The position numbers and the translations under genes were made by a program. A DNA stretch of 47,831 nt from Bacteroidales bacterium (GTDB taxonomy: Bacteria; Bacteroidota; Bacteroidia; Bacteroidales; UBA932): contig JAFRXO010000037.1 in NCBI GenBank assembly GCA_017443465.1, forward strand, positions 1 through 47,831. Reading direction: 5' to 3'. Positions 1 through 47,831 of the stretch are shown here, piece by piece. The notes beneath the pieces were generated by a model. It was not told the DNA's origin and ran no database searches. It saw only the letters and a program-made list of their open reading frames with translations. How positions within the stretch are numbered: position 1 is the first letter of the stretch; every line of letters starts with the position of its first letter.

Positions 1-766
1 AAAGGGTGGTCTTTCCGGTACCGGAGAGGCCGAAGAAGATAGCGGTGTTCTCACCGTTCATGTCAGTGTTGGCAGAGCAGTGCATAGCCGCGATGCCCTT
101 GAGGGGAAGATAGTAGTTCATCATGGAGAACATACCCTTCTTCATCTCACCGCCGTACCATGTGTTGAGGATGACCTGCTCCTTGCTGGTAACGTTGAAT
201 GCTACGCAGGTGTCGGAACGGAGACCGAGCTCCTTGTAGTTGTCAACCTTGGCCTTGGAAGCGCAGTAAACAACGAAATCGGGCTCCTGGTCGAATTCCT
301 TCTGGTTCTTCGGACGGATGAACATGTTGGTGACGAAATGGGCCTGCCATGCAACCTCCATTATGAAGCGGACCTTCATACGGGTGTCAGCGTGGGTTCC
401 GCAGAAACCGTCGACAACGAAGAGGCGTTTGCGGGAAAGCTGCTTCTGGGCGAGCTTCTTGACTACCTTCCATGTCTTCTCGGACATCTTGTGGTTGTCG
501 TTGGGATAGTTCTCGGTTGTCCACCAGACTTCACCACGGGCACCTTCCTTCGATGTCTTGTCATAGACGATGTATTTGTCTTTGGGGGAGCGGCCGGTGA
601 AGATACCGGTCATGACGTTGATTGCGCCAAGTTCGGTAACCTGTCCCTTGTCGTAGCCTTCGAGACCGGGCTTGGTCTCTTCATTGTAGAGAACTTCGTA
701 GGTCGGGTTATAAAGGACTTCCTTTACACCTTTGATACCGTACTTGCTTAAATCGAGTGTAGGCAT
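1..766 (-). CDS. pckA: Phosphoenolpyruvate carboxykinase (ATP), 3' end missing
   Basis: Cytosolic gluconeogenic or anaplerotic enzyme that interconverts oxaloacetate plus ATP with phosphoenolpyruvate, CO2 and ADP. In many anaerobic Bacteroidota it runs towards oxaloacetate during fermentation to succinate (family knowledge). The minus-strand reading frame starts [11 protein letters not shown] and stays open for 255 codons to the window edge. It contains the family's GRSPKDKY segment, the FCGTHADTR segment and, near the edge, the kinase P-loop GLSGTGKTT. About half of a normal ~535-residue protein is present, so the metal and oxaloacetate ligands further downstream cannot be checked. The ATG at 766 is chosen because it gives the standard N-terminus and lies 43 bases downstream of a TAnnTTTG box. 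Monocistronic as far as visible. Confidence 0.96.
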
Positions 767-809
767 AATGTATAAATTGTTTTTAATGTAGAATTTGCTT
801 TTGGCGTCA

Positions 810-817
810 CAAAGATA
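810..817 (-). promoter_or_regulatory. -7 box (TATCTTTG) of pckA
   Basis: Exact match to the Bacteroidota primary-sigma -7 consensus TAnnTTTG on the minus strand, 43 bases before the pckA ATG. The intervening leader is AT-rich. Confidence 0.7.
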
Positions 818-827
818 GTAATTATTA

Positions 828-1844
828 TCAGAATTTTATACGGTATTTCCGGCAGAATTGCACTGCTGGTCCGTAGCCGAGGGCGGCGGAAAGGCGGAGC
901 CAGCGTTCGCTCTCGGAAACGCTCTTTTTCTTGGCATATGCCTGCCCCAGCTGGTAGAGCGTCCGCCCAAGGTCCTCATTCTTCAGTTCCCCTTTCCGGA
1001 TGGCCCTTTCCGTGGTCTCATATAGTGCACAGTCAGCTTCAAAAGCCTTCTTCAGGGAGGAGATACCACCGTCGGTGTCACCTGTCTCCAGCTGCGAGTT
1101 CCCGAGCCCGTCCCAGATCCAGTAGTCCATTGAGCTGGACTTCCCGGAATACCTTTCGATCCAGTCATTGGAGACGGCAATGTTCTTATCGTGGCGGCCG
1201 TCGAGAGACAGGGCCATGCAGTACTGGTAGTGCGTGAACATGTTCAGTTCATCCGCGGCATACAGTGTCCCGAGTGCGTCGCAAGCTTCGGAGAAAGACT
1301 TGGCCTCCAGGAAATCCTGTGCGGCCTGCTTGAGGCTGTCTACCGGATCGGCCTGCATGACGGCGATGGAAGCGGCGTCCCCGATCACCAGGCTGTCGTC
1401 CTTGCGGATGACTTCACCGGCATCCTGGAAAGCCTGGGAACCGACCAGAAGGGGGACGCTCTGGTTGCTGATCACATTTGCGGGCACATTCTTGAACACC
1501 ACATTCCCCACCTGGAGACTCCTCACTATCAGGGCTCCGGCTTTCTGGGAAGATCCATTGGGCATCTTGACTACAGCCATTCCGCGGACATCCGTATCAG
1601 GGATGTACCCGTTCTCGGTAAGGAAGAGATATGTAGTGGATGAAAGGGAGAGGCACCATGGCTCGTCGGTGTAGGTCGCCTTTACGGTGACCCCGTTGAC
1701 AACGGCTTCGAATATGTCCCTCCCGTTCTCCGGGGTCAGCTGGACGTTTATCTGTGCATATGCCCCGGTCCCGGTCAGGAGGCAAAGGACCGTGGCGGAG
1801 AGGGCGGCAAGTTTATGTGCGAAGCGAATATGTTTCATATGCAT
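828..1844 (-). CDS. Secreted retropepsin-like domain protein with TPR/Sel1-like tail; active-site motif lost
   Basis: A 338-residue exported protein. An N-terminal signal peptide ends near residue 30 (AYA then QIN). Residues about 45-140 resemble the retropepsin-like aspartic protease fold seen in secreted clan-AA proteins: a first strand pair ([14 protein letters not shown]), a central hairpin with an MPNGS turn, a [14 protein letters not shown] strand and a closing PLLVGSQAF. The position expected to carry the catalytic D-T/S-G triad reads YTDEPW (58-63), so proteolysis is doubtful. Residues about 165-338 form helical hairpins of TPR or Sel1 type, including the [16 protein letters not shown] unit near the end. 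It is the last gene of a three-gene minus-strand operon, 8 bases after the hydrolase gene. Two in-frame ATGs (1844 and 1838) lie inside CATATGCATATG, and either could be used. Function unknown; a periplasmic binding or scaffold role is inference. Confidence 0.75.
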
Positions 1845-1852
1845 ATGATTGA

Positions 1853-2818
1853 TCAGTAAATGGTCAGCCCGTCATATGCAGGCTGTACGGTCTGCGGTAT
1901 GGATTTGGCCGCACACAGGCTCTTAAGTTCGCGGCAGAACTCTTCGTGCACCGGGAAGGTGTGGCTGAGGTGGGTGAGCCATGTGTGCTGCGCGCCTATC
2001 CGGGCGGAAAGGTCGAGAGCTTCGTCAAGGGAGAAATGGGAGTGGTGGCGGTTGTAGCTTACCGTGTTGAGAGTCACGTGCTTCAGGCCGTGGAGCTTCT
2101 CGAATTCGGATTCCGGGATGCTGCTCATGTCAGTGATGTAGGCTATGTCCCCGAAGCGGAATCCCAGGACTGGCAGCTTGTCGTGCAAGCCGCGTATGGG
2201 GATTATCACCGCCCCGCCGTAATCGGAGCATCTGCAGCCTTCTCCGGAAAGGATTGCCCTGACCGCTTCAGAGGGGGCCGGACGAGCCTCCGAGATGAAA
2301 TTTCCGCAGGGGAGGAGGGAAGAATCGGGGAGCCTGTAGGCATATCCCACGTCGTGGATCCAGGCCAGCTCATGACCTTCGTCGGGAGGTACCAGGAAGG
2401 GATCCTGGCTGATGGTGTGTATCCTCCAGACCGGTGCTCCGGGATACTTCGGGTCGGCGAAAGCGTATTTATATTGCTCCTGCAGGTCGCCCAGAACCTT
2501 GTTCTCGCAGTAGATCTCAACAGCCCTCTTGTCGATGAAATTCAGGGACCTGGTGTCGTCCAGTCCGCCAGTATGGTCCTTGTGGTTGTGTGTCAGGAAT
2601 ATGGCGTCGAGATGCTTCACGTCCGCGCCTATCATCTGCATCCTGAAATCCGGGCCGGCATCCACAAGTATCCTGAGTCCGTCCCACTCCACCAGGACTG
2701 ACGAACGCATACGTTTGTCCCTCGGATCGGCGCTTCTGCAGACTTTACAGTCACATCCGGCTATAGGTACACCCAGCGAGGTGCCTGTTCCGAGGAATGT
2801 CAGTACTGGTCCTTCCAT
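1853..2818 (-). CDS. MBL-fold metallo-hydrolase, PhnP-like
   Basis: Cytosolic metallo-beta-lactamase-fold hydrolase of 321 residues. The N-terminus FLGTGTSLGVP is followed by a CxCxxC motif (AGCDCKVCRS), like the structural zinc site known in PhnP. The catalytic metal motif is THNHKDHTGGLDD; further metal ligands are probably the Asp of YITD and the His residues of THLSH near the C-terminus. PhnP hydrolyses cyclic phosphodiesters of ribose, but the Bacteroidota relatives are mostly uncharacterised, so the substrate is unknown. It is longer than the usual ~255 residues. The extra ~55 residues lie after the HTISQDPF segment and include two cysteines (GCRCSDYGG). Middle gene of an operon with 8-base gaps on either side. 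Confidence 0.88.
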   Translation of the reverse strand: MEGPVLTFLGTGTSLGVPIAGCDCKVCRSADPRDKRMRSSVLVEWDGLRILVDAGPDFRMQMIGADVKHLDAIFLTHNHKDHTGGLDDTRSLNFIDKRAVEIYCENKVLGDLQEQYKYAFADPKYPGAPVWRIHTISQDPFLVPPDEGHELAWIHDVGYAYRLPDSSLLPCGNFISEARPAPSEAVRAILSGEGCRCSDYGGAVIIPIRGLHDKLPVLGFRFGDIAYITDMSSIPESEFEKLHGLKHVTLNTVSYNRHHSHFSLDEALDLSARIGAQHTWLTHLSHTFPVHEEFCRELKSLCAAKSIPQTVQPAYDGLTIY

Positions 2819-2826
2819 GTCAAATC

Positions 2827-4068
2827 TCAGTCTTGCTGTTTCTTGAGCCTCGTGATAGCATGTTCCAGGCTTTCCGAAGGCTCGATTATGTTGTAATCTT
2901 CCCAGAAATCAGGGTCAAAATACATTTCGGTAACGTCTGCCAGGGCTTTCTGCTGGCGGAATGACTCGGAGTGAGGAATCTTGACAGCCTTTTCCATCCT
3001 TTCGGTCACCACCATCTCGTTGATCGCGGTGAAACTGGTGGATATAAGCCGTTTGCGCCAGTCGCAGTTGAAGCGGAAAACCGTCCTGACATAGCTCATC
3101 CTGGTAATGTCTCCTTCTGTCTTGTAATCGATGGTAATCGACATTTCCCTGGGCTTGAATTTCAGGCCGATAGGTTTGCGGACCAGCATGGCCTGGGTCG
3201 CCTTGACCTCATCGGACATGTCGGTAAACAGCTCGAAACGGGTAAAGGCAAGGGACTGCTGGTCAATGTAGATCTTTCCGTAGAAAAGGGCATATGGTAC
3301 GATCTCCCTCGGGGCCAGGTTGACGACGAACTGCAGCTTCCCTCCGATAGTGGTCGGGGAATCCATTGAAAGTTCATAGTGGGCCAGCTCGTATTTGTCC
3401 AGGAGGATCCGCGGGGATTTCACTATGTCACATATAATGCACTGGGTCGGGCCTCCGAGGACCTTCATCGTAAGGGTGTCGCTGGCTTTCTGGCTCAGCA
3501 GGACGCGGCTCTTGTCGATGGAGACATTGTCGCGCCAGACATCTTCGGCATATGAAGTCTTGTAGATGTCGGAGACGGCCTCCGAGATGTAAACATATTT
3601 CTGGCGTTTCTGGACTGTCTCGCGGTAGAAACTCCTGTGGAGTTCAGGAGCCAGGCTATAGTTGACGGGAATGCGTTTAATTGCTTCGTCAACAAGGGAA
3701 TACGGGTCGGCTGAAATGATCATTGCCTCATGGAGGGTGAGGCTCTGCGGAGCCATGCTGACCCTCATCCTGGTTCCGGGTTCATCGGGGACCGGAAGGG
3801 TGAGGCTCTTGTACCCGAGGAGGCTGAAAGTCAGCTCAGAGGCACTTTCATCCGATTTGATTATGAAGTCTCCGTCCACGTTTGTGACGGTAGCGAAATT
3901 GCGTCCCGGGACGGAGACGCCGACATATTGCAAGACCTTTCCTGTGACTGCGTCACGGACTGTCCCTTCATAGACGAACCTCAGGCGCAGGCTGTCTGTC
4001 TGGGCATATGTCCCCACACACATCAGAAGGAGGGTCGCAAGGGTGGTGAGGATCTTGTCAAGTTTCAT
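2827..4068 (-). CDS. Carboxypeptidase-regulatory-like domain envelope protein
   Basis: A 413-residue exported protein with a signal peptide (residues 1-22, ending GTYAQ). Residues about 30-115 form a carboxypeptidase-D regulatory-like beta sandwich (YEGTVRDAVTGKVLQYVGVSVPG...GDFIIKSDE...LTFSLLGYKSL), the module found at the N-terminus of many Bacteroidota outer-membrane proteins. The remaining ~290 residues begin with a helical segment containing SFYRETVQKRQKYVYISEAV and continue as strand-rich sequence, as in DUF5686-type proteins of this phylum, but no membrane barrel is obvious. First gene of the operon with the MBL hydrolase and the retropepsin-like protein; a TATATTTG box lies 25 bases upstream. 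Exact function unknown; an envelope-associated role is inferred from the signal and the domain. Confidence 0.8.
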   Translation of the reverse strand: MKLDKILTTLATLLLMCVGTYAQTDSLRLRFVYEGTVRDAVTGKVLQYVGVSVPGRNFATVTNVDGDFIIKSDESASELTFSLLGYKSLTLPVPDEPGTRMRVSMAPQSLTLHEAMIISADPYSLVDEAIKRIPVNYSLAPELHRSFYRETVQKRQKYVYISEAVSDIYKTSYAEDVWRDNVSIDKSRVLLSQKASDTLTMKVLGGPTQCIICDIVKSPRILLDKYELAHYELSMDSPTTIGGKLQFVVNLAPREIVPYALFYGKIYIDQQSLAFTRFELFTDMSDEVKATQAMLVRKPIGLKFKPREMSITIDYKTEGDITRMSYVRTVFRFNCDWRKRLISTSFTAINEMVVTERMEKAVKIPHSESFRQQKALADVTEMYFDPDFWEDYNIIEPSESLEHAITRLKKQQD

Positions 4069-4093
4069 GGTTTCAATTACTTATTGTATTCCA

Positions 4094-4101
4094 CAAATAT
4101 A
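4094..4101 (-). promoter_or_regulatory. -7 box (TATATTTG) of the 4068-828 operon
   Basis: TAnnTTTG match on the minus strand, 25 bases before the ATG at 4068, in the 39-base gap behind mtaB. It suggests the three-gene operon is not simply read-through from tamB-mtaB. Confidence 0.6.
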
Positions 4102-4107
4102 GTGATT

Positions 4108-5385
4108 TTATATTGTGATTTCTTCGATGGTCCCGATTCTTCCACTGTCCCATTCCCTCTCCATCCTGAGGTAGTTGCCGGTGTAACCGGACATCATCCC
4201 TCCGTGGTTGTCCGACTCCCACAGGACCTTTTCCTTCATGCCCTTGCATGAGGCCCTGAATCCGGCGCTGAGTGTCTCACAGAGCTCTTCCAGCCTCTTC
4301 ACCCTCTCTGTCTTCACTGAGTCCCTGACCTGTTCCGGCATAGAGTCGGCCCTGGTGCCCGGCCTCCTGGAATATGGGAAGATATGGATGAAAGCGGGGC
4401 GGATCCTTTCAGCGAGGAAAGCATATGTCCTTTCGAATCTTTCGGGGGTCTCCCCGGGGAGTCCCACTATTACGTCGATCCCGAAGAAGACCTTAGGCCC
4501 CATCTTGAGACGTATATAGTCTATCAGCCCGGCGAACTGCTCCGTCGTATATTTCCTTCCGACCTTTTCGAGGAGCTCATCGTCCCCGGTCTGGAGAGGA
4601 ATGTGGAAATGGGGCTGGAACTTCGTCCCGGAGGCTATCCAGTCCACAGTTTCCCTGGTGAGGAGATTGGGCTCTATCGATGAAATACGGTAACGTTCAA
4701 TTCCTTCCACCTTCTCCAGGGCCTTCAGGAGGTCAAGGAAGGATTCTCCGGTGGTCCTGCCGAAATCGCCCGTGTTGACCCCGGTGAGGACTATCTCCCT
4801 GACACCTTCGGCTGCGATGAGCTTAGCGGCGCGGACAGCCTCGCATATGGGGATGTTCCTGGATTCGCCTCGGGCGTAGGGGACTGTACAGTAGGCGCAG
4901 AAATTATTGCATCCGTCCTGTACTTTCAGGAAGGACCTCGTCCTTTCCCCGGAGGACCATGCGGGCATTATGCCCGAAGAGATATGGCGGTACTCCTCGG
5001 CCATGCTGCGCTCCTTGTAGCTTTCATCCAGGGTGATGTCCTTCCCGGAAACCAGGGCCAGGACCGAGGGGACTACCGATTGTTTTTCCCTGGCTCCGAA
5101 GACCAGGGCGACCCCTTCGAGGGACCGGACTTCATCCCTTTTCAGTTCGGCATAGCAACCGGTGACGACGATATTTGCCAAGGGGTTGACCCTGTGGCAT
5201 TTACGTATTATGTTACGGCATTTGTTGTCGGAGTGTGCCGTGACGCTGCAGGTGTTTACAAGGTATATGTCGGCCTTGTCCTGCCATGGGACCACCTCAA
5301 GTCCGGCCGCCTTGAATCCGCGCTCATATGTCGACGTCTCGGCGTAGTTGAGCTTGCATCCGAGTGTCAGCAGCGCTATCTTCAT
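4108..5385 (-). CDS. mtaB: tRNA t6A37 methylthiotransferase MtaB
   Basis: Radical-SAM enzyme that adds a methylthio group to N6-threonylcarbamoyladenosine at position 37 of tRNAs reading ANN codons, giving ms2t6A. With start MKIALLTLGCKLNYAE the protein has 425 residues. The first iron-sulfur cluster is held by C10, C46 and C77 (LGCKLNYAE, NTCSVT, TGCYAE); the radical-SAM cluster by C159, C163 and C166 (DGCNNFCAYCTVPY). A C-terminal TRAM-like segment follows. A longer frame upstream overlaps folB, so the ATG at 5385, one base after the folB stop, is preferred. Last gene of the coupled tamB-rsmI-like-folB-mtaB set. Its substrate base is made by TsaD, encoded divergently at the head of that operon. 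Confidence 0.95.
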   Translation of the reverse strand: MKIALLTLGCKLNYAETSTYERGFKAAGLEVVPWQDKADIYLVNTCSVTAHSDNKCRNIIRKCHRVNPLANIVVTGCYAELKRDEVRSLEGVALVFGAREKQSVVPSVLALVSGKDITLDESYKERSMAEEYRHISSGIMPAWSSGERTRSFLKVQDGCNNFCAYCTVPYARGESRNIPICEAVRAAKLIAAEGVREIVLTGVNTGDFGRTTGESFLDLLKALEKVEGIERYRISSIEPNLLTRETVDWIASGTKFQPHFHIPLQTGDDELLEKVGRKYTTEQFAGLIDYIRLKMGPKVFFGIDVIVGLPGETPERFERTYAFLAERIRPAFIHIFPYSRRPGTRADSMPEQVRDSVKTERVKRLEELCETLSAGFRASCKGMKEKVLWESDNHGGMMSGYTGNYLRMEREWDSGRIGTIEEITI

Positions 5386-5386
5386 C

Positions 5387-5776
5387 TCAGAGTGAGGAAT
5401 TTTCATTGTCCCAGTTGTAGCTCGCGGTCGCGCTCCAGCTTTTAGCTCCGCAGAGCCCCGGGTCAAGTTTCGCGACTTTTACCTTGATCGCATAGAATGC
5501 CGGGGCATAGTCCAGGACTGCCTTGACTATACGGTCGGCGAGGGTTTCCAGGAGGTTGCACGGACGGGACACTTCCTTCTGCACTATATCGCATATGCCT
5601 CTGACGTCCACCGTTTCGGAAATGTCGTCGTTTTTAACGGCTTTTTTGGACCATGTCCTGCCCTTGAAGTCGATTTCAAGGTCGACTCCTTCGGTCTTTT
5701 CTTCGGGAAGGATACCTGTGAAGGCGTGGAACTTCATCCCGGTTATTTCCAGGGTGGTAATGTTGTCGATTTTCAT
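5387..5776 (-). CDS. folB: Dihydroneopterin aldolase
   Basis: Folate-pathway enzyme that cleaves 7,8-dihydroneopterin to 6-hydroxymethyl-7,8-dihydropterin and glycolaldehyde in the cytosol. The 129-residue length is close to the family's ~120. Family features are the N-terminal ITGMKFHAFTGILPEEK segment (in the place of the usual yGyHGv.peE), the DISETVDVRGICDIV segment and NLLETLADRIVKAVL, which holds the conserved Glu. The Tyr usually near the first motif is here Phe-His-Ala-Phe, a modest departure. The start at 5776 overlaps the stop of the upstream methyltransferase as ATGA, favouring it over a longer frame beginning at 5848. Coupled to mtaB by one base. Confidence 0.9.
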   Translation of the reverse strand: MKIDNITTLEITGMKFHAFTGILPEEKTEGVDLEIDFKGRTWSKKAVKNDDISETVDVRGICDIVQKEVSRPCNLLETLADRIVKAVLDYAPAFYAIKVKVAKLDPGLCGAKSWSATASYNWDNENSSL

Positions 5777-6492
5777 CTTTGTGCCATAATTAAGAAAACA
5801 CACGGCCTTTTCCCGATGGAGAATCCCTTGGTAACCATATCCTTCCATTTTGACGCAGTGAAAGTACGGATGTATTCGTCATCCATCGTCAGGTTGGCCG
5901 CGATGCATATGGATGTGGAGGGACGGCACACATTCACCAGGTCGGCGAGCATAGCATCGTTCCTGTAGGGGGTTTCTATGAATATCTGTGTCTGCCTCAA
6001 GGATGCGGAGCGCTTCTCAGCTTCCCTTACAGCCGTTTTCCTCTCGTCGGCCTTTGCCGGGAGGTAGCCCAGGAAGGCGAAACTCTGTCCGTTCATCCCG
6101 GAAGCCATGAGGGCCATCATCAGGGAAGAGGGGCCGCTCAGGGGCACAACCCTGATTCCGTGCCTGTGGCAGAGGGCTACGAGTTTCGCTCCGGGATCGG
6201 CTACGGCCGGCAGGCCGGCTTCAGTCATAAGCCCGACATCGTTCCCGTCCCTGAAAAGAGGCAGAAGGGCTTCGATTTCCTCGTCCTTGGTGTGCTCGTT
6301 GAGTTCGTGAAGGTCCAGGCCTGCGATCTGTCCCTTGAGACCGCAGAAGGAAAGGTATCTCCTGGCGGTCCTGAGCTCTTCTACGACGAAGGTCTTCAGG
6401 GAGAGCATCCTGTCTGTTACCGGTCCTGGGATGGTGCCTGATGGGTCGTCTCCTCCTAGGGGAGTGGGTATGAGGTATAAGGTCCCGTTCAT
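5773..6492 (-). CDS. SAM-dependent methyltransferase, RsmI-like (tetrapyrrole methylase fold)
   Basis: A 239-residue member of the family that includes RsmI, the 16S rRNA C1402 ribose 2'-O-methyltransferase. Visible family segments are the N-terminal LYLIPTPLGG, the LNEHTKDEEIEALLPLF stretch, the glycine-rich GLMTEAGLPAVADPGAKLV (SAM-binding loop) and VPLSGPSSLMMALMASGMNG. RsmI proteins are usually ~280 residues; this shorter form is common in Bacteroidota, often beside a full-length RsmI elsewhere, so rRNA as substrate is not certain. It overlaps tamB and folB by ATGA at both ends, so the three are probably translated in series. Confidence 0.87.
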   Translation of the reverse strand: MNGTLYLIPTPLGGDDPSGTIPGPVTDRMLSLKTFVVEELRTARRYLSFCGLKGQIAGLDLHELNEHTKDEEIEALLPLFRDGNDVGLMTEAGLPAVADPGAKLVALCHRHGIRVVPLSGPSSLMMALMASGMNGQSFAFLGYLPAKADERKTAVREAEKRSASLRQTQIFIETPYRNDAMLADLVNVCRPSTSICIAANLTMDDEYIRTFTASKWKDMVTKGFSIGKRPCVFLIMAQR

Positions 6493-9400
6493 TTTTCGAT
6501 TTCAATTACGTTCATTTCACCATATGGGATTCCGCGCCTGTCACCAGACGGAGCTCTGCGCCTGTCGCCATATGGAATTCCCTGTCTGGTTCCCAGAGAA
6601 TCCCTCTGGAACCGTTCTCTCATCATCCTTTCCCTCTTCTTGCGGGAAGTGAAGACACTCCGCAGGAAGTCGCCGAAGCGGTTGAAGTCCCTCTGGTAGG
6701 TGACTCCGACGCCGTTCCTCTGGGAGTTGTCGAGGTAGTTGGTGTACTGGTCGGCGGAATGGGAGAAGAGGTTCAGCCTCAGGTTGCCCTGGCGGTTCAG
6801 CTTGACGTCGATGTCAAGGTCTCCGACTACGTCGTCATTGCGTCCCGAGGTTCCGTACTGCCGGTTCCCAATGGTTCCGTTGACTATCACCCTGTTGTTG
6901 AAGAGCTGGGTGGACAGGGCTACGTCGAAGATGTTTGTGCCCATCTGGTTGGACTGGTAGTTGAGTCCCAGGTCGAGCGGGATGTCCAGTTTCTGAAGGA
7001 TGTTGTTGAGCTGTCCGGCCATCACCTCGGCCACGTTGGAATAGAGCATATTGGAATTGTTGACGATCCCAGACTGCTCGTTGGGGAGGAAACTGTTGCT
7101 GATGAGCAGGGACAGGAACTGCTTCTGGACCTTGTCCTCGGTGTTGAGGGCGCTTTCCACCTGGGCCTGGGTCGTAGGATCCAGGTCGGGTACCGATATG
7201 CTGAAATTCAGTTTGGGGTTGCGAAGCTTTTCGGTCAGGTTCAGTCCGCATATGACCGTCCTCCTCGTGGCGACTGCGGAGGTGTCTGCCAGCAGGGTGG
7301 AGAGCGATGTCTTGGTGGTGTACTGGGCGGTGACGTCGAGGTCGCTGTCCATTATGTCGCCGTTGAACCTGATGGAGCTGCCTTCCTGGATGGAGAAATC
7401 CCTCTGGGCCAGGTTCATCGCATTGTAGTGGAAGTTTCCGGAGCTGGGGTTGTAGTCACCCTTTATGGTGAAGAGCGCACGGCTGGGCCTGACTTCTATT
7501 TGGATGGTTCCGGATCCGTTGCAGGTCAATTGGTTCCCGAGTTCCCTGTCCAGTTCGATCACTCCCTGGACTCCCGGGCTGACCCTGATCTTCAGGCGGA
7601 CCGAGAGGTCGTTCCCCGCCTTCTTCTCCTTAGTTGTCCGTGACATCATCTCCTCGTAGGGGTCGATGTAGACATATGTCTCTCTCTCCTTGAAGGTCAG
7701 GAGGTTGCTCTTGCGGATTGAGGCGTTCTTTCCAAGCGGGATGTGGAATGTGCCGGTCTTCTGGGTCACTGCGTCTATGTCCACCGCCAGGTTGTTGACA
7801 GGACCTTTGACCGAAACCATTCCCGATGCCGCGACATTGCCGTAGAATGACGGGTTGTCCGAATCCTTGGTGTTAAGGGCCAGGATACTGTTCATCCTGA
7901 TCCCGATGTCAACCCCAAGCTGCTTGAAGCCGCCGAAGGTGACTGCTCCGTTCAGGGAACCGCTGCCTCCGACCCGGTCCTGCATCCGGGCATTGTCTAT
8001 GTAGAGCCCGTCAGTGGTGATGTGGAACGGGCCGTTGACTATGTAAGGAACCTTGGTGAAATCGAATGTGAGGGCGACATTGTCGAACCGCCCGTCGGTG
8101 CTGGATAGGGTCAGGCGGTCAAGCGGGCCCTGGGCGCGGATATTACCCCATATGCGTCCGCCCATGTCGGTAAAGACCGATCCCAGGACCGGAGAGGCGC
8201 AGCCTGCGTCCAGTCCGCTGAGGGTGACGAGCATATCCATGTTATTGTCGGAAGGACGGATGAAGCCTTCGGCCTTTATGGTGTTCCCACCGTCGAGAAG
8301 GTTCACGGCGGATATGTCGAAGCGCCTGGTGACATCGTTCCAGGAACTTGAGAGTTCGAGCCTGCCCAGCCGCTTGCCTCCGACCTTGGTGGAGTCGGAG
8401 TAAAGATTCACCCTCAGGTCCGGGATCCCGACGAGGGGAGAGGCCAGGGCTGCAGTTCCGGTAATGCGTCCTTCGATGCCGAAGTCCTGTTTCAGGGTGC
8501 TGGCAATTGGACTTATGTCAAAGCCGTTCATCCTGATGGAGAGGGTGTCCGCCTTTGTCTTTGATATGCCTCCTGTAACGCTTATATTCTGTTCGCTGCA
8601 TTCTGCCAGGAGCCTGTCAATGGATATGTCTCCGCCCCGGATTACCACTTCTGCAGGCTTTATGCTCCATGCGTCGCCTTCGTAATAGAGGTTGGAAGGA
8701 AGTGTGCCTGCGCGTATTACGAGGCTGTCCCTGTCATCCCTTTCGAAGTTGCCCCTGAGGTAGATCTCGCCCTTGTTTTCCGGAGTGGTCTCGTTGTCGT
8801 AATTGAATCCGAGTCCGAAATTGCCCTGGCCTCCGTAGAAGCGTAGAGAGCTGTTCAGGAATGTCATCCCGGAGATCTTCATCTCCTTGGAGAGGATGTT
8901 TCCGGACAGGTCTCCGGTCTTGTTGTCAGCAGTCAGGCTCAGGTTTTTCAGGTATTTGTCCTTGAATGCCAGGCGGGGGGATTTGACTCCGGCGGAGATG
9001 ATCCCTTCCTTGTCGAGGCTCAGGCGAACTGTGGTGCTGTCCGCGATGTAAAGCCCCGGCATGGCATATGAAAGGATGTCCCTGCTGTCGTGGAAACGAA
9101 GCGTGGCGTTGCAGGTGTTCCCGTTCCACGGCTTGCCCTTATCCTTGAAGAGGACCGGGAATTCCTCTCTGGCAGTGAGAGTTATGATGTCTTTCAGCAG
9201 TTCCCCGATGGATGCGGTGCCAACGTAGTTCCCTTCGGCGAAACTGGATGAGAGGCGGATGCGGTTGACCTCGTCGTTGGAATGGGAGGATATGGTTATG
9301 TCTCCCACGTCGTGGCGTCCGTCAGCGGTCACGAAGGATACGTCCCTGACATCGATTTCTCCAATTGCGTCACCGCTGTCCACTATCATGTAGTTGGCAT

Positions 9401-11096
9401 TCGTGCGCAGGGACAGGCGTGATGTGCCGCGCTTGTCGATGTTGATGGCGTTGAGGTCGGCATATCCCAGGTTCGCGTAGAACTTGTAGAGGGCGTTTCC
9501 GGACTTGGGGGAGAAGTTGAAGATGCCCTGGAATATGAAATTCAGGTTGGGATCATTGCATATGACCTTGCCGTCGAAAGCGTTCTGCGAGTATTTTCCG
9601 GCCGCGGCTATCTGTGAGTAGTCGTAGCCGTTGACATTGAGCTTGTCGATGCGGAGGGAGTCGATGGTTATTTGCGGGTCGCCTTTAGCGAGGACGGCAG
9701 TGGCCCTGGTGCTGAGGGTGCATTCCCCGAGGATGCCGCTTCCTGCTATGGGCTTGAGGTTCAGCCTGTCAGTGCTTATCTTCCCGTCAATGAGAATGTT
9801 GCGGTTTTTGTCGATGAGGTTGCGGATGTCAAGGGCTGCCGTGGCGTTCCCGATGTCCGAGGTGATATTGCCATTGAGTTTGAGGCGGTTCAGAGGGCCT
9901 TCTCCGCTCCCGCTGAAAACGAATACTTCTCCCGGGGCTATTTTGCCCAGTTTCATCTCCTTGCCGGTGATGGAGCCCAGGAAGTCCCCGAGCCCGTCAG
10001 TGGTAAAGCTCATTGACGGGATGTTGAAGCGGGTGAGCATTCCCTGGGAGTCCGGAAGGCCGGTTACCGATCCGGAAAGGGAGGCTTTGACTGAACTCCC
10101 TTTCTCCTTGAAGGTCAGATTCCTGATGTTGAGGTCGTTGATATACCCGTCTACGGTCCCTCCGGTGATGTCCAGGACAGGATTCATCTTCGAGAGCGCG
10201 GGAGCGAACCAGGAAACGGTCTTAAGATCGACCTTGGACGGCCCCAGCTCGCCGTGAAGCTTGACTTCTTCGATGAAATGCTTGAATGACTTCGTGTTAG
10301 CATATGTCATCGTGAAGTTGGGAAGGAAGATGTCCGACGTGGCGTCCGTTATCCTGAGGTTCCTGACTGCGGTCTTTCCGTGTCCGACCCTGGCTTTTCC
10401 GCTTATGCTTTGCAGCTCGAGTCCGCTCTTCTCCTTGACGTGGATCCTGTCAGCTACTCCGGACATGTACCCGGCGGACATGCTTATGGAGTGGGCCTTT
10501 ATGTCGGCTATTACATCCAGGTCCGTCCAGTCGACGGCGTTTCCCCTGGGAACCTTTCCGTTCAGGCGGTCCCTTTCCTGCTTCCTGTAGTTCAGGAGCC
10601 TGAAATGGAAGTCCCTGAGTTCGGCCCTTCCGATGTCGAAGACGTTCCCGGGTTCTTTTTTCTTCTTCCGGTCATTCTTTTTCAGGCCGAACATCCTCTG
10701 CAGGTTCATCCCCCTTTCATCTCCGGCCAGGGACAGGCTGCCGTTGCTGATGAAGGCCCTGCGTATGTGCAGCCCTCCTTTGTCCAGCAACCCCTTAAGC
10801 GAAAAAGTGGCTATGATGTTGTCGGCGGTGAAGACGGTGTCGATACGGCTGCCGTCCGGGGCCGTCGCAGGGGAATTGTCAGTTACGACCACATCCTTCA
10901 GGACGAGTGCGTTGAACGGCTTGATGTGGAGGCGGGTGAAAGTGATGCGGCCGTCCATGTTCTTCTGCAGCTTCTTGACTACTGCATTTGCCATCCTGGT
11001 CTGGACGGCAGGAGACTGGACCGCCACGATGCCTGCGCAGAATAGCAGCAGGATCAGGCCGGCAGTGAATGCAGTAATGTGCAGAAACTTCTTCAT
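6489..11096 (-). CDS. tamB: Translocation/assembly module TamB-like protein
   Basis: A 1535-residue AsmA-superfamily protein, anchored in the inner membrane by one N-terminal helix (residues about 8-28, FTAGLILLLFCAGIVAV) and extending through the periplasm as a long lipid-binding beta groove. Known relatives take part in outer-membrane protein insertion and phospholipid transport. Strand-rich repeats fill the middle; the C-terminal ~400 residues contain the DUF490 features (VRVSPGVQGVIELDRELGNQLTCNGSGTIQIE, the TIKGDYNPSSGNFHYN segment, and NSFLPNEQSG...LGLNYQS). The final ~30 residues are unusual: a tandem arginine/glycine-rich repeat, described separately. A TTG at 11099 is passed over for the ATG at 11096. 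A TAAATTTG box sits only 7 bases upstream. First gene of a coupled operon and divergent from tsaD. Confidence 0.93.
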   Translation of the reverse strand: MKKFLHITAFTAGLILLLFCAGIVAVQSPAVQTRMANAVVKKLQKNMDGRITFTRLHIKPFNALVLKDVVVTDNSPATAPDGSRIDTVFTADNIIATFSLKGLLDKGGLHIRRAFISNGSLSLAGDERGMNLQRMFGLKKNDRKKKKEPGNVFDIGRAELRDFHFRLLNYRKQERDRLNGKVPRGNAVDWTDLDVIADIKAHSISMSAGYMSGVADRIHVKEKSGLELQSISGKARVGHGKTAVRNLRITDATSDIFLPNFTMTYANTKSFKHFIEEVKLHGELGPSKVDLKTVSWFAPALSKMNPVLDITGGTVDGYINDLNIRNLTFKEKGSSVKASLSGSVTGLPDSQGMLTRFNIPSMSFTTDGLGDFLGSITGKEMKLGKIAPGEVFVFSGSGEGPLNRLKLNGNITSDIGNATAALDIRNLIDKNRNILIDGKISTDRLNLKPIAGSGILGECTLSTRATAVLAKGDPQITIDSLRIDKLNVNGYDYSQIAAAGKYSQNAFDGKVICNDPNLNFIFQGIFNFSPKSGNALYKFYANLGYADLNAINIDKRGTSRLSLRTNANYMIVDSGDAIGEIDVRDVSFVTADGRHDVGDITISSHSNDEVNRIRLSSSFAEGNYVGTASIGELLKDIITLTAREEFPVLFKDKGKPWNGNTCNATLRFHDSRDILSYAMPGLYIADSTTVRLSLDKEGIISAGVKSPRLAFKDKYLKNLSLTADNKTGDLSGNILSKEMKISGMTFLNSSLRFYGGQGNFGLGFNYDNETTPENKGEIYLRGNFERDDRDSLVIRAGTLPSNLYYEGDAWSIKPAEVVIRGGDISIDRLLAECSEQNISVTGGISKTKADTLSIRMNGFDISPIASTLKQDFGIEGRITGTAALASPLVGIPDLRVNLYSDSTKVGGKRLGRLELSSSWNDVTRRFDISAVNLLDGGNTIKAEGFIRPSDNNMDMLVTLSGLDAGCASPVLGSVFTDMGGRIWGNIRAQGPLDRLTLSSTDGRFDNVALTFDFTKVPYIVNGPFHITTDGLYIDNARMQDRVGGSGSLNGAVTFGGFKQLGVDIGIRMNSILALNTKDSDNPSFYGNVAASGMVSVKGPVNNLAVDIDAVTQKTGTFHIPLGKNASIRKSNLLTFKERETYVYIDPYEEMMSRTTKEKKAGNDLSVRLKIRVSPGVQGVIELDRELGNQLTCNGSGTIQIEVRPSRALFTIKGDYNPSSGNFHYNAMNLAQRDFSIQEGSSIRFNGDIMDSDLDVTAQYTTKTSLSTLLADTSAVATRRTVICGLNLTEKLRNPKLNFSISVPDLDPTTQAQVESALNTEDKVQKQFLSLLISNSFLPNEQSGIVNNSNMLYSNVAEVMAGQLNNILQKLDIPLDLGLNYQSNQMGTNIFDVALSTQLFNNRVIVNGTIGNRQYGTSGRNDDVVGDLDIDVKLNRQGNLRLNLFSHSADQYTNYLDNSQRNGVGVTYQRDFNRFGDFLRSVFTSRKKRERMMRERFQRDSLGTRQGIPYGDRRRAPSGDRRGIPYGEMNVIEIEK
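6515..6581 (-). repeat. Imperfect tandem 8-residue repeat at the TamB C-terminus
   Basis: Codons about 1506-1527 of tamB encode GIPYGDRR, RAPSGDRR and GIPYGEM in series, an imperfect 24-base unit repeated about 2.6 times. Two of the copies carry CATATG at the Pro-Tyr-Gly codons. A hydrophilic repeated tail is unusual for this family, whose C-terminus is normally strand-rich. Confidence 0.75.
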
Positions 11097-11103
11097 CAAT
11101 CTA

Positions 11104-11111
11104 CAAATTTA
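11104..11111 (-). promoter_or_regulatory. -7 box (TAAATTTG) of tamB operon
   Basis: Exact TAnnTTTG match on the minus strand, only 7 bases before the tamB ATG, implying a very short or absent leader. Confidence 0.65.
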
Positions 11112-11121
11112 GTATTTATTC

Positions 11122-11152
11122 TTGGGACTTTAAGGGGTTGTTTGTATTTTTG
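11122..11152 (+). promoter_or_regulatory. Promoter of tsaD: TTG, 20-base spacer, TATTTTTG
   Basis: TTG at 11122-11124 and TATTTTTG at 11145-11152 fit the Bacteroidota -33/-7 arrangement, with the box 40 bases before the tsaD ATG. Confidence 0.7.
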
Positions 11153-11162
11153 TAGCCGATTC

Positions 11163-11177
11163 CCCGCTTATAGCGGG
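11163..11177 (+). promoter_or_regulatory. Short hairpin in the tsaD leader
   Basis: CCCGC and GCGGG (11163-11167 and 11173-11177) around a five-base TTATA loop form a small GC stem in the leader, followed by an AGG and the ATG 15 bases later. It could modulate translation; the stem is short, so this is tentative. Confidence 0.35.
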
Positions 11178-11192
11178 AGGTTTTTGAAAACG

Positions 11193-12215
11193 ATGGCTGA
11201 CATCATCCTGGGCATAGAATCTTCATGCGATGACACTTCTGCGGCGGTAATCCGTGACGGGTGGCTGTTGTCCAACGTAATAGCGGGGCAGGACGTCCAC
11301 AAAGCCTATGGCGGAGTGGTCCCCGAACTGGCGTCCAGGGCACATGAGCAGAACATCGTCCCCGTTGTGAGCGAGGCCCTCAAAAGGGCGGGAGTCGAGG
11401 CTTCTGAACTGAGTGCGATAGCCTACACCCGCGGTCCCGGCCTCTTGGGCTCCCTCCTGGTCGGTACTTCATTCGCGAAGGCGCTTGGCCTTGCCCTGGA
11501 CATTCCCACCGTGATGGTAAACCATCTCCAGGGGCACATCCTCGCCGACTTCGTCAAACAGGAAGGCAAGGAGAACCGCCAGCCTTCATTCCCTTATCTC
11601 TGCCTGCTTGTGTCAGGGGGTAATTCCCAGATAGTCAAGGTTTCCAGTCCGCTGGATTTCGAGATACTCGGACAGACTATCGACGATGCCGTAGGCGAGG
11701 CTTTTGACAAGTGTTCCAAGATGCTCGGCCTCGGATATCCCGGCGGTCCCGTGATCGACTCCCTTGCCAAATCAGGCGACCCGACGAGATTCTCTTTCGC
11801 CAAACCGCATATACCCGGACTTGACTACAGTTTCAGCGGGATCAAGACGTCCCTGCTCTATTTCACCCGAGACGAACTGGCCAAGGATCCGGACTTCATC
11901 GAGAAGAACAAGGAAGATTTATGCGCCAGTTTCCAGAAGGCCCTGATCGATATCCTGATGGACAAACTGATAAAGGCTGCCCGCCAGACAGGGATAAGGC
12001 AGGTGACGATAGGAGGCGGCGTTTCGGCGAATTCGGCCCTCAGGGCGAGGATCGTCGAAGAGGGCCGCAAACGCGGATGGACGACATATCTCCCTGAATT
12101 CAAGTTCACTACGGACAATGCCGCCATGATAGCCGTGGCAGGCTGGTTCCGTTATCTCGCCGGAGAGAGGTCGCCCCTCGATGTGGCTCCGGTCTCCAGG
12201 ATAGCCGATTTTTAG
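11193..12215 (+). CDS. tsaD: tRNA threonylcarbamoyladenosine transferase TsaD
   Basis: Kae1/TsaD ATPase of 340 residues. It transfers the threonylcarbamoyl group from threonylcarbamoyl-AMP to A37 of ANN-decoding tRNAs, working with TsaB and TsaE (not in this window). The sequence starts MADIILGIESSCDDTSAAVI, with ELASRAHEQNIVP (H51) and the iron-binding HLQGH (H111, H115), and later LVSGGNSQIV, GEAFDKCSKMLGLGYPGGP and GGGVSANSALR, all family hallmarks. The ATG at 11193 gives the standard N-terminus; an upstream frame extension from 11079 runs through the tamB promoter and is rejected. Divergent from tamB and followed 24 bases later by the FAD protein. Confidence 0.97.
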   Translation: MADIILGIESSCDDTSAAVIRDGWLLSNVIAGQDVHKAYGGVVPELASRAHEQNIVPVVSEALKRAGVEASELSAIAYTRGPGLLGSLLVGTSFAKALGLALDIPTVMVNHLQGHILADFVKQEGKENRQPSFPYLCLLVSGGNSQIVKVSSPLDFEILGQTIDDAVGEAFDKCSKMLGLGYPGGPVIDSLAKSGDPTRFSFAKPHIPGLDYSFSGIKTSLLYFTRDELAKDPDFIEKNKEDLCASFQKALIDILMDKLIKAARQTGIRQVTIGGGVSANSALRARIVEEGRKRGWTTYLPEFKFTTDNAAMIAVAGWFRYLAGERSPLDVAPVSRIADF

Positions 12216-12239
12216 ATTACTGACGAACCACGATTGCAT

Positions 12240-13967
12240 ATGATTGAATTTGAGATGACTTCCGCCATGGACCGCGACCTGCGTGCCGATGACGTCCGTG
12301 TCGTTGCAGCCCAGAAGCTCAGGCTCCACTCCAACGCCGTCATTAACGTGATCGACCCCACAAAGTCGTTCAATCCGACATATTCCAACGCTGAGGCGAC
12401 ATGCGTCATCACGAGGCGCTCCATCGACGCACGCGGCGATGTGCATCAGGTCTGGAAGATCGCAGGGTACACCTGGAGGGACAATTACAAGCCATATGTA
12501 CTTCCGGAATACAAGGATGTGTCGGATGCTCCTTCCGTGATAGTCGTGGGGGCCGGTCCTGCCGGGATGTTCGCCGCCCTGAAGCTCCTGACCCTTGGGC
12601 TCAGACCGGTAATCCTCGAACGCGGAAAGGCCGTCAAGGAACGCAAGTTCGACATGGCGAAGCTGGTCCGCGACGGTATCGTCGATCCGGACTCCAACTA
12701 TTGCTACGGCGAAGGCGGAGCGGGGGCATTCTCCGACGGAAAGCTTTTCACCCGGTCTTCCAAGAGGGGGGACATCAGGGAAGTCCTCTACTCCCTGGTG
12801 GCATTCGGGGCGAATCCGCGGATCCTGACCGATGCGCATCCGCATATCGGTACTGACAAGCTGCCCCGCATATGCGAAAATATCCGCCAGTGCATCCTGG
12901 ATCATGGCGGAGAATATCATTTCGAAGCGAAAGTTACTGACATACAGCGGACTGAGGACGGAATGCTTCATGTCCTCACCGCGTCCGGGGCTGAATTCGA
13001 GGCCTCCAATGTGATCCTTGCAACCGGACATTCCGCACGGGACATCTACGAGATGGGCGCTTCCCGCGGATGGGACCTGGAAGCCCAGGGATTCGCGATG
13101 GGAGTCAGGGTCGAGCATCCGCAGGCGTTGATTAACAAGATCCGTTACCACGGTCAGTGGAAGCCGGGTCTTCCTCCTGCAGAATATGAGTTCGCCATGC
13201 AGGTCGCACTGGAGCATCCCGGCGCGGAGGCCGTTTCCGGCGATGCACCCGAGGGAATCAGGGAATTCGAGGAGATGCGTGACGAGGCTGATGCCATGGA
13301 GGCCCGCGAGATCGAGGACGAGAGGGGAGTGCATTCATTCTGCATGTGCCCCGGCGGCATCCTGGTGCCTTCCGCTACCGAAGACGGGCAGATCGTAATG
13401 AACGGGATGTCCAATTCCAGCCGCAGTTCCAAGTGGGCGAATGCAGGAGTCGTGGTGCAGATCAATGCCGCCGACATTCCCGAGGAATATGCCGGTTCGG
13501 GCGCTTTCAAGGGCTTGGATTTCCAGAGAGACCTCGAGAGGAAGATGTATTCATATGCATCCTCACATGGCGGGGAGAATCCTATGGCTGCGCCTGCACA
13601 GCGGATGGTCGATTTCTGCGAAGGACGTCAGTCTGAATCGCTTCCGGAGTCTTCTTACAAGCCCGGGCTGGTCAACGCTCCTCTGCATGAGCTGCTGCCC
13701 CGTTTCATAGCAGGGCGCCTGCAGCAGGCCTTCCCTCTCATTCCGTGGAGGGGATTCTATACAAATGAGGCCCTGCTGGTCGCGGTCGAGTCCAGGACTT
13801 CTTCTCCCATAAGGATAAAGCGTGACCCGGAAACCCTTCAGTCACTTACAGTTCCCGGTCTGTATCCTTGCGGTGAAGGTGCAGGATATTCAGGTGGTAT
13901 TGTTTCTTCAGCCCTGGACGGGATAAGGTGTGCCCAGGCTGCTGCGAACCGCTATTTCGGCTTGTAA
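12240..13967 (+). CDS. FAD-dependent oxidoreductase, COG2509-type
   Basis: A 575-residue flavoprotein of the uncharacterised COG2509 dehydrogenase family. An N-terminal ~95-residue domain (RVVAAQKLRLHSNAVINVIDPTKSFN) precedes the Rossmann dinucleotide-binding motif VVGAGPAGMFAALKLL and its acidic end LERGK. Then come YGEGGAGAFSDGKLFTRS, the second ATGHSARDIYEM segment, SFCMCPGGILVPSATEDG and the C-terminal FAD contact LYPCGEGAGYSGGIVSSALDG. A CxC pair (CMC) is conserved-looking in the middle. The substrate is unknown. The ATG at 12240 sits inside CATATG; an in-frame TTG two codons earlier is less likely. Its 3' end overlaps the convergent cdd gene by 16 bases. Confidence 0.88.
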   Translation: MIEFEMTSAMDRDLRADDVRVVAAQKLRLHSNAVINVIDPTKSFNPTYSNAEATCVITRRSIDARGDVHQVWKIAGYTWRDNYKPYVLPEYKDVSDAPSVIVVGAGPAGMFAALKLLTLGLRPVILERGKAVKERKFDMAKLVRDGIVDPDSNYCYGEGGAGAFSDGKLFTRSSKRGDIREVLYSLVAFGANPRILTDAHPHIGTDKLPRICENIRQCILDHGGEYHFEAKVTDIQRTEDGMLHVLTASGAEFEASNVILATGHSARDIYEMGASRGWDLEAQGFAMGVRVEHPQALINKIRYHGQWKPGLPPAEYEFAMQVALEHPGAEAVSGDAPEGIREFEEMRDEADAMEAREIEDERGVHSFCMCPGGILVPSATEDGQIVMNGMSNSSRSSKWANAGVVVQINAADIPEEYAGSGAFKGLDFQRDLERKMYSYASSHGGENPMAAPAQRMVDFCEGRQSESLPESSYKPGLVNAPLHELLPRFIAGRLQQAFPLIPWRGFYTNEALLVAVESRTSSPIRIKRDPETLQSLTVPGLYPCGEGAGYSGGIVSSALDGIRCAQAAANRYFGL

Positions 13968-14434
13968 CCGTCGAAAATGAAGGGGAGGATATCATCCACC
14001 TTCCCGAACTTCCAGATTTCCCTCTTTCCTACCATCAGGATGGCGAAGGGCCGCTTTCCTGTGCTCTGGAACTCAGCCATTACCTGCCTGCATTGTCCGC
14101 AGGGGGTGGCTGGTTCGTCGTCGAGGGTGAATCCGGGACCTCCGGCGATTGCTATTTCTTCCATAGGCTCATCGGGCCAGTGGGCATGGGCGTAGAACAT
14201 GGCGGTACGCTCTGCGCACAGCCCGGCGGGGGAGGCATTGTTCTCCTGATTCGACCCTGTCACTATCCTGCCCGAAGACAGTCTGATGGCAGATCCGACA
14301 TTGTACCCGGAATAGGGGGCATATGAACCGGCCTGGGCCTTGATGGCTTCCAGGGCAAGTTCTTTGTCGAGGGGCTCGAGTTCATCGATGGAACTGAACA
14401 CTTGGTAGTCGATTTCCAGTTTTTCGTGTCGCAT
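13952..14434 (-). CDS. cdd: Cytidine deaminase
   Basis: Pyrimidine-salvage enzyme converting cytidine and deoxycytidine to uridine forms. The 160-residue protein carries the zinc-site motifs CAERTA (C73, catalytic E75) and PCGQCRQ (C112, C115), and the substrate segment APYSGYNVGSAI. The length fits the homotetrameric type with an N-terminal extension of ~20 residues. It is convergent with the FAD gene (16-base overlap of the 3' ends) and divergent from mnmA. A TATCTTTG box lies 28 bases upstream. Confidence 0.95.
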   Translation of the reverse strand: MRHEKLEIDYQVFSSIDELEPLDKELALEAIKAQAGSYAPYSGYNVGSAIRLSSGRIVTGSNQENNASPAGLCAERTAMFYAHAHWPDEPMEEIAIAGGPGFTLDDEPATPCGQCRQVMAEFQSTGKRPFAILMVGKREIWKFGKVDDILPFIFDGYKPK

Positions 14435-14462
14435 CTTGCTTGGCGGTTTGTGGTATAGGTTT

Positions 14463-14470
14463 CAAAGATA
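14463..14470 (-). promoter_or_regulatory. -7 box (TATCTTTG) of cdd
   Basis: Minus-strand TAnnTTTG match, 28 bases before the cdd ATG, in the cdd-mnmA divergent gap. Confidence 0.7.
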
Positions 14471-14500
14471 ATCAATTTTGGTTTATTTAAAAACTGCTCC

Positions 14501-14508
14501 TAACTTTG
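14501..14508 (+). promoter_or_regulatory. -7 box (TAACTTTG) of mnmA
   Basis: TAnnTTTG match, 15 bases before the mnmA ATG at 14524. It makes the upstream alternative start at 14506, which lies inside the box, impossible. Confidence 0.7.
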
Positions 14509-14523
14509 TCCCCGTTAAGGCAT

Positions 14524-15945
14524 ATGGCTATGAAAATCTGTGTCGGATTGTCCGGAGGAGTCGACTCCAGCGTGGCCGCCCTGCTTCTGAAGAGGCAGGG
14601 AGCGGACGTTTTCGCCATGTTCATGCGGAACTGGGACAATGCCGATGTGACCCTCCACGGGGACTGTGAATGGGAAGAGGACCGGTTTGTCGCTGAACTG
14701 GTTGCCAGGAAGATAGGGATCCCGTTTTATTTCGTGGACCTCAGCGCACAGTACCGCAAGAGGGTCGCGGATTATATGTTCGAAGAATATGCAAAGGGAC
14801 GCACCCCCAACCCCGATGTCCTGTGCAACAGGGAGATAAAGTTCGATGCTTTCTTCGAGGCCGCCCGGAAGCTGGGGGCTGACATGGTGGCTACCGGCCA
14901 TTATTGCCGTAAGGATGAGGTGACCGGCCCGGACGGGCAGAAGTACCAGCGTATTTTCGAGGGGGTCGACCCGAACAAGGACCAGAGCTATTTCCTCTGC
15001 CAGCTCTCACAGGAGGAACTCTCCCGCGCCGTCTTTCCGATAGGCGGCCTGACAAAGCCCGAAGTGAGGCGCATCGCCGAAGATGCGGACCTGCCTTCGG
15101 CGCAGAAGAAGGATTCCCAGGGCATATGTTTCATCGGGAAGGTGGATCTTCCTACGTTCCTGAAACAGAAGATCCAGGCTCGTGAAGGCCAGGTGATAGA
15201 GGTTTTCGATGCGTATTACTCCGACAATCCGGAATATGGATCCATATGCAGGACCCTGTCTTCGCTTACCGCAGACGGATCGGCCGCGAAGATGGTCACG
15301 GACTACATATCCGAAGACAAATGCAGCAGCGTGTCCTCAGCGAATTCATATGATCCTGAGAAGGTTGCGGCCCTGACTGACGGTCAGCTGCTCGCTTTGT
15401 CCAAGCCTGTCGCAGTGAATATCACTTTTGAAGAGGAGACCTACCGCTCCGGAAAGCGTCACACTCTCAAGACCCGTATAAAGGACAATCCATATGGGAA
15501 GATCGCCGGCACCCATGACGGGGCCCAGTTCTACACCATTGGCCAGCGTAAGGGGCTCGGGATCGGCGGTCATACGGATTCTATTTTCGTGATAGGGACC
15601 GACATAGAGAAGAACATCGTATATGTAGGGCAGGGGCACCGGCACAAGGGATTGTCCCGCAGCGTACTGCGTATCAACAGCGATGAAATCCACTGGATGC
15701 GTCCGCAGCTGCGTCTTGAGACCGGTGGAATGCTTCGCTGCCGCGTGAGGATCCGTTACCGCCAGCCTCTCCAGGATGCTACCCTCATAATGAGGGAAAA
15801 CGGTCTCTTCATCCTGTTCGATTCTCCCCAGAGGGGGCCTGCGCCCGGCCAGTTCGCCGTGTGGTACGCACCTGCCGGGGCGGATTGCGGCGACACACGC
15901 GAAGATGCTCCCGAAATGCTCGGGAGCGGGCCTATTTCAGAGTAA
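14524..15945 (+). CDS. mnmA: tRNA 2-thiouridine(34) synthase MnmA with central insertion
   Basis: Thiolates U34 of tRNAs for Glu, Gln and Lys using ATP and a persulfide relay. The PP-loop SGGVDSS is at 10-16, the nucleophile cysteine at C101 (DVLCNREIKF), the persulfide cysteine at C202 (SQGICFIG), and the family motifs GHYCR, FYTIGQRKGLGIGG and the C-terminal beta barrel are all present. The protein is 473 residues against the usual ~360-380. Most of the excess is one block at about 228-323, between GQVIEV and GKIAGTHDGAQFYTIG, with no similarity I recognise. A short tail after VWYAP adds ~20 residues. The start at 14524 (in CATATG) is set by the promoter box; ATG 14530 is also possible. Its stop lies 2 bases from the convergent LytTR gene. 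Confidence 0.93.
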   Translation: MAMKICVGLSGGVDSSVAALLLKRQGADVFAMFMRNWDNADVTLHGDCEWEEDRFVAELVARKIGIPFYFVDLSAQYRKRVADYMFEEYAKGRTPNPDVLCNREIKFDAFFEAARKLGADMVATGHYCRKDEVTGPDGQKYQRIFEGVDPNKDQSYFLCQLSQEELSRAVFPIGGLTKPEVRRIAEDADLPSAQKKDSQGICFIGKVDLPTFLKQKIQAREGQVIEVFDAYYSDNPEYGSICRTLSSLTADGSAAKMVTDYISEDKCSSVSSANSYDPEKVAALTDGQLLALSKPVAVNITFEEETYRSGKRHTLKTRIKDNPYGKIAGTHDGAQFYTIGQRKGLGIGGHTDSIFVIGTDIEKNIVYVGQGHRHKGLSRSVLRINSDEIHWMRPQLRLETGGMLRCRVRIRYRQPLQDATLIMRENGLFILFDSPQRGPAPGQFAVWYAPAGADCGDTREDAPEMLGSGPISE

Positions 15946-15947
15946 TT

Positions 15948-16847
15948 TCAGATCCGGTTGTTTATCCTGGCATCGTTGAACATCGACAGGACATTGGCCG
16001 AGTAGGTCTTGGTGACCGGAATCGGGGCGATGAGGTCGTTGTCGAGTACCAGTTCGTAGCCTTCTTTTTCCTTGCGCAGGACTTTGACCTTGTCGATGTT
16101 GATTATGTACTGGCGGTGGCATCTGACAAGCGAGCTCCCGCGGAAACTCTCTTCAACGGTCTTGAGGCGGCACCTGAGCATGTACTGTTTCAGGTCTCCC
16201 TTGTTGTCGGAATACCAGACTTTGATGTAGTTGTCGTCGGATTCGATGTAGTAGAGATTCGAGGAGCTGACTGACAGTTTCATCTCCCCGCTGTTGTCGA
16301 AGAGTGTGATCTTGTCTTCGGTCCTGGGCGTCACAGGCTCGTCAGAAACCACATTGGTGTATTTCATGAGCCTGATGGTGTTGTCCTTGTCCAGGATGGC
16401 GAAGTACATTCCGGAAATCAGGTAGGGGAAGACCAGCGAAACGAAGCAATAGACAAGGGCCGACCCGAAAAGGGTGCTGAAACTGGCTCCTTTGAGATTG
16501 ATTACCCCAAGGGCGTCTCCTTCAAGGGAAAGGAGGGTGTAGAGGAGGCTGATGGCGACCACTTCGGCCAGGTCCCATAGGATGTACTCGTAGAATGTGA
16601 GGCTGTGATGGCGGGTGTATTTGTACATCAGGATCTTGCTGGCTATCACCACGAAGAGGGCGATCATGAAGAAGATCACGGTGAACCCGAAGGCCTGTGA
16701 AGTGCCCAGTTCGAACCATGAATTATGGGAAAAGGGGATGCTGAACACCATGAACACCAGCGCGAAGAACGCAGTGAATGTGCAGGTGAGCAGCATCTCG
16801 TATTTTCCTACGAGATAGTCCGGAATTTTGTTCTCCAATGAAAACAT
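15948..16847 (-). CDS. Membrane-anchored LytTR-family transcriptional regulator
   Basis: A 299-residue protein with about four membrane helices (roughly residues 18-38, 52-74, 92-108 and 126-150), a linker, and a C-terminal LytTR DNA-binding domain (about 180-295). The domain shows the typical LYYIESDDNYIKVWY, MLRCRLKTVEESF and FRGSSLVRCHRQYIINIDKVKVLRK segments. Such one-piece membrane LytTR proteins may sense an envelope or membrane signal directly; no response-regulator receiver domain is present. Targets are unknown; the divergent fab cluster across 171 bases is a candidate. The ATG at 16847 is preferred over a TTG three codons upstream. Confidence 0.87.
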   Translation of the reverse strand: MFSLENKIPDYLVGKYEMLLTCTFTAFFALVFMVFSIPFSHNSWFELGTSQAFGFTVIFFMIALFVVIASKILMYKYTRHHSLTFYEYILWDLAEVVAISLLYTLLSLEGDALGVINLKGASFSTLFGSALVYCFVSLVFPYLISGMYFAILDKDNTIRLMKYTNVVSDEPVTPRTEDKITLFDNSGEMKLSVSSSNLYYIESDDNYIKVWYSDNKGDLKQYMLRCRLKTVEESFRGSSLVRCHRQYIINIDKVKVLRKEKEGYELVLDNDLIAPIPVTKTYSANVLSMFNDARINNRI

Positions 16848-16853
16848 ATCAGG

Positions 16854-16861
16854 CAAAATTA
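16854..16861 (-). promoter_or_regulatory. -7 box (TAATTTTG) of the LytTR gene
   Basis: TAnnTTTG match on the minus strand, 6 bases before the ATG at 16847, implying a nearly leaderless transcript. Confidence 0.55.
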
Positions 16862-16926
16862 GTCAAATTCGCATTCTTCGCAAATAGTTTTTCGCCCCTT
16901 ATTTGAAATAATCGCCCCAAAAAACG

Positions 16927-16947
16927 GCACTCTTGCGTCTGGAGTGC
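16927..16947 (+). promoter_or_regulatory. CIRCE-like inverted repeat upstream of fabH
   Basis: GCACTC, nine bases, GAGTGC: a perfect 6-base inverted repeat matching the core and exact spacing of the HrcA operator CIRCE (full consensus TTAGCACTC-N9-GAGTGCTAA). The outer three bases on each side mostly do not match. It lies 72 bases before the fabH ATG. Operator function is inference. Confidence 0.4.
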
Positions 16948-16949
16948 GT

Positions 16950-16991
16950 ATTAGCCACAAAAAAAATGCAGTTGCGCGGGAAATGGCTAAT
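16950..16991 (+). promoter_or_regulatory. Inverted repeat ATTAGCCA/TGGCTAAT in the fabH leader
   Basis: Perfect 8-base arms at 16950-16957 and 16984-16991, separated by 26 bases. The right arm overlaps TAATTTCG (16988-16995), a one-mismatch -7 box 23 bases before fabH. It could be an operator over the promoter. An 8-base inverted repeat in a gap this size has an appreciable chance of arising at random. Confidence 0.35.
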
Positions 16992-17018
16992 TTCGGTCTG
17001 GATTTAAAGAATAATCAA

Positions 17019-17966
17019 ATGAAGATAATCGGAACCGGAAGCTCACTTCCCAAGAAAGTAGTCACCAACGACATGCTGTCGGAATTCCTGGACACTTCCG
17101 ACGAATGGATTTTCCCCCGTACCGGTATCAAGTCCCGCTTCGTAATCTCGGATGAAGACCTGGTCCAGCTGGGAGCCGACGCCGCACGCAAGGCTATCGC
17201 GGATGCCGGTATCGACAAGTCCCAGATCGATTATTTCATATGCTCGAATGTAGTTAATGAGTACATGACTCCGGGCCTGAGCTGCGCGATCAGCCAGGAA
17301 CTCGGGATCTCCGCTCCCTGCATCGACATCAACTGCGCCTGCCCGGGCTTCATATATGCCTTGGATATAGCTGAAACGCACTGGCTTGCAGGGAAGGTCC
17401 ATAATGTCCTGATCGTCTGTGCCGAGGAACCTACGAGGATGACCAGCTGGCAGGACAGGAGCACCTGCGTCCTTTTCGGAGACGGAGCAGGTGCGGTAGT
17501 CCTCAGTGACGGGAACAACGTAAAGGGAATCAAGCTCCATGCGGAACCTGACGTGTCAAAGATATGGCAGAAACGCCGTCTCATGCCCACTCCATATGTT
17601 ACCAAGGAGGAAGTGGAGGTGCCGCTCCAGATGATGGGGCGTGAAGTGTTCAAGTTCGCCGTAAATGCTTCTACCACTGAAGTCGAGGCCCTTCTGAAAG
17701 AGATCGGAATGACCAAGGATGAGGTGTCTTATTATATGGTCCACCAGGCCAATATGCGCATCATAGATGCAATCAAGAAGTATCTTGCCGAGCCGGAGGA
17801 AAAGTTCCCCTCAAACATACGCAACCACGGTAATTCTTCGTCTGCTTCCTGTACTATCCTGCTGGACGAGTGCAACCGTAAAGGATTGTTCAAGCAAGGG
17901 GATATCCTCGTGTTCAGTGCATTCGGGGCCGGGCTCCTCTCAGCTGCTGCAGTTGTAGAATGGTAA
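17019..17966 (+). CDS. fabH: 3-oxoacyl-ACP synthase III (KAS III)
   Basis: Condenses an acyl-CoA primer with malonyl-ACP to start fatty-acid synthesis. The 315-residue protein has the full Cys-His-Asn triad: C108 in INCACPGF, H242 in VHQANMRIID, N272 in RNHGNSSSAS. The N-terminal IIGTGSSLPKKVVTN and DEWIFPRTGI segments are standard. A proline follows the nucleophile (CPGF rather than the common CAGF or CSGF), which could alter primer choice. Earlier ATGs at 16944 and 16983 are rejected because MKIIGTG is the usual N-terminus. First gene of a plus-strand fabH-fabF-fabZ cluster with no acyl-carrier protein gene. Confidence 0.93.
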   Translation: MKIIGTGSSLPKKVVTNDMLSEFLDTSDEWIFPRTGIKSRFVISDEDLVQLGADAARKAIADAGIDKSQIDYFICSNVVNEYMTPGLSCAISQELGISAPCIDINCACPGFIYALDIAETHWLAGKVHNVLIVCAEEPTRMTSWQDRSTCVLFGDGAGAVVLSDGNNVKGIKLHAEPDVSKIWQKRRLMPTPYVTKEEVEVPLQMMGREVFKFAVNASTTEVEALLKEIGMTKDEVSYYMVHQANMRIIDAIKKYLAEPEEKFPSNIRNHGNSSSASCTILLDECNRKGLFKQGDILVFSAFGAGLLSAAAVVEW

Positions 17967-17975
17967 AAAAATGAC

Positions 17976-17983
17976 TACCTTTG
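17976..17983 (+). promoter_or_regulatory. -7 box (TACCTTTG) of fabF
   Basis: TAnnTTTG match in the 60-base gap between fabH and fabF, 43 bases before the fabF ATG. It suggests fabF-fabZ can be transcribed separately from fabH. Confidence 0.6.
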
Positions 17984-18026
17984 CAGACTATTGCACTTCC
18001 AACTTTTTAATTAAGATTCGAGAGGT

Positions 18027-19286
18027 ATGAGCAAAGAACACAGAGTAGTGGTTACCGGAATGGGTGTCATTTCTTCTATCGGAAATGACGTCCAGACATT
18101 CTGGAAGAACCTTGTGGACGGAGTATGCGGTATCGATTATATCGAAGCATTTGACACTTCGGAACTTCCTGTTAAGATCGCCGGAAAGGTAAAGGATTTC
18201 CAGCCCGAGGAATACGGAATGGACAAGCCTTTCGTGCGCAAGCAGGACCTTTTCACGCAGTACGGAATGGCTGCTGCCTATCAGGCAGTCCAGCAGTCCG
18301 GCCTTCAGACCGAGGGAGAAGGCAAGAACATCGATCCTTTCAGGCTCGGTGTCTATGTCGGTTCCGGAATCGGCGGATTCGAGGTCCAGTACCGTGAGAC
18401 CGCAAAGATGATCGATGATCCCTCCGGACAGTGGATTTCCCCGCTTTTCATCCCGACCATGATTTCCAATATCGCCGCCGGACATATTGCAATAAAGCAT
18501 AATGCCCAGGGGCCCTGCCTGGATATCGTGACTGCATGTGCGACCTCCTCCCACTGCATCGGAGAAGCTTTCCGGGCCATCAAGCACGGATATGCCGATG
18601 CCATAATCGCCGGAGGCTGCGAGAATGCCACCATCCCGCTGGGAATAGCCGGATTCGCAAATGCCAAGGCCCTTTCGAGGGCTGAGGATCCCAAATATGC
18701 ATCCCTTCCCTTCAACGCCAACCGCAAAGGCTTCGTCATGGGTGACGGAGCCGGAGTGATCGTCCTTGAGGACTATGAGCATGCACTTCAGCGCGGGGCT
18801 TACATCTTCGGGGAAATGGTCGGATATGGAAACACCTGCGATGCCTATCATCCTACGGCTCCGAGGCCGGACGGACACACCCAGGCGAAGTGCCTGAACC
18901 TGGCTCTCGAAGAGGCCGGATTCGATCCCGAAAAGGACAATCTCTACATCAACGCCCACGGAACCGGCACCAAGCTCAACGACATCGCCGAGACAACGGC
19001 ATATAAGGTGGCCCTTGGCGATTTCGCCTACAAGGCCCACATCAGTTCTATCAAGTCCATGACCGGACATATGTTCGGAGCTGCAGGCGCAGCGGAAGCA
19101 ATAGCAACGATTCTCGCCCTGCGTAACGGAATCATTCCTCCGACCATCAACCTGGATGCTCCGGATCCGGAATGCGACCTGGACTACACTCCGAACAAGG
19201 CTGTCAAGAGCGACGTTACCATAGGCATATCCGATTCACTCGGTTTCGGCGGACATAACGCCTGCGTCGCTTTCCGTCCGATCTAA
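18027..19286 (+). CDS. fabF: 3-oxoacyl-ACP synthase II (KAS II)
   Basis: Elongating condensing enzyme of type II fatty-acid synthesis. The 419-residue length matches the family. The Cys-His-His triad is intact: C171 in VTACATSSH, H310 in NAHGTGTKLND, H347 in SIKSMTGHMFGAAGA. The C-terminal SLGFGGHNACVAF is typical and carries the conserved gatekeeper region. It starts VVVTGMGVIS after MSKEHR. It has its own promoter box and is followed 21 bases later by the dehydratase gene. Confidence 0.95.
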   Translation: MSKEHRVVVTGMGVISSIGNDVQTFWKNLVDGVCGIDYIEAFDTSELPVKIAGKVKDFQPEEYGMDKPFVRKQDLFTQYGMAAAYQAVQQSGLQTEGEGKNIDPFRLGVYVGSGIGGFEVQYRETAKMIDDPSGQWISPLFIPTMISNIAAGHIAIKHNAQGPCLDIVTACATSSHCIGEAFRAIKHGYADAIIAGGCENATIPLGIAGFANAKALSRAEDPKYASLPFNANRKGFVMGDGAGVIVLEDYEHALQRGAYIFGEMVGYGNTCDAYHPTAPRPDGHTQAKCLNLALEEAGFDPEKDNLYINAHGTGTKLNDIAETTAYKVALGDFAYKAHISSIKSMTGHMFGAAGAAEAIATILALRNGIIPPTINLDAPDPECDLDYTPNKAVKSDVTIGISDSLGFGGHNACVAFRPI

Positions 19287-19307
19287 CCCGAAACATAACG
19301 TGTACAT

Positions 19308-19754
19308 ATGAGCCAGACATTTGACAAAGAAGCTATCAAAACCTTCCTGCCCCACAGGGAGCCTATGCTCTTGATTGATGAGGCTACCATTGACGATGAT
19401 GGAGTAGGGCACTGCAGATACACTATCAAGGAAGACGAGTTCTTCACCCGCGGGCATTTCCCCGGTGATCCCGTCGTTCCCGGAGTGATCCAGTGCGAGA
19501 TCATGGCGCAGAGCTGTGCAATCCTCGTAAAGGACGAGATACCCGGAAACATGACCCTTTACATCGGGCTCAACAATGTGAGATTCAAGAATATGGTCCG
19601 TCCCGGAGATGTGTGCGAAATCACTTCCCACATGGTTGACAAGAGGGTCGCAGGAGACAACAAGATCTTCATGTGTTCCGCCAGGCTGGATGTAAACGGG
19701 AAGCTGTGCTGCAAGGGAGACCTGAGCTTCGCCCTGGTCCCGATTGCAAAATAA
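19308..19754 (+). CDS. fabZ: 3-hydroxyacyl-ACP dehydratase, FabZ-type hotdog protein
   Basis: Hotdog-fold dehydratase of 148 residues that removes water from 3-hydroxyacyl-ACP. FLPHREPMLLID corresponds to the family's LPHR.P.LLvD. The catalytic His is in RGHFPGDPVVPGVIQ and the acidic residue in CEIMAQ, where most FabZ proteins have E-A-L/M-A-Q. The preceding DEFFTRGHFPG is standard. The ATG lies in CATATG, 21 bases after fabF. In many Bacteroidota a main fabZ is fused to lpxC, so this may be a second copy serving this cluster. The product chain is not predictable from sequence. Confidence 0.88.
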   Translation: MSQTFDKEAIKTFLPHREPMLLIDEATIDDDGVGHCRYTIKEDEFFTRGHFPGDPVVPGVIQCEIMAQSCAILVKDEIPGNMTLYIGLNNVRFKNMVRPGDVCEITSHMVDKRVAGDNKIFMCSARLDVNGKLCCKGDLSFALVPIAK

Positions 19755-19777
19755 TCTGACGGATTAAGATATAACGC

Positions 19778-20233
19778 TTATTCGTGCGTAGCGAAACGCT
19801 GCTCTGCCAGGGCAGCGTATTTCGTATCCTGACGCCCGTAATTGGCATATGGCCAGATGCTTATGCCTCCTCTGGGGACGAAGATACCGGTGACTTCGAT
19901 GTAGTGGGGATCAAGAAGCGCGATGAGGTCTTTCATAATGATGTTGACTACGTCTTCGTGGAAGTCCCCGTGGTTGCGGAAACTGAACAGATAGAGTTTC
20001 AAACTTTTGCTTTCAACCAGGTATTTATCCGGGATGTAGGATATGCGTATCTCCGCAAAGTCAGGCTGTCCTGTAATGGGGCAGAGCGCGGTGAACTCCG
20101 GACAGTTGAACCTCACCCAGTAGTCGTTTCCCTGGAAATGGTTCTCGACGGATTCAAGCAGTTTCGGATTGTAAGTCTTCGAGTATTTGCTGAGATGTCC
20201 AAGGGCTTTCAGTCCCTCTTTTTTCCTTTCCAT
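19778..20233 (-). CDS. queF: 7-cyano-7-deazaguanine reductase QueF (short type)
   Basis: NADPH-dependent reduction of preQ0 to preQ1, the last free-base step of queuosine synthesis. The 151-residue protein is the unimodular form. The thioimide-forming cysteine is C51 in [17 protein letters not shown], with the nearby catalytic Asp (D58); the QueF motif reads [21 protein letters not shown], with the preQ0-binding glutamate E93. It sits 11 bases after the putative precursor transporter gene, on the same strand, supporting a shared role. Its 3' end faces fabZ across 23 bases with no strong terminator. Confidence 0.95.
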
Positions 20234-20244
20234 ATCTTATCCGT

Positions 20245-20934
20245 TTATTGATTGCTTGTTATCTTGAAGGGATTGTAGGAGATTCCCTTGTCATATGCAT
20301 CGATTCCCTCGGAGGCCTTGACCTTTTTGCAGACGGCCGAAGTCACGGGGAGGATGACGATTTCATACAAGACCTTGAAACTCACCTGGAAAAGCATCAT
20401 TTTCCCCAAGACTGCGACAGGGGTCCCGATGAAGGCCAGGGGCATGAAGATCATCGAATCCATCAACTCGCCGAGCACCGACGACACTATGGCCCTCCAT
20501 CCGAAATTCCTGCCTTCGGAAGCGACCTTCATCTTGCTAAGGACCAACGAGTTAAGGGTTGATCCGGCCAGGAATGCGAGCATTGATGCGAAAGCGACCC
20601 TGGGCGCCATCTTGAACATATAGTCGAAATGCGGCCCGCCGTCCCAGAAAGGTGCCGACGGAAGCCAGACGACGATCTGTCCCAGCACGACTACCAGGAA
20701 ATTCATCGCGAATGCAAGCCATATGACAAGGCAGGCCTTGCGGAATCCCCAGACTTCGGTAAAGCAGTCATTCAGGATGTAGGAAATCGGGAATATGATC
20801 ACTGCTCCGGGGAGCGCGATGTTTCCGGCAACCGTAAAGATCTTTGTGGCGAACAGGTTCGACGTGATCAGGCAGACCGTAAACAGTACGGCCATAACCA
20901 GGAATGTGGCAGAGAATGCCTTGTTCGAATGCAT
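20245..20934 (-). CDS. Queuosine precursor transporter, YhhQ/VUT family
   Basis: Integral membrane protein of 229 residues with about six helices. Family features are ITSNLFATKIFTVAGNIALPGAVIIFPISYILNDCFTEVWGFRKA near the N-terminus and the later GSTLNSLVLSKMK and SSVLGELMDSMIFMPLAF. Relatives import preQ0/preQ1 or queuine precursors. Co-location with queF (11-base gap) favours preQ0 uptake, although no other queuosine-synthesis gene is in the window. The 49-base space upstream, behind prfA, is too short for a preQ1 riboswitch and shows none. Confidence 0.92.
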   Translation of the reverse strand: MHSNKAFSATFLVMAVLFTVCLITSNLFATKIFTVAGNIALPGAVIIFPISYILNDCFTEVWGFRKACLVIWLAFAMNFLVVVLGQIVVWLPSAPFWDGGPHFDYMFKMAPRVAFASMLAFLAGSTLNSLVLSKMKVASEGRNFGWRAIVSSVLGELMDSMIFMPLAFIGTPVAVLGKMMLFQVSFKVLYEIVILPVTSAVCKKVKASEGIDAYDKGISYNPFKITSNQ

Positions 20935-20983
20935 TTGTCTTGTTTTTTAAGTGGTTTACAATGACACTGTTATAGCGGGAGAA

Positions 20984-22078
20984 TCACTCTCCTGCCTCTT
21001 TCAGGCGCTCGGCGTTCTCGGCTATGGTGAGAGCGTCGATGCAGGCCTGGATATCTCCGTCCATGAAAACGGGAAGATTGTAGGTTGACCAGTTGATCCT
21101 GTGATCGGTAACACGGGACTGGGGATAGTTGTAAGTGCGGATCTTGGCCGAACGGTCACCGGTAGAGACCATGGTCTTGCGTTTTGCTGCAATTCCGTCC
21201 AGGTATTTCTGGTGCTCGCGGTTATAGAGCCTCGTACGAAGTTCCTCAAGGGCGCGCTCGAAGTTCTTGATCTGGGAACGCTCCTCCTGGCACTGGACTA
21301 CTATTCCGGAAGGAATGTGGGTCAGGCGGACGGCGGAGTAGGTGGTGTTGACCCCCTGGCCTCCGGGACCGGACGAACAGTAGGTATCCTTTCGGATGTC
21401 GTTCATGTCGATGGTGATGTCGAATTCACCGGCTTCCGGGAAAACGGCTACAGAGGCTGCAGATGTCTGGATGCGTCCCTGGGTCTCGGTCTGGGGGACC
21501 CTCTGGACACGGTGGACACCTGATTCATATTTCATTATCCCGTAAACTCCGTCGGAGTTGCTGGAAAGCTTGAAGACTACCTGCTTGAAGCCTCCGGACG
21601 AACCGGGAGCCTGGTCGGTGACTTCGAGGGACCATCCTTTGCGCTCTGCGAATTTGGAGTACATGCGGAAAAGGTCTCCCGCGAATATGGCGGCTTCATC
21701 TCCGCCGGTTCCGCCCCTGATCTCTATTATGGCATTCTTCTGGTCATCCGGATCGGCCGGGATGAGGAGGATCTTGATATTCTCTTCGAGGGCGGGGAGT
21801 CCGGGCTCTATGTCGGCGATAACCTCCCTGGCCATCGAACGGAGGTCCTCATCCTTTTCATTGGACATTATGTCCTTCGCCTCGGACAGCTCCTCTATCT
21901 TCTTCTTATAGTCCATTCCGGCCTTGATGATGGGCTGGAGCTCCTTGTAGTCCTTGTTGAGCTGGACATATCTTTTCATGTCACCCATTACCTCAGGATC
22001 CGAAAGCTGGGCCTGAAGTGAGAGGTACCTCTCGTTGATGCTGTCTATCTTTTCTACTATTGAATTCTTGTCTGCCAT
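20984..22078 (-). CDS. prfA: Peptide chain release factor 1
   Basis: RF1 of 364 residues, which terminates translation at UAA and UAG. The codon-recognition tripeptide region reads [10 protein letters not shown] (PQT at 195-197), a PxT variant, and the peptidyl-tRNA hydrolysis motif is [16 protein letters not shown] (GGQ 239-241). Domain 1 helices and the [16 protein letters not shown] segment are complete. The ATG is in CATATG, 3 bases after the stop of the GNAT-like gene, so the two are probably co-transcribed and translationally linked. It ends 49 bases before the transporter gene. Confidence 0.97.
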
Positions 22079-22081
22079 ATG

Positions 22082-23209
22082 TCAGTGGTCGATTTTCTTT
22101 ATATAGCACCTTCTCCTCATGTACAGTTCGTGGTCGTATTTGCCCCAGGCGTTGGCCGCGCTGTTGGTTTCAATCTGTGGATTCGTTATGGTCCAGATAC
22201 TTCCGTTGGCGTTGCATCTGTCTGACATCCCCATATGGAAGAGTCCTGAGACACCTGTGTTCTGCCATTTCGGAGTCGCTCCGTTGAGCATCAGGTCGAT
22301 GTTCTCATAATTCTTCAAGGCCCTGAGGAGGTACCACCATCCGAATGGGAACAGGTGCCCTTTCGCTTTCTGCAAAGCCTTGGAAATAGACGGGAAGCAT
22401 ATGGCGAAGCCTGCCAGCTGGTCATCCTGGTCCATTATCACGACGCTGGTCTTGTTGCTGAGGAATCCCATGACGGATTTTGCCTCAGCATCGATTTCCT
22501 CGGGTGTGAAGGGGACGAAATTGTAAACGGCCGAAGAGAAGCTTTCGTTGTACACATCGAAGAACTCCTTGACCTTCACCTTGTCTTTCTTCAGGATGTC
22601 GATGTTGCCCTCATGCAGTTTGTAGCGCTCGAAGAGGAGATTACTTATGCGCCTTACCTTCTCGGGGATTTCCTGGCAGCCGGGCATCTTGTACTGGATC
22701 CAGTCGCATTCCTTCTCGAATCCCAGGGAAGTAACCAGGTCGTTGTAGTAGGAGTAGTTGTAGATCGTGTTGAACTGAGGGATGTTCTCGAAACCTTCCA
22801 CCAGCATTCCCTGCTTGCCGAGGGTGTTGTACCACAGGGGGCCGTGGATCTCTTCCATTCCCTGTCCCTTTGCCCATTTTTCCGCAGTTTCCACCAGGAG
22901 CCTGGCTACTTCTATGTCGTTGATTACGTCGAACCATCCGAAGCGCACCCGTTTCTTGTCATAGAGCTGGTTGTAGCGGGGATTGATCATCGCGCATATG
23001 CGTCCGGCGACCTTGCCGTCCTTCAGAGCGAGCCACAGTTTGTGCGGGCAGTAACGCGCAGTCGGCACTCCGTCAGTCAGAGAACTGATCTGGTCGGAAT
23101 GGATGGCCGGCACGTATTGCGGGCAGTCTTTGTACAATTCGTCAGGAAATTTCACGAATTTCCTGAGCTGACGCCGGTTGACGACTTCTTCAATCTTGTA
23201 TTCGGGCAT
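22082..23209 (-). CDS. GNAT-like acyltransferase-fold protein of unknown substrate
   Basis: A soluble 375-residue protein of a family common in Bacteroidota and usually annotated as N-acetyltransferase or hypothetical. Segments such as ALKDGKVAGRICAMINPRYNQL and the C-terminal LMLNGATPKWQNTGVSGLFHMGM look like the beta-4/acetyl-CoA-loop regions of two GNAT folds in tandem. The canonical Q/RxxGxG/A pyrophosphate loop is not obvious, so catalysis is uncertain. First gene of the run into prfA; TATTTTTG lies 34 bases upstream. No target can be named. Confidence 0.65.
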   Translation of the reverse strand: MPEYKIEEVVNRRQLRKFVKFPDELYKDCPQYVPAIHSDQISSLTDGVPTARYCPHKLWLALKDGKVAGRICAMINPRYNQLYDKKRVRFGWFDVINDIEVARLLVETAEKWAKGQGMEEIHGPLWYNTLGKQGMLVEGFENIPQFNTIYNYSYYNDLVTSLGFEKECDWIQYKMPGCQEIPEKVRRISNLLFERYKLHEGNIDILKKDKVKVKEFFDVYNESFSSAVYNFVPFTPEEIDAEAKSVMGFLSNKTSVVIMDQDDQLAGFAICFPSISKALQKAKGHLFPFGWWYLLRALKNYENIDLMLNGATPKWQNTGVSGLFHMGMSDRCNANGSIWTITNPQIETNSAANAWGKYDHELYMRRRCYIKKIDH

Positions 23210-23243
23210 GATGCGGAAAAATGGCCTAGTACACTTTAGCTTA

Positions 23244-23275
23244 CAAAAATAATCATTTACAGGCTTTTCGCCAAA
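23244..23275 (-). promoter_or_regulatory. Promoter of the GNAT-like gene and prfA: TTTG, 20-base spacer, TATTTTTG
   Basis: On the minus strand, TTTG (23275-23272) and TATTTTTG (23251-23244) are separated by 20 bases, the spacing expected for Bacteroidota, with the box 34 bases before the ATG. The -33 element lies just outside the mazG stop codon. Confidence 0.65.
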
Positions 23276-24067
23276 TCATAGTCCCTTGGCCTTGGCCCTG
23301 TCCCAGATTTCGTCCATCTGTTCCAAAGTCATGGATTTCAGATCCTGTCCCATGGCTATCGTCTTGCTTTCCAGATAGCCGAAACGCCTGCGGAATTTTT
23401 CACATGCTTTGTTCAGGGCTACGGAAGGATCGATGCCATAGAGCCTTGCCGCATTCACGAGGGCGAAGAACGCATCGCCGAATTCCTCCTCCATATGTCC
23501 CTCGTTGCCTTCATCGGCTGCATCTTCAACCTCTTTTATCTCTTCTTCGACCTTGTCCCACACATCTTCCTTTTCCTCCCAGTCGAAGCCGACGGCGCGG
23601 GCCTTGTCCTGCATAGCATATGCCTTGAGGAGGGGCGGGAAACTGTCCGGTACGCCTCCGAGTATGGTCTTGTTGCCTCCCTTCTCCTTGGTTTTGATAA
23701 GCTCCCAGTTCTTGGCGACTTCTTCTTCGGTAGTCCCTTCGTGGGGGCCGTTTCCGAAGACATGGGGATGCCGGAAGACCATCTTTTCGCATATGCGGTC
23801 AAGGACGTCGGCGATGTCCCAGCGCCCTTCTTCCTGTGCGATGCGGGAGTAGAACACGACGTGGAGCAATACGTCTCCCAGTTCTTTTTTCAGGTCTGCG
23901 TCATCTTCCCTGAGCACGGCGTCGCTGAGTTCATAGACCTCTTCTATGGTCATCGGGCGCAGTGTCTGGTTGGTCTGGGCCCTGTTCCAGGGGCACTTTG
24001 TCCGCAGTTCGTCCATTATGTCGAGCAGGTGTCCGAATGCGTTCAGTTTTTCTTCTCTTGTATGCAT
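23276..24067 (-). CDS. mazG: Nucleoside triphosphate pyrophosphohydrolase MazG
   Basis: House-cleaning NTPase that hydrolyses (d)NTPs to monophosphates plus pyrophosphate; in E. coli it also affects ppGpp levels. The 263-residue length equals E. coli MazG, with two all-alpha MazG domains. The first has CPWNRAQTNQTLRPMTIEEVYELSDAV and ELGDVLLHVVFYSRIA; the second has KVEEEIKEVEDA and EEEFGDAFFALVNAARLY. Both show the acidic EExxE/ExxD metal pattern. It stands alone, divergent from the CoA-transferase gene. Confidence 0.95.
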   Translation of the reverse strand: MHTREEKLNAFGHLLDIMDELRTKCPWNRAQTNQTLRPMTIEEVYELSDAVLREDDADLKKELGDVLLHVVFYSRIAQEEGRWDIADVLDRICEKMVFRHPHVFGNGPHEGTTEEEVAKNWELIKTKEKGGNKTILGGVPDSFPPLLKAYAMQDKARAVGFDWEEKEDVWDKVEEEIKEVEDAADEGNEGHMEEEFGDAFFALVNAARLYGIDPSVALNKACEKFRRRFGYLESKTIAMGQDLKSMTLEQMDEIWDRAKAKGL

Positions 24068-24114
24068 ATCGCTGTCGGTTCTTTCTGGGGGCGGAGAGCC
24101 TTTCCCGTATTCTG

Positions 24115-24122
24115 CAAAAATA
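24115..24122 (-). promoter_or_regulatory. -7 box (TATTTTTG) of mazG
   Basis: Minus-strand TAnnTTTG match, 47 bases before the mazG ATG and 12 bases from the opposing box of the CoA-transferase gene. Confidence 0.6.
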
Positions 24123-24134
24123 CAAAAAAAGGAC

Positions 24135-24142
24135 TATCTTTG
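24135..24142 (+). promoter_or_regulatory. -7 box (TATCTTTG) of the CoA-transferase gene
   Basis: TAnnTTTG match, 20 bases before the ATG at 24163. Its -33 region falls on the opposing mazG box. Confidence 0.65.
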
Positions 24143-24162
24143 CCCGTCTAAAGGAAAGAGAT

Positions 24163-25470
24163 ATGAAACAGCTGCAATATGTCACGGCCGGGCAGGCCGT
24201 AATGAGCGTCAAGAGCGGCGACCACATCCACCTGAGCAGTGTCGCCAGCGTACCGCATATACTTATCCGCGCACTGGTCGAGCGTGTCGAGTCCGGTGAC
24301 AGGCTGGAGAATATCCATTTCCATCACTTCCACACCGAAGGCCCCGCCCCTTATTCAGAAGAGAAATATGCGGGGATATTCTTCGACCAGGGCTTTTTCA
24401 TAGGTCCTAATGTCCGTGCAAACGTGAATGCCGGATGGGCGGATTACCTGCCTGTGCATCTGGGGGAATCACAGCTGCTGTACCGCAGCGGAAGCCTCCC
24501 GTGCGACGTTGCGATGGTTCAGGTCTCCCTGCCGGATGAAAACGGGATGGTTTCCCTTGGGACGTCCGTAGATGCTTCCGTGGCTGCCGTCGAGGTCGCG
24601 AAGACCGCCATAGCCGTCGTCAACCCGAATGTGCCATATGCATATGGTGACCTGATCCCGCTGTCTCGTTTCGACTTCCTGGTGAAAGATGACACTCCGC
24701 TGGTAACCAAGGATTTCGCAGAGCCTACTCCAACCGAGGTGCTTATCGGAAAGAACTGCGCCGCGCTCGTTCCGGACGGGGCATGTATCCAGATGGGGAT
24801 AGGGGCGCTTCCCAATGCGCTGGCTGCCCAGCTGTCCGACCACAAGGACCTCGGAGTACATACGGAGATGTTCGCGGACGGTATCCTGCGCCTTATCAAG
24901 AAGGGCGTCGTGAACGGAGCCAACAAGAAGATCGACAGGGGACAGGTGGTAGCTTCCTTCCTCCTCGGGTCCCAGGAAGTATATGATTTCATAGACCACA
25001 ATCCCTCGGTCCTGATGAAGGACATCAAGTACACCAACGACCCTGCGGTGATTTCCAGCAACCCCTCAATGATGGCTATCAATTCGGCCACTGAAGTGGA
25101 CCTGACGGGGCAGATCAGTGCCGATTCGATCGGTTCCAGGATATTCTCCGGAACGGGAGGCCAGCTGGATTTCGTCAAGGGCGCAGTAATGTCCGAAGGA
25201 GGTAAGTCTGTGACTGCTTTTGCCTCGAGGACCAACAAGGGGAAGAACAAGATAGTCGGCTTCCTGAACCCTGGGGCCGGTGTCGTTACCCCTAGGGCTG
25301 ATGCCCATTGGATCGTTACGGAATATGGAGCGGTTGACCTCTTCGGAAGGTCGCTTCAGGAGAGGGCCAGGCTCCTGATAGGGATAGCCCATCCTGATGA
25401 CAGGGAAATGCTTGAGCAGCAGGCGTTCGAACGTTTCGGCCCGCACATCAGGCTTGTCAAGACCTGGTAA
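24163..25470 (+). CDS. Acetyl-CoA hydrolase/CoA-transferase family protein
   Basis: A 435-residue family I CoA-transferase, related to acetate:acyl-CoA (butyryl- or 4-hydroxybutyrate-type) transferases and acetyl-CoA hydrolases. Landmarks are the CoA-site MGIGALPNALAAQL, the glutamate E235 in GVHTEMFADG, at the position reported as catalytic (near 238) in 4-hydroxybutyrate CoA-transferase, SGTGGQLDFVKGAVMSEGGKS, and the C-terminal EYGAVDLFGRSLQERARLLIGIAHPDDRE. It most likely moves CoA between acetate and a fermentation acyl-CoA such as succinyl- or propionyl-CoA; the acyl partner cannot be fixed from sequence. The long upstream frame is rejected because it crosses the promoter. Probably monocistronic. 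Confidence 0.9.
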   Translation: MKQLQYVTAGQAVMSVKSGDHIHLSSVASVPHILIRALVERVESGDRLENIHFHHFHTEGPAPYSEEKYAGIFFDQGFFIGPNVRANVNAGWADYLPVHLGESQLLYRSGSLPCDVAMVQVSLPDENGMVSLGTSVDASVAAVEVAKTAIAVVNPNVPYAYGDLIPLSRFDFLVKDDTPLVTKDFAEPTPTEVLIGKNCAALVPDGACIQMGIGALPNALAAQLSDHKDLGVHTEMFADGILRLIKKGVVNGANKKIDRGQVVASFLLGSQEVYDFIDHNPSVLMKDIKYTNDPAVISSNPSMMAINSATEVDLTGQISADSIGSRIFSGTGGQLDFVKGAVMSEGGKSVTAFASRTNKGKNKIVGFLNPGAGVVTPRADAHWIVTEYGAVDLFGRSLQERARLLIGIAHPDDREMLEQQAFERFGPHIRLVKTW

Positions 25471-25489
25471 TTGCCCGGGAACAGGATGA

Positions 25490-25918
25490 TTATCTGCGCC
25501 TTGTCCTCCTGAGGTGAGAGGCGCTTTCTACCAGCAGCTGGTCCGAAAGGATTGCGCGTGCTGCGAGGTAGAAGAATATGGAAGATATGATGGGGAAGAT
25601 CGCGGTGAAGCGGAAGACCCTGGTATCTCCGGTGAATATGAAATCCATAACCAGCCATACCTGGAAAGCCAGTGCAAGTATGGCCGCAAGTCCTGCGGTA
25701 CGCATCTGGAATATCCTGACCTTGAATGTGGTAAGGGAAAGCAGTCCCAGCAGGGTCAGCACGATCGTAAGGATCAGGTAGGGGACGAATGAGGTATAGG
25801 AGAAGTACTCCGTGACCTGGCCGTCGGCGTCATAGCTTGCTGCCATGTTGCAGAAAAACAGGACTGCGATCAGCGCCGTGGCTATCGCGATGTATAAAGT
25901 CTGGACTCTTTGCCACAT
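25490..25918 (-). CDS. DUF4293 family membrane protein
   Basis: A 142-residue integral membrane protein restricted, as far as I know, to Bacteroidota. The N-terminus MWQRVQTLYIAIATALIAVL is the family signature. Four helices are predicted (about 6-25, 44-64, 75-94 and 103-121), ending in a basic tail (RRTRRR). Function unknown. It lies convergent to the CoA-transferase gene (19-base gap) and divergent from the nucleoside phosphorylase gene. TATTTTTG lies 27 bases upstream. Confidence 0.9.
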   Translation of the reverse strand: MWQRVQTLYIAIATALIAVLFFCNMAASYDADGQVTEYFSYTSFVPYLILTIVLTLLGLLSLTTFKVRIFQMRTAGLAAILALAFQVWLVMDFIFTGDTRVFRFTAIFPIISSIFFYLAARAILSDQLLVESASHLRRTRRR

Positions 25919-25945
25919 ATTTCTGTCAGAAAATTGTTATGTTTG

Positions 25946-25953
25946 CAAAAATA
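25946..25953 (-). promoter_or_regulatory. -7 box (TATTTTTG) of the DUF4293 gene
   Basis: TAnnTTTG match on the minus strand, 27 bases before the ATG. It faces the phosphorylase promoter box 21 bases away. Confidence 0.6.
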
Positions 25954-25974
25954 GGAAAACGACAATTAAATTCC

Positions 25975-25982
25975 TATCTTTG
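25975..25982 (+). promoter_or_regulatory. -7 box (TATCTTTG) of the phosphorylase operon
   Basis: TAnnTTTG match, 20 bases before the ATG at 26003. Confidence 0.65.
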
Positions 25983-26002
25983 ATTTTCAAAAACGTAATC
26001 AT

Positions 26003-26872
26003 ATGAGAATAGCAGAATCAGAACTGATAATCAATGGAGACGGCACCGCATTCCACCTCCACATGCGCCCTGAACAGCTGGCTAACAATGTGATGCTGGT
26101 AGGAGACCCCAGCCGTGTGGACCTCATTTCCGGCTTTATGACCGATATCGAGTGCAGGAATGAATCCAGGGAGTTCGTTTCAGTGACAGGAAAGTATAAT
26201 GGCAAGAGGGTTACGGCTCTCTCTACCGGAATAGGCACTGACAACATCGACATAGTGATGACGGAGCTTGATGCTCTCGCCAATGTGGATTTTGCCACCC
26301 GCGAGCCCAAGCCCAGGCACCGCAGGCTCACAATACTCAGGGTCGGCACCTGCGGGGCCCTTCATGCCGACATACCTCTGGGATCCAGCATTTTCTCCCA
26401 GTGGTCCATCGGGCATGACGGACTGCTGAACTGGTATTCGGACATAGACAAGGTTACGAACCGGGATATGGAAGATGCCTATATGAGGCATATGGGCTGG
26501 AGCCGCAGGCTTACCGTGCCATATTTCGTCAAGGCCAGCCAGAAGCTTGCCGACAGGTTCAAGGACAGCTCTTTCATGGGGATGACGATAGCCGCTCCCG
26601 GGTTCTATGGCCCCCAGGGCCGTGTAGTACGCCTGGGACTTGTCGACAAGGACTATCTTCAGAAGGTGGAGAGTTTCCGTTACGGAGACTTGAGGATAAC
26701 CAATTTCGAGATGGAAGGCTCAGCTATCGCCGGAATGGCGGCTCTTCTCGGACATGATGCCGGAACTGTCTGCTGTGCAATCGCCAACAGGTATCTCAAG
26801 AGTGCCAATACCGACTATAAACCCTTTGTACGTTCGCTCATAGAACTGTCACTTCAGAAACTCACCCAATAA
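26003..26872 (+). CDS. Nucleoside phosphorylase, uridine phosphorylase-like
   Basis: A 289-residue PNP/UDP-superfamily phosphorylase that would cleave a nucleoside with phosphate to base and ribose-1-phosphate. Visible motifs are the phosphate site VMLVGDPSRVDLISGF, ALSTGIGTDNIDIVMTELDAL, LRVGTCGALHADIPLGSSIFSQ and the ribose-binding NFEMEGSAIAGMAALLGHDAGTVCCAIANR. The overall pattern is closest to the uridine phosphorylase branch kept by many Bacteroidota, and the nearby cdd makes uridine. Base preference is inferred. The ATG is in CATATG. First of three plus-strand genes with gaps of 8 and -4 bases. Confidence 0.9.
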   Translation: MRIAESELIINGDGTAFHLHMRPEQLANNVMLVGDPSRVDLISGFMTDIECRNESREFVSVTGKYNGKRVTALSTGIGTDNIDIVMTELDALANVDFATREPKPRHRRLTILRVGTCGALHADIPLGSSIFSQWSIGHDGLLNWYSDIDKVTNRDMEDAYMRHMGWSRRLTVPYFVKASQKLADRFKDSSFMGMTIAAPGFYGPQGRVVRLGLVDKDYLQKVESFRYGDLRITNFEMEGSAIAGMAALLGHDAGTVCCAIANRYLKSANTDYKPFVRSLIELSLQKLTQ

Positions 26873-26880
26873 GTCCCGGA

Positions 26881-28062
26881 ATGGAACAGGAGAGGAGCGT
26901 CGACAGGCTCGCCAGGATAGTTATCGGTATCCTCATCGCATCCGCGATCATTGCCGGGTGCTGGTTTCTACGGCATATAGTCATATATATCCTTGCCGCC
27001 GGTGTGGTTTCTCTTATCGGCAGGCCGATAACCCAGTTGCTCGGCAAGGTCAGTATCAAGGGGTGGACTGCCCCCCAGTGGCTCAGGGCGATACTTGCAC
27101 TTCTGCTGATAATCCTGCTTTTCCTGGGGATTGTCACCGAAATCATACCTGTCATCGGACGCATAGTCTCCGACATTTCCTCCAATTTCCAGAAAGCCCA
27201 GTTTTCCGCTGGCGGCGGCCTGACCCTGGCCCTTGCGGGAGTCAACGACTGGATCATTTCCACCTTCCCGATGGCCGGAGAAGATTTCAAGATAGACCAG
27301 TATCTGGTGTCCGTAGCATCGGAGGCTTTCGACATATCAAAGATTACGGGTTCTGTCGGAAGCCTGGTAGGTTCGGTTGCCAATGTGGTCAGCACCGTAG
27401 CGGTTGGTGTGTTCTGCATCATGTTCATATCCTTCTTTTTCCTCAAGGATGAGGGCCTGTTCAAGAAAATTGTGGGGTCTGTCGTTCCCGACAAATTCGA
27501 ATCGGAGGTAATCAGGGCCCTGGGAGAAATCGAGACGATGCTGTCCAGATATTTCGTGGGACTCATCATCGAGGTAGTGGGTGTGGCAACTGTCGTTTTC
27601 TTCGGCCTGATGATCTGCGGACTAGGGGCTTCTACTTCCCTGGGAATCGCTTTCATGGCAGGACTTCTCAATGTGATTCCTTACCTCGGACCCTGGATCG
27701 GTGCGGGTATCGGGACCATCCTGGGCCTGGTCCTGAAATACAGCGCTGCGGCTGTCGTAGGGACCAGCCTGAATTTCTGGCCGGTGGCGATATCTCTGCT
27801 GGCAGTATTCATGGTGGCCCAGGGAGTCGACAATTACCTTCTGCAGCCCCTGATCTATTCCGCCAGCCTTAAGACCCACCCCCTGGAGATATTCGTGGTA
27901 TTGATCATCGCCGGACATATCGGCGGAATATTGGGAATGGTGGTGGCCATCCCGTGCTACATTGTGCTCCGCGTCGTTGCCAGCCGTTTCTTCCTGGGAT
28001 TCAAACCCGTACGCAGGCTGGTCGGTCAGCCGGACGAGTTCGTACATATGCCTGACGAATGA
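26881..28062 (+). CDS. AI-2E family transporter-like membrane protein
   Basis: A 393-residue polytopic membrane protein of the AI-2E (YdiK/PerM/TqsA) family. Hydrophobic segments occur near residues 10-50, 75-95, 165-190, 218-255, 262-290 and 305-365, giving about seven or eight helices. The conserved C-terminal half has FMAGLLNVIPYLGPWIGAGIGTILGL and VDNYLLQPLIYSASLKTHPLEIFVVLIIAGHIGGILGMVVAIP. Members have been linked to export of autoinducer-2 or ions; the substrate here is unknown. It begins 8 bases after the phosphorylase stop, and its stop overlaps the esterase start as ATGA. Confidence 0.93.
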   Translation: MEQERSVDRLARIVIGILIASAIIAGCWFLRHIVIYILAAGVVSLIGRPITQLLGKVSIKGWTAPQWLRAILALLLIILLFLGIVTEIIPVIGRIVSDISSNFQKAQFSAGGGLTLALAGVNDWIISTFPMAGEDFKIDQYLVSVASEAFDISKITGSVGSLVGSVANVVSTVAVGVFCIMFISFFFLKDEGLFKKIVGSVVPDKFESEVIRALGEIETMLSRYFVGLIIEVVGVATVVFFGLMICGLGASTSLGIAFMAGLLNVIPYLGPWIGAGIGTILGLVLKYSAAAVVGTSLNFWPVAISLLAVFMVAQGVDNYLLQPLIYSASLKTHPLEIFVVLIIAGHIGGILGMVVAIPCYIVLRVVASRFFLGFKPVRRLVGQPDEFVHMPDE

Positions 28063-29006
28063 TGGAAAAGAGAATTTTCGCGGCAGTTCTGGCCATATTT
28101 TGCCTGTTGCCGCTCAATGCGCAGAAACCCAGTCATACATGCCTATATGCACACAGGGACACCTGCGATCTGTATCTTGACGTATATGACCCGTCACCTG
28201 GAAGTGAGACTGTCTTTGCTGGGAAGGAAAAGCCTACCATAATGTTCCTTTTCGGAGGCGGATTCATCATGGGGGAGAGATCGTCAAGGTGGTATCTTCC
28301 ATGGTTCAAGCTTCTCAATGACAATGGCTACCGCCTTGTGACGATCGACTATCGCCTGGGACTGAAGGGGGTGAAGATGGGCTTCAGCCCGTTTACCATT
28401 GTAAAGAGCGCCAAGGCTACGAAACATGCCGTTGACATAGGGGTCGAGGATGTATATTCTGCTGTGGCCTATCTGTCCGCACATGCGGGGGAATTGGGAA
28501 TAGATCCGTCGAATATAGTCATATGCGGTTCTTCCGCCGGGGCAATGCTGTCGCTTTCCGCGGAGTACGAACTGTGCAACCGCACCTCCAGGGCCGCGGT
28601 GCTTCCGGAAGGTTTCAATTTCACCGGAGTAATGGCTTTCGCCGGGGCCATCATGTCCGATTCAGGCAAGCCGTCATATGACAGGGAACCATGTCCTCAG
28701 ATGCTTATCCACGGGACCGCGGACAAGACCGTCAACTACAAGAAACTGAATATGTTCAACTGGGGGATTTTCGGCCCCGACGTGCTTGCGAAAATCTACA
28801 AGAAGAACGGGTACACCGCGTGCATCTACCGTTTCAAGGACCACAACCATGACATGGCGGGAAACATGGTCGCTACCTGGCCGGAGCAGAAACGTTTCCT
28901 GGAGCAGAATGTCATCAAAGGGGTGAAACGAAGCGTGGATGCGATGATAGATGACCCGGCAGTGCCCTCCCAGAAGAGCGCCGCCACACTTAAGTCACTC
29001 TATTGA
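28059..29006 (+). CDS. Secreted alpha/beta-hydrolase (esterase/lipase-like)
   Basis: A 315-residue exported hydrolase with a signal peptide ending near LNAQ (residue 22). The oxyanion loop is FLFGGGFIMG (GGG 66-68), the nucleophile S159 in GSSAG, the acid probably D222 in HGTADKTVN and the base H264 in DHNHDMAGNM, so the triad looks complete. The family includes carboxylesterases and acetyl-xylan-type esterases; substrate unknown. It overlaps the transporter stop by four bases (ATGATG gives two possible starts, 28059 and 28062). It is convergent with the Clp ATPase gene, leaving only 9 bases. Confidence 0.88.
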   Translation: MMEKRIFAAVLAIFCLLPLNAQKPSHTCLYAHRDTCDLYLDVYDPSPGSETVFAGKEKPTIMFLFGGGFIMGERSSRWYLPWFKLLNDNGYRLVTIDYRLGLKGVKMGFSPFTIVKSAKATKHAVDIGVEDVYSAVAYLSAHAGELGIDPSNIVICGSSAGAMLSLSAEYELCNRTSRAAVLPEGFNFTGVMAFAGAIMSDSGKPSYDREPCPQMLIHGTADKTVNYKKLNMFNWGIFGPDVLAKIYKKNGYTACIYRFKDHNHDMAGNMVATWPEQKRFLEQNVIKGVKRSVDAMIDDPAVPSQKSAATLKSLY

Positions 29007-29015
29007 TTTTTCCGC

Positions 29016-31331
29016 TTATTCCTTGAGGGAGACAACCGTGCTCTCCTTGTCGGTACCCAGGGAAACCTTCAATGTCCGGAGGTCTTTCCCTGCGGCTTTC
29101 TTGTGAAGTATCTGGTCCTGGATGATGAACTCTGACACAGGGTCTTCAATCCATTTCATCACAGCCCTCTTGAGGGGTCTCGCGCCGTAGCTGGGATCGA
29201 AGCCGGCATCGGCCACGAAACGCTTGGCTGAAGGAGTGACGGTGAGTTTGTAGCCTGCGTCTTCCGCCCTTCTGCGCACATCCATCAGCTCGATGTCGAT
29301 AATCTGCTCTATGTCCTCCCTGTCGAGGGAATTGAAATAGACCTGTTCGTCCACCCTGTTTATGAACTCAGGAGGGAATACTTTCTTTACGGCCTTCTCG
29401 AGAACGGATCTCCTGTCGCTCAGGACATTGCGGGAGGATGTGCTGAACCCCAGCCCGTTCCCGTACTCTTCAATCTCGCGGCTCCCGACGTTGGAGGTCA
29501 TGATTATGATAGTGTTCCTGAAATTCACCTTCCGGCCTTCGCTGTCGGTCAGGCGGCCTTCATCCATGATCTGGAGAAGGATGTTGTAGATGTCAGGATG
29601 TGCCTTCTCTATCTCGTCGAGAAGCACCACGCAATAAGGTTTGCGGCGCACCTGTTCGCTGAGCTGTCCGCCTTCTTCGTACCCGACATATCCCGGAGGG
29701 GCGCCTATGAGCCTGGAGACGGAGAATTTCTCCATATATTCGCTCATGTCTATCCTGACCATGTTGTCTTCGGAGTCGAACAGGTATTCGGCGAGGCATT
29801 TTGCCAGCTGGGTCTTTCCGACTCCGGTGGGGCCGAAAAAGAGGAAAGAGCCTATTGGCCTGTCCGGGTCCTTGAGGCCGGCGCGGTTGCGCTGGATGGC
29901 CCTGACTACGGTGTCGATGGCTTCGTCCTGTCCTATTATCCTGGTTTTCAGCCTGTCACGCATCTTCAAAAGCCTGGTGCCTTCGGATTCTGCGACCTTG
30001 TTAACCGGGATGCCTGTGATCTTGGACACTATGGTGGCGATGTCTTCCACGTTCACCTCTGTCTTCGGGGCTCCGTCAGCGCGGAGCTTTACCATCGACC
30101 CAGCCTCGTCCATCGCGTCGATGGCCTTGTCCGGGAGGAAGCGGTCGGTGATGTACCTGTCGGTCAGCCTGGCGCAAGATTCTATGGCATCCGGGGTGTA
30201 GGTGACCTTGTGGAAGTCTTCGTAGTTTTTCTTGATATTCTGGAGGATGGTGATAGTCTGCGGGACGTCGGTGGCTTCGACAACGATTTTCTGGAAACGC
30301 CTGTCCAGGGCTCCGTCCTTTTCGACAATCTTGGTGAATTCATCCATTGTAGTGGCGCCTATGCACTGGAGCTGGCCCCTTGCCAGGGCGGGCTTGAGGA
30401 TGTTTGCGGCATCCAGGCTTCCCTGGGCACCTCCGGCGCCTACTATGGTGTGGAACTCATCTATGAACAGGATGAGGTCAGGATCCTGGGAGGCTGTTTC
30501 AATGATGGATTTTACACGCTTTTCGAAATCACCCCTGTATTTGGTTCCGGCGACTACCGAAGCGATGTCCAGGGAGATTATCTTCTTCTTGGCAAGGGCG
30601 GGGGAAATGTCCCCGGAAGCTATCCTCAGGGCAATTCCCTCAACGATGGCGGACTTCCCGACGCCGGGCTCGCCGATTAGCATAGGATTGTTCTTTTTCC
30701 GCCTTCCCAGGATTTCTATGACCCTGCTTATCTCCTTGTCGCGGCCTATGATCGGATCCAGCTTGCCCTCCATGGCAGCCTTTGTCAGGTCGAGGCCGAA
30801 GTCGGTTATGTCCATCTTCTCCTTTTCCGGTCCGTCGCCGCTGACAGGCTGTTTGTCTGAAGTGCCGTCTTCTTCGGGGGCACTGCTCTTGAGAAGCCCC
30901 TGCTCATGCATGCTTGAGAGCAGTTTGCCGTAGTCAATAGCCTGTGACCGGAGCCAGGCCTGTCCGTAGTTCTCCGTGGTCCTGCACAGGGCCAGGAGGA
31001 GGTGTAGCGAAGTGGCTTCCGGATTCTTCAGTCTCGTCGCCTCCAGTACAGTGATACTCAGTACATTCTGCGCGAGGCGGGAGAAGGATATGTGTTCGGT
31101 TTCAGAGTACGGGATGTTTTCGCGGGTGAAGATCCTGCCGTCTATGAATGTCTTCAATTCGGCGAGATCCGCCCCGAATCCTCTCAGGACCCGGCAGGCG
31201 TCATTGTCTTCATGCCTGAGCATTCCCAGGAAGAGGTGGTCAGGGCCTATCGAATAGTTCCCCGTGCGCATGGCTTCTTCCCTGGCGTACTTGATTATTC
31301 CGTTCAGTTCTTGAGATATTCTGATTACCAT
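29016..31331 (-). CDS. ATP-dependent Clp protease ATP-binding subunit, ClpA/ClpC family without M domain
   Basis: A 771-residue Hsp100 unfoldase that feeds substrates into ClpP. N-domain repeats are at 1-145. The D1 ATPase has Walker A GEPGVGKS (220-227), Walker B LFIDEFH and an arginine finger region. The D2 ATPase has GPTGVGKT (500-507) and VLLDEIEKAHPD. The loop GLGF (627-629 LGF) is the ClpP-docking tripeptide. D1 passes directly to the linker VNVEDIATIVSKITGIPVNK, with no ~50-residue coiled-coil M domain, which resembles ClpA, whereas D1 sequence details resemble ClpC. The ATG at 31331 (MVIRISQE) is preferred over an upstream in-frame ATG that would include the promoter box. Divergent from gyrA. 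Confidence 0.93.
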   Translation of the reverse strand: MVIRISQELNGIIKYAREEAMRTGNYSIGPDHLFLGMLRHEDNDACRVLRGFGADLAELKTFIDGRIFTRENIPYSETEHISFSRLAQNVLSITVLEATRLKNPEATSLHLLLALCRTTENYGQAWLRSQAIDYGKLLSSMHEQGLLKSSAPEEDGTSDKQPVSGDGPEKEKMDITDFGLDLTKAAMEGKLDPIIGRDKEISRVIEILGRRKKNNPMLIGEPGVGKSAIVEGIALRIASGDISPALAKKKIISLDIASVVAGTKYRGDFEKRVKSIIETASQDPDLILFIDEFHTIVGAGGAQGSLDAANILKPALARGQLQCIGATTMDEFTKIVEKDGALDRRFQKIVVEATDVPQTITILQNIKKNYEDFHKVTYTPDAIESCARLTDRYITDRFLPDKAIDAMDEAGSMVKLRADGAPKTEVNVEDIATIVSKITGIPVNKVAESEGTRLLKMRDRLKTRIIGQDEAIDTVVRAIQRNRAGLKDPDRPIGSFLFFGPTGVGKTQLAKCLAEYLFDSEDNMVRIDMSEYMEKFSVSRLIGAPPGYVGYEEGGQLSEQVRRKPYCVVLLDEIEKAHPDIYNILLQIMDEGRLTDSEGRKVNFRNTIIIMTSNVGSREIEEYGNGLGFSTSSRNVLSDRRSVLEKAVKKVFPPEFINRVDEQVYFNSLDREDIEQIIDIELMDVRRRAEDAGYKLTVTPSAKRFVADAGFDPSYGARPLKRAVMKWIEDPVSEFIIQDQILHKKAAGKDLRTLKVSLGTDKESTVVSLKE

Positions 31332-31351
31332 GTTTTGGTTCTGATTATGTA

Positions 31352-31359
31352 CAAACATA
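31352..31359 (-). promoter_or_regulatory. -7 box (TATGTTTG) of the Clp ATPase gene
   Basis: Minus-strand TAnnTTTG match, 20 bases before the ATG at 31331. Confidence 0.6.
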
Positions 31360-31386
31360 CTAAACAATTATGGGACCACAGCATGT

Positions 31387-31424
31387 TTTTGTCAGTTTTG
31401 TCAGAAAGCGTTGGCAGACTTGGC
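31387..31424 (+). promoter_or_regulatory. Tandem TTTTGTCAG repeat and TTGGC pair between clp and gyrA
   Basis: TTTTGTCAG occurs twice head to tail (31387-31395 and 31396-31404), followed by AAAGCG, TTGGCA (31411), three bases and TTGGC (31420). The arrangement resembles the dnaK upstream region, and may be an operator or an alternative-sigma promoter for the Clp gene or gyrA. Confidence 0.45.
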
Positions 31425-31442
31425 GGAATGAGGAAAATTGAT

Positions 31443-31450
31443 TAAATTTG
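31443..31450 (+). promoter_or_regulatory. -7 box (TAAATTTG) of gyrA
   Basis: TAnnTTTG match, 50 bases before the gyrA ATG. Confidence 0.65.
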
Positions 31451-31500
31451 CACGTTTATCTAAAAGATAAAAAATCGCGTTTGAATTATAAGTAATCCAT

Positions 31501-34050
31501 ATGGACGAACTGGATAAGAAAGCAGAAGAGCAGAAAAACGAAGAATCCCGGCTGGGTATCATAGAACCGGTTGAGATCAATGACGAAATGAAGAATGCGT
31601 ACATCGACTATTCGATGTCCGTCATCGTTTCCAGGGCGCTCCCTGACGCAAGGGACGGCCTTAAACCCGTTCAGCGCAGGGTGCTGTTCGGAATGGAGGG
31701 CCTCGGCCTGAATTACTCCGGCCAGACCAAGAAATCGGCGAGGATCGTAGGAGAGGTCCTCGGTAAGTTCCACCCCCACGGGGACTCCAGCGTCTATGAC
31801 GCGATGGCCAGGCTGGCCCAGAGCTGGAACCAGCGTTATCCACTTGTCTACGGACAGGGTAACTTCGGTTCCATGGACGGCGACCCTGTCGCTGCCATGA
31901 GGTACACCGAGGCCAAGCTGGAGCGCCTCTCCGGCGACGTGCTTAACGACCTTGACAAGGATACGGTTGATTTCCAGCTCAATTTCGATGACACCATCGA
32001 GGAACCCGTAGTTCTTCCGACCAAGGCTCCGCTGCTTCTTCTGAACGGCTCGTCCGGTATCGCAGTCGGTATGGCCACCAACATGGCTCCCCACAATCTC
32101 GGGGAATGCTGCGATGCCATATGCGCATATATCGACAACCCCGACATCACCGTAGATGAGCTGATGAAGTACCTCAAGGGACCCGACTTCCCGACGGGAG
32201 GCATCATCATGGGCCGCCAGGGTATCAAGGATGCATATGAGACCGGCCGCGGCCGTGTTTCCATACGTTCGAAGACCGAGATCGAGGTCGATGACAAGGG
32301 CCGTGAGACCATAGTCGTGACCGAAATCCCTTATATGGTCAACAAGAAGGAGATGATCGAGCGCATCGGCCAGATGGTCGAGGAAAAGAGGCTCGAAGGC
32401 ATCACCTACATCAACGACGAGACCTCCAGGGAGGGTGTCAGGATAATATTCCGTGTAAAGCAGGGCTACAACGCCAACGTGGTGCTCAACACCCTGTTCA
32501 AATACACCCCGCTTCAGTCCAGTTTCTCCATCAACAATGTCGCCCTTGTCGGAGGCAGGCCCCAGGTCCTCACCCTCAAGGACATACTTAAAGTGTTCGT
32601 GGACTTCAGGCACGATGTCATCGTGCGCAGGACCCAGTTCGAGCTGGCCAAGGCACAGAAACGCGCCCACATCCTCGAAGGCCTCCTGAAGGCTATCGAT
32701 GTCATCGACGAGATAGTGCACATCATCCGCCATTCTTCAAGCGTGGACGAAGCCAAGTCGACCCTCATCTCCACCTTCGACTTCTCCGAGGCACAGGCTA
32801 CCGCAATCGTGGAAATGCGCCTGAGACAGCTCACCGGACTTGAAAGGGAGAAACTCCAGGCAGAGTACGACGAACTCGAGAAGTTCATCGCCCGCTGCGA
32901 AGAGATCCTCGGCAGCACCGAGCTTCAGATGGAAATCATCAAGAAGGAATCCGCCGACCTCAAGGCCAGGTACGGAGATCCGCGCCGCACGGAAATCACC
33001 CTTTCCGATGACGAATTCAATCCCGAGGACTTCTATGCTGACGAAGATGTCGTCATAACCATATCCCACACCGGATACATCAAGCGTACTGCGCTTACGG
33101 AGTTCCGTACCCAGAACAGGGGAGGTGTCGGTGTCCGCGGGTCTTCGACCAAGGAAGACGATTTCATAGAGCATGTATATGTCGCCAATATGCACTCGAC
33201 GATGCTCCTGTTCACCGAACTCGGAAGGTGCTACTGGCTGAAGGTCTACAATATCCCCGAGGGCTCCCGTGCTTCAAAGGGACGTGCTATCCAGAACATC
33301 CTCAACCTGTCGGCCGACAACAAGGTTCAGGCATATATCAATGTCCCGACCCTCGCTGACTCCGACTACATCAACAACCACTATATCGTCCTGGTGACCA
33401 AGAGGGGTACCGTCAAGAAGACCCTTCTCGAAGAATTCTCCAGGCCGAGGGTGAACGGAGTAGCCGCGGTTTCCATCCGCGAAGGGGATGAACTCGTTGA
33501 GGTCGCTCTGACCAACGGGAACGAGGAACTGCTTATCGCAGCGCGTGAAGGACGTTGCGTCCGCTTCAATGAGAAGGACGTCAGGGCGATGGGACGTACC
33601 GCTACCGGCGTTCGTGGCATCAATATTGAAGAAGACGACAGCGTGATAGGTATGATAGCCTATGATCCGAATGCGGAAGATGCCAAGGATCACACGATTA
33701 TGGTAGTAAGTGAGAATGGTATCGGGAAGCGGAGCGAGTTTGAAGAGTACAGGATCACGGCAAGGGGAGGCAAGGGAGTCAAGACCATAGCCATTACTCC
33801 CAAGACCGGAAAGCTCGTAGCGATGAAGAATGTGACAGAGGCGAACGACCTGATGATAATCAACCGCTCGGGCATAACGATCAGGATGCCGGTAGAAGAC
33901 ATCCACGTTGCAGGAAGGGCTACGCAGGGAGTGAAGCTGATAAATATCAGGGAAGGAGATTCGATCACTGCCGTTTCGGTTGTAGAGAAGAGCGAGGAGG
34001 CAGTCAAAGACGAAAACATTAATACTGAAATAGAAGATACAAACAACTAA
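31501..34050 (+). CDS. gyrA: DNA gyrase subunit A
   Basis: Breaks and rejoins DNA in the A2B2 gyrase that introduces negative supercoils. 849 residues. The catalytic tyrosine is Y135 ([10 protein letters not shown]). The quinolone-determining region reads [12 protein letters not shown], with Ser at the E. coli S83 position (S96) and Asp at the D87 position (D100), so no classical resistance substitution is present. The C-terminal beta-pinwheel begins with the GyrA box QNRGGVG (538-544), a variant of QRRGGKG that still keeps the GG. An acidic tail follows. The ATG is in CATATG. It is followed 12 bases later by a TPR protein gene, an arrangement I recall from other Bacteroidales. Confidence 0.98.
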
Positions 34051-34062
34051 ACGATCATTATC

Positions 34063-35379
34063 ATGAAGAAATTAATGACAGCGCTTGCAATTCTTGCGTC
34101 GGTGACGTTTGCCAGCGGACAGAACAAGAATGTCGCTTCAGCAACCAAGGCCCTCGAGGTTGCCCAGGAAGCGGCCCAGAATGCCAAGAAAGCGACCAAG
34201 GCCGCCACATGGCTTACTCTGGGACAGAGCTACATCAACGCCTATAGCGCACCTGCAGGAGACCTTTGGACCGGTGCTACCAAGCAGGACCTCAAGCTCA
34301 TCATGGGTGATGAGAAGCCCTCTTCCACCGAGAATGTAACCATCCTCGGCCAGCAGCTCACCAAGGAAGTCTATGCCAACAAGGAACTCTACTTCAATCC
34401 TGACGGAAAGCTTGCCATCATCAACGTGACCAAGCCGGTCGTCGAGAACGGACTTGAGAAAGCACTTGATGCTTACAAGAAGGCTTTCGAGCTCGACCCC
34501 AAGAAGGTGAAGGAAGTTACGACAGCCATCAACGACATCAACAAGAAATATGTTGACGAGGCTTACAACAAGTATTCCCTCGGTGACGGCGCAGGCGCCA
34601 GCAAGCTCTTTGCCAAGGCTGCCGAGGCCAAGGCTACAGCTCCTGTTTCCCAGATCGACACCAGCGCCCTTTACAATGCAGGTTTCACCGCATGGTGGGG
34701 CAGCGAGTTCGAAATGGCTAAGCCTTATTTCGAGAAGTGCGCTGAGCTGGGTTATCTCGGAGAGGATGGCGAAACATATGCCAAGCTTGCCGACATCGCC
34801 CAGAGGCAGAATGATTCCGAAGGACAGAAGAAGTGGCTGGAGGCTGGTTTCAAAGCTTATCCGCAGAGCCAGAGCATCCTCATCGGTCTTATCAACTATT
34901 ATGTAAGCACCGGCCAGGATACCAACCGTCTCTTCGAACTCATCCACCAGGCACAGGCCAATGAGCCCACCAATGCATCCCTGTACTATGTAGAGGGCAA
35001 CACCCAGGCTAAGCTCGGCAACGAGGAAGCTGCTGTTGCTGCATATGAGAAATGCGCCACTGTCGATCCGAAATATGCATTCGGTTACATCGGTGAGGGC
35101 ATCCTCTACTACAACAAGGCTCTCGACATCCAGGAGAAGGCTCAGGCTGAGCTCGACGATGCCAAGTACATGGCTCTCGTCAAAGACTTCGAGGTCGCAC
35201 TCAAGAAGTGCATCCCGGTCTTCGAGAACGCCTACAACCTGACTTCTGATGAGAAGATCAAGGTCAGTGTTGCCGAGTACCTCAAGAACGCCAACTATCG
35301 TTTCCGTGACGAGGACGCTTCCTACAAGAACGCATATGAGAAATATGCTAAAGTAGTCGAGACCGGCAAGCCTGAATAA
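34063..35379 (+). CDS. Exported tetratricopeptide-repeat protein
   Basis: A 438-residue exported protein with a signal peptide (MKKLMTALAILASVTFASG, cleavage before QNKN). Alanine- and lysine-rich helical hairpins follow, and several TPR units are recognisable, for example GLEKALDAYKKAFELDPKK (about 131-149), ALYNAGFTAWWGSEFEMAKPYFEKCAELGYL, ASLYYVEGNTQAKLGNEEAAVAAYEKCATVDPKYA and a final helix pair. Codon choice is noticeably more biased (GCT, AAG, CTC) than in neighbours, suggesting high expression. Twelve bases after gyrA. The partner is unknown; a periplasmic protein-protein scaffold is likely. Confidence 0.85.
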   Translation: MKKLMTALAILASVTFASGQNKNVASATKALEVAQEAAQNAKKATKAATWLTLGQSYINAYSAPAGDLWTGATKQDLKLIMGDEKPSSTENVTILGQQLTKEVYANKELYFNPDGKLAIINVTKPVVENGLEKALDAYKKAFELDPKKVKEVTTAINDINKKYVDEAYNKYSLGDGAGASKLFAKAAEAKATAPVSQIDTSALYNAGFTAWWGSEFEMAKPYFEKCAELGYLGEDGETYAKLADIAQRQNDSEGQKKWLEAGFKAYPQSQSILIGLINYYVSTGQDTNRLFELIHQAQANEPTNASLYYVEGNTQAKLGNEEAAVAAYEKCATVDPKYAFGYIGEGILYYNKALDIQEKAQAELDDAKYMALVKDFEVALKKCIPVFENAYNLTSDEKIKVSVAEYLKNANYRFRDEDASYKNAYEKYAKVVETGKPE

Positions 35380-35389
35380 TCTTTTCGGA

Positions 35390-36043
35390 ATGAAATCCAA
35401 TTCCGAATACAAGGATACTGCCTTGGCCGCCCTCAAGGGCAATTGGGCCGAGGCAGTTCTTTGTACCGTCGTTTACCTTGCGGTAGTGACTGCCCTGGCG
35501 GCATATCCTATAATGGTGTCGTCACCGTTCCCCATTCTCTTCAGGTCAAGTCTTCCGTATATATGGGGCCTGCCTGCCTCCCTTCTGATGTTCCTGATCC
35601 TTCCAGCCCTCTCGACAGGAATCTACAATACGTTCAGGCTGCTGGTCGAGAGTGGAGACAACCGGCTGACTGCGAATATGTTCCGTGAGGGTTTCAGGGA
35701 TTATTTCCACAAACTCCTCGGCTTTGTCCTCTACGGAATCATCGTGGCTGCGGGATTTGCGCTGTTGGTGATTCCCGGGGTCATATGGGCGTTCGCATAT
35801 TCGATGATCCCTTACATCCTGGACGAAGAACCCGAACTCTCCCTGTTCCAGACTTTCAGGAAGAGCAGGCTGATGATGAAAGGCCACAAGCTGGACTATT
35901 TCTGGCTTTGCCTGAGTTTCATCGGATGGGCGATCCTTTCGGTGATTACGCTGGGAGTCGGCTACCTGTGGCTCATGCCATATGTCCAGTCCACCTCTGC
36001 AGCCTTCTACGAAGACCTTAAAGGCCTGTCAGCGGGTATCTGA
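35390..36043 (+). CDS. DUF975 family membrane protein
   Basis: A 217-residue integral membrane protein. The N-terminus (DTALAALKGNWAEAVLCTVVYLAVV) and the middle motif VIPGVIWAFAYSMIPYILDEEPELSLFQTFRKSRLMMKGHKLDYFWLCLSFIGW are typical of DUF975, whose function is unknown. Four or five helices are predicted. It begins 10 bases after the TPR gene and probably ends the gyrA transcript. Its last 15 bases overlap the 3' end of the convergent phoH gene. Confidence 0.88.
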   Translation: MKSNSEYKDTALAALKGNWAEAVLCTVVYLAVVTALAAYPIMVSSPFPILFRSSLPYIWGLPASLLMFLILPALSTGIYNTFRLLVESGDNRLTANMFREGFRDYFHKLLGFVLYGIIVAAGFALLVIPGVIWAFAYSMIPYILDEEPELSLFQTFRKSRLMMKGHKLDYFWLCLSFIGWAILSVITLGVGYLWLMPYVQSTSAAFYEDLKGLSAGI

Positions 36044-36994
36044 CCCTCCATCCGCATCCTGTGCGGAATCGAATGCTTTCACTATCTTGTTCACGAGAGG
36101 ATGTCGCACGATGTCCTCGTTCGAGAAGAAGATAGTGGAAATTCCTTTTATGCCCTTGACCAGTTCAATGCCCTTGAGCAAGCCTGAGTCGCTGCGGTGG
36201 GGGAGGTCTATCTGGGTGGCATCTCCGGTGACTATGAATTTGGCGTTGGTGCCCATTCGGGTCAGGAACATTTTCAACTGTCCGATGTTGGTGTTCTGGG
36301 CTTCGTCCAGGATGACGCATGCCCTGTCCAGGGTGCGTCCACGCATATATGCAAGCGGAGCGATCTGTATGGTTCCCTCGCTCATGAAATCCTGAAGTTT
36401 CTTAGCCGGAATCATGTCGCCCAGGGCATCATACAGGGGCTGGAGATAGGGATCCAGCTTGTCCTTCAGGTCTCCCGGCAGGAATCCCAGCCTCTCTCCG
36501 GCTTCAACGGCAGGACGGGTCAGGATTATTCGCTTGATTTCCCGGTTCTTAAGTGCGCGGACAGCAAGGGCGATGGCTATGTAGGTCTTTCCGGTTCCGG
36601 CCGGCCCCACGGCGAAGATCAGGTCGTCCTTGAAATAGGCCTTGACCATCTTCTGCTGAGTGGCGTTCCTCGCCCTGATAGGCTTCCCGTCAGTGGAGTG
36701 CACTATGACGGCGTCTCCGCTGTGGAGGAACTTCCCCCTGTCGCTTTCCCCGTCGAATATATCGGCCACGTCATATGTAGTCAGGCTCAGTTTGTGCTTC
36801 TTTACTTCTATCAGTTCACCGAGGCGGATGGAGAACTCCTCGATCAGGCTCTGTCCGCCTTCCAGGATCAGTTCGTCTCCCCGCGCCACTACCTTGAGAG
36901 AGGGGAAATAAGAGCAGAATTCTTCCAGTACGCGGTTGCCTGGCCCGTAGAGTTCAATAGGTTCGATGCCTTCCAGTCTGATGGTTTTCTTCAT
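36029..36994 (-). CDS. PhoH family ATPase (YbeZ-like)
   Basis: A 321-residue PhoH/YbeZ protein, a RecA-like NTPase linked to RNA metabolism and often acting with the endoribonuclease YbeY (not in this window). The N-terminal KH-like half (residues 1-75) is followed by Walker A GPAGTGKT (130-137), TRPAVEAGERLGFLPGDL, the DEAQN box (230-234) and TGDATQIDLP. It ends convergently with DUF975 (15-base overlap) and starts 12 bases after the CapA-like gene, with which it probably forms an operon. No own promoter box is seen in that gap. Confidence 0.94.
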   Translation of the reverse strand: MKKTIRLEGIEPIELYGPGNRVLEEFCSYFPSLKVVARGDELILEGGQSLIEEFSIRLGELIEVKKHKLSLTTYDVADIFDGESDRGKFLHSGDAVIVHSTDGKPIRARNATQQKMVKAYFKDDLIFAVGPAGTGKTYIAIALAVRALKNREIKRIILTRPAVEAGERLGFLPGDLKDKLDPYLQPLYDALGDMIPAKKLQDFMSEGTIQIAPLAYMRGRTLDRACVILDEAQNTNIGQLKMFLTRMGTNAKFIVTGDATQIDLPHRSDSGLLKGIELVKGIKGISTIFFSNEDIVRHPLVNKIVKAFDSAQDADGGSDTR

Positions 36995-37006
36995 ATATAT
37001 CAGTTA

Positions 37007-38077
37007 TCAGTCTTGTATTCCTGTGACCGTCCTTACCCTTCTGTAAGTAGTCACCATGTTGTCATAGTCTGAAGGAGATATCCACATCTCCCTGTGTCCC
37101 AGATATTTCTTGACGGGGATGGTCTGGTAGCCGTCAGTCAGTTTCCCCGGCAGCGTACACCACAGGAAGGTGAGTTCCGGGGTGAGGACCCGGGCCCGGC
37201 GGTGCCGGTCGACCGCTATTTTCAAGGTGACCGCGAGCTCCAGCCTGGTGTTCTCAGCGCTCATGTTTGAAACCGCGTTCCCCATAGAATATATGACCGG
37301 GACGGCTCCGATCGAGGTGGTGTCCTGGACTACATGGGGATGCGCCCCGATTATCGCATCGACCCCTTTTTCCTCGAGCCATTGAGCCCAGAGCTCCTGC
37401 TCCCGGGAGTGTCTGAGGGAGTATTCCGTCCCCCAGTGCGGGACGGCGATAACTATGTCGGCCCCGAGTTCCCTCGCACGGCTTACCTGCCGCGAGACTT
37501 CGTCCTTGTCCATAAGCGAGACGGACGGCCATTCATATGAGGTCTGCGTGTTTGTCCCATATGTGAAGTTCACAAGTGCGATGCGCAGTCCCTTGCAATA
37601 GAGCATAAGGGGGTTGTCCCGGTGGAAAGTCCTCTCTTCCAGGCCTGTACCGGTGTGCCTGACGCGGAGCGAATCATATATCTGCAGAGTCCTCCGCAGG
37701 CCGTTTTCCCCTTTGTCCGTAATGTGGTTGTTGGCAGTGAGGAAGACATCCACCCCGAGGTCTTTTACATATGTTGCATATCCGTCCGGCGCTGAGAATG
37801 CTGGATAGCCGGAATAGGGTTTCCCGGCTAGGGTGAACTCCATGTTCGCAACCGCGATGTCAGCCTGCGAAAGGAGGGGCCTCAGCGGCTCCAGGAAGTC
37901 AGTGTAGTCATATTCGAGCTGCCTGGCGTGCATCATCACGTCCCCGATGAAGACCATTTCCACTGTGTCCGGTTCTACATAATATGTGCGTGGGCGCGGC
38001 AGGTAAGTCCTGATGGTAGTCTGCGCCGAAGCACTGCAGCAGGCGAGCAGGAACAATATGTAGAACTTCAGTCTCAT
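37007..38077 (-). CDS. CapA family protein (PGA_cap metallophosphatase fold), exported
   Basis: A 356-residue exported protein of the poly-gamma-glutamate CapA superfamily, a calcineurin-like metallophosphatase fold. Candidate metal ligands occur in FIGDVMMHARQL, NMEFTL, LTANNHITDKGENG, VPHWGTEYS and GAHPHVVQ, and YSMGN follows as usual. A signal peptide covers residues 1-19 (LLACCSASAQ). The double cysteine could be a weak lipobox, but the residue before the -1 alanine is Leu, so signal peptidase I cleavage near SAQ is equally possible. No other capsule genes are nearby, so capsule synthesis is not implied. A TATATTTG box lies 7 bases before the ATG. Confidence 0.88.
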   Translation of the reverse strand: MRLKFYILFLLACCSASAQTTIRTYLPRPRTYYVEPDTVEMVFIGDVMMHARQLEYDYTDFLEPLRPLLSQADIAVANMEFTLAGKPYSGYPAFSAPDGYATYVKDLGVDVFLTANNHITDKGENGLRRTLQIYDSLRVRHTGTGLEERTFHRDNPLMLYCKGLRIALVNFTYGTNTQTSYEWPSVSLMDKDEVSRQVSRARELGADIVIAVPHWGTEYSLRHSREQELWAQWLEEKGVDAIIGAHPHVVQDTTSIGAVPVIYSMGNAVSNMSAENTRLELAVTLKIAVDRHRRARVLTPELTFLWCTLPGKLTDGYQTIPVKKYLGHREMWISPSDYDNMVTTYRRVRTVTGIQD

Positions 38078-38084
38078 CTATTCG

Positions 38085-38092
38085 CAAATATA
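38085..38092 (-). promoter_or_regulatory. -7 box (TATATTTG) of the CapA-like gene and phoH
   Basis: Minus-strand TAnnTTTG match, 7 bases before the ATG at 38077; short leader. The opposing box at 38106 is 13 bases away. Confidence 0.6.
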
Positions 38093-38105
38093 CCGCAAAA
38101 ATGAG

Positions 38106-38113
38106 TAAATTTG
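38106..38113 (+). promoter_or_regulatory. -7 box (TAAATTTG) of the SPOR lipoprotein gene
   Basis: TAnnTTTG match, 22 bases before the ATG at 38136. It lies too close to the alternative ATG at 38121 for a normal leader, which decides the start. Confidence 0.65.
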
Positions 38114-38135
38114 CACATAAATGCCAAAAAGACAT

Positions 38136-38654
38136 ATGAAAAGGATATTACTCTGCATAAGCTCTCTTGCCCTTGTACTCTGCCTGGCCGGCGGGTGCGA
38201 TTTCCTGCGGGCTCTTGCAGGTCGTCCGACCTCGGCCGAGATCGAGATCAAGCGGGCTGAGATAGCCGCGGAAGAGGCTGCCCACCAGGCGAGGCTCGAT
38301 TCCCTCAGGAAAGCCGAGAAACAGATCGCTGACTCCCTGGCGGTAATCGACTCCCTGAAGTCCAGGAACGAAACCATGCTCAATCCTTCCAAACTGGGAG
38401 GACTGAAAGTCTCTGAACTTCCCGCGAAGTACTATATCATAGTGGGCGCATTCATGGAAAAGGCCAATGCCGAGAAGAAGGCCGCGAAATTGAAAGAATC
38501 TGGCCAGGAAGCTGCAATCATAAGCTTCAGGAACGGATACAATGCGGTAGGCATATGTCCCAGTTCTACGCTTGCCCAGGTGTATGAATCTCTCCGGAAG
38601 ATACAAGGGCAGGATTTTTGCCCTAAGGATGCCTGGATATTGGTAAATGAATAA
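38136..38654 (+). CDS. SPOR-domain lipoprotein with coiled coil
   Basis: A 172-residue protein from the ATG in CATATG. The N-terminal signal MKRILLCISSLALVLCLAGGC has a lipobox-like AGGC, so the mature protein is probably lipidated. An alanine/glutamate-rich coiled coil (about residues 35-80) leads to a C-terminal SPOR domain (about 95-170: KYYIIVGAFMEKANAEKKAAKLKESG, then YNAVGICPS and LRKIQG). SPOR domains bind peptidoglycan strands stripped of side peptides, typically at the division site. The next gene overlaps it by 8 bases, so the two products probably work in the same compartment. Spacer and SPOR lengths are normal. Confidence 0.87.
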   Translation: MKRILLCISSLALVLCLAGGCDFLRALAGRPTSAEIEIKRAEIAAEEAAHQARLDSLRKAEKQIADSLAVIDSLKSRNETMLNPSKLGGLKVSELPAKYYIIVGAFMEKANAEKKAAKLKESGQEAAIISFRNGYNAVGICPSSTLAQVYESLRKIQGQDFCPKDAWILVNE

Positions 38655-40008
38655 AATGGGCAAAAGTATCTTTGCGGCAGTGATCCTGTCGGTCCTTGCC
38701 CTTGTACCTGCATATGCTCAGTACAGGGGCGGTTCTTCATATGAGGCGCTGTACGACAGCGAGACGGTTTCATCCTTCAAGGAGCACATCCGCTCCCTCT
38801 CCGCCATGGCCCTGGAAGGCCGCGGTGCAGGGACAGATGGAGAGAGAGAAGCAGCGTCATACCTCGAGAACGTCTTCTCGGGCTATGGTCTGGACATCCT
38901 TCCTTCTGAGGATGGCGGAGTCTTCGGAATCCGCCAGGAAAACGGGGACACACTGACATCCCTTAACGTGACGGCATTCATCCCGGGGCATGACAAGACC
39001 ATGAAGGACAAGTATATAGTCATCGCGGCCAGGATGGACAACATCCCTCCCCAGGTTATCAAAGTGGATGGCCAGGATGTCACCAGGATATTCCCCGGGG
39101 CGAATTCCAATGCTTCCGGAATGGCTATGCTTCTGGAACTCGGACGGATGCTCAAAACCAACGAGGCGCTTCTCAAGCGCTCCGTCCTCCTTCTCGGTTT
39201 CGGAGCCTCGATGCAGGGGAATGCAGGGGCATGGTATTTCCTGAACCGCTCTTTCAAGGATGTGGATAATATCGATGCCATGATAAACCTGGATATCCTG
39301 GGAACCGGGAACAAGGGCTTTTATGCATATACCTGTTCGAATGCCGACATGAACAACATCCTGGACAGGCAGAAGAGCACCCTCCAGCCGGTCTTCCCGA
39401 CTTTGACCGCTGCGGAACCTTTCCCTTCGGACCACAGGATGTTCTATGACAAGGAAATCCCCTCGATAATGTTCACAACCGGCAATTTCCCGGAGAAGGG
39501 CACAGAAAGGGACACGGAGTCGGTAATAGATTACGAATACATGGAGAGGGAACTGGAGTATATCTACAGCTACACCCTGTCCCTGGCAAACGGGGCCGCT
39601 CCGGTCTTCAATCCTTCCGACCTGATGCGGAAGAAGAACAGAAGCAACTTGGACGTCGTTGCTTACTATGACTGCGACATCAGGCCTACTTTCATGGGCA
39701 GTTCCGATCCCTCGGTCTTCCTCAAGCGCTGGGTCTATCAGTATATGAAATATCCACATGAGGCTGTTGAGAACGGCCGCCAGGGGCGTGTCCTGGTAGA
39801 TTTCATCATTGACGAAAGGGGGAAGGTGACCGACGTCAAGGTCCTCAGGGGAGTGGACGACCTGCTCGACGCAGAGGCTGTCCGGGTGGTTGCCGCCTCT
39901 CCTGACTGGAAGCCCGGAAGGGTCCGCGGCCAGAAAGTCAAGACGGAAATGTCACTATATGTCGAGTTCCGGCTTCAGAAGAAGGCTTCTTTCGGGCTGA
40001 AGAAGTGA
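38647..40008 (+). CDS. M28 peptidase-like domain fused to TonB C-terminal domain; metal ligands mostly lost
   Basis: A 453-residue exported protein (signal peptide to about AYAQ, residue 25). Residues about 50-315 follow the M28 aminopeptidase fold (LEGRGAGTDGEREAASYLE, PGANSNASGMAMLLELGRML, MINLDILGTG, PSDHRMF). Of the five zinc ligands and the catalytic glutamate, only D216 and H263 remain. The His position reads R129, the GADD position reads GANS (153-154) and the EE position reads S188-M189. It is therefore probably not a peptidase. Residues about 350-445 are a TonB C-terminal-type domain (KYPHEAVENGRQGRVLVDFIIDERGKVTDVKVLRGVDDLLDAEAVRVV), without the usual TonB membrane anchor and Pro-rich arm. 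Translation starts at 38647 or 38656. It overlaps the SPOR gene by 8 bases at the former. Confidence 0.85.
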   Translation: MNKMGKSIFAAVILSVLALVPAYAQYRGGSSYEALYDSETVSSFKEHIRSLSAMALEGRGAGTDGEREAASYLENVFSGYGLDILPSEDGGVFGIRQENGDTLTSLNVTAFIPGHDKTMKDKYIVIAARMDNIPPQVIKVDGQDVTRIFPGANSNASGMAMLLELGRMLKTNEALLKRSVLLLGFGASMQGNAGAWYFLNRSFKDVDNIDAMINLDILGTGNKGFYAYTCSNADMNNILDRQKSTLQPVFPTLTAAEPFPSDHRMFYDKEIPSIMFTTGNFPEKGTERDTESVIDYEYMERELEYIYSYTLSLANGAAPVFNPSDLMRKKNRSNLDVVAYYDCDIRPTFMGSSDPSVFLKRWVYQYMKYPHEAVENGRQGRVLVDFIIDERGKVTDVKVLRGVDDLLDAEAVRVVAASPDWKPGRVRGQKVKTEMSLYVEFRLQKKASFGLKK

Positions 40009-40037
40009 TTATCTTGGGGGATGCGGCGGATTATTGC

Positions 40038-40045
40038 TAAATTTG
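40038..40045 (+). promoter_or_regulatory. -7 box (TAAATTTG) of leuS
   Basis: TAnnTTTG match, 22 bases before the leuS ATG. Confidence 0.65.
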
Positions 40046-40067
40046 CAGAATATATCAACACAATCAT

Positions 40068-42827
40068 ATGGATTACGATTTCAGGAGTATAGAGGCCAGA
40101 TGGCAGAAATACTGGGCGGAAAACAAGACATTCAAGGCTGAGAACGACTCTCCAAAGCCTAAATACTATGTTCTGGACATGTTCCCGTATCCTTCGGGAG
40201 CCGGCCTTCATGTAGGCCATCCCCTTGGATACATCGCCAGCGACATTTTCTCCCGCTACAAGAGGCTCAAGGGCTTCAATGTCCTGCATCCCATGGGATA
40301 TGACGCCTTCGGCCTTCCTGCAGAGCAATATGCCATCCAGACCGGACAGCATCCGGAGAAGACTACATCCGCGAACATCGACCGTTACCGTTCCCAGATG
40401 GACAGGATCGGCTTTTCATATGATTGGGACAGGGAAGTCAGGACATGTGATCCGGCATACTATAAATGGACCCAGTGGACATTTGTCAAGATGTTCAAGA
40501 GCTGGTACTCCCTGGAAATGGGAAAGGCCCGTCCCATCGCCGAACTGGTGGCTGCTTTCGAGCAGAACGGCACGGCAGGAGTGAAGGCCGCATGCGGGGA
40601 GGAGATGCATTTTACAGCCGAGGAGTGGAAGAAGTTCTCTCCGAAACGCAAGTCTGACATCCTGATGAACTACCGTATAGCCTACCAGGGTGACTCTTTC
40701 GTGAACTGGTGTCCTCAGCTCGGAACCGTCCTGGCCAATGACGAAGTCAAGGACGGACTTTCGGTCCGTGGAGGGTTCCCGGTAGAGCAGAAGAAAATGA
40801 AACAGTGGCAGTTGCGTATCTCCGCATATGCCCAGAGGCTCCTGGATTCCCTCGATGACCTTGACTGGAGCGATTCGCTGAAAGAGATGCAGCGCAACTG
40901 GATCGGCCGCTCCGAAGGTGCGGAGATGCATTTCAGGGTTGCCAACGGCGGAAAGCAGTATGACCTAGAGATATTCACCACCCGTGCCGACACAATCTTC
41001 GGAGTTACCTTCATGGTCCTTTCTCCTGAGAGCGAGTGGGTCGCCAGGCTTACGTCACCTTCACAGAAAAAGGCTGTAGAAGAGTACCTTGCCGCCGCCA
41101 AGAAGAAGACCGAGCGTGAGCGCATCGCCCAGACCAAGACGGCTACCGGAGTCTTCACCGGATCATATGCCGAGAATCCTGTCACACATGACCGTATCCC
41201 GGTGTGGATATCCGATTATGTGCTCGCCGGTTATGGTACCGGTGCCATCATGGCAGTGCCTGCCCATGACAGCCGCGACTATGTTTTCGCCAAGACTTTC
41301 AACCTCCCGATAATCCCGGTGATCGAAGGCGCCGACATCTCCCAGGAGAGTTTCGATGCCAAGTCCGGGAAGATGGCTAATTCAGGATTCCTTAACGGGC
41401 TCGATGTAAAGGAAGCTATTCCGGCTGCCATAAAGTATGTCGAGGAACATGGCATCGGACGCAGGAAAGTGAACTACCGCCTGCGTGATGCTATCTTCTC
41501 CCGCCAGAGGTACTGGGGTGAGCCCTTCCCGATCTACTACAAGGACGGCATCCCGACACCGCTGCCTGCTGAGGACCTTCCACTGACACTTCCGGAAATA
41601 ACTGAATTCAAGCCCACTGAGACCGGAGAACCACCTCTGGCCCGTGCCGCTGACTGGACATATGACGGATATCCGCTGGAGACCAGCACCATGCCCGGTT
41701 TCGCCGGTTCCAGCGCCTACTATCTCAGGTATATGGATCCTCATGACGATGAGGCTCTGGTGGACAGGGACGCCAACAATTACTGGCGCCAGGTGGACCT
41801 GTATGTCGGAGGAACCGAACACGCAACCGGCCACCTTATCTATTCCCGCTTCTGGAACAAGTTCCTCTACGACCTGGGATATGTCTGCGAGGACGAGCCT
41901 TTCCGCAAGCTTGTCAACCAGGGAATGATCCAGGGACGTTCGTCGTTCGTGTACAGGATCGTTGGGACGAATACCTTCGTGTCCTGCGGCCTGAAGGATG
42001 GTTACGAGGTAACCCCGATCCATGTCGATGTGAACCTGGTACATGCCGACAAGCTGGACATAGAGGGCTTCAAGGCATGGAGGCCGGATTACGCCGATGC
42101 ACAGTTCATCCTCGAGAACGGGGAATACGTATGCGGCTGGGCTGTTGAAAAGATGTCTAAGTCCATGTTCAACGTGGTGAACCCGGATGATATCTGCGAC
42201 CGCTACGGGGCTGACACCCTCAGGCTCTATGAAATGTTCCTCGGACCGGTCGAGCAGTCCAAACCCTGGGATACCAAGGGTATCGACGGAGTCCACAGGT
42301 TCCTGCGCAAGTTCTGGAGGCTGTTCTATGACGCTGACCGTTTCCTGGTTGAGGACACCGCCCCGGATGCATCCGAACTCAAGGCCCTCCACAAGCTCAT
42401 TGCCAAGGAAGAAGCTGATATCGAAGCATTCTCGTACAACACCACGGTCAGTGCGTTCATGATCGCTCTCGGAGAACTCGGAGAATGCCACAAGCGTGCG
42501 ATCCTCGAGCCTCTCGTGATCCTGCTTTCACCTTTTGCCCCGCATATGGCCGAGGAGCTCTGGCATGACCTGGGACATGAGGGAAGCGTGGCATATGCTT
42601 CATTCCCCGAATATGATGCGGCCCTTACGGTTGAGGACAGTTGCACATATGCAGTGTCCTTCAACGGGAAGACCCGTTTTACGGCTGAGCTGCCGGTCTC
42701 CCTGGACCGTGCCGGCGTGCAGGATAAGGTGCTCGCGATGGAACAGACAATGCGCTGGACCGAGGGCAAGAACGTAGTGAAGGTCATAGTAGTTCCCGGG
42801 AAGATTGTGAACATAGTGCTGAAATGA
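40068..42827 (+). CDS. leuS: Leucyl-tRNA synthetase
   Basis: Class I synthetase charging tRNA-Leu, 919 residues. The HIGH motif appears as HVGH (48-51, in [16 protein letters not shown]) and KMSKS at 695-699 ([10 protein letters not shown]). The CP1 editing domain contains the [17 protein letters not shown] and [18 protein letters not shown] segments with the conserved threonine and aspartate region. The leucine-specific [16 protein letters not shown] segment is present before KMSKS. The ATG is in CATATG. It overlaps the first yitT by four bases (ATGA), so the transporter-like pair is probably co-translated with it. Confidence 0.98.
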
Positions 42828-43762
42828 GTTCAAGGAAGATCTTCGGGGCAGTCTGGGACTACTGCGTGATGACGCTCGGAGCTTTCCTCTATTCCGTGGC
42901 GTGGGACTGGTTCATGATCCCGAATAACATGGCGGACGGAGGACTTACCGGTGCATGCACTATCCTCCAGTTCGCGACCGGGATCCCGGTGTCCCACTCT
43001 TTCGCCGTAGTGAACGGCATCCTTCTCATCCTGGCATTCGCGCTCCTGGGAAGGGGCATGGGCATCCGTACCATTTTCTGCATTGCCCTTTCCACGTTAA
43101 TGCTGGATTTCTTTGCCCGTCCGGAGTTTGCGCATATGCGTTCGCTCCCCGGCAATTTCCTCTATGTGGACAACATGATCCTGGTCCCCGTTATCGGGGC
43201 CTTCCTGGAGGCAGTCGGCATCACCATAATCCTGGGACGTGGCGGAAGTACCGGAGGGACAGATATTTTTGCCCTGATCTTCAATAAGTTCTGGCCGGTC
43301 TCCCTCGGTCAGGTCTATCTTTATACCGATCTTGTGATCATCGCATCCATCATCCTGGTCCCAGGGCACACGTTCAGCCAGATGATGTACGGTTACCTTG
43401 CGATGATTACGTTCTCCTTCACGGTGGATTTCATGACCCTCGGAAAGAAATCAACGGCCCAGGTCATGATTTTCTCATCCAAGTTCGAACAGATCGCTGA
43501 TTTCATCATCAATGACCTCGAGAGGGGAGTGACCGTAGTGAAGTCCGTCGGCTGGTACACCAAGGAGGACAGGGATGTCCTGATGATATATGTCCGCAAA
43601 CGCGAGGTCCGGACCATTACGAAGGCTGTCAAGGCCATCGATCCCAAGGCTTTCGTCGCGGTTTCGCCTGCGAGCAGTGTCTTCGGCGAGGGCTTCGACC
43701 AGATCAAGACGGGAATGAACCTGAATCTCATATCCAAGAAAAATGGCGACACTGAAGACTAA
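42824..43762 (+). CDS. YitT family membrane protein, copy 1
   Basis: A 312-residue protein with an N-terminal YitT membrane region (about five helices, residues 10-205) and a C-terminal cytosolic DUF2179 domain (about 215-300). Family features are [42 protein letters not shown] and, in the C-terminal domain, [29 protein letters not shown] and [20 protein letters not shown]. The family's function is unresolved; transport or small-ligand sensing has been proposed. It starts inside the leuS stop and overlaps the second copy by 20 bases. Confidence 0.92.
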
Positions 43763-44663
43763 TTTCTGGACTTATTTCAAGGAGTACTCCCTGATAACCC
43801 TGGGTATCGTGCTCTACACTGCCGGCTGGGTGATTTTCCTGATACCCAACAATCTCGTCGGCGGCGGTGTGACCGGTATCAGTTCGATCATCCAGTATGC
43901 GACGGGGATCAAGATGGGTTTCACCTACCTTGTCCTGAATGCCATCCTGCTTGCCATGGCCATGTTCTTCATTGGTTTCGGATTCGGAGGGAAGACGGTC
44001 TATGCGATTGTGCTGGCCTCCTTCCTGCTCAACTTCTTCCAGACAGCGATCCCCCCGACCATCATAGAGGCCCTTGCCTTGAACAACGGTAAACTGATGT
44101 CCACCATCATGGGCGGGATCATGGCCGGTACCGGAATCGGCATGGCGATATCCGAGGGAGGCAGTACCGGTGGAACGGACATCATAGCCCTGATAGTGAA
44201 CAAGTACCGTAATGTCTCTCCCGGCAGGATGATCCTTGCGATGGACGTAGTCATCATCCTGTCTTCGCTGGCAGTGCCCTCTTACACGTCCGGCGGTGAA
44301 ACCATCGGGTGGGCTGACAAGGTCACCACTATAGTTTACGGTCTTATCCTCGTCACGATCAACAGCTATGTGCTGGATGTATATCTTGCGGGTTCCAAGC
44401 AGTCCGTCCTTCTGTTCGTACTCTCCAAGAAGCATGAGCAGATAGCGGATGCGATAACGGGAGAGCTGCACAGGGGCGTTACCGTCCTTGAGGGCCGGGG
44501 ATGGTTCACCAAGGAGAATACCGAAGTGCTCATGGTGATTACCCGCAAGACCGATCTCAACGTGATGCTTAAATATATCAAGGCAATCGATCCGAATGCA
44601 TTCCTGTCGGTATCTTCCGTTACAGGAGTTTACGGAAAGGGGTTTGACAAGATCAAGGGATAA
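43743..44663 (+). CDS. YitT family membrane protein, copy 2
   Basis: A 306-residue paralogue of the preceding gene, with the same order of motifs: [46 protein letters not shown], then HRGVTVLEGRGWFTKENTEVLMVITRKTD and IDPNAFLSVSSVTGVYGKGF. The two copies are clearly homologous but strongly diverged, so the duplication is old. Together they could form a heteromer; that is inference from the 20-base overlap and co-translation. It ends before a terminator-like hairpin at 44711. Confidence 0.92.
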   Translation: MATLKTNFWTYFKEYSLITLGIVLYTAGWVIFLIPNNLVGGGVTGISSIIQYATGIKMGFTYLVLNAILLAMAMFFIGFGFGGKTVYAIVLASFLLNFFQTAIPPTIIEALALNNGKLMSTIMGGIMAGTGIGMAISEGGSTGGTDIIALIVNKYRNVSPGRMILAMDVVIILSSLAVPSYTSGGETIGWADKVTTIVYGLILVTINSYVLDVYLAGSKQSVLLFVLSKKHEQIADAITGELHRGVTVLEGRGWFTKENTEVLMVITRKTDLNVMLKYIKAIDPNAFLSVSSVTGVYGKGFDKIKG

Positions 44664-44710
44664 AGAAAGAGCCGATAATCCTAAGAAACGTAAATATAAC
44701 GCTTACAGAG

Positions 44711-44739
44711 TCCTGCAGGAGTTTTTTCTGCAGGATTTT
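44711..44739 (+). terminator. Terminator-like hairpin after the leuS-yitT-yitT operon
   Basis: TCCTGCAG (44711-44718) and CTGCAGGA (44728-44735) form a perfect 8-base stem around a 9-base loop, followed by TTTT. It lies 47 bases after the second yitT stop and just before the promoter of the AraC-type gene. The U tract is short. Confidence 0.6.
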
Positions 44740-44743
44740 GTGT

Positions 44744-44751
44744 TATTTTTG
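44744..44751 (+). promoter_or_regulatory. -7 box (TATTTTTG) of the AraC-type regulator
   Basis: TAnnTTTG match, 44 bases before the ATG at 44796 and immediately after the terminator-like hairpin. Confidence 0.55.
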
Positions 44752-44795
44752 TTTTGTTAAACGATACAAAATTTTGGTGAAGAGATTTGTGAAGC

Positions 44796-45581
44796 ATGGT
44801 CAAGAAAATTATTCCAGTTTTGTCCGTATTAGTTCTGCCAACAGTCGATTTTCTTTCAAGGGGAACTCTTTCTTTATATGATTTCATAAAATATGCAGCA
44901 ATCCTGGATGCTTTTTTGTTGGTGAGCCCAGGGCTGATTCCCGCCGGGCAGGTCCGGATTATTTCAGAAGATACATTGTCAGAAGATGCCGTCCCGTATG
45001 GGAAACGGGGATGGAACCTTTCCAGCAAGGGCGGAATGGTCTGGGCTGGTCTTTCTGCATTCTGGATCGCAGGCATATGCATTAAGGGACCTTTCCATAT
45101 TATATTGGGTGTTGCGGTTCTGCTGTTTTTCCTGGGGCTTGGGACGGAATGCGTCCTGCGCAAGCAGGATGTCCGGGAAGTTCCGCAGGCTGTAAAGCCT
45201 GAAGCCAGACCTAATGCCGTTTCCAAAGAGGAGAGGGAACAGGACCTTTACAACCGTATCCTGGAAGTCATGGAGAGAGACAGGCCGTGGGTCAACGAGC
45301 AGTTCAGGCTAAATGACCTTGTGAGCATGGTCTATTCCAACAGGCAGGCTGTTTCAAATGCCGTGAACAGGAAGTCGCAGATGAATTTCTGCCGTTTCGT
45401 CAACAGTTACAGGGTGGATTACGCCAAGGAATTGGTAAGGAAGGATCCCCGGCTGAGTGTCGGGGACGTGTCTATGATGTGCGGCTTCCACAACGATGTG
45501 TCATTCTCAATGGCATTCCAGCTTGTAGAGAACATGACCCCGAATGAGTGGATAAGGAAATGCAGGCACGGGAAAGTGTAA
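44796..45581 (+). CDS. Membrane-anchored AraC-family transcriptional regulator
   Basis: A 261-residue protein with up to four hydrophobic segments (about residues 3-20, 30-48, 80-97 and 100-117) and a C-terminal AraC/XylS helix-turn-helix domain (about 164-256). The domain reads RPWVNEQFRLNDLVSMVYSNRQAVSNAVNRKSQMNFCRFVNSYRVDYAKELV, then the second helix-turn-helix with MMCGFHNDVSFSMAFQLVENMTPNEWI, a diverged form of the usual GF.s...F.r.FKk..G.tP. Base composition is more AT-rich at the 5' end than in neighbours. Targets are unknown; a membrane or envelope signal is inferred. Its stop codon directly abuts that of the convergent rluA-type gene. Confidence 0.85.
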   Translation: MVKKIIPVLSVLVLPTVDFLSRGTLSLYDFIKYAAILDAFLLVSPGLIPAGQVRIISEDTLSEDAVPYGKRGWNLSSKGGMVWAGLSAFWIAGICIKGPFHIILGVAVLLFFLGLGTECVLRKQDVREVPQAVKPEARPNAVSKEEREQDLYNRILEVMERDRPWVNEQFRLNDLVSMVYSNRQAVSNAVNRKSQMNFCRFVNSYRVDYAKELVRKDPRLSVGDVSMMCGFHNDVSFSMAFQLVENMTPNEWIRKCRHGKV

Positions 45582-46298
45582 TCATATGAAAGCTCCCATC
45601 CCTTTCCAGGATGCGGGGACAGGGGCGGTGATGTCGATCCCGGTTTTCTTGACAGGATGGATGAAGCATATGTTCCGGGAGTGGAGGCATATGCCTCCGT
45701 CGGGATTTGAACGCGGTGCGCCGTACTTCAGGTCCCCTTTGATGTGGCAGCCGATCCCGGCCAACTGGCAGCGGATCTGATGATGCCTTCCTGTGAGGAG
45801 CTCGACTTCCAGGAGGTGGTATCTGTCCGTGTCCCCGATGTACCTGTACCTGAGCCTGGCAAGTTTCGCGTTCTTGTCCGAGCCGTTTTTCACTATGAAG
45901 GACTTGTTGAGTTTTTCGTTCCGAAGGAGCCAGTTCTCCAATTCTCCGGAAGGGGAGGGAGGCGTTTCGCAGCACAGGGCCCAGTAGGTCTTCCGGACCG
46001 TTCCTTCACGGAACATTGCAGTAAGTCTTTCAAGTGCCTTGGAGGTCTTCGCAAGGATGACGGCGCCGCTTACCGGCCGGTCAAGCCTGTGAGGGACTCC
46101 CATGAATACCTGTCCCGGTTTTCCGTCCCTTTCTGCGATGAAGGCCTGGTACTTCCCGCCGAGGGTTTCGTCCCCGGTCTTGTCGCCCTGGATAATCTCT
46201 CCCGGTGCTTTGTTCACTATGAGGAGATGGTTGTCTTCGTACAGGATGCGTGATTCGAGGTCCAGGCGTTCCTCTTCTGTCAGTTTTCGGTAAGTCAT
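45582..46298 (-). CDS. RluA-family pseudouridine synthase
   Basis: A 238-residue RluA-type enzyme that isomerises uridine in rRNA or tRNA. The catalytic aspartate is D73 in VPHRLDRPVSG; other family segments are ILYEDNHLLIVNKAPG, KTYWALCC, YHLLEVELLTGRHHQIRCQLAGIGCHIKGDLKYG and the C-terminal ICLHSRNICFIHP. It has no S4 domain, so it resembles RluA or TruC rather than RluC/D; the target uridine is unknown. The ATG at 46298 (MTYRKLTEEER) is chosen over a longer frame that runs through the promoter; its TACATTTG box ends 4 bases upstream. Confidence 0.92.
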   Translation of the reverse strand: MTYRKLTEEERLDLESRILYEDNHLLIVNKAPGEIIQGDKTGDETLGGKYQAFIAERDGKPGQVFMGVPHRLDRPVSGAVILAKTSKALERLTAMFREGTVRKTYWALCCETPPSPSGELENWLLRNEKLNKSFIVKNGSDKNAKLARLRYRYIGDTDRYHLLEVELLTGRHHQIRCQLAGIGCHIKGDLKYGAPRSNPDGGICLHSRNICFIHPVKKTGIDITAPVPASWKGMGAFI

Positions 46299-46302
46299 AA
46301 TG

Positions 46303-46310
46303 CAAATGTA
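46303..46310 (-). promoter_or_regulatory. -7 box (TACATTTG) of the rluA-type gene
   Basis: Minus-strand TAnnTTTG match, only 4 bases before the ATG; the transcript would be leaderless or nearly so. Confidence 0.55.
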
Positions 46311-46334
46311 GTCATTTCCGGCGATATGCTCCAC

Positions 46335-46372
46335 TGACAAATTGTCATAAAAAGCCATTGGCACGGCATTGG
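46335..46372 (+). promoter_or_regulatory. dnaK upstream element: TGACAA-A-TTGTCA palindrome, then TTGGCA and TTGG
   Basis: A perfect 6-1-6 palindrome (46335-46347) is followed by TTGGCA (46358-46363), five bases and TTGG (46369-46372), 40 bases before the dnaK ATG. No TAnnTTTG box is found for dnaK, so this may be its operator or an alternative-sigma promoter. Confidence 0.5.
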
Positions 46373-46411
46373 ATAAACCAGGGGACGGAATAACATAAAA
46401 ATATCAGATAT

Positions 46412-47831
46412 ATGGGAAAAATAATAGGAATTGACCTTGGTACCACCAATTCATGTGTGGCCGTGATGGAAGGCAACCAGCCGACCGTCATCATCAATAA
46501 TGAAGGTGAACGTACGACTCCTTCCGTAGTGGCTTTCACTGACGGGGGAGAAAGGAAGATCGGAAATCCGGCAAAGCGCCAGGCTATAACGAACCCTCAC
46601 AATACTGTCTTCTCCATCAAGAGGTTCATGGGTGAGACCTATGACCAGGTGAACAAGGAAGTCGCCAGGGTTCCTTACAAGGTAGAAAGAGGTGACAACA
46701 ATACCCCGCGTGTGGATATCAATGGCAGGCTCTATTCTCCTCAGGAGATTTCGGCAATGATTCTCCAGAAGATGAAGAAGACAGCGGAAGATTATCTGCG
46801 CCAGAGCGTAACAGAGGCCGTCATCACCGTCCCCGCCTATTTCTCCGATTCACAGCGTCAGGCTACGAAAGAGGCCGGCAAGATCGCCGGACTGGATGTC
46901 AAGAGGATCATCAATGAGCCTACCGCGGCTGCATTGGCATATGGCCTGGACAAGAAGAACAAGGACATGAAGGTCGCTGTCTATGACCTTGGCGGCGGCA
47001 CATTCGATATTTCCATCCTGGAACTTGGCGGAGGTGTGTTCGAGGTGAAGGCTACCAATGGTGACACCCATCTCGGCGGAGACGATTTCGACCAGGTTGT
47101 AATCGACTGGCTTGCCGGCGAGTTCGCTTCAGAGAACGGCGGCATCGACCTCCGCAAGGACCCCATGGCTCTCCAGAGGCTCAAGGAGGCTGCCGAGAAG
47201 GCAAAGATCGAACTCTCTAACCAGAGCTCGACAGAGATCAACCTCCCGTACATAATGCCCGTCGACGGTATTCCGAAGCACCTCGTGAAGACCCTTTCCA
47301 GGGCCAAGTTCGAGCAGCTTTGCGACGCCCTCTTCCAGAAGACCATCGAGCCCTGCCGTCAGGCACTCGCCGATGCTCATCTCAGTCCGTCGGACATCGA
47401 TGAGGTCCTTCTGGTCGGTGGTTCCACCAGGATCCCCAAGATCCAGGAAATCGTGAAGAATTTCTTCGGCAAGGAGCCCAACAGGAGCGTGAATCCGGAT
47501 GAGGTAGTCGCCATAGGTGCTTCCATCCAGGGCGGTGTCCTCGCAGGAGATGTCAAGGATGTCCTCCTTCTGGATGTCACTCCTCTTGCCCTTGGAATCG
47601 AGACTCTCGGCGGAGTTATGACTAAGCTTATCGAGTCCAACACTACGATCCCGACCCGCAAGTCCCAGATCTTCTCCACTGCTGCGGACAACCAGCCTTC
47701 TGTTGAGATCAGGGTCCTCCAGGGCGAGCGTCCGATGGCTAAGGACAACAAGCAGATCGGTATCTTCCATCTTGACGGTATCGCTCCGGCTCCGAGGGGA
47801 ATACCCCAGATCGAGGTGACATTCGACATCG
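46412..47831 (+). CDS. dnaK: Chaperone DnaK (Hsp70), 3' end missing
   Basis: ATP-driven chaperone that binds exposed hydrophobic segments, working with DnaJ and GrpE (not in the window). The open frame starts [21 protein letters not shown] and runs 473 codons to the edge. It covers the whole nucleotide-binding domain (phosphate loops IDLGTTNS and [54 protein letters not shown]), the linker [16 protein letters not shown] and most of the beta substrate-binding domain. The lid is cut off. The ATG at 46412 gives the standard N-terminus. Confidence 0.98.

Follow-up and report, generated by a model that had tools for sequence, protein, structure and literature searches.

Genome-wide excess of CATATG, a six-letter palindrome, in an uncultured member of the Bacteroidales and one sister species

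What maintains a six-letter palindrome at many times its expected frequency throughout a bacterial genome? The question is raised by a contig of 47,831 nt (JAFRXO010000037.1, assembly GCA_017443465.1) from an uncultured Bacteroidales bacterium, the whole of which is referred to here as the window. A preliminary description of this DNA reported an approximately eightfold excess of CATATG, visible in every codon phase, and suggested a force on the DNA word itself, in the manner of the HIP1 palindrome of cyanobacteria. A solitary methyltransferase, a DNA-binding protein, a mutation or repair bias and an uptake-type tag were among the agents considered, and codon-shuffled genes, the rest of the genome, its relatives and a methyltransferase search were proposed as checks. 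These were run on the draft genome containing the window (G000; 2.65 Mb, 96% complete), on a sister species (G423; 79% complete) and on further members of the genus. Counts of synonymous opportunities in G000 derive from 901 kb read as sequence. Genes were called with simple ORF and codon-score scripts rather than a gene finder, so that starts and gaps are approximate.

Abundance of CATATG against composition and codon usage

The window contains 82 copies of CATATG, with first bases at the following positions.

Sites, part 1: 935, 1757, 1836, 1842, 1873, 3291, 3549, 4005, 4422, 4844, 5325, 5592, 5906, 6521, 6569, 7249
Sites, part 2: 7673, 8149, 9065, 9559, 10301, 12237, 12493, 12869, 13552, 14320, 14521, 15123, 15243, 15347, 15491, 17237
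Sites, part 3: 17593, 19068, 19305, 19846, 20292, 20720, 22076, 22232, 22398, 22995, 23492, 23617, 23790, 24635, 24641, 26000
Sites, part 4: 26489, 28045, 28520, 28675, 31498, 32118, 32234, 34775, 35042, 35333, 35782, 35979, 36772, 37534, 37558, 37768
Sites, part 5: 38133, 38552, 38711, 38738, 40065, 40417, 40825, 41164, 41659, 42543, 42592, 42646, 43133, 45074, 45583, 45667
Sites, part 6: 45688, 46938 (the last site, 46938-46943)

Mononucleotide composition predicts 9.8. The reported excess is real and stronger than claimed. Among near-words, CATATA occurs 16 times, CATATC 20 times and CATATT 12 times. Markov expectations for CATATG rise with order (9.8, 9.6, 23.7, 41.9 and 68.3 for orders 0-4), but those of high order are inflated by the word itself, which feeds them; they were therefore set aside, and a synonymous-codon shuffle served as the deciding null. 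Across 441 called ORFs, 964 copies were observed against 208 expected (sd 8.5), with a surplus in each codon phase (138 v 83, 587 v 71.5 and 239 v 53.5). Codon usage fails to predict the count, and a codon shuffle leaves an excess of 4.5-fold. The remainder of the genome proved as rich as the window: the whole 2.65-Mb draft holds 4230 copies of CATATG versus 79 of the reversed word, GTATAC, and density is 1.6-1.8 per kb.

Most relatives are not rich and one sister is, and the excess is accordingly a lineage-specific trait rather than an absent one. Apart from G000 and G423, at 1.6/kb, no other of 400 genomes of the genus exceeds 0.72/kb. Context-matched odds of CATATG reach 22.3 in the window and 14.5 in G423; in 18 comparators they were not significant at 0.05, except in G211 (1.8, p=0.04) and G227 (<1, p=0.02). 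A codon-shuffle scan of hexamer palindromes over 93 loci placed CATATG of G423 at the top (z 6.6), followed by TATATA/ATATAT of G421 (z 5.5, 5.1). Composition or codon usage alone, to which we assign a negligible probability, is already contradicted for G000 and G423, both by these matched odds and by the excess that survives codon shuffling. It does fit pieces of G211, G115, G207 and G022, whose raised counts lie near second-order expectation, and these genomes were rejected as independent cases.

Use of opportunities within and between genes

We defined an opportunity as a place where synonymous codon choice could spell CATATG, and compared counts with those of 19 comparator genomes of the same genus. 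His-Met opportunities were spelled CATATG in 197/207 instances in G000, 32/41 in G423 and 17/31 in the comparators; the corresponding figures were 827/1053, 119/158 and 76/311 for [APTS]-Tyr-[G-codon], and 355/506, 81/108 and 19/139 for X-Ile-Cys/Trp. Shuffle and opportunity counts both show the excess in all three codon phases, where the preliminary description had seen it, and this supports a force on the DNA word itself, as with HIP1. Called genes of the window take 73 of their 87 opportunities. That description had also remarked on nearly empty stretches in the Clp ATPase gene and gyrA; the former is indeed without sites, and the cause is missing opportunity, gyrA using two of its three and the ClpC-like ORF being site-free because it offers none.

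29016..31367, minus strand: ClpC-like ORF (named from its translation, judged by eye), 0 CATATG, 0/0 opportunities

Matched odds for each letter were 12-34 at inner positions and about 7-15 at the outer base, with transitions resembling transversions: A2/C2 34.0, A2/G2 22.8 and A2/T2 21.6 at position 2; T3/C3 19.5 and T5/C5 12.3 at positions 3 and 5; A4/C4 25.8 and A4/T4 24.2 at position 4; and C1/A1 14.9, C1/G1 6.6 and C1/T1 7.2 at the outer base. The last 20 codons of genes showed reduced use (28/49), as did the bottom decile of GC3 (105/160). Several contigs of G000 take few or none of their opportunities (C33 2/17, C22 0/6, C18 0/5, C8 0/5), a pattern that recent or foreign DNA would show. 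Certain dipeptides are raised as well: the observed/expected ratio of the His-Met dipeptide is 1.60 in G000 v 0.58 in comparators (reverse Met-His 0.97 v 0.86), and that of Ile-Cys 1.51 v 1.17 (reverse Cys-Ile 1.01 v 1.01).

The palindrome also extends across start codons, in the window at the following places.

1842..1847, minus strand: CAT/ATG over the start codon of ORF 828-1844
19305..19310, plus strand: CAT/ATG over the start codon of ORF 19308-19754
22076..22081, minus strand: CAT/ATG over the start codon of ORF 20984-22078
26000..26005, plus strand: CAT/ATG over the start codon of ORF 26003-26872
31498..31503, plus strand: CAT/ATG over the start codon of gyrA, ORF 31501-34050
40065..40070, plus strand: CAT/ATG over the start codon of ORF 40068-42827

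With the same caller, CAT directly precedes 92/510 ATG starts in G000 (about 18%) and 6/190 in comparators (about 3%). Between genes the pattern is weaker. Non-coding DNA of the window has 0 CATATG in 1,269 bases, while gap interiors (gaps of 15-300 bp) hold 15 in 20.3 kb, where 4.6-6.5 were expected. An apparent exemption of intergenic DNA was rejected, since truncation of genes at the ends of stretches accounted for part of it; joining stretches and admitting open-ended ORFs gave the excess of about 3-fold, which is far below the prediction of a uniform 15- to 25-fold force on free DNA. Conservation is stronger in non-coding DNA (81% v 56% at four-fold sites), which may or may not suffice as the cause of this weak enrichment.

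Strength in genes and over start codons, combined with weakness in gap interiors, is what might be anticipated if CAUAUG were favoured in transcripts, through RNA binding, translation or decay. Flanking bases provide a further test of such mRNA-level selection. In the Tyr phase, use drops to 0.64 with C at -1 and to 0.61 with G at +1, as against 0.80-0.88 with other bases; these main effects mirror each other between strands, contrary to a transcript-level cause, as is the likeness of the three codon phases. Flank symmetry is not complete: T is preferred at +3 (0.90, p=1e-4) with no mirrored effect (-3 p=0.6), which favours the transcript, and both position -5 and the Ile phase show weaker effects. 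Codon score, for its part, shows no clear trend with CATATG use except in the lowest fifth of genes, and on balance selection on mRNA seems very unlikely.

Slow loss of sites and candidate agents

Between the sisters, 21 CATATG losses were found vs 219 at the neutral rate, a ratio of 0.096 (bootstrap 0.049-0.173), an estimate that assumes a shared equilibrium from which the pair departs, since private sites are unequal (G000 17, G423 4; p=0.007). Loss this slow is consistent with a 2Ns of about 3, whether from selection or from drive, values of 3.0-3.5 predicting loss ratios of 0.157-0.109. Writing of CATATG by gain-biased mutation or very-short-patch repair, which would likewise ignore protein and spacing, is contradicted, and we consider it extremely improbable: losses should then run near neutral, and the sister's alternative states mix transitions and transversions at several positions, so that no one substitution type explains the excess. 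Slower mutation of CATATG, bound or better repaired, could lead to its accumulation without selection and would produce similar odds against every neighbour word. The loss ratio then predicted, 0.045-0.069 (for 22- or 14.5-fold odds), is approached by the bootstrap range, but the point estimate is higher, and at 22.3-fold odds only 9.8 losses would be predicted in place of the 21 seen (Poisson p=0.001), although at 14.5-fold odds p is 0.09. Such protection is given very little probability.

A solitary methyltransferase as the agent is not supported by the search for one. Three Pfam families (PF01555, PF02086, PF00145; 20 genomes each) and two others (PF02384, PF07669; 10 genomes each) gave no above-cut-off match in G000 or G423, though relatives match; sub-cut-off PF07669 rows were PrmC in both genomes and a TrmN-like protein, none of these matches being credible. 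A screen for [DNS]PP[YFW] in 716 ORFs of 901 kb yielded 5 carriers, none a DNA methyltransferase; an MT-A70 family search, silent in every control genome, carries no weight either way. One or more of the five families are likewise missing from certain non-rich relatives, G227 and G098 among them, and methyltransferase absence is therefore not special to the rich pair. A modification enzyme outside these families, or missed by incomplete drafts in which some contigs are all N, might nevertheless recognise CATATG and sustain it by methylation-linked upkeep, as proposed for HIP1. In cyanobacteria, HIP1 and the alternate HIPs as a rule have matching methyltransferases in the genome (PMC4390886). 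Given the searches above, we think such an enzyme improbable.

Drive by DNA uptake, whereby the clade's competence receptor would prefer CATATG-bearing DNA and recombination would spread the word, has arithmetic resembling that of selection and would yield the neighbour-wide odds and slow loss observed. Both G000 and G423 encode a Competence (ComEC-type) domain, but so do 7/8 other genomes searched, and the ComEC-type ORF of G000 (contig C2, 18919-20007) is just 362 codons long. Opportunity use stays at 0.77-0.84 over distances to the next site from <25 bp to as much as 800 bp, those within 25-50 bp of another site being used like isolated ones, with no sub-additivity. Spacing is random (CV 1.03, n=1072) and gap enrichment modest, where uptake sequences are evenly spaced and commoner in non-coding DNA according to the part of PMC1939737 concerned with them. 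The literature surveyed gave no uptake motif in Bacteroidota, and an uptake drive appears possible but unlikely.

We put at about even the chances that CATATG is a palindrome of HIP-like kind, each copy being favoured individually by way of a putative protein recognising double-stranded DNA. The advantage per copy would resemble selection at about 2Ns = 3, acting on the double strand and raising the odds of CATATG some 15- to 25-fold above its one-letter neighbours; such a force would override codon preference, shift certain residues towards His-Met and Ile-Cys, and set CAT before about one-fifth of ATG starts. This reading accords with the saturation, the like odds of transitions and transversions, the mirrored bases at -1/+1, the indifference to spacing, the confinement to two sisters among the genomes surveyed, the slow loss, and the five methyltransferase families without a credible match; the weak excess in gap interiors, the unmirrored +3 effect, the reduced use near gene ends and at low GC3, and the unequal private sites speak against it. 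The agent may be a sequence-specific, probably homodimeric, double-stranded-DNA-binding protein of nucleoid type, offered as a candidate class only, which could have arisen or switched specificity on the stem of the two-species clade and would act via ordinary selection on genome-wide binding. If so, the core ATAT should be strictest and the outer C/G weaker, with CCATATGG a poorer site than GCATATGC. The broader reading, methylation-independent marking of the genome by a lineage-specific DNA-recognising protein (a nucleoid-type binder or an uptake receptor), under which most synonymously reachable hexamers became that protein's own site despite codon preference and at a cost to some amino acids, in two sister species only among those sampled, seems to us evenly poised between right and wrong.

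Comparison with known systems

A limited literature search on CATATG over-representation or palindromes, and on Bacteroidetes motifs and methylation, found no paper. NdeI-type restriction-modification recognises the same six letters; restriction targets are usually avoided in genomes, whereas CATATG fills most of its opportunities here and the families searched yielded no methyltransferase. Known Chi sites are non-palindromic and act by orientation. They resemble CATATG as an over-represented short word, a class named in part of PMC4390886. The uptake sequences of Pasteurellaceae and Neisseriaceae are also short words in thousands of copies, explicable by a drive acting like weak selection, but they are longer and non-palindromic, and PMC1939737 describes them as regular in spacing and commoner than expected outside coding DNA. 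CATATG, by contrast, is palindromic, randomly spaced and weak in gap interiors.

The function of HIP1-type palindromes is unsettled. Opportunity counting turns an over-represented word into a per-site force (odds of about 15-25, 2Ns near 3), and with two carrier sisters among non-carrier relatives the responsible gene should be findable by comparison. The published HIP model, in the portion of Elhai 2015 that bears on it (PMC4390886), ties these palindromes to methylation; a saturated case with no detectable methyltransferase of five main families separates palindrome from methylation. HIPs generally occur with an enzyme that methylates the whole word or its core, although some HIP1-rich genomes lack a CGATCG enzyme (same portion of PMC4390886); five Pfam families and the motif screen yielded none for CATATG, which is hence called HIP-like rather than a HIP of the methylated kind. 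The HIP repair model, as outlined there, expects saturation at about 1 site per 1000 nt, whereas CATATG use is independent of distance up to 800 bp. CATATG further differs from HIP1 (GCGATCGC) in its six bases, A+T core and Bacteroidales host. HIP1 and the alternate HIPs of cyanobacteria are likewise short, lineage-specific palindromes, and CATATG shares with them genome-wide over-representation beyond codon and composition nulls, presence in all reading frames, and a similar density, about 1 site per kb for HIPs in that part of PMC4390886 and 1.6-1.8 per kb here.

Abundance and synonymous use of CATATG

CATATG occurs 82 times in the window against 9.8 predicted by base composition, which bears out the preliminary description of its enrichment throughout this contig. 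The draft genome to which the window belongs as contig 1 (G000; 2,645,555 bases in 81 contigs, 96.4% complete, 2.9% contamination) holds 4230 copies, versus 79 of the reversed word, and 1564 lie within the 901 kb read as sequence. The excess also persists against codon-shuffled genes, a check proposed at that stage: among ORFs above the score limit, CATATG was the top hexamer relative to a synonymous-codon shuffle (1384 observed, 306 expected). Its placement is random (spacing CV 1.03, n=1072), and adjoining CATATGCATATG pairs with no gap lie at 1836-1847 and 24635-24646 of the window. GTATAC and its neighbours are strongly depleted in the coding sample (GGTATAC, 8 vs 88 by codon shuffle), with GTATAC found 12 times in 613 kb.

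Every place in a called gene where synonymous codons permit CATATG was counted as an opportunity, in each of three codon phases. The comparators were 20 pieces from 19 other genomes of the genus; among those with 20-kb pieces, the five nearest to G000, as judged from GyrA, are G094, G068, G227, G098 and G159.

Opportunities spelling CATATG, by codon phase (His-Met counts are those with CAT; AGY serines are excluded from 827/1053)
Phase: G000, first 613 kb; codon-usage prediction; G000, 901 kb; comparators; five nearest
His-Met: 138/144; 50%; 197/207; 17/31; 0/7
[APTS]-Tyr-[G-codon] (Tyr phase): 587/767; 8%; 827/1053; 76/311; 0/78
X-Ile-Cys/Trp (Ile phase): 235/336; 13%; 355/506; 19/139; 0/27

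The five nearest pieces (L196-L200) thus used 0/112 opportunities, which may represent mild avoidance of a word saturated in G000; matched odds, setting CATATG against its one-letter neighbours with context controlled, were 0 in each, with p<0.05 in G227 only. The absence of CATATG from a long housekeeping stretch, noted previously, is real at the ClpC-like gene of the window, but is explained by that gene offering zero opportunities. Elsewhere in the window, the adjacent, slightly overlapping ORFs 42824-43762 and 43743-44663 were judged by eye to encode putative related membrane proteins.

Protein sequences and gene boundaries also carry the preference. Observed/expected ratios in G000 versus comparators were 1.60 and 0.58 for His-Met and 1.51 and 1.17 for Ile-Cys, with the reverse dipeptides little or not raised (Met-His, 0.97 vs 0.86; Cys-Ile, 1.01 vs 1.01). 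CAT directly precedes 92/510 ATG starts in G000 (92/484 in its scored gene set) and 6/190 in comparators processed with the same caller. Gap interiors (gaps of 15-300 bp, 20.3 kb) contain 15 CATATG where 4.6-6.5 are expected, an excess far below that in genes, and one-letter neighbours there are near expectation. Between G000 and its sister G423, non-coding DNA of the window is 81% conserved and four-fold sites 56%; constraint on non-coding DNA may therefore account for part of this weaker enrichment.

Distribution among relatives, and gain and loss

In a survey of 400 genomes of the genus, evenly drawn from a larger group and with rounded genome sizes, only G000 and G423 (both 1.6) exceeded one CATATG per kb. 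The proposed repetition in sister genomes accordingly held for G423 (GyrA 97% identical; next relative, 80%) and for no other, the third-ranked genome, G211, reaching 0.72. A wider set, 393 genomes from the order with completeness of 80% or more, had G000 as its only member above 0.5 per kb; G423 (79%) fell below that completeness bound. Matched odds were 22.3 in the window, 14.5 in G423, and 0 to 2.8 in 18 comparators, with p<0.05 only in G211 (1.8) and G227 (0). A 20-kb locus of another relative (L189, G421:C71:26001-46000) carries 21 TATATA and 26 ATATAT (first-order expectation, 1.5 and 2.2; by codon shuffle, 17 vs 4.3 and 21 vs 6.7), possibly a different favoured word.

A 45-kb alignment between the window and G423 shows CATATG retained at 56/73 places, where the mean hexamer is retained at 39%; the non-CATATG states were varied. 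A set of 78 orthologous blocks spanning 29,888 codons showed 21 losses of CATATG where amino acids are conserved, against 219 predicted by matched controls, a ratio of 0.096 (bootstrap 0.049-0.173). Gain-biased mutation predicts a ratio of 1, selection or drive at 2Ns of 3.0-3.5 predicts 0.157-0.109, and protection alone predicts 0.045 (at 22-fold odds) or 0.069 (at 14.5-fold odds). Of the private sites in these blocks, 17 belong to G000 and 4 to G423 (p=0.007); the force seems either weaker or waning in G423 or else still on the rise in G000.

Shape of the preference and its possible agents

Each one-letter neighbour was set, in motif context, against identical codons in control context; the odds lie between 12 and 34 for the inner positions and between 6.6 and 15 for the outer base, and are similar for transitions and transversions. 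In the Tyr phase, a C at -1 reduces use to 0.64 and a G at +1 reduces it to 0.61, mirrored effects, with other bases at 0.80-0.88; T is preferred at +3 (p=1e-4) with no mirror at -3 (p=0.6). Ile-phase flank effects track codon identity. Use is independent of spacing, at 0.77-0.84 for next-site distances from <25 bp to 800 bp; it drops to 53/90 between 800 and 1600 bp and to 7/28 at greater distances, DNA that we read as foreign or recent. Opportunities are nearly unused on four contigs of G000 (C33, 2/17; C22, 0/6; C18, 0/5; C8, 0/5), which appear to be recent, mobile or contaminating DNA.

Our favoured ordering of agents begins with a candidate dsDNA-binding protein through which CATATG is favoured under ordinary selection, a reading to which we give about an even chance. 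Second is the spread of CATATG by uptake drive, which we consider unlikely; a ComEC-type domain is present in G000, G423 and 7/8 other genomes searched. Third, and a little less probable again, is an unrecognised modification enzyme acting at CATATG. The solitary methyltransferase suggested earlier did not emerge: PF01555, PF02086 and PF00145 (20 genomes) and PF02384 and PF07669 (10 genomes) gave nothing above cut-off in either G000 or G423, each family being matched in other genomes, and the motif [DNS]PP[YFW], found in 5/716 ORFs of the 901 kb, yielded no DNA methyltransferase; none of these searches identified the agent. The weak PF07669 matches correspond to PrmC in G000 and G423 alike and, in G000, to a TrmN-like protein falling under that model's cut-off; this TrmN-like protein is also one of the five motif-bearing ORFs, the others being a conserved RNA-methyltransferase-like family, a glycosidase, an aminotransferase and a TonB-dependent receptor.

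For HIP1 and the alternate HIPs of cyanobacteria, cognate methyltransferases are described as generally present (PMC4390886), a feature in which G000 and G423, as far as searched, differ. These palindromes are the closest known kind, and CATATG has their statistical features.
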